DNA from: a virus
Length of the DNA: 22,464 nucleotides
Direction: 5' to 3' (one strand)
IMG/VR virus record: IMGVR_UViG_3300015371_000200
Location: 1 to 22,464 of that record
Part shown: piece after piece, positions 1 to 22,464 of the stretch
How the letters are laid out: the number at the start of each line of letters is the position of its first letter
How positions within the stretch are numbered: position 1 is the stretch's first letter
Notes under the pieces: generated by a model
The model's database searches: none
What the model was told of the DNA's origin: nothing
The model's input: only the letters and a program-made list of their open reading frames with translations
Made by a program: the position numbers and the translations under genes

Positions 1-271
1 CCTTCCACGAGCAGCCGTTGACGATGTCGCCCTTGCCGAACCCCAGGTAGAGGCCGTTCCACAGGCACCACGAGCCGAAGCCTGAGCAGTCGGCGTAGTG
101 GGGGTACTGGCCCTTGCGGGCGTTGAGCCTCGAGCGGATGCCCTCCCAGCGCCGGCCGCCCTGCGTGTAGTGGACGGCGCCCTTGTGGGTGTAGGCCAGC
201 CACGCCGCGCCGACAACGCGGTCGCGGCAGCGGATACGCTGAGTCTTGTTCAGGCCGGAGTAGCTGCTCAT
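1..271 (-). CDS. NlpC/P60-like peptidase, partial (3' end missing)
   Basis: The first 90 codons are visible; the gene continues beyond position 1. It starts at ATG 271 in an ATGA overlap. The product begins SSYSGLNKTQRIRCRDRVVG, has a helix with AAWLAYTHKGAVHYTQGGRRWEGI, and reaches the catalytic-Cys motif HYADCSGFGSWCLWNGLYLGFG. DCSGF followed by a hydrophobic helix is the NlpC/P60 signature, and the preceding RWEGI region is like actinophage lysins. The His and third polar residue would be further along, outside the window. It probably cleaves peptidoglycan crosslinks as an endolysin partner of the M15 enzyme. The signature is clear; the full domain plan cannot be seen. Confidence 0.8.
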   Translation of the reverse strand, partial: MSSYSGLNKTQRIRCRDRVVGAAWLAYTHKGAVHYTQGGRRWEGIRSRLNARKGQYPHYADCSGFGSWCLWNGLYLGFGKGDIVNGCSWK

Positions 272-429
272 TGCGGGACGGGCTCCTCGTAGGTGCCGGA
301 GTCGCCCTCGTCCTCCCCCTCGTAGACGTCGGGCTCCGCGGGGTCGTCCTCGTCCTCCGCGTCAGCGCGGTCCGCCTCGAGCTCGCCTGGCTCGAGGTCG
401 TCGTCTGCCGGCTGCTCCTGCTCGCTCAC
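268..429 (-). CDS. hyperacidic 53-aa protein
   Basis: This GTG-started frame (429) is a GTGA overlap with the preceding acidic gene and ends in an ATGA overlap with the NlpC/P60-like gene. Its 53 residues contain 24 acidic residues and one Arg (SEQEQPADDDLEPGELEADR... then GEDEGDSGTYEEPVPQ). It shares only bulk acidity with its neighbour, not a clear alignment. Coupling at both ends argues it is translated. The function is unknown; proximity to two wall hydrolases suggests a role in lysis or enzyme restraint, which is inference. Confidence 0.6.
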   Translation of the reverse strand: MSEQEQPADDDLEPGELEADRADAEDEDDPAEPDVYEGEDEGDSGTYEEPVPQ

Positions 430-602
430 GGCGTCTCCTCTCCGTCGTCCTCCTCGCCCGTCAGGTCATCGTCGGCCAGCGGGGCCTCCTCGTCGTCGGT
501 GTCGTCGTCGAAGGCGGCGTCCGGCTCGTCGGCCAGGTCGTCGTTGTCGGCGTCCGGGGGCGGGTGCTCCTCCTCCGGCGGCAGGTTCGGGTCTTCGGTC
601 AT
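426..602 (-). CDS. hyperacidic 58-aa protein
   Basis: The product MTEDPNLPPEEEHPPPDADN... contains 28 Asp/Glu in 58 residues and no Lys or Arg. It has proline-rich flanks and clusters such as DDDTDDEE and GEEDDGEE. It starts at ATG 602 in a TGATG overlap with the peptidase stop and ends in GTGA with the next acidic gene. It is too polar for a holin and has no membrane segment. Acidic disordered proteins can neutralise basic partners (such as the basic peptidase tail) or mimic DNA; neither is shown. A longer in-frame extension up to 923 is rejected because it runs through the peptidase gene. Confidence 0.65.
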   Translation of the reverse strand: MTEDPNLPPEEEHPPPDADNDDLADEPDAAFDDDTDDEEAPLADDDLTGEEDDGEETP

Positions 603-1288
603 CACGTCTCCCCCAACAGGGTCTTGATGTAGTCGGCGCGCTGCTTGCGGTTGTTCTTGCCCCACCCGTCCTTCTGGGCCGCCTCGCGGATCTCCCGCAA
701 CTGGGAGCGCAGGCGCGCCTTCGCCCTCGAGGCCCGCCTCAGATGCGAGTCGTCGACCTTCGCCCAGCCGCCGTTGCGCTTCGCGACCCGCCGCTCCTTC
801 ACCAGCGTGTCGCGCGCGGCCTTCTCGCTGTCGGAGAGGTAGCGCCGCGGGTGCGGCTTCGGCTTCGCCTTCGGGCTCTCCCCGCGGTGGCGGTCGCGGT
901 CGGGGTTGTAGGTCGTATGCCACGCCTCGCTGGGCGCGTCCGTCCAGGGCCCGCCGCCCCGGATGCCCCAGCCGTACTCGCTGCCGTACTTGCGGACGGC
1001 GGCCTGCATCGCCGGCGTCGGCAGGTCGACGGCGATGCCCCAGCCGTGGTTGCTCGTCCCAGGGACGGCGGCGAGAGCTCCGCGCCCGGAGCGGTAGAGG
1101 TTCCAGAAGTAGTTCTGGTCGGCGATGGGCCGGTAGGCGGTGCGCCTCGAGGTCGGGCAGATCCAGACGCCCGTCTCCTTCCCGATGCGCTGGCGCATCC
1201 TCAGCCAGGAGGCCGCGGCGTCCTTGCGGAGCCGGCCGCCAGGGATGTCGGCCAGGTCAGAAGCGGGGAGCCTGCCGTTGGCGGCCAT
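602..1288 (-). CDS. VanY/M15-type peptidase (endolysin component)
   Basis: This 228-aa protein contains the M15 zinc peptidase signature SNHGWGIAVD (residues 79-88; ligands His81 and Asp88) and the second ligand motif SEAWHTTY (Glu121, His124). These enzymes cut stem peptides or crosslinks of peptidoglycan (D-Ala-D-Ala carboxypeptidase or L-Ala-D-Glu endopeptidase). An N-terminal segment (RLPASDLADIPGGRLRKDAAASWLRM) precedes it. The last 90 residues are very basic (PKAKPKPHPRR, KERRVAKRNGG, RASRAKARLRSQLREIREAAQ) and may bind the wall or teichoic acids. No signal peptide is seen, so release would need a holin not in this window. Start ATG 1288 overlaps as TGATG. It is most likely the lysis enzyme, although a virion role is possible. 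Confidence 0.9.
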   Translation of the reverse strand: MAANGRLPASDLADIPGGRLRKDAAASWLRMRQRIGKETGVWICPTSRRTAYRPIADQNYFWNLYRSGRGALAAVPGTSNHGWGIAVDLPTPAMQAAVRKYGSEYGWGIRGGGPWTDAPSEAWHTTYNPDRDRHRGESPKAKPKPHPRRYLSDSEKAARDTLVKERRVAKRNGGWAKVDDSHLRRASRAKARLRSQLREIREAAQKDGWGKNNRKQRADYIKTLLGET

Positions 1289-1683
1289 CAGGGAGTCGGC
1301 TCCTGCGCGAGGAGCGCCTCGAGTTGGCTGACCAGCGTCGTGCGGTCCTGGCCGACGCGCTCCGCATCGAGAGCGGCCTGAGCGCGGACCCGGTCGTCGC
1401 CGACCCAGTCCATGACCTCTTGCACGGTGCCTTCGGGCGGCGCCCCCGCCGACTGCTCAGGCGGCGGCTCCGCGAGCTCCGACGGGGCGGGCGGCGCTAC
1501 CGGCGGCGCCGGCGGCTCCTCCCCCTTGATCGCGCCGCCCTCAACGACGCCGCTGGCGACCTGCTCCGTGATGCTGGCGCTGATCGACGCGCCCTCCGGG
1601 AAGGCGGTCTTGTCGACGAAGGCCTGGACCTCCTCCCGGGAGCCGGCGGTGTAGTTGATGCTGATGAAGGCCTGGACGGGCAT
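1288..1683 (-). CDS. hypothetical 131-aa protein, proline-rich linker
   Basis: The N-terminal 45 residues form a small beta-alpha-beta pattern (MPVQAFISINYTAGSREEVQAFVDKTAFPEGASISASITEQVAS). The middle is a proline/glutamate-rich linker (EEPPAPPVAPPAPSELAEPPPEQ). The C-terminal part (VQEVMDWVGDDRVRAQAALDAERVGQDRTTLVSQLEALL) is a helical motif that resembles small proteins in actinophages and reminds me of helix-turn-helix-like hairpins, without a named function. The stop and the next start overlap as TGATG. ATG 1683 has AGGAG about nine bases upstream. It stands between the fibre and the peptidase, so a structural or lysis-related role is possible. I do not recognise it. Confidence 0.65.
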   Translation of the reverse strand: MPVQAFISINYTAGSREEVQAFVDKTAFPEGASISASITEQVASGVVEGGAIKGEEPPAPPVAPPAPSELAEPPPEQSAGAPPEGTVQEVMDWVGDDRVRAQAALDAERVGQDRTTLVSQLEALLAQEPTP

Positions 1684-1686
1684 TGC

Positions 1687-2364
1687 TCACGCTCCTGCGT
1701 AGACGTAGGCGGGAAGGGCGATGGAGGGCTGCATGTTCTCGTGGGCCATCCCACCGCCGCTGGCGGCAGTGGTGTGGGCGTGGGCGACGTTCGACTGCAT
1801 ACCGCCGGTCTGCGCGGAGGCGGGGCCGTCCGCGGCCCAGTAGGGCTGAGCTCCGGCGTCGCCCCCATCGCCGACCCCGTAGTTCGTGTAGAGGAAGCCT
1901 CCGGCCTGGTATGGCCCGTGGGTGTGGTCGATGTTCGTGACGCCCGTGTTGCCGTGGCCGTGGCTGGCGTTCTGCCTGGGGTCGGTGAGCAGGACCGCTT
2001 CGACGCCCCACTGCGTGCCGATGGCACGCAAGGTCAGCCCCGGCCCCTGGCCCGCGCCGACCGCGACGCGACCGCGGAGGTCGGGGATGTTGAACGTCGT
2101 CGAGCCGTCGCCCGACCCGTGCGTGACGCCGTAGGCGGCGAACAGCGCCGCGTAGGCGGTGCGATCCAGGGCGCGACCGTCCGCGAGCAGGAAGCCGAAC
2201 GGGACGGCCAGGATCGGGAGCCAGCGGATCTCGCCGACGATGTACGTGGCCCCGGCGTCGAGCCTGTCCGCGAGCGCCTTCTGGTCGCGCGGGACGTCGA
2301 CGTCGTCATCGGGCGTCGGGTACGGAAGGGCGAGGCGAGGGGTGCGGCCAGATGGGGCGGCCAT
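1687..2364 (-). CDS. tail collar-domain fibre protein
   Basis: This 225-aa protein has a phage tail-collar domain after a short attachment region (PRDQKALADRLDAGATYIVG). Residues about 45-110 show the collar pattern IRWLPILAVPFGFLLADGRALDRTAYAALFAAYG, then GDGSTTFNIPDLRGRVAVGAG. The rest is glycine- and histidine-rich with HxH pairs (SHGHGNTG, DHTHGPY, VAHAHTT) and ends ENMQPSIALPAYVYAGA. These are features of short fibres such as those with metal-binding tips. ATG 2364 is supported by a strong Shine-Dalgarno. It complements the larger collagen-collar fibre and may bind a second receptor. Confidence 0.87.
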   Translation of the reverse strand: MAAPSGRTPRLALPYPTPDDDVDVPRDQKALADRLDAGATYIVGEIRWLPILAVPFGFLLADGRALDRTAYAALFAAYGVTHGSGDGSTTFNIPDLRGRVAVGAGQGPGLTLRAIGTQWGVEAVLLTDPRQNASHGHGNTGVTNIDHTHGPYQAGGFLYTNYGVGDGGDAGAQPYWAADGPASAQTGGMQSNVAHAHTTAASGGGMAHENMQPSIALPAYVYAGA

Positions 2365-2373
2365 TGACTCGAG

Positions 2374-2381
2374 CTCCTCCT
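2374..2381 (-). promoter_or_regulatory. ribosome binding site of the collar fibre gene
   Basis: AGGAGGAG on the minus strand begins in the TAG stop of the preceding gene and lies nine bases before ATG 2364. A CTCGAG palindrome separates it from the start codon. Confidence 0.7.
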
Positions 2382-3015
2382 ATGGCTTCGGGCCCTCAGA
2401 GAGGACGCGGTAGGTGGCGTAGCGGGCGGGCAGGGCGGAGTAGAGGCCCTCGTCGATGGTCATCTGCTGGTAGTCCCAGCCGGGGACCTGGCGGACGGTC
2501 AGGGTGATGCCGACAGGCTTCGCGGCGGTCAGGGCGGCGAGGAGCAGCGCGGGGTCGGGCGTCTCCCCCGTCAGCGTGACGACCTCGAGCGTGTAGGCGG
2601 GGTCCGTCCCGGAGGCGTCGCGCTCGCGGAAGTACATCGTCTTGGTGCCCGTCAGGTAGAGGCTGGCGATGGCGCGCATCCGGCCGGTCGTCCCGCTCTC
2701 CCAGTTCGGGGCGTCGCGCATCAGGTCGCGGGACTGCTCCTCGCTCAGCCCCGGCCCCAGCGCGAGCCCGACGATCTGGGCCGCCCAGGGGAGCGCCCAG
2801 GCCGGCGCGTTGTACGTCATCAGCACGCCGACGGGGTAGTGCGGCTCGTCGGGGTCGAAGCCCTCCTCGAGCTCGACCCCTGCGTTGAGCAGCGCCTCGC
2901 AGAGGATGGAGTAGGCCCAGCCGCGGAGCTCCTCGCCCTCGCCCAGCGGGAGCGCGCGCTCGCGCAGGCGGCCGGCCAGCTTCGTGAGCTCGAACGGGGG
3001 GTCGGGCGGCGGCAT
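2380..3015 (-). CDS. tail protein I-like baseplate protein
   Basis: This 211-aa protein follows J directly (TGATG overlap at 3015), the place of P2 gpI that connects wedge and fibre. Matching features are the N-terminal helical region (FELTKLAGRLRERALPLGEGEELRGWAYSILCEALLNAG), LEEGFDPDEPHYPVGVLMTYNAPAWALPWAAQIVGLALGPGL, then MRAIASLYLTGTKTMYFRERD and PVGITLTVRQVPGWDYQQM, ending LPARYATYRVLSEGPKP. The longer upstream frame is rejected because it runs through J. The PAWALPWAAQIVGL strand-helix motif is like the family; confidence is moderate to high from order plus motif. Confidence 0.75.
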   Translation of the reverse strand: MPPPDPPFELTKLAGRLRERALPLGEGEELRGWAYSILCEALLNAGVELEEGFDPDEPHYPVGVLMTYNAPAWALPWAAQIVGLALGPGLSEEQSRDLMRDAPNWESGTTGRMRAIASLYLTGTKTMYFRERDASGTDPAYTLEVVTLTGETPDPALLLAALTAAKPVGITLTVRQVPGWDYQQMTIDEGLYSALPARYATYRVLSEGPKP

Positions 3016-4253
3016 CAGGGGGCCACCCCTGCGAAGTCGATGGCGCCGGCGAGCGGGAGCGGGGCGTCGCCGGTGAGGGGAACGTCGGCTGTCCCGAACG
3101 AGCCACCGGCCTTGCGGATCTGGATGTCCGAGACGTAGTGGACGCCCAGGCCGCGGTTCGCCCAGTCGACCGCCTCGTAGAGGCGCGCCACGGTGTTCTG
3201 CGCCCACGTAGGCTCCCGCGCCTGCGGGTCCTGGCCCCAGGAGGCGGGGTCGAGCCACTGGCGGACGCTGTCCTCCGCGGCGGCGGCGACGGTCGCGGGG
3301 TCGTGGCCGGGGTAGGCCACGACCGTGCCCTGGACGTCGATGGTCGTGTACTCAGGGGCCATCGCGTAGGAGAGCGTGTTGACCTCGCGCGCCTCGACCA
3401 TCGCCTCGTAGACGCGCTGCAGGAGCGAGGGGTCAGGCGGCGCCCCGCCCTCCGCCGTCACGGCCAGCGTCGTCGCCCGCGGGACGTTCGTCTGCGCCGC
3501 CGGCGTGGCCGCCCCGGAGTCGCCGACGGCCGTCGGGGGGTTGGCCGTGAACTTGCCGCTCGCCGGCACGTAGAGGTCCAAGACGAGGACGCGGCCGACG
3601 CCCGGGACCTGGCGGCCGACGATGCCGAAGTCGCGGGCCGTGATCGCCCTGGGGGCCATGATGACGAGGAGGTCTGAGAGCCGGTCGAGGTAGGCGTCCT
3701 GGTCCTCCTCCTCCACGCCGCCCTGCGCCGGCGCGAGCTCGACGGCATCGACGCCCGCGAGCTCCGTGACGAGGTTGGCCGTGCCGGAGCCAGAGTCCCC
3801 GAACGCGCCGTTGGCGGCCTCGCCGGGCACCAGGGCCTCTACGGGGACGGCGAGGGCCTGGGCCGCGCCCGTGGAGGTCACCGGCTCGTCGCGGGTTGTG
3901 CCGAAGACGACGGCCTCGCCGGAGGGGCTCTCCGCCGTGATCTGCGTGCCCTGCGGGATGGTCATCGCGGGGGCGTCGGCGGAGACGGTGAACGTCGCCG
4001 TGGAGACGGCGGGGATGGCGGGGCGGATGGGGATGCCGAAGATCGTCTCGCCCATCTCCGCGAAGACCGCCGGCGGGACGAGGCTGACCTGGTCTACGAC
4101 CTCCGCGAGCATCTGGGCGACGCCCTCGATGAGGATGGTCTCGATGTTCCCGGGCCGCGGCTCCCAGCCGGGGATCTGCGTGCGGAGGTAGTTCTGGCCG
4201 ATGTTCGCCAGGCTGTCAAAGTCGCCGGTGAGCTCGAGCTCGAGGTACGGCAC
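3015..4253 (-). CDS. baseplate J-like protein
   Basis: This 412-aa baseplate wedge protein belongs to the Baseplate_J family. The N-terminus has FDSLANIGQNYLRTQIPGWEPRPGNIETILIEGVAQMLAEVVD, then FGIPIRPAIPAVSTATFTV and IPQGTQITAES, VEALVPGEAANGAFGDSGSG. The hallmark stretch GGVEEEDQDAYLDRLSDLLVIMAPRAITARDFGIVGRQVPGVGRVLVLD sits in the middle. A C-terminal part with ARLYEAVDWANRGLGVHYVSDI follows. Start GTG 4253 has GGGAGG about ten bases upstream. It joins gp25 and gpI in the wedge that opens to trigger contraction. The stop overlaps the next ATG as TGATG. Confidence 0.92.
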   Translation of the reverse strand: MPYLELELTGDFDSLANIGQNYLRTQIPGWEPRPGNIETILIEGVAQMLAEVVDQVSLVPPAVFAEMGETIFGIPIRPAIPAVSTATFTVSADAPAMTIPQGTQITAESPSGEAVVFGTTRDEPVTSTGAAQALAVPVEALVPGEAANGAFGDSGSGTANLVTELAGVDAVELAPAQGGVEEEDQDAYLDRLSDLLVIMAPRAITARDFGIVGRQVPGVGRVLVLDLYVPASGKFTANPPTAVGDSGAATPAAQTNVPRATTLAVTAEGGAPPDPSLLQRVYEAMVEAREVNTLSYAMAPEYTTIDVQGTVVAYPGHDPATVAAAAEDSVRQWLDPASWGQDPQAREPTWAQNTVARLYEAVDWANRGLGVHYVSDIQIRKAGGSFGTADVPLTGDAPLPLAGAIDFAGVAP

Positions 4254-4257
4254 GGGC

Positions 4258-4578
4258 CTAGCCTCCCAGAGTCGTGACGTGAATGGTCAAGCGGACGGCG
4301 CCGGGGTCGGTGAGGGAGACCTCCTCCTCGAGGGAGAGCTCCGCGCGCGGCTCCCAGGCGCGCACGTCGGCCTCGAGGTCGCCCGTTGCCAGCGGCAGCC
4401 CCCCGAACGTGGGGTCGTCGATGCCGAAGTCGGGGCGCTCCGCCCGGTAGCCCTTCGGGAACGCCACGATGGCCTCGACGCAACAGGCGACCTCGCTCGA
4501 GGAGTCCTGGTCGACGGTGGCGTACCGCGGGCCGGCGAGCTCGAGCGGCAGGGCGAGGTGCGGGAGCGTGTCAGCCAC
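4258..4578 (-). CDS. baseplate wedge protein, gp25/gpW-like
   Basis: This 106-aa protein is the short wedge component that starts sheath assembly in contractile systems. It carries the family pattern KGYRAERPDFGIDDPTFGGLP, followed by ADVRAWEPRAELSLEEEVSL and terminal strands VRLTIHVTTLGG. It lies just upstream of baseplate J, the normal order for gpW-J-I. GTG start 4578 has GAGAGGA about nine bases upstream, partly inside the previous stop region. The gap to J is four bases. Confidence 0.87.
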   Translation of the reverse strand: MADTLPHLALPLELAGPRYATVDQDSSSEVACCVEAIVAFPKGYRAERPDFGIDDPTFGGLPLATGDLEADVRAWEPRAELSLEEEVSLTDPGAVRLTIHVTTLGG

Positions 4579-4590
4579 GGCTCGATCCTC

Positions 4591-5478
4591 TCATCGCGGT
4601 CTGATCCCGTCGTGACCGAGCCACATATGCTCAGGCGCCCGGTAGACGTTCCAGGTGCCGGTGACGGCGTAAAGCTGCATCGTCAGCGTGTACGTGGTGC
4701 CCTTGTTGAGCTTGAAGCTCCTGGCCCCGCCGGCTACCTGCATCCAGTCGCACGCACCGCTGTGATGCATGATGCTGCCGTTCGACCAGTTGATCCCGTC
4801 GGCGTCGACCGGGTCGATCTTGATGCGGCACTCAAGTCGGCACCAGGTGGCATCGAGCACCCTGGCGAGCACGTTCATCTTGCACAGCCACCAACAGTCG
4901 ATGGGCGGCGTGATGACATGGCTGACGACGCTGCCGTCGGTGTGCGTGGCCGTCCAGCCACCGCCCGGAACGTTGGCCGAGGGTCCGCTACTACCGTAGT
5001 ACTTGACGGCGGGCGGGATCGAGAGGACCTGCTCGAGCAGGAAGCTTGTCGTCAGGCCCGCTGAGGGCGGGTAGGCGGCGACGGTGTCGGTGTCGAACTC
5101 GACGTTGGCAAGATGCAGCGTCGTGCCGTTGCGGCTGCCCTGAACGGTGCCGTCCGTGTTGACGTAGACGAAGTTCCCGGCGGCACCGCCGTCACCCAGG
5201 ACTGGGATATAGCTCCCGCCCGGCGGGCGGTAGCCGACCGGCAGCGTGAACATGGTGGTGCCGCTGGCCCCGCCCTGGGCCGTCCCGCGCAGCATCACCT
5301 TGCCGTCCGGCGACTTGCGGAAGCCGACCGGGCTGTAGACGCCACCGAAGCTCGACCACGAGTTGACGAAGGCGGGCTCGCCAGCCGCACCGACAACGTG
5401 CCACGGGTCCATGACGACGGCCGGCGGGCCGTCCGCGCGCTTGAGAGCTCCGAGCGCGTTGAAGAACTCCCAGGCCAT
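4591..5478 (-). CDS. tail fibre paralogue B
   Basis: This 295-aa protein (ATG 5478, TGATG overlap) has the same N-terminal domain as paralogue A: FFNALGALKRADGPP, then DPWHVVGAAGEPAFVNSW, GFRKSPDGKVMLRGTAQGG, FTLPVGYRPPG, VNTDGTVQ and VEFDTDTV. From about residue 140 it differs completely: the linker module is lost and a different beta-rich tip with many Trp and Cys follows (PPIDCWWLCKMNVLARVLDATWCRLECRIKI; SGACDWMQVAGGARSFKL; TYTLTMQLYAVTGTWNVY). Two tandem genes with a shared base and unrelated tips look like a duplication followed by tip swapping. Codon use is less dense in CTCGAG than the head genes. The start is fixed by the overlap. Confidence 0.75.
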   Translation of the reverse strand: MAWEFFNALGALKRADGPPAVVMDPWHVVGAAGEPAFVNSWSSFGGVYSPVGFRKSPDGKVMLRGTAQGGASGTTMFTLPVGYRPPGGSYIPVLGDGGAAGNFVYVNTDGTVQGSRNGTTLHLANVEFDTDTVAAYPPSAGLTTSFLLEQVLSIPPAVKYYGSSGPSANVPGGGWTATHTDGSVVSHVITPPIDCWWLCKMNVLARVLDATWCRLECRIKIDPVDADGINWSNGSIMHHSGACDWMQVAGGARSFKLNKGTTYTLTMQLYAVTGTWNVYRAPEHMWLGHDGIRPR

Positions 5479-6422
5479 CAGCCCACCCTCACCGGCATGA
5501 CGGCCAATTCGCAGCGAAGGATGCCGCCGGTCCCGCCACTGACGCGGTACTGGTGTTTGATCACGGTCGCCGCCGCGATGCCGGTCTTGCGCTGATTGCG
5601 CGACGGATAGTCCTGAGCAGCAGTCGTGATGATGCCGTCGTCGTCGACGGCGGCGGCAGCCCCGACCTTGACCGCCGCCACAATGAACTGACTGCCCGGC
5701 GCCTGCAACTGCGCCGCCTGATAGATGTCGTAGTCGCCCGCTAGCGGAACCGTTATCGAGGGAGGCGTTATGCCCGGCGGATCGGCAAACGTCGCGCTCG
5801 TGATGTTGGCGCCCGCATTGTTCACGGCATACAGCCGCTGGCCACCGACGAGCTCCCACTTGTAGGGCGAGCTCGAGCCGGCGCGGTAGCGCAGGCGCCA
5901 GATGACGCCGTTGGCCGCGTCCGCGAGGAAGTAGCACTCCTGGCCGTCGACCGGGGGCGGGCTCGAGGGCAGGGCGGTGACCAGCGGCGGAGCTCCGGCG
6001 GCCGGAGCGCCCGGCAGCGAGAGGACGCTCTCGGTGTCAAACTCGATGCCGTCGAGGGAGAGCCACGAGTTGGTCCCGCTCGCCAGGACTACCGTGCCGT
6101 CCGGTTTGACCCGCAGGTCGGTGGTGGAGTTCTGGTTGTTGCTGGGCGCGAACAGCATCTCCTTGGGCGGCCGGTAGCCGGCGGGCAGCGTGAAGATCGT
6201 GGCGTTGATCGTGCCGCTCTGGATCAGACCCTTGAGCGCCACGCGCCCAGTCGGGTCCTTGCGGAACCCGGCCGCCCCGTAGCCGGAGTAGTGGATCCAG
6301 GAGCTCTGGAAGGCGGGCTCGCCGGCCGCGCCGATCAGGTGCCAGGCGTCGAGGGCGATGACTGGGCCGGGGCCCACCACTTCCTTGAGCCGGCCGGAGG
6401 CGTCGTAGAACTGGAAGCCCAC
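5478..6422 (-). CDS. tail fibre paralogue A
   Basis: A 314-aa protein starts at GTG 6422 (TAGTG overlap). Residues 1-133 form an attachment-type domain: VGFQFYDASGRLKEVVGPG, then DAWHLIGAAGEPAFQSSW, GFRKDPTGRVALKGL, ATIFTLPAGYRPP, VKPDGTVVL and LDGIEFDTE. This domain is repeated in the next gene. Residues 144-200 are a linker module with LPSSPPPVDGQECYFLADAANG, then WRLRYRAGSSSPYKWELVGG, often seen in phage fibres. The C-terminal 115 residues form a beta-sandwich-like tip (PSITVPLAGDYDIYQAAQLQ, then FIVAAVKVG), probably receptor-binding. Function as a fibre is inferred from domain types and from position between hub and wedge. It ends in TGATG with paralogue B. Confidence 0.75.
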   Translation of the reverse strand: MGFQFYDASGRLKEVVGPGPVIALDAWHLIGAAGEPAFQSSWIHYSGYGAAGFRKDPTGRVALKGLIQSGTINATIFTLPAGYRPPKEMLFAPSNNQNSTTDLRVKPDGTVVLASGTNSWLSLDGIEFDTESVLSLPGAPAAGAPPLVTALPSSPPPVDGQECYFLADAANGVIWRLRYRAGSSSPYKWELVGGQRLYAVNNAGANITSATFADPPGITPPSITVPLAGDYDIYQAAQLQAPGSQFIVAAVKVGAAAAVDDDGIITTAAQDYPSRNQRKTGIAAATVIKHQYRVSGGTGGILRCELAVMPVRVG

Positions 6423-6739
6423 TAGCTGATCTCGAGCCCGTACATGGTCACGGTGATGGTGGCGGCGACGGAGGCGAGGCCGCTGAAGGTGTCGGCGGCC
6501 TCCCCGACGATCAGGCCGTCGAACTCGCCCCACTCGCCGGGCTGCAGCGTGACGGGCGGCAGGATGACGTTGACGTCCGCGACGCCGTCGTGCCAGAGCT
6601 TGATGCTGGCGGGGACGGTCCCGGTGTTGACGGCGCGGATCTGCTTGACCACCGTCTGCGTCGCGGCGGGGACGGTGTAGAGCGTGGCGGCGGCGACCCC
6701 GGGCTGAGCCTGCGCGAGCTTCTTGAAGGTGTCGGTCAC
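6422..6739 (-). CDS. small structural protein, hypothetical
   Basis: This is a 105-aa product from GTG 6739, which abuts the fibre stop. It is beta-rich: ATLYTVPAATQTVVKQIRAVNTGTVPASIKLWHDGVADVNVILPP, then VTLQPGEWGEFDGLIV, then SVAATITVTMYGLEIS. This pattern (a sandwich of about eight strands) is common in small phage proteins that sit next to fibre genes and probably decorate the baseplate or fibre. It ends in a TAGTG overlap with the next fibre gene. I recognise the type but not a specific family function. Confidence 0.65.
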   Translation of the reverse strand: MTDTFKKLAQAQPGVAAATLYTVPAATQTVVKQIRAVNTGTVPASIKLWHDGVADVNVILPPVTLQPGEWGEFDGLIVGEAADTFSGLASVAATITVTMYGLEIS

Positions 6740-8440
6740 TCAGCCTCCCAGGGCGATGATCAGGGCGATGGAGGCGTCCTTGCCGTTCGCTCCCGGGGCC
6801 CCCGGCGGCCCGGTGATGGCGCCGGCGGAGTCGATGCTGACGCCCTTGACCTTGACGATCTGAGCGATGGCGATCCACGGGGGCATGTTGTTGTGCGCCG
6901 CCCCGTTGGTCGCCGTCTCGGACGGGATCGCGTGGTTGTGGTTGGCGGTGACGCCGCCGAGATTGCCGCCGACGTCCTGGCCGGAGACGTTGTAGGACGA
7001 GCCGCCGTCGATGGTGGCCGGCGGGTTGTGGCCGTGCGAGAAGTGGCCGTGGTCGGCGCTCTGCAGCCCAGTCGCCCCGCCGTGGTTGTGGGCCTTCATC
7101 GCCGTCTCAGTCGGCGTGAGGATGTGGCTGGCCTCGCCGCCGGTAGCGCCCAGCGCGCTCGCCCCCGGAGCGAGGAGGAACTTGTCGGCCAGGTTGGGGA
7201 CGGTGAAGGAGATGTCGGGCGTCGTGCGGTACGTCCACAGCGGGTTGCCGGCGTCGGCCTCGAGCTTCGCCATGTCGTAGCCCTGCGGGAAGGCGGCCTG
7301 CGTGTAGCGCGCGCCGTCCGCGAGAACCCAGTTGTCGGGGATCGTCTTGCGCGACCAGGACTTGATGACCCCGATCTGGTCAGAGTCGTAGACGGTGCCG
7401 ACGGGGCCCTGAGGGCCAGTGGCCCCCTGCGGGCCCTGGATGCCCTGGACGCCCTGCGGGCCCGTCGGGCCGGCAGCCCCAGTGTCGCCCTTCGGGCCCT
7501 GCGCGCCAGTGGCTCCGGGCGGCCCCTGGATCGAGCCGCCGCTCACCCAGTGCGTGCCGTCCCAGATCCACAGGCTGTCGTCGGCCTGGACGATGTAGGC
7601 GTCGCCCTGCGTATTGCCGCTCGAGGGCAGGCTCGCGCTCGTCGGGACGGAGCCCTTCATCGTGATCCCGGTGCCCGTAGCGCCCTGCGGCCCCTGAGGG
7701 CCCTGGGCGCCCGTCGAGCCCGTAGCGCCCGTCGCGCCCTGCGGGCCCTGGGCCCCCTGGACGCCCTGCGGGCCCTGAGCTCCGGGGTCGCCCTTGTCGC
7801 CCTTCGGCCCCTGCGGCCCCATCGGCCCGACTGGGCCAGGCGGGCCCTCCACGCCCTGAGCGCCGGCAGCCCCCACGACGACGGTGGTGGCGCGCTGGTT
7901 GCCGGGCGGCACCCCCGCCGCGGAGATCGCGGAGACCGGGACGTCGAAGTAGTCGCCGCGGTCGACGGGCGGCCCCGTCACGCCGTAGCGGCCCCAGTTC
8001 GCGGCGTCGTCCGTCTCCTGCAGGAACATCTCGTTGCCGACATCGAGATGACTCAGGACGGTGCCCGCATCGGCTCCCGCCCCCGTCTCCTTAGCGACAT
8101 GGACGACGGTGGCGGCCAGCCACGTCCCGGCGTTGAGGCCGACGTGCTGCTTGGCCGCGGCCGTCGTGCTCGTCGTCCAGTTCCACGACCCGCGGACGAG
8201 CAGCGCGCCGCCGCCGCCGGCGGAGGGCTGGACCACCCAGGGCGTCCCGCGCTGAGAGACGACGGCGACGCCGTTGGCCTTGTCGTTGGCGGCGTCCGCG
8301 CCCTTGAGCGGCCCGATGAGCGCGGTCGAGCCCTCCACGGAGAGGAACTTCTCGCCGCGGAGCTCGAGCACCGTCCCCTCGAGGACGCTGAGGTCCTGCT
8401 GGCCCGGCTGGTTGCGCGTCGCATCGAGGAGCTCCGGCAT
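6740..8440 (-). CDS. tail fibre with collagen-like repeats and collar domain
   Basis: This 566-aa fibre (start ATG 8440, TGATG overlap) has a virion-attached N-terminal part (1-190), then two collagen-like Gly-X-Y runs: about 22 triplets at 193-257 and about 14 at 306-348, separated by a small domain with [15 protein letters not shown] and [12 protein letters not shown]. The tip (352-540) is a phage tail-collar domain with [32 protein letters not shown] and many His-x-His pairs ([21 protein letters not shown]), ending [16 protein letters not shown] last short collagen-like run ([12 protein letters not shown]) sits before the C-terminus. It is likely a trimeric receptor-binding fibre. Collagen runs form triple helices in other phage fibres; here that is inference from sequence. 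Confidence 0.88.
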
Positions 8441-10566
8441 CACATCCCCCCGATGTGGCGGGCGCTGAACGACCCCGTGTCGGAGCGCATCTTGCCGCGG
8501 AGCCTGGGCCCGCGCTCGCTCGTCTTGTCGCCGGCGTGCGGGCTGGTGTCGAAGCGGTCGCCGCGCTTCTCGAAGCCGATCCAGACGTGCTGGCCGTTGG
8601 CGTAGACGGTGCACTCCTTCCCCCGGCCGGCCTGCCACTTGCCCGCCATCGTGCCGCTGACGTCCGCCGGCCCCGACTGGTAGGCGAGGCCCGCCATCTT
8701 GAGCGCCGCGGCCGTCGAGCCGGAGCAGTCGTAGCCGGGCGGCGGGCCGGAGTTCTTCGACGGCGTGCCTGTGCCGCCGTCAGGGCGCCCCGCGGTGCCG
8801 TGGCCGCCGCCCCAGATGTACGGGTAGCCCTTGCTCGAGATCTCCTGGCAGGCGTTGTAGAGGCGGTCCGCGGCAGAGCCGTCGCCGACGTCGCCCTCCC
8901 CCTCGCCGGCCGCGGCGGCGCTGGGCCCGCTCGTCTGCGTCGTCGCCGGCTCGAGCTTCGCCTTCCCCGGCTGCTTGAGCGTGAGCTCCGCCGTCGGGGA
9001 GAACCAGTCGCGGGAGTTGCCTGTGACGAGCCAGCGGCCATCGGGGGGCCCGAAGTCCTCGAGCTCGACGATGGAGCCGACGGGCGCGCCCCAGCGGTCG
9101 AGGTTGATGTTGAGCGTCGCCTCGCTGACCGCCTTGCCCCAGTCGACGTCGTAGGCGAGCTCGAGGACGCTCTCGTCGTCGGGGCGGACGGTGTAGCGGG
9201 GCCGGCGCGCGTAGAGCTCCTCCTCCGACATGTAGTAACAGGCCTGGCCGACGATGAAGAACCGCCAGCCGACCTCCTCCGCGAGGCGCGCGATGGCGAC
9301 CCAGGAGTCCTCGTCCTTGTTGCGCGAGAACTGGTAGGAGGCGGGCCTGCCCCCCGCGCCGACGGTGCTGGCGGCGCTCCCCTCGCTGGTGCCGGCGGAG
9401 CCGCCCCACGCCTCCACTGTGTGCGTCGCCTCCTCCTCCCACTGCGCGTAGCCGCCCACGCTGACCTGGACGCCCTTGATGGCGGCCTCGTAGCCGCCGG
9501 GGACCTTGTCGAGGGAGCCGTACTTCTTGCGCCAGGAGTTGCCGTTCTTGCCGTCGAGGAAGGCGTGGCAGCCGGCGGCGGGGTCGAGGGCGGCGCTGGG
9601 GTCGATCCACTCCGGCCCCTGCTGGAAGTAGCCGATGGTGTCGTTGCGCGCCGCGTCGCCGTGCTTGAGAGCCTGGACGCCGCTCTCCTGCGTCGCGCAC
9701 ATCACGCAGGCGATCATGACGTGGCGGCTCGCGCCCTCGCTCGCGGCGGCCGTGAGGATCTGGTGGAGCGCGCGGCGCTGAGCCGCCGTCGCCGCCTTGT
9801 GCTTGACGGTCAGCCGGGCGTTGGGGGAGAAGCCGCCGTCGCCCGTGGAGGGGGCGTCGGTGCCGGGGCTCGCGCCGGCGCGGAGCGTCTGGCTCTGCGC
9901 CTCGATGGCCTGGCGCTTATGCAACTGCGGGCAGATGAACGGCGGCTTCGTCGTCCGGATCTGACGGAGGAGGCCCAGGATGAACTCCGCCCTGGTGACC
10001 TGCGCCCTCGAGGCCCGGAACTCCCCGCGCTTGCGCTTGAGCCAGTAGGCGACACGATGCTCGAACGTGAGCTCCGTCGCTCCCGTCGAGTGCTGGTAGC
10101 CGACCTTGACCAGCCGGAAGACGACGCCGTTGAGCTCGAGGTCCATCGCTCCCCCGATGAGCTCAGGGCGGACGATGGGGTTCCAGCCCTCATCGATCAT
10201 CGCCGGCGGCGCCGGCACCTTGCGGCCCTTGACCACGAGGTACTTGCGTTTGACCGGGGGGCGCATCCGCCCGGCGCGGACGTTGAAGAGCTCGCCCTCC
10301 GGGTCGAGGACGGAGAGCGTGACGGTCGGGACGCCGTCGATGGCGTTCTCCAACTTGATCGCGGTGAGCGCCCCCTGCGCCCAGAGGTCGCCGGCGCGCT
10401 TGTCGGTCCAGTTGAGGAGCAGGTCGTCGAGCGCGAGCGTCGGCTCGAGGCCGGCCTCCACGAGCTCGTTGCGCCGCCAGTCGCGGGGGTTGCGCTCGAG
10501 CGACGCCTCCCAGCGGAAGGGCCCGGTCCTCGCGACCTTCCGCTTGTGCGCAGCCGCGGAGCTCAC
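8440..10566 (-). CDS. baseplate hub with lysozyme-like and NlpC/P60 domains
   Basis: This is a 708-aa multi-domain protein starting at GTG 10566 (GTGA overlap). Residues 30-200 and 405-535 look like the two halves of a gpD/gp27-type hub (WTDKRAGDLWAQGALTAIKLENAIDG; then SWVAIARLAEEVGWRFFIVGQACYYMSEEEL and WLVTGNSRDWFS). Between them, about 255-390, is a lysozyme/transglycosylase-like insert: CATQESG with Glu294 the likely catalytic acid, IGYFQQGPEWID, and ALDPAAGCHAFLDG. After a linker, residues 565-708 are NlpC/P60-like with GYDCSGSTAAALKMAGL (Cys614 nucleophile) and GQHVWIGF (His660). The hub sits at the tail tip and would cut glycan strands and peptide crosslinks during injection. Domains are strong by motif; exact boundaries are approximate. 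Confidence 0.88.
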   Translation of the reverse strand: MSSAAAHKRKVARTGPFRWEASLERNPRDWRRNELVEAGLEPTLALDDLLLNWTDKRAGDLWAQGALTAIKLENAIDGVPTVTLSVLDPEGELFNVRAGRMRPPVKRKYLVVKGRKVPAPPAMIDEGWNPIVRPELIGGAMDLELNGVVFRLVKVGYQHSTGATELTFEHRVAYWLKRKRGEFRASRAQVTRAEFILGLLRQIRTTKPPFICPQLHKRQAIEAQSQTLRAGASPGTDAPSTGDGGFSPNARLTVKHKAATAAQRRALHQILTAAASEGASRHVMIACVMCATQESGVQALKHGDAARNDTIGYFQQGPEWIDPSAALDPAAGCHAFLDGKNGNSWRKKYGSLDKVPGGYEAAIKGVQVSVGGYAQWEEEATHTVEAWGGSAGTSEGSAASTVGAGGRPASYQFSRNKDEDSWVAIARLAEEVGWRFFIVGQACYYMSEEELYARRPRYTVRPDDESVLELAYDVDWGKAVSEATLNINLDRWGAPVGSIVELEDFGPPDGRWLVTGNSRDWFSPTAELTLKQPGKAKLEPATTQTSGPSAAAAGEGEGDVGDGSAADRLYNACQEISSKGYPYIWGGGHGTAGRPDGGTGTPSKNSGPPPGYDCSGSTAAALKMAGLAYQSGPADVSGTMAGKWQAGRGKECTVYANGQHVWIGFEKRGDRFDTSPHAGDKTSERGPRLRGKMRSDTGSFSARHIGGM

Positions 10567-11345
10567 CGCTTGCGCTTCCCCGTCTTGCGGGCCTTGCGCG
10601 AGCTCGCGGCCGGCAGCGGCGCCCTCAGCTTCGTCCCCGGCTTCAGCGCGCGGTTGGCGAGCAGCGCCACGTCCTTGTTGGCGTCGCGGAGCTCCGTCCA
10701 CTTGATGTGCAGGCGCCGCGCGATCTGCGCCGGCGTCTCCCCCTTGCCGCCCTTCAGGCGCTTGACCGTCACGAGCCGCGTCCGCGACTTGGCGCCCACG
10801 AGGGCGTTGCGCTTCGTGCTCTCCCACTCCGGCGGGACGTACTCGAGCAGCGCCAGCGTGAGCGCCTGGCGGACGCGCTTGTTGTCGGTCTCCCGGCGGA
10901 TGCCGTCGCCGGGCTCGATGCCCGTGATCACCCACTCGTCGGCGGGCAGGCCCGGCACGCCGCTGATGCGCACGCTGCCGGGCTCCGTCTCGCGGCCCCT
11001 CGCGACGTCGTAGAGCGTCGCGATCTGCCCCTCCACGTCGCGGTTCTCCGCGAAGCCGTCGAGGAGCAGCGGCAGCGAGAGCGTGTACGGGGCGTTGCCC
11101 TTCCAGGTCGTCATCGCCACCTGCTGAGGGCGGTCCGTCACATCCCAGCCGCCCAGGCCCTCCCCGACCTCCGGCTCGTCGGCGCCCAGGCGCGCGAGGA
11201 GCCGCATCGGCGGGTTGTCGGCCTCGAGGCCCACCCAGCCGGCCGGGACCGTCATCGCGGCCTCGCGGGGCCTCCGCTTGCTGGTCGAGACTGGGTGGGT
11301 GCTCGCCGGCGCCCTCCGCCCCCAGGCGGGCCCGAAGGGCGGCAT
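10563..11345 (-). CDS. LysM-containing baseplate/tail protein (gp53-like)
   Basis: This 260-aa protein lies between the tape measure and the hub, where contractile phages encode the LysM protein that links tube and baseplate. The central region (residues 68-172) is a beta-rich fold with TTWKGNAPYTLSLPLLLDGF and VRISGVPGLPADEWVITGIEPGDG. Residues about 191-243 are a LysM-type domain (RLVTVKRLKGGKGETPAQIARRLHI, then WTELRDANKD and LKPGTKLRAP), followed by a very basic tail (SSRKARKTGKRKR). Start ATG 11345 forms a TGATG with the tape measure stop; an internal ATG at residue 31 (MTVPAGWVGLEADNPP) is an alternative. The LysM here probably serves tube or baseplate binding rather than cell wall attachment. 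Confidence 0.82.
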   Translation of the reverse strand: MPPFGPAWGRRAPASTHPVSTSKRRPREAAMTVPAGWVGLEADNPPMRLLARLGADEPEVGEGLGGWDVTDRPQQVAMTTWKGNAPYTLSLPLLLDGFAENRDVEGQIATLYDVARGRETEPGSVRISGVPGLPADEWVITGIEPGDGIRRETDNKRVRQALTLALLEYVPPEWESTKRNALVGAKSRTRLVTVKRLKGGKGETPAQIARRLHIKWTELRDANKDVALLANRALKPGTKLRAPLPAASSRKARKTGKRKR

Positions 11346-12958
11346 CAGCGGCCCCTCCGCGCGCGCTGGTCAGCGGTGTCCTGTGCCGTTGCGCGAGCGA
11401 TCTCCCGGCCGTTGAGGTACACCGGGACTACGATCTGGCCCCGGCCCGGGCCCGCGCCCGCCGGGCTCAAGCGCGGGAGCGATGAGCTCGAGAGCGGCGT
11501 GATGCGGGTGCCGGGCCGGAACGTTGCGAGCTCCGGGCCCCGCTCTCCCACTAGCTGGACGCGCTGGTGGGGGAGCACGGTCCCGCCGTGCTGGAACCCG
11601 AAGACCTTCTTGACCGCCCCGCCGACCTTGCCCCCAGGAACGAGGCTCTTGATCGCGTCGAGGATCGCCCCCGGGGCGCTCTTGATGCCGTTGACGAGGG
11701 CGTCGACGATGCCCTTGCCCAGGCTCTTGAACCCCTCCACGAGGCTCCTCGCCCGGCTGACGACAGAGCGGAACGCGCTCGAGACGGCGTTGCGGATGAC
11801 GGAGGCGAGGTGCGCGAGCGTCCGGGCGACGCCGGCGGCGGCGCTGGCGACGCGCCCGATGATCGGGATGACGACCTTGAGGCCGGCGATCAGGCCGCGG
11901 ATCGCGTAGCCGACGACGCGGATCTGGATGGCCGCGTAGCGCAGGACGACGACCAGGGTGGCGCCCAGGACGATCGCCAGGACCCGCAGGACGGGGACGA
12001 GGTAGTGGGCGTTCTGGATGATCGGGCGGATCGCCCAGACGAACTGGCGCGCGTAGTTCGCCGCCGCCGCGAAGATCGGCTGCAGCGCCTTCAGCGCCGA
12101 CCCGATGGCCTTCGCGCCCTGGCCGCCCCTGCCGAAGAAGGGGCCCAGCTTGAGCAGGAGCCTCGAGAGCCCCTCGACGGCCGGCATCAGGAGCTTCCCG
12201 ACGCTCTCCTGCAAGTTGCCGAACGCCACCTTCAGCTTGTCGGCGCTCGTAGCCTGCGCCTCCGCGGAGCCCCCGAACTCCTTGTTGAGCTCGCGGAGGA
12301 TGACGCCCTGCGCCTTCGCCATCTGGTTGTGCTTGACGTAGCCGGCGATCTGCTTCTTCTGGGCGGCATCGAACGTGACGCCGACGCGGGCGAGCGCGCT
12401 CACGCCCTTGATCGGGTCGTTCAGCGCCTTCCCCAACTGGATCGCCTGCTTCTGGGGGTCGGTGCCCAGCGCCGCCGTCATGTCGACGAGCGTCTTGGTC
12501 GCCTGGTTGAACACCTTCGGCCCCTTGCCCGCCTCGTTGCGGACCTTGGTGAACGTGAGCAGCATGTTCTCGCCGGTCTGGATCGTCTCGTCGTCGATGC
12601 CCGTCTTGTTCGACAGCGAGGGAGCGAGGTTGCCGACCTGCCCGGCGGTCACGTTCGCGCTGCTGCCCGTGCTCCTGATGACCGCGCTGGTCTGCTGGCC
12701 GATCTTGTAGCTCTCCCGGAAGGCCTTGACGGCATCGACGCCGAACTTGGCCGCCATCAGCCCGCCGCCCACCGCGGCGCCGGCGGCGAGCGGCGCGAGC
12801 TTGCCCATCGTCTTGCCCAGCTTGCCCGTAGGGGCGTCCGCCTTCTTGCCGGCGTCCCCGATGCCGCTGATGCTCGAGGCGGCCCCTCGAGCCTGCGCCT
12901 GGAACTGCGTCGCGCCGGCGAGGCGGAGCTCGATGATGATGGCCTCGTTGGCGGCCAC
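11345..12958 (-). CDS. tail tape measure protein
   Basis: The tape measure fixes tail length and is ejected ahead of DNA. This one is 537 aa, short for a tailed phage, which predicts a short tail. It starts with an EAIIIELRLAGATQFQAQARG dimer-like region, continues with an alpha-helical body (residues 70-300) with FGNLQESVGKLLMPAVEGL, and has two hydrophobic stretches at about 319-339 and 351-372 that may insert in the host membrane. The C-terminal FQHGGTVLP...LVGERGPELATFRPGTRITP pattern (455-487) is a hallmark of tape measures in phages of Gram-positive hosts. The start GTG 12958 abuts the previous TAG. No hydrolase domain is present here; those are on the hub. The stop overlaps the next start as TGATG. 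Confidence 0.93.
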   Translation of the reverse strand: MAANEAIIIELRLAGATQFQAQARGAASSISGIGDAGKKADAPTGKLGKTMGKLAPLAAGAAVGGGLMAAKFGVDAVKAFRESYKIGQQTSAVIRSTGSSANVTAGQVGNLAPSLSNKTGIDDETIQTGENMLLTFTKVRNEAGKGPKVFNQATKTLVDMTAALGTDPQKQAIQLGKALNDPIKGVSALARVGVTFDAAQKKQIAGYVKHNQMAKAQGVILRELNKEFGGSAEAQATSADKLKVAFGNLQESVGKLLMPAVEGLSRLLLKLGPFFGRGGQGAKAIGSALKALQPIFAAAANYARQFVWAIRPIIQNAHYLVPVLRVLAIVLGATLVVVLRYAAIQIRVVGYAIRGLIAGLKVVIPIIGRVASAAAGVARTLAHLASVIRNAVSSAFRSVVSRARSLVEGFKSLGKGIVDALVNGIKSAPGAILDAIKSLVPGGKVGGAVKKVFGFQHGGTVLPHQRVQLVGERGPELATFRPGTRITPLSSSSLPRLSPAGAGPGRGQIVVPVYLNGREIARATAQDTADQRARRGR

Positions 12959-13144
12959 CTAGCCCCTCCTGACGGCCTGCGCGTAGGCGTTGACGACCTC
13001 GACGGCCTGGGCCTTGATGAACCGGCGCTGGTGCTCGATGGCCTCCGGGATGGCGGCGAGCAGGAACTCGCGCTCGATGGGGCCGGCGCGGAGGAGGCTC
13101 GAGGGGTCGATGCCGACTGAGGCGGCCACGCCCAGGACCCTCAC
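12959..13144 (-). CDS. tail assembly chaperone second frame (GT-like extension)
   Basis: This 61-codon frame follows the chaperone in the -1 frame and overlaps it as GTGA, ending with TAG directly abutting the tape measure start. The product includes GVAASVGIDPSSLLRAGPIEREFLLAAIPEAIEHQRRF and a final helix, mostly alpha-helical, resembling the T domain that recruits the tape measure in G/GT systems. It can be made either as an extension of the chaperone by -1 frameshifting at 13165-13159 or as a separate protein from the GTG by coupling. Small size, missing Shine-Dalgarno and position favour frameshifting. The assignment is inference from a well-known arrangement in long-tailed phages. Confidence 0.65.
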   Translation of the reverse strand: MRVLGVAASVGIDPSSLLRAGPIEREFLLAAIPEAIEHQRRFIKAQAVEVVNAYAQAVRRG

Positions 13145-13653
13145 CCAGCCGCCGGCGCTTCCCCCAGGCCCGGCACCTCCACAGGCTGGCGCATCCAGTC
13201 GAGGAGCCTCGAGGCGTGGGCATCGATGGCAAGGGCGTTGTTGCCGAACAGGCGCAGGATGACGTCCCTGGCCGTCGGCTCGTAGCCCTCCGGGTAGGGG
13301 ATCTCGAGGAGCGCCGCCAGGGCGGCATCCAGGCGGACGCGCCGGCCGTCGAGCTCGAGCTCCTCCCCCTCGCGGTCGAGGAGGCAGACGCAGGCCTGCG
13401 CCATCAGGTCCATCGAGGAGTCGGTGCTCGAGATGTCCGCGAGCTCGCCGCCCTTGTCGATGACCCGCGCGCGCTTCGCCACGTAGCGGTCCATCTGCTC
13501 AGGGCCCAGGGGGCGGTAGCGGACGAACAGGAGGCCGGCGAACGCCCCGCCGACGGGGAGCTCGAGGGTCTGCTCCTCCTGCTGCGCCGCCGCGGCGCGC
13601 TGTAGCTGGGCCAGGAGCGAGCCGGCCGCGCCCTCGACCTCGAGCTCGCTCAT
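13141..13653 (-). CDS. tail assembly chaperone (gpG-like)
   Basis: This 170-aa protein lies between tube and tape measure, the conserved slot for the assembly chaperone that coats the tape measure until tube polymerises. It begins MSELEVEGAAGSLLAQLQRAAAAQQEEQTLELPVGG and has a compact alpha/beta body with RYRPLGPEQMDRYVAKRARV, an acidic region with DLMAQACVCLLDREGEELELDG, and a helical end with ARDVILRLFGNNALAIDAHASRLLDWM. Start ATG 13653 is in an ATGA overlap; the in-frame ATG further up (13680) lies inside the tube gene and is unlikely. The 3' end carries the candidate slippery run described separately. The role is known for lambda G and its relatives; the identity here rests on order and the two-frame arrangement. 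Confidence 0.75.
   Translation of the reverse strand: MSELEVEGAAGSLLAQLQRAAAAQQEEQTLELPVGGAFAGLLFVRYRPLGPEQMDRYVAKRARVIDKGGELADISSTDSSMDLMAQACVCLLDREGEELELDGRRVRLDAALAALLEIPYPEGYEPTARDVILRLFGNNALAIDAHASRLLDWMRQPVEVPGLGEAPAAG
13159..13165 (-). promoter_or_regulatory. candidate -1 frameshift site GGGGGAA
   Basis: Seven bases GGGGGAA lie seven codons before the chaperone stop. The zero frame reads CTG GGG GAA, so it is not a strict X-XXY-YYZ heptamer, but tRNA re-pairing on the G run is possible. The -1 frame is open from here through the following 61-codon gene without a stop, so a slip would give a 231-aa fused product. Confidence 0.5.
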
Positions 13654-14096
13654 AGCGCCACGATGCTGACGATGGTGCACTCGATCTCGACCAGGGCGGC
13701 GTCGTTGCCGCTCGAGTCATGGTCGGGGGCCTGCACCGACTTGAGCGTCCCTGTAGCCGTGAGCGGGTTGCCGCGGGCGTTGCCGTCGATGTCGAGGAAC
13801 TGCTGACCGATGACGATGCTCCCCTTGCCGCGGCGGTCGATGAGGTAGCCCAGGGAGGGCGCGTCGCGCCCCCAGTCGAACTCCCTCGAGAGCGTGATGT
13901 TCTCGTGCGTCTGGCGGCCCCCCAGGGAGACCTCCTTCGCCATCCCGCCCGGGTTGTACTTCTGCTCCTCGCTGTCGGCGTTGCCGCCGGTCTTTTTGTC
14001 CCATACACCGAAGTCGACGTCGTCGACGCGGAGCGTGACGAGCATCGTGTCCTCGCGCGTAGGGCGCGAGAGGGGCTGGTTGAACGGGCCTGCCAT
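13650..14096 (-). CDS. tail tube protein
   Basis: This 148-aa protein sits directly after the sheath, where contractile phages encode the tube. It begins AGPFNQPLSRPTREDTMLVTLRVDDVDFGVWDKKTGG and has beta-strand-rich segments throughout, with the loop KYNPGGMAKEVSLGGRQTHENITLSREFDWGRDAP characteristic of tube proteins of this order (a loop that packs against neighbouring subunits), and ends with short strands VEIECTIVSIVAL. A longer upstream frame exists, but ATG 14096 has AGGAGG four bases in front and gives the normal length. The tube forms the inner channel for DNA passage; the tape measure sets its length. The stop overlaps the chaperone start as ATGA. Confidence 0.9.
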   Translation of the reverse strand: MAGPFNQPLSRPTREDTMLVTLRVDDVDFGVWDKKTGGNADSEEQKYNPGGMAKEVSLGGRQTHENITLSREFDWGRDAPSLGYLIDRRGKGSIVIGQQFLDIDGNARGNPLTATGTLKSVQAPDHDSSGNDAALVEIECTIVSIVAL

Positions 14097-14100
14097 TGCT

Positions 14101-14106
14101 CCTCCT
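14101..14106 (-). promoter_or_regulatory. ribosome binding site deciding the tube start
   Basis: AGGAGG on the minus strand lies just after the sheath stop codon and four bases before ATG 14096. It favours this start over the longer in-frame extension up to 14156, which would run back into the sheath gene. Confidence 0.75.
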
Positions 14107-14107
14107 C

Positions 14108-15523
14108 TCAGACCGCCCGGTCGAGCGGCACCTTGGTGATCGGGATGTCGACCCACTCCGCGACCTTGCTGGTCTTGACGCGGATCGTCGCGATCACGGT
14201 GCCGGCCGCGGCGTCCTTGATCGTGTTCGCGGAGGCGACCTCAACGCGGAACGCATCCCCAGGCGTCGCCCCGTAGAGGGCGTCCATGTCGTAGTACCTC
14301 GAGCAGATGCCGATGAGGTCCTTCGCCAGCTTGGAGTAGAGGTGCCCGCGCCCGTCGATGGGGTCGAAGAGGTACGTCTGGGCCGCGACGTCCGCCTCGT
14401 GCGCGATTGCCATCACGACGCGGCTCTCCCCGAAGAACATCCAGTTCGTCTCCGGGCCCGCCGCCGCCGTCCGGTAGCCGTACGTCTCGATGTCGCCGTA
14501 GACGACTTTGCCCAGGTTGATGCCCTGGGCGTTCATCGCCTCGTGGTCGGCGTCGCTCCACTCGTAGAGGAGGCCCAGGCTCGAGGCATGGACGGAGCGG
14601 TCGCCGGCCGCGCTGACCGCCGGGTTCCCGCCGGCGTCGACGCGGGCGATGATGCCGGCCTCGATGGCGCTGTAGGGGACCAGGGTCGTCGCCGGCGCGA
14701 CCTCCGCCGGGTAGCTGACCCAGGGAGCGAATAGCGCCGCGTAGCGGCTCTCCTTCGTCGGCTGGATCGCCTCGATGGCCGCCTCGAGCTCCGTCCTCGA
14801 GCCCGTGTTCGGGGGGTCGAGGAGCGCGACGCGGTGGTGGGAGCCGGAGTGCGCGCAGAGCGCCTGATGGACGGCCGGCGCGCTGAGGCCGGGCGCGAGG
14901 ACCTGGCCCGGGCCCAACTGGTAGCCGAACGCGTCGAGGGCGGCCCCGACGGAGGCCTCGTCGACGGTCTCGTCGTTGACGCCTCCTGCCAGCGAAACCG
15001 TCGCCGGCGGGGCGGGGACAGGGTCGGTAGCCACGGCGGCCGTCAGACGCACGTACTGGCTGTAGCGCGAGGCCCATGAGGCGGCGTCGCCCTCCGTCAA
15101 GACGGCGGGGGAGCGCTCGAGCTCCGTGCTCCCGTCGCTGACCTTGATGACGGCGGAGCCGGCGGGGCTCCCGCTGGGCGGCGCGATGCTGTCGACCTTG
15201 ATCGTGTTCGCCCAGTCGCCGGGCGAGCTCGCGTCGGCGGTCATCGCCCCGAACGCGCCCGTCGCCGCCTCCGCGGCCGGGCCGCTGATGCGGTTGACGT
15301 AGAGGCTCGACCCGCCCTCCATGAAGTAGGCCATCACGGAGTCCTTGAGGACGCTCGCGGCCTCCCCGAACTGCGTCTTGAAGTCGCTGAGGGAGAGGAC
15401 GCGCGTCGCGCCGACCGGCCCCCTGTCCGACAGCCCCACCATGTAGGCCTGCCCGGTGTCGAGAGGAGCGGCTCCTCTGGTGGTGTCCTCCTCGATGTGA
15501 ACGGTCACGCCGGGCCTGGGCAC
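14108..15523 (-). CDS. contractile tail sheath protein
   Basis: The sheath polymerises around the tail tube and contracts to drive it through the host envelope. The 471-aa length and sequence are typical: an N-terminal PGVTVHIEEDTTRGAAPLDTGQ arm, then YMVGLSDRGPVGATRVLSLSDFKTQFGEA and a domain ending LKDSVMAYFMEGGSSLYVNRISG, a variable insertion, and the conserved C-terminal part with AGIIARVDAGGNPAVSAAG, YGDIETYGYRT, NWMFFGESRVVMAIAHEADV and a final strand region RVKTSKVAEWVDIPI that donates to neighbours. The start is GTG 15523, chosen for the perfect Shine-Dalgarno in front. This gene defines the phage as a myovirus. It is followed 11 bases later by the tube gene. Confidence 0.95.
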   Translation of the reverse strand: MPRPGVTVHIEEDTTRGAAPLDTGQAYMVGLSDRGPVGATRVLSLSDFKTQFGEAASVLKDSVMAYFMEGGSSLYVNRISGPAAEAATGAFGAMTADASSPGDWANTIKVDSIAPPSGSPAGSAVIKVSDGSTELERSPAVLTEGDAASWASRYSQYVRLTAAVATDPVPAPPATVSLAGGVNDETVDEASVGAALDAFGYQLGPGQVLAPGLSAPAVHQALCAHSGSHHRVALLDPPNTGSRTELEAAIEAIQPTKESRYAALFAPWVSYPAEVAPATTLVPYSAIEAGIIARVDAGGNPAVSAAGDRSVHASSLGLLYEWSDADHEAMNAQGINLGKVVYGDIETYGYRTAAAGPETNWMFFGESRVVMAIAHEADVAAQTYLFDPIDGRGHLYSKLAKDLIGICSRYYDMDALYGATPGDAFRVEVASANTIKDAAAGTVIATIRVKTSKVAEWVDIPITKVPLDRAV

Positions 15524-15526
15524 GGC

Positions 15527-15535
15527 TCACCTCCT
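15527..15535 (-). promoter_or_regulatory. perfect Shine-Dalgarno of the sheath gene, containing the upstream stop
   Basis: AGGAGGTGA on the minus strand is the full nine-base complement of the 16S rRNA 3' end. The final TGA is the stop codon of the preceding gene, and the sheath GTG begins three bases later (six bases after AGGAGG). A perfect site here fits the very high copy number needed for sheath protein. Confidence 0.8.
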
Positions 15536-16294
15536 GCTGGGGTCGGGTAGCTGGTCGCCGGGGTCGTCGTCCTCGAGCGGAGCGTCGAGGGGCCCCTTCT
15601 GGAGGTGCGGGTCGAGCTCGCTCGCCGGCGGCCACGTCGGCTCCTCCGGGCTCGCGGGGACGTCGGGGTCGTCGGGCTCGATGGGCGTCGCCGGGCCGCG
15701 GCCCCACTCCGCCACATGCGGGACCTCCACGAGCGCCAGGACGGAGGCCAGATGCGTCGAGCGATCCGCCGTCGACGCGAGCTCCGTGTAGCGCTCCCCC
15801 TGGACGTCGATCATCCCCAGGAGCTTCCCGGCGTCGCGCTTCTGGATGAGCGCGCCGCGCAGAGCCGTCGCGTACATCAGGGCGACGAGGCGAGGCTGGG
15901 GCGTCGCGGCGTTCGCGGCCTTGATGGAGCGCGTCACCGTCTGGGCGCCAACCTCGAGCGTCCAGCGCCACGTCTGCTGGTGGCTGGTCTGCCCGCCGCC
16001 GCGGCGGACAACCTGGGCGCTGAGGGAGCGGACGATGACGGCGGGGTGCTGGTCCTCCGGGAAGTTCTCCATGTCGGAGCTCACGCGCCAGGAGCGAATC
16101 GGCGGGAGCGCTCCTGGCGCGATGCCGGCGCGCCGGCAGACCTCGTTGAGGTACGTCCACGTCCAGGTCTGCAGGAGCTCGACGAGGGCGGCCTCGACCT
16201 CGTGCGCGCCGACCAGCGGCCCGAAGACCTCGAGCGGGTCGTCGTAGGGGTCGGGGCCCCAGAGCTCCGCGAACGTGGCGTCCTGGGCGCTCAC
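15527..16294 (-). CDS. putative tail terminator / neck protein
   Basis: This 255-aa protein is encoded immediately upstream of the sheath. Its body begins AELWGPDPYDDPLEVFGPLVGAHEVEAALVELLQTWTWTYLNEV and continues with a beta-rich part (WRVSSDMENFPEDQHPAVIVRSLSAQVV, then WRWTLEVGAQTVT) and helices LVALMYATALRGALIQKRD. A helix plus a short beta-sheet with HPAVIV-type strands fits tail terminator/neck proteins that cap the growing tail and join it to the head. The last 60 residues are acidic and proline-rich (PIEPDDPDVPASPEEPTWPP, then LEDDDPGDQLPDPSRR) and probably disordered. GTG start 16294 is within a GTGA overlap. Its TGA stop forms part of the sheath gene's Shine-Dalgarno. The role is inferred from order and shape. 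Confidence 0.55.
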   Translation of the reverse strand: MSAQDATFAELWGPDPYDDPLEVFGPLVGAHEVEAALVELLQTWTWTYLNEVCRRAGIAPGALPPIRSWRVSSDMENFPEDQHPAVIVRSLSAQVVRRGGGQTSHQQTWRWTLEVGAQTVTRSIKAANAATPQPRLVALMYATALRGALIQKRDAGKLLGMIDVQGERYTELASTADRSTHLASVLALVEVPHVAEWGRGPATPIEPDDPDVPASPEEPTWPPASELDPHLQKGPLDAPLEDDDPGDQLPDPSRR

Positions 16295-16632
16295 GGGCTC
16301 ACCAGGTCGTCGGCGACCTTGCGGCTCGCGGCGCCGGCGAGAACGCGGACGGTGACGCGCGGCGGCTGGGCCTGCTGGCGGCTCGTGCCGTAGAACACGA
16401 AGCGGGAGTAGGGGACGGTGTCCCAGAGCACGACGCGGTCGGCGGACGCCTCGACGCGCGGCTCGCCCAGGCTCCCCGTGAGCTCCCCCGACTGCGACTG
16501 CCAGCCGCCCGGAGCGATGGCCCCGGAGGCCTGGGCGGCGCTCTCGAGGCTCGAGCTCTGGTCCTGCGCCTTGCGCCCAGCGCGGAGGATGACCCCGGCC
16601 GCGCGCTTCTCGCCGCGGACGCTGACGCTCAC
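16291..16632 (-). CDS. neck or tail-completion protein, hypothetical
   Basis: This is a 113-aa product starting at GTG 16632 in a GTGA overlap and ending in another GTGA overlap. The N-terminal half is basic and helical (SVRGEKRAAGVILRAGRKAQDQ). The second half looks beta-rich, with GELTGSLGEPRVEASADRVVLWDTVPYSRFVFYGTS. The phrase about a surface strand followed by tyrosine, phenylalanine and YGTS resembles the HK97 gp10-like and gpG-like virion morphogenesis proteins that sit between portal and tail. That comparison is from memory of the family pattern. Its place between the adaptor and the putative tail terminator agrees with a stopper or tail-completion role. Confidence 0.55.
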   Translation of the reverse strand: MSVSVRGEKRAAGVILRAGRKAQDQSSSLESAAQASGAIAPGGWQSQSGELTGSLGEPRVEASADRVVLWDTVPYSRFVFYGTSRQQAQPPRVTVRVLAGAASRKVADDLVSP

Positions 16633-17261
16633 GACCCGGTCCTCGTGTCGTGCGTCGTCGGGAGCGGCGCGATGGGCTGGCCGTACTGGTCGACCTCGCC
16701 CTGCCACGTCCCCTGCATCCCGGCGAGCCAGGTCTGCGCCTGGGAGGGCTCGAACTCGTCGTCGACGTCCTCCGCGTACGGGTTGTTCCAGTTGGCGGGG
16801 ACGAAGAGCTCGCCCGGCCAGTCGCAGGGCTCGCGCGGCGTGCAGATGTCGTAAGCGCCCGCGGTGTCGCCGCCAGGCGTCGGTCCGGGCCCCAGGCCGC
16901 CATCGACAACGCACTGGTAGAGGCCCTCGAGCGCCTGGGAGAGCTCGTCGTTCAACTGGACGTAGGGGCTCCGGTTGTCGGCGATCTGCTCCGGGAAGAA
17001 GCTCTTCTCGATGATGCAGGCGGCGGCCAGGCTGACGCAGTAGCGGTAGCCCTCGAGGCAGGCGTCCGGGCTCTCCCAGCCGACGCGGAGAGCGACCATC
17101 GCGTGGGCTGTCGCGATGGCCGCCTCCACTTGCAGGACGGAGGGCCGCGTCGCCTCCGTGAACAGGCCTTGCTCGCGGCCCTCGTCGTCCTGGGTGCGAG
17201 CGCGGAGCCAGACGGCGACATCTGGCGGAGTGCAGATGGGCTCTGGGGGGTCCGCGCTCAC
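16629..17261 (-). CDS. head-tail adaptor (neck) protein, probable
   Basis: This 210-aa protein directly follows the capsid gene, the standard slot for the head-completion adaptor that binds under the portal. Residues 11-115 are mostly helical: VAVWLRARTQ, a long helix SVLQVEAAIATAHAMVALRVGW, then ACLEGYRYCVSLAAACIIEKSFFPEQI and a further helix. This fits the four-helix connector folds of the gp6/gp15 type. The C-terminal 80 residues are Pro/Gly/Asp-rich with several Trp (PANWNNPYAEDVDDEF, TWLAGMQGTWQGEVDQYG) and are probably an extended tail. The start is GTG 17261 behind AGGAGGAGGAG, and the gene ends in a GTGA overlap. Family assignment rests on position and helix pattern, not a signature motif. 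Confidence 0.6.
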   Translation of the reverse strand: MSADPPEPICTPPDVAVWLRARTQDDEGREQGLFTEATRPSVLQVEAAIATAHAMVALRVGWESPDACLEGYRYCVSLAAACIIEKSFFPEQIADNRSPYVQLNDELSQALEGLYQCVVDGGLGPGPTPGGDTAGAYDICTPREPCDWPGELFVPANWNNPYAEDVDDEFEPSQAQTWLAGMQGTWQGEVDQYGQPIAPLPTTHDTRTGS

Positions 17262-17264
17262 GAG

Positions 17265-17275
17265 CTCCTCCTCCT
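17265..17275 (-). promoter_or_regulatory. strong ribosome binding site fused to the capsid stop codon
   Basis: AGGAGGAGGAG on the minus strand precedes the GTG of the neck gene by three bases from its end. Its first bases are the AG of the capsid TAG stop, so termination of capsid translation delivers ribosomes straight onto the next initiation site. Confidence 0.7.
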
Positions 17276-18200
17276 ACGCGGTCGCCGTCGTGGCGAAGGG
17301 GTAGCTCTTCTTGATCTGGCCGGCCGCGTCGATGGTCAGCGAGTCGGCGGTCGTGAACGCGTACCGGGCGACAGCGCGGAGCGCGACGGCGTCCTGCTGG
17401 GCGAGGTTGAAGATCACCTTCCCGGCGTCGTCGGAGATCACGCTCTCCGACAGCACCTTGTAGGTGATGTCCTGGCGGACGCCCAGGACCGCGGCGTTCC
17501 AGTCGCCGATGATGCTCTGCAGGTTCGCCGGCCACGACAGCGTCCCGCTGGGGTACGTGATCGGGTAGCCGAACAAGTCGTTGGGCGCCTGGCCCAGCGA
17601 GCTCGCCCCGCCCAGGGAGCTCAGCGCCTTCCGGACGGCGCCGCGGACGCTCGAGCGCGCGACCATGCCGCTGATGTTGATGTCGAGGCCCTCGAGGAGC
17701 CCCAGGGCGTCGTCGATGCCGGCGACGACATCGGCGTTGACGATGGCCTGCGTCGGCGTTGCCGCGGCGGCCCCTGGCACGAGGGCCTGAGCGAACGTGG
17801 CGGGGCGGTTGACGCCGAAGACGCAGGCGGCATCGAGGACGGCGGCGAAGGCGTCCGCGAGCAGCGGGCGCAGGCGAGCGAAGATGTCGACGCTCACGTC
17901 GGCGATGACCGCCTCCGGCACCGGGACGATCACCGCGAGCTCCTCCGCGGTCAGCATCTTGCCGGTCCACGAGACCTTGGTCGTCTGCTTCAGGCCCGTG
18001 TCCCCGTTGACCCAGTAGGCGTAAGGGAGGGCGTCGAGGACGCTGGTTTTCGCCTGGCCGGAGGTCATCGGGATGTGGCGGAACATGCTCGCCACGATGC
18101 TGGTGCGGCGGATGTCCTCCTGCAGGTCGATCACGACGGGCTGGGGGAGCAGGCCGGCGACATCGGTGCGGGTAACAAGCTGGTCGTAGATGCCAGGCAT
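17274..18200 (-). CDS. major capsid protein, HK97 fold
   Basis: This 308-aa protein forms the icosahedral head. It has the usual HK97-type order: an N-terminal arm (LVTRTDVAGLLPQPVVIDLQ) leading to RRTSIVASMFRHIPM, then the E-loop region containing PYAYWVNGDTGLKQTT (59-74), then TGKMLTAEELAVIVPVPEAVIADVSVD and the long spine helix rich in Ala/Leu (107-130), followed by the P and A domains. There is no N-terminal delta domain of some 100 residues as in HK97 itself, in keeping with a separate scaffold gene. The start is ATG 18200 with AAGGAG nine bases away; the stop TAG is built into the next gene's Shine-Dalgarno. No maturation protease gene is visible nearby. Confidence 0.9.
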   Translation of the reverse strand: MPGIYDQLVTRTDVAGLLPQPVVIDLQEDIRRTSIVASMFRHIPMTSGQAKTSVLDALPYAYWVNGDTGLKQTTKVSWTGKMLTAEELAVIVPVPEAVIADVSVDIFARLRPLLADAFAAVLDAACVFGVNRPATFAQALVPGAAAATPTQAIVNADVVAGIDDALGLLEGLDINISGMVARSSVRGAVRKALSSLGGASSLGQAPNDLFGYPITYPSGTLSWPANLQSIIGDWNAAVLGVRQDITYKVLSESVISDDAGKVIFNLAQQDAVALRAVARYAFTTADSLTIDAAGQIKKSYPFATTATA

Positions 18201-18209
18201 CTAGCGCTT

Positions 18210-18215
18210 CTCCTT
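18210..18215 (-). promoter_or_regulatory. ribosome binding site of the capsid gene
   Basis: AAGGAG on the minus strand, nine bases upstream of the capsid ATG, is the clear Shine-Dalgarno sequence for the most abundant virion protein. It is separate from the upstream gene, so capsid translation does not depend on coupling. Confidence 0.75.
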
Positions 18216-18232
18216 CGGTCAGAGGTATGTCC

Positions 18233-18292
18233 GCGCTCTCTCGAGCGCCTCCGGCCTCTGGGGCCTGCTCACTGCCGGCGCCGCTGGGCGCC
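18233..18292 (-). promoter_or_regulatory. hairpin-rich leader of the major capsid gene
   Basis: The 97-base spacer before the capsid gene is the longest non-coding gap between genes in this tightly packed window, and it is full of inverted repeats. On the minus strand these are GGCGCC-CAGC-GGCGCC (18292-18277), GGCC-CCAGA-GGCC (18265-18253) and GCGCTC-GAGA-GAGCGC (18248-18233), the last with a GNRA-type tetraloop. None is followed by a T-run, so intrinsic termination is unlikely. Possible roles are a stabilising 5' structure, an RNase processing site that frees a capsid-rich message, or shielding of a promoter. The structures are seen directly; the role is inference. Confidence 0.5.
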
Positions 18293-18297
18293 TCGCC

Positions 18298-18834
18298 CTA
18301 CCGCGCGGGGTAGCCCGCTGCTCCGCGTATCGCGTTGTTGATCTCGTCGTTCGGAGCCGCCGTCGGGGGCGGCGCTGAGCGGCTACGCGCCCCGCCGTCC
18401 GTGGGCGGCGAGGGCTGGGGTGCTGTCGAGAAGTAGCCGGGGGAGTCCTGGGCGAGCGCGGCGATGGCCTCCGCCGCCCCCTTGACCTGGTCGTCCTCGA
18501 GGCGCACGGAGCTCTGGTCGATGAGCCGGACGATGTGGTCGGGCCGCTTCGCCCCGGCCTTGACCGCCTCCGTGATGAGCGCGCTCTCCACGCGCGTCTT
18601 GCCGACGATGGGCTCGAGCTCCCCTACGCGCGCCTTGAGTTGGTCGCGTTCCGCGACGACAGGCTCGAGCTCGCCTACGCGCGCCCGGAGCGTGTCGCGC
18701 TCGCCGTTGGCGGCATCGAGCTTCTCCTGCATCTCGCGGCGCTGGCGGGCCACGATCTGGTCCACTTCCGCCTGAGAGAACGTGCGAGGGGGGTCTGCGC
18801 TCGAGGAGGCCGGAGCCGGGGGGTCTGCGCCCAT
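18298..18834 (-). CDS. capsid scaffolding protein
   Basis: This 178-aa protein lies between portal and major capsid, where phages encode the internal scaffold that shapes the procapsid. Residues 18-80 are a strongly charged coiled coil. Within it an eight-residue unit ARVGELEP occurs twice (51-58 and 68-75), 17 residues apart, reflecting a small internal duplication. A helical middle, a Pro/Ser-rich linker (139-161) and a short C-terminal helix (NDEINNAIRGAAGY) follow; scaffolds commonly use such a terminal helix to bind capsid protein. The N-terminus holds ADPP twice, encoded by a 13-base direct repeat. The ATG start has no clear Shine-Dalgarno site despite a 6-base gap after the portal stop, so re-initiation after the portal gene is likely. 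No protease motif is present. Confidence 0.8.
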   Translation of the reverse strand: MGADPPAPASSSADPPRTFSQAEVDQIVARQRREMQEKLDAANGERDTLRARVGELEPVVAERDQLKARVGELEPIVGKTRVESALITEAVKAGAKRPDHIVRLIDQSSVRLEDDQVKGAAEAIAALAQDSPGYFSTAPQPSPPTDGGARSRSAPPPTAAPNDEINNAIRGAAGYPAR

Positions 18835-18840
18835 CGGGGG

Positions 18841-20382
18841 TTACGCTACCGCGGGAGGCGGGGGCTCCGCAACGGGAGGCAGTCCACTCTCCCCCGGCGG
18901 GAGTCCTGGCGGCGCCCCCGCGGAGGGGTCGCCCGGCGCCGGGCCCGCCGGCTTCCCGACGGTCAGGCCGTGCGCGCGCGCCTCGTCGATGGCCGCCCAG
19001 AACGTCGCGATCTGCTCCGGCGAGTAGCCGTAGTCCTCCCAGAGTTGCTGTGGCGGCACGCCCAGGGTCAGGCGCTTGACCAGGGAGTCCGCGAGCGCCG
19101 CCTCGCTCCGCCGGCCGCCCGCCGTCCAGTCGACGCCGATCTGCGGGCCCTTGACCGAGATGCCCTCGATGCGAGCGGCCAGCGCCATCGCGCGGCTGAT
19201 GCCCGGGGCCGTGCTCCTCTGCTTCCCCGTGACCTTGTCGGTCATCCCCGTCTCCGCGGCATCCAGGCTCTCTCCCGAAGGCCAGTTGCCGGAGCCGCTC
19301 ATCAAGATGTGCGGCGGGATGCGGCTCCTCGAGGCGATGCTCCTGATGTGCCAGTCGAGCGCCTGGATGTAGTTCGCCAGGTCGGTCGGGCTGAACTCCC
19401 CGAAGGCCCCGTCGGCCTTCGGGTTGACCCAGACGCGCTCGACGGCGGCGCGGAAGGGCTGGATCGCCTGGCCGGTGTCGGGGTCCTTCGGCACCTCGAG
19501 GCCTGTTGCCCAGCGCTGGCGGAACGCCGCGAACTCCCCGCTGACCAGCATGTTCGTGAGTAGCTGGTCGATGGCGTCCTGCGTCGAGATGAAGTCCGCG
19601 ATGTCGGAGCGGCCCAGGCCGACGGGGACGTCCGGGGCGTTGTGGGGCGGGATGAGCAGCGCCAGCGGCGGGCGCGCCGGGAGCAGTTGAGGGTCGTTCA
19701 GGAGCACGCCGACAGGGACCTCCCCCAGGGCGTTCTCCTCGTCGGGGAGGCTCTCGTCCTCGCGCTGCATCAGCCACGGGTCCCGCGAGCGCTTGCTGCG
19801 CCGATGGATCGTCTGCTCCGTCCAGAGCGTCACGTAGAGGGCGCCGGCGTCCTCATCCCACCACGCCTTGAGGGCCGCCAGGAGCCGCCGGCGATCTGCG
19901 GGGTCGCGGAGGACGATGAACTGGCGGGGGTGCTCGACGGTGATGCGCGCGCGCGGCGTGCCGGCATCGAGGTAGGGCTGGACGAGGAGGTACGCCTCCC
20001 CTTGCTGCGCCGCCGCCCCGAACCCCAGGCCAGAGTCGAGCTCGAGGCCCTCCCGCCGCCAGAGGTCGAGCAACTGCTTGTCGGCGCGCTCAGAGCCGCC
20101 GCCCTTGAGCGCCTGCACCTCGAGGCGCTGAGTCGCGCTCTGGACGATCAGGGAGCACCAGTTGTCGCTCATCCCCGCCAGCATCGCGCCGAACGCCCGG
20201 CGGTACTGGCTCGAGACGAACGCGAGGGCGTGGCGGCCCTCGATGTAATCCGTGTAGAGGTCGCAGAGCGGCGCGCGCTCCTGCAGGCGGGCCAGGAGCC
20301 GGGCCATCAGGAGTTCCGGGCCCGTAGCGTCCGTGGGAGCCGCGAGCTCGACCCAGTCGTCGGTGGGAGAGAGGAGAGTCAC
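18841..20382 (-). CDS. portal protein (SPP1 gp6-like family)
   Basis: The portal is the dodecameric ring through which DNA enters the head; it binds terminase on the outside and the neck proteins after filling. The 513-aa length and gene position, directly after the large terminase, fit the SPP1 gp6/Phage_prot_Gp6 family. Supporting stretches include the N-terminal helix-rich part with LYTDYIEGRHALAF, the wing region with EHPRQFIVLRDPADRR, and the stem/crown segment DIADFISTQDAIDQLLTNML followed by SIASRSRIPPHILMSGSGNWPSGESLDAAE. The last 40 or so residues are a Pro/Gly/Ala-rich tail, probably disordered. The start is GTG at 20382 with AAGGGGG upstream. The stop is TAA, six bases before the scaffold start. 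The call is strong on family pattern and context. Confidence 0.92.
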   Translation of the reverse strand: MTLLSPTDDWVELAAPTDATGPELLMARLLARLQERAPLCDLYTDYIEGRHALAFVSSQYRRAFGAMLAGMSDNWCSLIVQSATQRLEVQALKGGGSERADKQLLDLWRREGLELDSGLGFGAAAQQGEAYLLVQPYLDAGTPRARITVEHPRQFIVLRDPADRRRLLAALKAWWDEDAGALYVTLWTEQTIHRRSKRSRDPWLMQREDESLPDEENALGEVPVGVLLNDPQLLPARPPLALLIPPHNAPDVPVGLGRSDIADFISTQDAIDQLLTNMLVSGEFAAFRQRWATGLEVPKDPDTGQAIQPFRAAVERVWVNPKADGAFGEFSPTDLANYIQALDWHIRSIASRSRIPPHILMSGSGNWPSGESLDAAETGMTDKVTGKQRSTAPGISRAMALAARIEGISVKGPQIGVDWTAGGRRSEAALADSLVKRLTLGVPPQQLWEDYGYSPEQIATFWAAIDEARAHGLTVGKPAGPAPGDPSAGAPPGLPPGESGLPPVAEPPPPAVA

Positions 20383-20486
20383 GACCGATGCCCCCTTGCG
20401 ACTTGCCAGGCGATGCGCAGGCTCGCGCCGGCCTGGCGCTCAGCCCGCCAGCACTGCGTGCAGAAGTAGGGCCGCCGCCGTCTCAC
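20379..20486 (-). CDS. 35-aa CxxC mini-protein between terminase and portal
   Basis: This tiny frame starts with GTG in a GTGA overlap with the terminase stop and ends with TGA in a GTGA overlap with the portal start. It exactly fills what would otherwise be a 100-base gap in a genome with almost no gaps. The product begins with four arginines, followed by PYFCTQCWRAERQ and ends ARGHRS. Cys9 and Cys12 form one CxxC knuckle, and His33 could be a further ligand, so a small metal-binding or zinc-ribbon-like fold is possible but incomplete. Its strong basic character would suit nucleic acid or portal/terminase contact. It may alternatively be a translated spacer that keeps ribosomes moving into the portal gene. 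No homology is claimed. Confidence 0.6.
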   Translation of the reverse strand: MRRRRPYFCTQCWRAERQAGASLRIAWQVARGHRS

Positions 20487-21910
20487 GAGAACGTGTAGAG
20501 CCTCCCGGGCCGGTCGTCTGAGCTCAGCGCGTCGCACCGCGCCTCGTAGGCCAGCACGGCGGCGACGGCCAGGTCGATCTTGTTCGGGCTCATCGGCGTG
20601 TCCTTGACGAGGAAGTAGCCTCCTCGCGCCTCGCGCATCCTCGCGTTCATCACCGCCCTGGTCAACCGGGGGTCGCCGTTGTGGCCGGCCTCGCCGGCGA
20701 GCAGGTCCGTCCGGAAGCGCTCCACGGCCGCCAGCATCGGCGTCCGCGCCGTGTGGAACGGCGTGACGGCGGGCTGCCCGTACTCGAGGCCCCAGCGGTC
20801 GATGTCCGACTGCCAGAGCGGAGGGTCGAAGTAGCCGCGGACGACGCGGTAGCGGTTCATCGCGTCCTCGACAGCGGCGTCGACCTCGCCGGCCGGCACC
20901 TCCCAGGAGCCGTCGCGGTGGTGGCCCTCCGGGGCCGCCCACTCCGCCAGCGGGACGAGCAGGGCGTCGTCGAGCCGGCAGGCGCAGAGCGCCGTGCTGT
21001 CGCCCGTCCTCGAGCCGTCGAAGCCCAGGGCGATACGCTCGTGGGGGAGCAGGCCGCCGACGCGGGCTCCCATCGCCCACTCCTCCGCTCTCAGCCACCA
21101 GTCGTCCGTCGCCTGCCAGATGCCGCACGCGAACCGCGCCCACTGCGCAGGGAGCATCGAGGGCGACTCGTAGCGCCGGCGCAGAGCCTCCTCCGTCTGC
21201 CACGACGCGGGGTTCGCCAGCTTGACGATGCGCATGTCGGAGCGGTCGTCCTCGCGGTCCAGCGCCCACTCGTGGAGGACGAACCCGCCGTTCGGGCTCC
21301 TCGCGACGGTGTGGCGGCCCTCCCGGCGGGTCCCCTCGAGCGTGTGCGCTGCAGCGCGCATCTCGCCCAGCGCCCCCGCCTCGCTGTCGCCGGCGGTGCT
21401 GATCGTGAGCATCTGGCCCCCTCGAGGGCCCAGTCCGTCGCGGAAGACGCCGTAGAGGGAGAGCGACTTGTGGCGGTGGAGCTCATCGACGAGCGCCAGC
21501 GTCGGGATGACGCCATCGGCCGTGTCGACATCGGCCGCGAGGACGCGGATGCGCCCGTTGCCGCGGATGGCGCGCACCATCCGGTAGCCGCGCTGCACCT
21601 TGACGTGCCGCTGCAGCGCCGGGGAGCGATCCACGAAGCCGGCGGCCTGCTCGTAGAGGATCGTCGCCTGATCCCGGCTCGCCGCGGCGATCAGGCACTC
21701 CGCATCGGCCGTCACCAGCAAGTGGTAGAGCGCCAGGGCCGCCATCAGCGTCGACTTGCCGTTCTTCTTCGGCAAGATCGCGAGCGTCTCCTGGCAGCCC
21801 TCGAAGTACGCGCCCAGGAGCTCTTCCTGGAAGGGCTCGAGGCGCATCGGGCGCCCCGACTCGAGCTCAAGGCGCGAACAGAAGCCGGCGAAGTCCTCGA
21901 GCTCGCTCAT
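20483..21910 (-). CDS. terL: terminase large subunit
   Basis: This is the ATP-driven DNA packaging motor and nuclease, 475 aa, a usual length for the HK97-like (Terminase_1) family. The N-terminal ATPase shows a Walker A-like motif LPKKNGKST (residues 46-54, Lys52), a Walker B strand TLALVDELH with Asp142-Glu143, and a coupling motif ISTAGD (170-175). The C-terminal RNase H-like nuclease shows GFDGSRTGDSTA (Asp298), YFDPP (Asp362) and NKIDLAVAAVLAYEA (Asp446), the expected acidic metal-binding triad. It acts at the portal vertex during head filling, with TerS selecting the DNA. The ATG start at 21910 overlaps the previous stop as ATGA, and the gene ends in GTGA with the 35-aa gene. The call is secure. 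Confidence 0.96.
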   Translation of the reverse strand: MSELEDFAGFCSRLELESGRPMRLEPFQEELLGAYFEGCQETLAILPKKNGKSTLMAALALYHLLVTADAECLIAAASRDQATILYEQAAGFVDRSPALQRHVKVQRGYRMVRAIRGNGRIRVLAADVDTADGVIPTLALVDELHRHKSLSLYGVFRDGLGPRGGQMLTISTAGDSEAGALGEMRAAAHTLEGTRREGRHTVARSPNGGFVLHEWALDREDDRSDMRIVKLANPASWQTEEALRRRYESPSMLPAQWARFACGIWQATDDWWLRAEEWAMGARVGGLLPHERIALGFDGSRTGDSTALCACRLDDALLVPLAEWAAPEGHHRDGSWEVPAGEVDAAVEDAMNRYRVVRGYFDPPLWQSDIDRWGLEYGQPAVTPFHTARTPMLAAVERFRTDLLAGEAGHNGDPRLTRAVMNARMREARGGYFLVKDTPMSPNKIDLAVAAVLAYEARCDALSSDDRPGRLYTFS

Positions 21911-22095
21911 AGGTCCGCCAGCGCGCGGTTCAACCCCTCATCGAGCGCGGCGCCGGCCGCCAGGAGCCCCAGAAGCGGCACCAGGACGACTCCATGCTCG
22001 AGCTCGAGCCGCAACCACCAAACCGACGGCTCCTCGTGCACAACCACCACGCCCACGATGCCCGGCCAGACGTAAGGCTCCTCCACGCCGCTCAC
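21907..22095 (-). CDS. hypothetical 62-aa protein between terminase subunits
   Basis: I do not recognise this protein. It starts at GTG 22095 inside a GTGA overlap with the upstream gene and ends in an ATGA overlap with the large terminase, so it is locked into the operon by coupling at both ends. The sequence alternates hydrophobic and tryptophan-rich stretches (YVWPGIVGVVVVHEE, then PSVWWLRLELEHGVVLVPLLGLLAAGAAL) and ends in a short amphipathic helix. The pattern looks more like a small beta-rich domain plus a helix than a clear transmembrane protein, although residues 34-50 are quite hydrophobic. Its place suggests an accessory packaging or DNA-binding role, but nothing in the sequence proves it. 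Confidence 0.7.
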   Translation of the reverse strand: MSGVEEPYVWPGIVGVVVVHEEPSVWWLRLELEHGVVLVPLLGLLAAGAALDEGLNRALADL

Positions 22096-22400
22096 CGGCG
22101 CTGGCGCTTCGCCGCGAGCTCGTCATCCGGGTCAGAACCCGCCGGCGGCGCCGTCTGCCCCGCCGCCGTCATCCTGGCGTACTGGATCACCGCGCTCGTC
22201 TTGCCCGCGCGCGCATCCTGCGCCAGAAGCCGCATCGCCTCCTCCGCCGGCGACTCGTTCTCCGGGGCATCGCGCCGAAGGCCCCGCTCGAGCGCCTGAC
22301 GGGCCCCCTCAGCGAAGGACAGACCATCCAGAGCCACGCGGGCGCGCAGATCCGCCAGAAGAGCCCCCGGAACCGCCACAGACAGCCTCTCCATCGCCAC
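22092..22400 (-). CDS. ribbon-helix-helix DNA-binding protein, probable terminase small subunit
   Basis: This is a 102-aa protein. Residues 4-42 have the Arc/CopG-like ribbon-helix-helix pattern: a strand with alternating residues (RLSVAVP), then helix LLADLRARV, a turn at DGLS, and helix FAEGARQALERGL. The C-terminal half (GKTSAVIQYARMTAAG, then DPDDELAAKR and a basic end) resembles the helical ends of actinophage small terminases that contact the large subunit. Position directly ahead of the large terminase also fits TerS, which recognises the packaging site on DNA. The start is GTG at 22400; an in-frame ATG two codons later (22394) is an equal alternative, and neither has a strong Shine-Dalgarno site. 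It ends in a GTGA overlap with the next gene. It could instead be a stand-alone transcriptional regulator. The DNA-binding fold is fairly sure; TerS identity is inferred from context. Confidence 0.6.
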   Translation of the reverse strand: MAMERLSVAVPGALLADLRARVALDGLSFAEGARQALERGLRRDAPENESPAEEAMRLLAQDARAGKTSAVIQYARMTAAGQTAPPAGSDPDDELAAKRQRR

Positions 22401-22434
22401 GCACGCCAGCCTAGCGCTCCCAGACGCCCGATTT

Positions 22435-22448
22435 GCCGCTTTTGCGGC
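22435..22448. promoter_or_regulatory. inverted repeat upstream of the first gene
   Basis: A 5-bp inverted repeat (GCCGC, 4-base AT-only loop, GCGGC) lies about 35 bases upstream of the ribbon-helix-helix/TerS candidate gene. Read on the plus strand it also contains two near-identical octamers, TTTGCCGC and TTTGCGGC. It is one of very few A/T tracts in the window. It could be an operator for the ribbon-helix-helix protein, part of a packaging (cos/pac) site, or a weak hairpin. No T-run follows on the minus strand, so it does not look like a terminator for transcription in that direction. I see no convincing -35/-10 promoter in the 64 bases available. The function is inference. Confidence 0.35.
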
Positions 22449-22464
22449 TTCCTTCGCGCGGGAG

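What the first reader, a model, noticed from the sequence alone, without database searches (positions are those of the whole stretch)
1..22464. Strong excess of the palindromes CTCGAG (about 80) and GAGCTC (about 70)
By eye I count about 81 CTCGAG and about 70 GAGCTC. At about 70% GC with independent bases, roughly 7-8 of each would be expected. GTCGAC, with the same composition, occurs about 25-30 times, and GGATCC is rare. Favoured Leu CTC and Glu GAG codons explain part of this. However, many CTCGAG copies sit in a different frame, as TCG-AGC (Ser-Ser) or TCG-AGG (Ser-Arg), using the AGG codon expected to be rare at this GC. Examples are the terminase GSRTGDS, sheath CSRYY, tape measure ASSIS and chaperone HASRLL. 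At least one copy uses CGA (Ala-Arg-Gly in the tape measure). GAGCTC likewise also occurs as GGA-GCT-C. Phages usually avoid palindromes because of restriction. This looks like a HIP1-type iterated palindrome, a host-matched methylation or partition motif, or a mutational context bias.
Basis: partly seen in the sequence, partly recalled or inferred. Interest (0 to 1): 0.75.

Follow-up and report, generated by a model that had tools for sequence, protein, structure and literature searches.

The report
Phage DNA vocabulary bent by word avoidance
This soil phage really carries about ten times more CTCGAG and GAGCTC than base composition predicts, but most of that follows from its codon habits plus a near-total ban on a few similar-looking words (such as GAGCTG, CTGGAG and CCGAG), the mark of a phage evading DNA-cutting defences, with only a modest unexplained remainder.

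Summary
The counts are right: CTCGAG 81, GAGCTC 71, GTCGAC 27, GGATCC 1. The excess survives synonymous-codon shuffles (78 vs 33; 69 vs 34 inside genes). An unbiased word scan shows what goes with it: near-absence of neighbouring asymmetric words, GAGCTG/CAGCTC 0 vs ~36, CTGGAG/CTCCAG 1 vs ~30, CCGAG/CTCGG 8 vs ~95. Holding the depleted words at observed counts reproduces the in-frame copies, leaving 51-60 of 78 CTCGAG and 53-60 of 69 GAGCTC explained; adding tetranucleotide context explains 67 and 64. The remainder lies out of frame (TCG-AGG, CT-CGA-G, GGA-GCT-C) and is hexamer-specific: rare codons appear where they complete the palindrome. One sister phage shares excess and bans; another shares two bans but not the excess; many 60%-identical relatives have neither word. 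About 770 sampled genomes around the likely host group never reach the phage's density. Spacing is random; methyltransferase genes do not track the excess. Verdict: mainly a by-product of restriction-type word avoidance; a weak HIP-like drive is not excluded.

The parts
1..22464 (.). 81 CTCGAG and 71 GAGCTC dispersed over the whole window at random spacing (gap CV 0.94 and 1.06; random 0.98)
1..22464 (.). Near-absence of asymmetric words: GAGCTG/CAGCTC 0, CTGGAG/CTCCAG 1, CCGAG/CTCGG 8; also CAGCTG 0 and CGATCG 1
20483..21910 (-). Terminase large subunit; out-of-frame CTCGAG at 21009 (GGC-TCG-AGG) and 21421 (CCT-CGA-GGG)
   Evidence: phrog_9 E 4.6e-81; sites
18841..20382 (-). Portal protein; out-of-frame CTCGAG at 19328 and 20210
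   Evidence: phrog_104 E 4.8e-88
14108..15508 (-). Contractile tail sheath; out-of-frame CTCGAG at 14298, 14580, 14796 and GAGCTC at 15225
   Evidence: phrog_23 E 3.6e-38
11345..12958 (-). Tape measure protein; out-of-frame CTCGAG at 11487, 11778, 12162, 12873, 12886 (GCT-CGA-GGG)
   Evidence: phrog_27166 E 1.2e-23
13141..13653 (-).
   Evidence: gene model; sites
1075..1080 (-). GAGCTC formed by two rare codons, GGA-GCT-C; others at 1848, 5445, 5990, 7777
   Evidence: 5 observed vs 0.1 expected
2368..2376 (.). Overlapping CTCGAG/GAGCTC in a short intergenic gap; other copies not fully inside a gene at 17262, 18240, 18800

Best explanation
A contractile-tailed soil phage, probably infecting Thermoleophilia/Solirubrobacterales-like actinobacteria, has purged a set of short, mostly asymmetric words (GAGCTG/CAGCTC, CTGGAG/CTCCAG, CCGAG/CTCGG, plus CAGCTG and CGATCG), most likely because defence systems of its hosts recognise them. 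At 72% GC the preferred synonymous escapes from these words are CTC-GAG for Leu-Glu, GAG-CTC for Glu-Leu, TCG-AGC for Ser-Ser after C, and AGC-TCN after G. CTCGAG and GAGCTC therefore pile up as sinks, on top of a codon-context preference (C before GA) shared with actinobacterial chromosomes. Shown: the counts, the depletions, the forced rare codons, the constrained-null decomposition, and the lineage-specific switching among relatives. Inferred: that the depletions reflect restriction or restriction-like defence, and the host identity. Not fully explained: a hexamer-specific out-of-frame remainder.
For: Depletions GAGCTG/CAGCTC 0, CTGGAG/CTCCAG 1, CCGAG/CTCGG 8 against ~36, ~30 and ~95. Gln-Leu uses CAG-CTC or CAG-CTG 0 times in 17 although CTC and CTG are 93% of Leu codons; it is written CAG-TTG, CAG-CTA, CAA-CTC. 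Leu-Glu is CTC-GAG 50/53 with no CTG-GAG; Glu-Leu is GAG-CTC 52/54 with no GAG-CTG. With 20 depleted words held at observed counts the sampler gives in-frame CTCGAG 46.5 vs 50 and GAGCTC 49.1 vs 52; with split codon boxes totals are 60 vs 78 and 60 vs 69; with tetranucleotides 67 and 64. Across relatives in which the palindrome itself is not banned, GAGCTC excess tracks CAGCTC depletion (rho -0.64, n=25, p=6e-4) and CTCGAG excess tracks CTCCAG depletion (rho -0.49, n=21, p=0.024). Sampled hosts show the C|GA preference (CTC-GAG in 256/286 Leu-Glu of G038) but use GAG-CTG freely.
Against: Out-of-frame CTCGAG is 28 against 4.6 (codon boxes free), 12.4 (split) or 19.7 (split plus tetranucleotides; this model may absorb real signal). 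Copies built from two rare codons (GCT-CGA-G, GGA-GCT-C) are not obvious escapes from any banned word: in G002, Arg after NCT is CGA 7/7 when G follows and 0/12 otherwise. The correlations use 21-25 related phages without phylogenetic correction and several words were tried; CTCGAG-CTCCAG is only nominally significant, and GAGCTC also correlates with CTCCAG (rho -0.46). A published survey finds little avoidance of asymmetric Type I/IIG/III sites (PMC6286503), so the inferred cause is unusual. No cognate defence system was identified.
Confidence: 0.66

Rival explanations
1. HIP-type iterated palindromes: CTCGAG and GAGCTC are positively accumulated in the phage by selection or by methylation-linked biased repair, as proposed for alternate HIPs in cyanobacteria.
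For: Excess in all three frames including rare-codon pairs; CTCGAG frame 2 is the top word-frame combination of the genome in the window (26/2.8) and in sister G002 (31/3.3); hexamer-level codon dependence; out-of-frame CTCGAG excess also in L104, L114, L087, L119.
Against: Most copies are explained without it. Methyltransferase genes do not track the excess: amino-MTase matches, mostly weak, in records G003, L087, L119, L117, L124; C5-MTase genes only in records without the CTCGAG excess. Elhai's model needs MutS/MutL-type repair, which actinobacteria generally lack (own knowledge). Intergenic data too small (418 bp, 3 vs 0.6-0.8).
Confidence: 0.2
2. Host-matched composition: the phage simply mirrors a host genome rich in CTCGAG and GAGCTC.
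For: Thermoleophilia genomes are rich in both words, up to 2.8 and 2.7 per kb (G326); the CTC-GAG preference is shared.
Against: Phage density 3.6 and 3.2 per kb; CTCGAGG 1.6 per kb vs a maximum of about 0.93 in 399 class members. Hosts do not deplete GAGCTG or CCGAG and show little out-of-frame excess. Sister G003 lacks the excess.
Confidence: 0.08
3. Mutational or codon-pair context bias unrelated to defence.
For: Tetranucleotide context absorbs part of the excess.
Against: Words at 0 or 1 against 30-215 expected, on both strands and in all frames, present as a ban in one phage and absent as a ban in its relatives, are too sharp and too labile for a mutation bias.
Confidence: 0.05

Closest known systems
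Restriction-site avoidance in phages (Rusinov et al. 2018, PMC6286503)
   Same: Near-complete elimination of short words from dsDNA phage genomes, sharply lineage-specific; in this clade many palindromes are at 0 against 10-80 expected.
   Different: In the window and its sisters the most strongly banned words are asymmetric (GAGCTG, CTGGAG, CCGAG), whereas that survey reports no avoidance for Type I/IIG sites and very rare avoidance for Type III; here the bans also push palindromes into excess.
HIP1 and alternate HIPs of cyanobacteria (Elhai 2015, PMC4390886)
   Same: A GC-rich palindrome in excess beyond codon usage in all reading frames; different lineages favour different palindromes.
   Different: Found in phages not chromosomes; density 3.6 per kb rather than about 1 per kb; no cognate methyltransferase found; most copies explained by word avoidance.
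Codon-pair context bias of GC-rich actinobacteria (C before GA)
   Same: CTC-GAG is favoured over CTG-GAG in sampled hosts.
   Different: Does not explain GAGCTC, the GAGCTG and CCGAG bans, or the out-of-frame copies.

Membership tests
Restriction-site avoidance | Specific words nearly absent on both strands and in all frames against a protein- and codon-preserving expectation | tested here: met
Restriction-site avoidance | Avoidance forces otherwise rare synonymous codons | tested here: met
   Gln-Leu 0/17 with the two dominant Leu codons after CAG
Restriction-site avoidance | Set of avoided words differs between relatives | tested here: met
   G003 bans GGCGCC (0/83) and not CTGGAG; G007 bans CTCGAG and GAGCTC but keeps GAGCTG
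Restriction-site avoidance | Host carries a restriction or similar system with the avoided specificity | not testable with these tools
   host unknown; nearest chromosomal relative is a Solirubrobacteraceae MAG at 50% TerL identity
HIP-type iterated palindrome | Palindrome in excess beyond codon usage in every frame | tested here: met
   residual shrinks to 11 and 5 copies under the fullest model
HIP-type iterated palindrome | Excess in non-coding DNA | tested here: inconclusive
   3 vs 0.6-0.8 in 418 bp; G002 CTCGAG 4 vs 1.0-1.4, GAGCTC 1 vs 1.1
HIP-type iterated palindrome | Cognate methyltransferase present | tested here: inconclusive
   G002 has only a sub-threshold N6_N4 match; no tracking across records; the window is a fragment
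HIP-type iterated palindrome | Shared with the host chromosome | tested here: inconclusive
   no sampled genome reaches the phage density, but the true host is unknown
Partition or orientation motif | Regular spacing, clustering or strand bias | tested here: not met
   random gaps; palindromes have no orientation

The most novel reading that the evidence does not exclude
Besides the avoidance by-product there is a genuine positive drive for CTCGAG (and GAGCTC, GCCGGC) in some phages of this soil clade, strong enough to recruit rare codons in tandem and independent of the host chromosome: a phage-borne, HIP-like iterated palindrome whose sign flips from favoured to completely banned between relatives, perhaps because the modified site is protective in one host and cleaved in another.
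Probability: 0.25. Interest if true: 0.72.

Novelty: new variant of a known kind. Interest (0 to 1): 0.45.

Why it matters
It shows that an apparent iterated palindrome can arise mainly as the shadow of words that are missing, and gives a way to test that (hold depleted words at their counts and look again). It points to strict avoidance of asymmetric words, which a large survey found rare or absent, in a clade of soil phages whose banned vocabularies could serve as a read-out of the defence systems of uncultured hosts.

Tried and rejected
Host-matched HIP: no sampled genome at phage density. Partition or spacing motif: random gaps. Cytosine deamination of CCGAG to TCGAG: GTCGAG is not raised as CTCGAG is, and relatives have TCC-CGC or TCG-CGC rather than CCG-AG at these sites. 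Quasi-palindrome correction or a general rise of all permitted palindromes: permitted palindromes are only slightly above non-palindromes and the difference does not track how many are banned. One-step sink from Ser-Gly or Pro-Arg: relatives rarely have these residues at the sites. Methyltransferase link: no tracking. Maximal-order Markov (64.9 vs 81) was set aside because its 5-mers contain the signal; the tetranucleotide model has a milder form of the same problem. First plus-strand gene models gave no family hits because the genes are on the minus strand. Portal search of genome contigs found no relative; the baseplate search of viral contigs none.
Full report
What the window is. The 22,464 bases are a virus record with contractile-tail phage genes, all on the minus strand: terminase 20483-21910, portal 18841-20382, scaffold near 18298-18765, sheath 14108-15508, tail tube 13650-14096, tape measure 11345-12958, fibre 6740-8440, baseplate 3015-4253. 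A gene caller trained on these covers 97.7% of the window. Known phages match the portal only at about 30-34% identity. Relatives are IMG/VR metagenome contigs (soil, from memory of the accession ranges; not checked); the closest chromosomal relative is a Solirubrobacteraceae MAG at 50% terminase identity. The host is therefore only a guess.

Observation. CTCGAG 81, GAGCTC 71, GTCGAC 27, GGATCC 1. Shuffles that keep proteins and codon usage give 33.0+-3.8 and 34.0+-3.5 against 78 and 69 in genes. CTCGAG as TCG-AGC/AGG is 26 against 3, GAGCTC out of frame 17 against 3.6.

The missing words. An unbiased scan of all 4- to 8-mers against the same shuffles shows that the depletions are as striking as the excesses: CCGAG 2 and CTCGG 6 against 44.5 and 50.3, GAGCTG 0 against 21, CAGCTC 0 against 14, CTGGAG 0 against 20, CTCCAG 1 against 11, CGATCG 1 against 21. 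The main ones apart from CGATCG and CAGCTG are asymmetric, and several are one letter away from CTCGAG or GAGCTC. The bans force rare codons: Gln-Leu never uses CAG-CTC or CAG-CTG in the window, and in sister G003 it is CAG-CTA 16 of 24 times. In G002 the ban is exactly GAGCTG/CAGCTC, since GAGCTC (157) and CAGCTG (13) are present.

Relatives as a natural experiment. Sister G002 (structural core proteins 75-87% identical, the baseplate and fibre region 44-49%) shares both excesses and the three bans (CTCGAG 175/94, GAGCTC 144/82). Sister G003 (terminase 84%) shares the GAGCTG and CCGAG bans, but CTGGAG is allowed (55/43) and CTCGAG is depleted (21/54). Relatives at about 60% identity such as G005 and G007 have no CTCGAG or GAGCTC at all. 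Among non-redundant relatives in which the palindrome is not banned, GAGCTC excess follows CAGCTC depletion (rho -0.64, p 6e-4) and CTCGAG excess follows CTCCAG depletion (rho -0.49, p 0.024); nine neighbour or control words were tried per palindrome, relatedness was not corrected for, and GAGCTC also correlates with CTCCAG.

How much is explained. A Monte Carlo sampler over synonymous codons, with the 20 most depleted words held at their observed counts, gives CTCGAG in frame 46.5 (observed 50) and GAGCTC 49.1 (52): the in-frame excess disappears. Out of frame it gives 4.6 (28) and 3.5 (17). In that last model CTCGAG is the top residual of all hexamers in the window (GCCGGC has the same z, 4.1), while GAGCTC ranks 14th. 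The last model uses tetranucleotides that partly contain the signal, so it gives a lower bound on the remainder; the free-box model gives an upper bound. The split-box model conditions on where AGC and AGG codons are, which may itself be part of the signal.

The remainder. It is hexamer-level. Ser-Arg after C is TCG-AGG 11 of 23 times, after other bases 0 of 13. TCG followed by AG is preceded by C 26 of 28 times, other TCG 42 of 80 (p 8e-5). In G002 the rare CGA codon follows NCT 7/7 times when G comes next and 0/12 otherwise; in the window Ala after NGA is GCT 5/7 when C comes next and 0/8 otherwise; sampled hosts and relatives with mild word bias show no such dependence. These contrasts are conditional on the first rare codon, which may itself be present because of the palindrome; they show word-level preference, not its cause. 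Sites turn over quickly: of ten frame-2 CTCGAG sites with conserved residues between the window and G002, three keep the word. Nothing regular in their placement was found.

Host comparison. In samples of 151 genomes of the Solirubrobacteraceae MAG's order, 396 of its phylum and 399 of its class (overlapping, about 770 distinct), CTCGAG peaks at about 2.8 per kb and CTCGAGG at about 0.93 per kb, against 3.6 and 1.6 in the window. Stretches from fifteen of these genomes (two chosen for low counts) show that those rich in CTCGAG mostly exceed shuffles in frame (about 1.2-1.7x) through the C|GA context, use GAG-CTG freely and do not deplete CCGAG. Genome sizes in these tables are rounded, so densities are approximate.

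Mechanism. Restriction-type avoidance is the best-supported cause of the bans because they are near-absolute, symmetric between strands, frame-independent and switch between relatives. That the enzymes exist is inference: no host or defence gene was identified. Asymmetric 5-6 bp words would suit Type III, Type IIG or BREX-like systems (own knowledge); a published survey found such sites rarely or not avoided (PMC6286503), which makes the pattern unusual if the inference holds. The HIP comparison rests on PMC4390886: its defining links, a cognate methyltransferase and sharing with the chromosome, were not found and could not be excluded here.

Noticed in passing
L059-L130 and window (clade of terminase relatives): Many relatives have several to ten GC-rich palindromic hexamers at or near zero against 5-80 expected, in phage-specific combinations; the clade looks like a natural archive of defence specificities.
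   Followed up: partly
L017:17551-18748 (G003 contig about 37,551-38,748): Cytosine-5 DNA methyltransferase gene in sister phage G003 (PF00145 E 3.7e-40), with the N-terminal match and the downstream called gene in different pieces, perhaps a frameshift or a wrong gene call; no such match in G002.
   Followed up: partly
L014:3788-4879 minus: 363-aa protein of G002 with a sub-threshold N6_N4 methylase match and a 62%-identical homologue in G003; the order of the matched motifs looks permuted.
   Followed up: no
L014:15371-19114 minus: G002 gene trio: RecT, PD-(D/E)XK nuclease, and a protein matching aspartyl/asparaginyl beta-hydroxylase, with homologues in G003.
   Followed up: no
window, seven genes (e.g. 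17274-18200, 18841-20382): TCGATGCC occurs 8 times on the coding strand against 0.6 expected, always as Asp-Ala with the rare GAT codon.
   Followed up: partly
window 4591-5478 and 5478-6422: Two adjacent genes with similar starts and the same minor-tail family matches, apparently tandem duplicates.
   Followed up: no
window 175-267 and 17425-17517: Two predicted tRNAs on the plus strand inside minus-strand genes, probably false positives.
   Followed up: no
window and G002 (L014, L015): GCCGGC is also in excess (87 vs 51; 171 vs 94) and is the strongest residual in G002 under the fullest model.
   Followed up: partly
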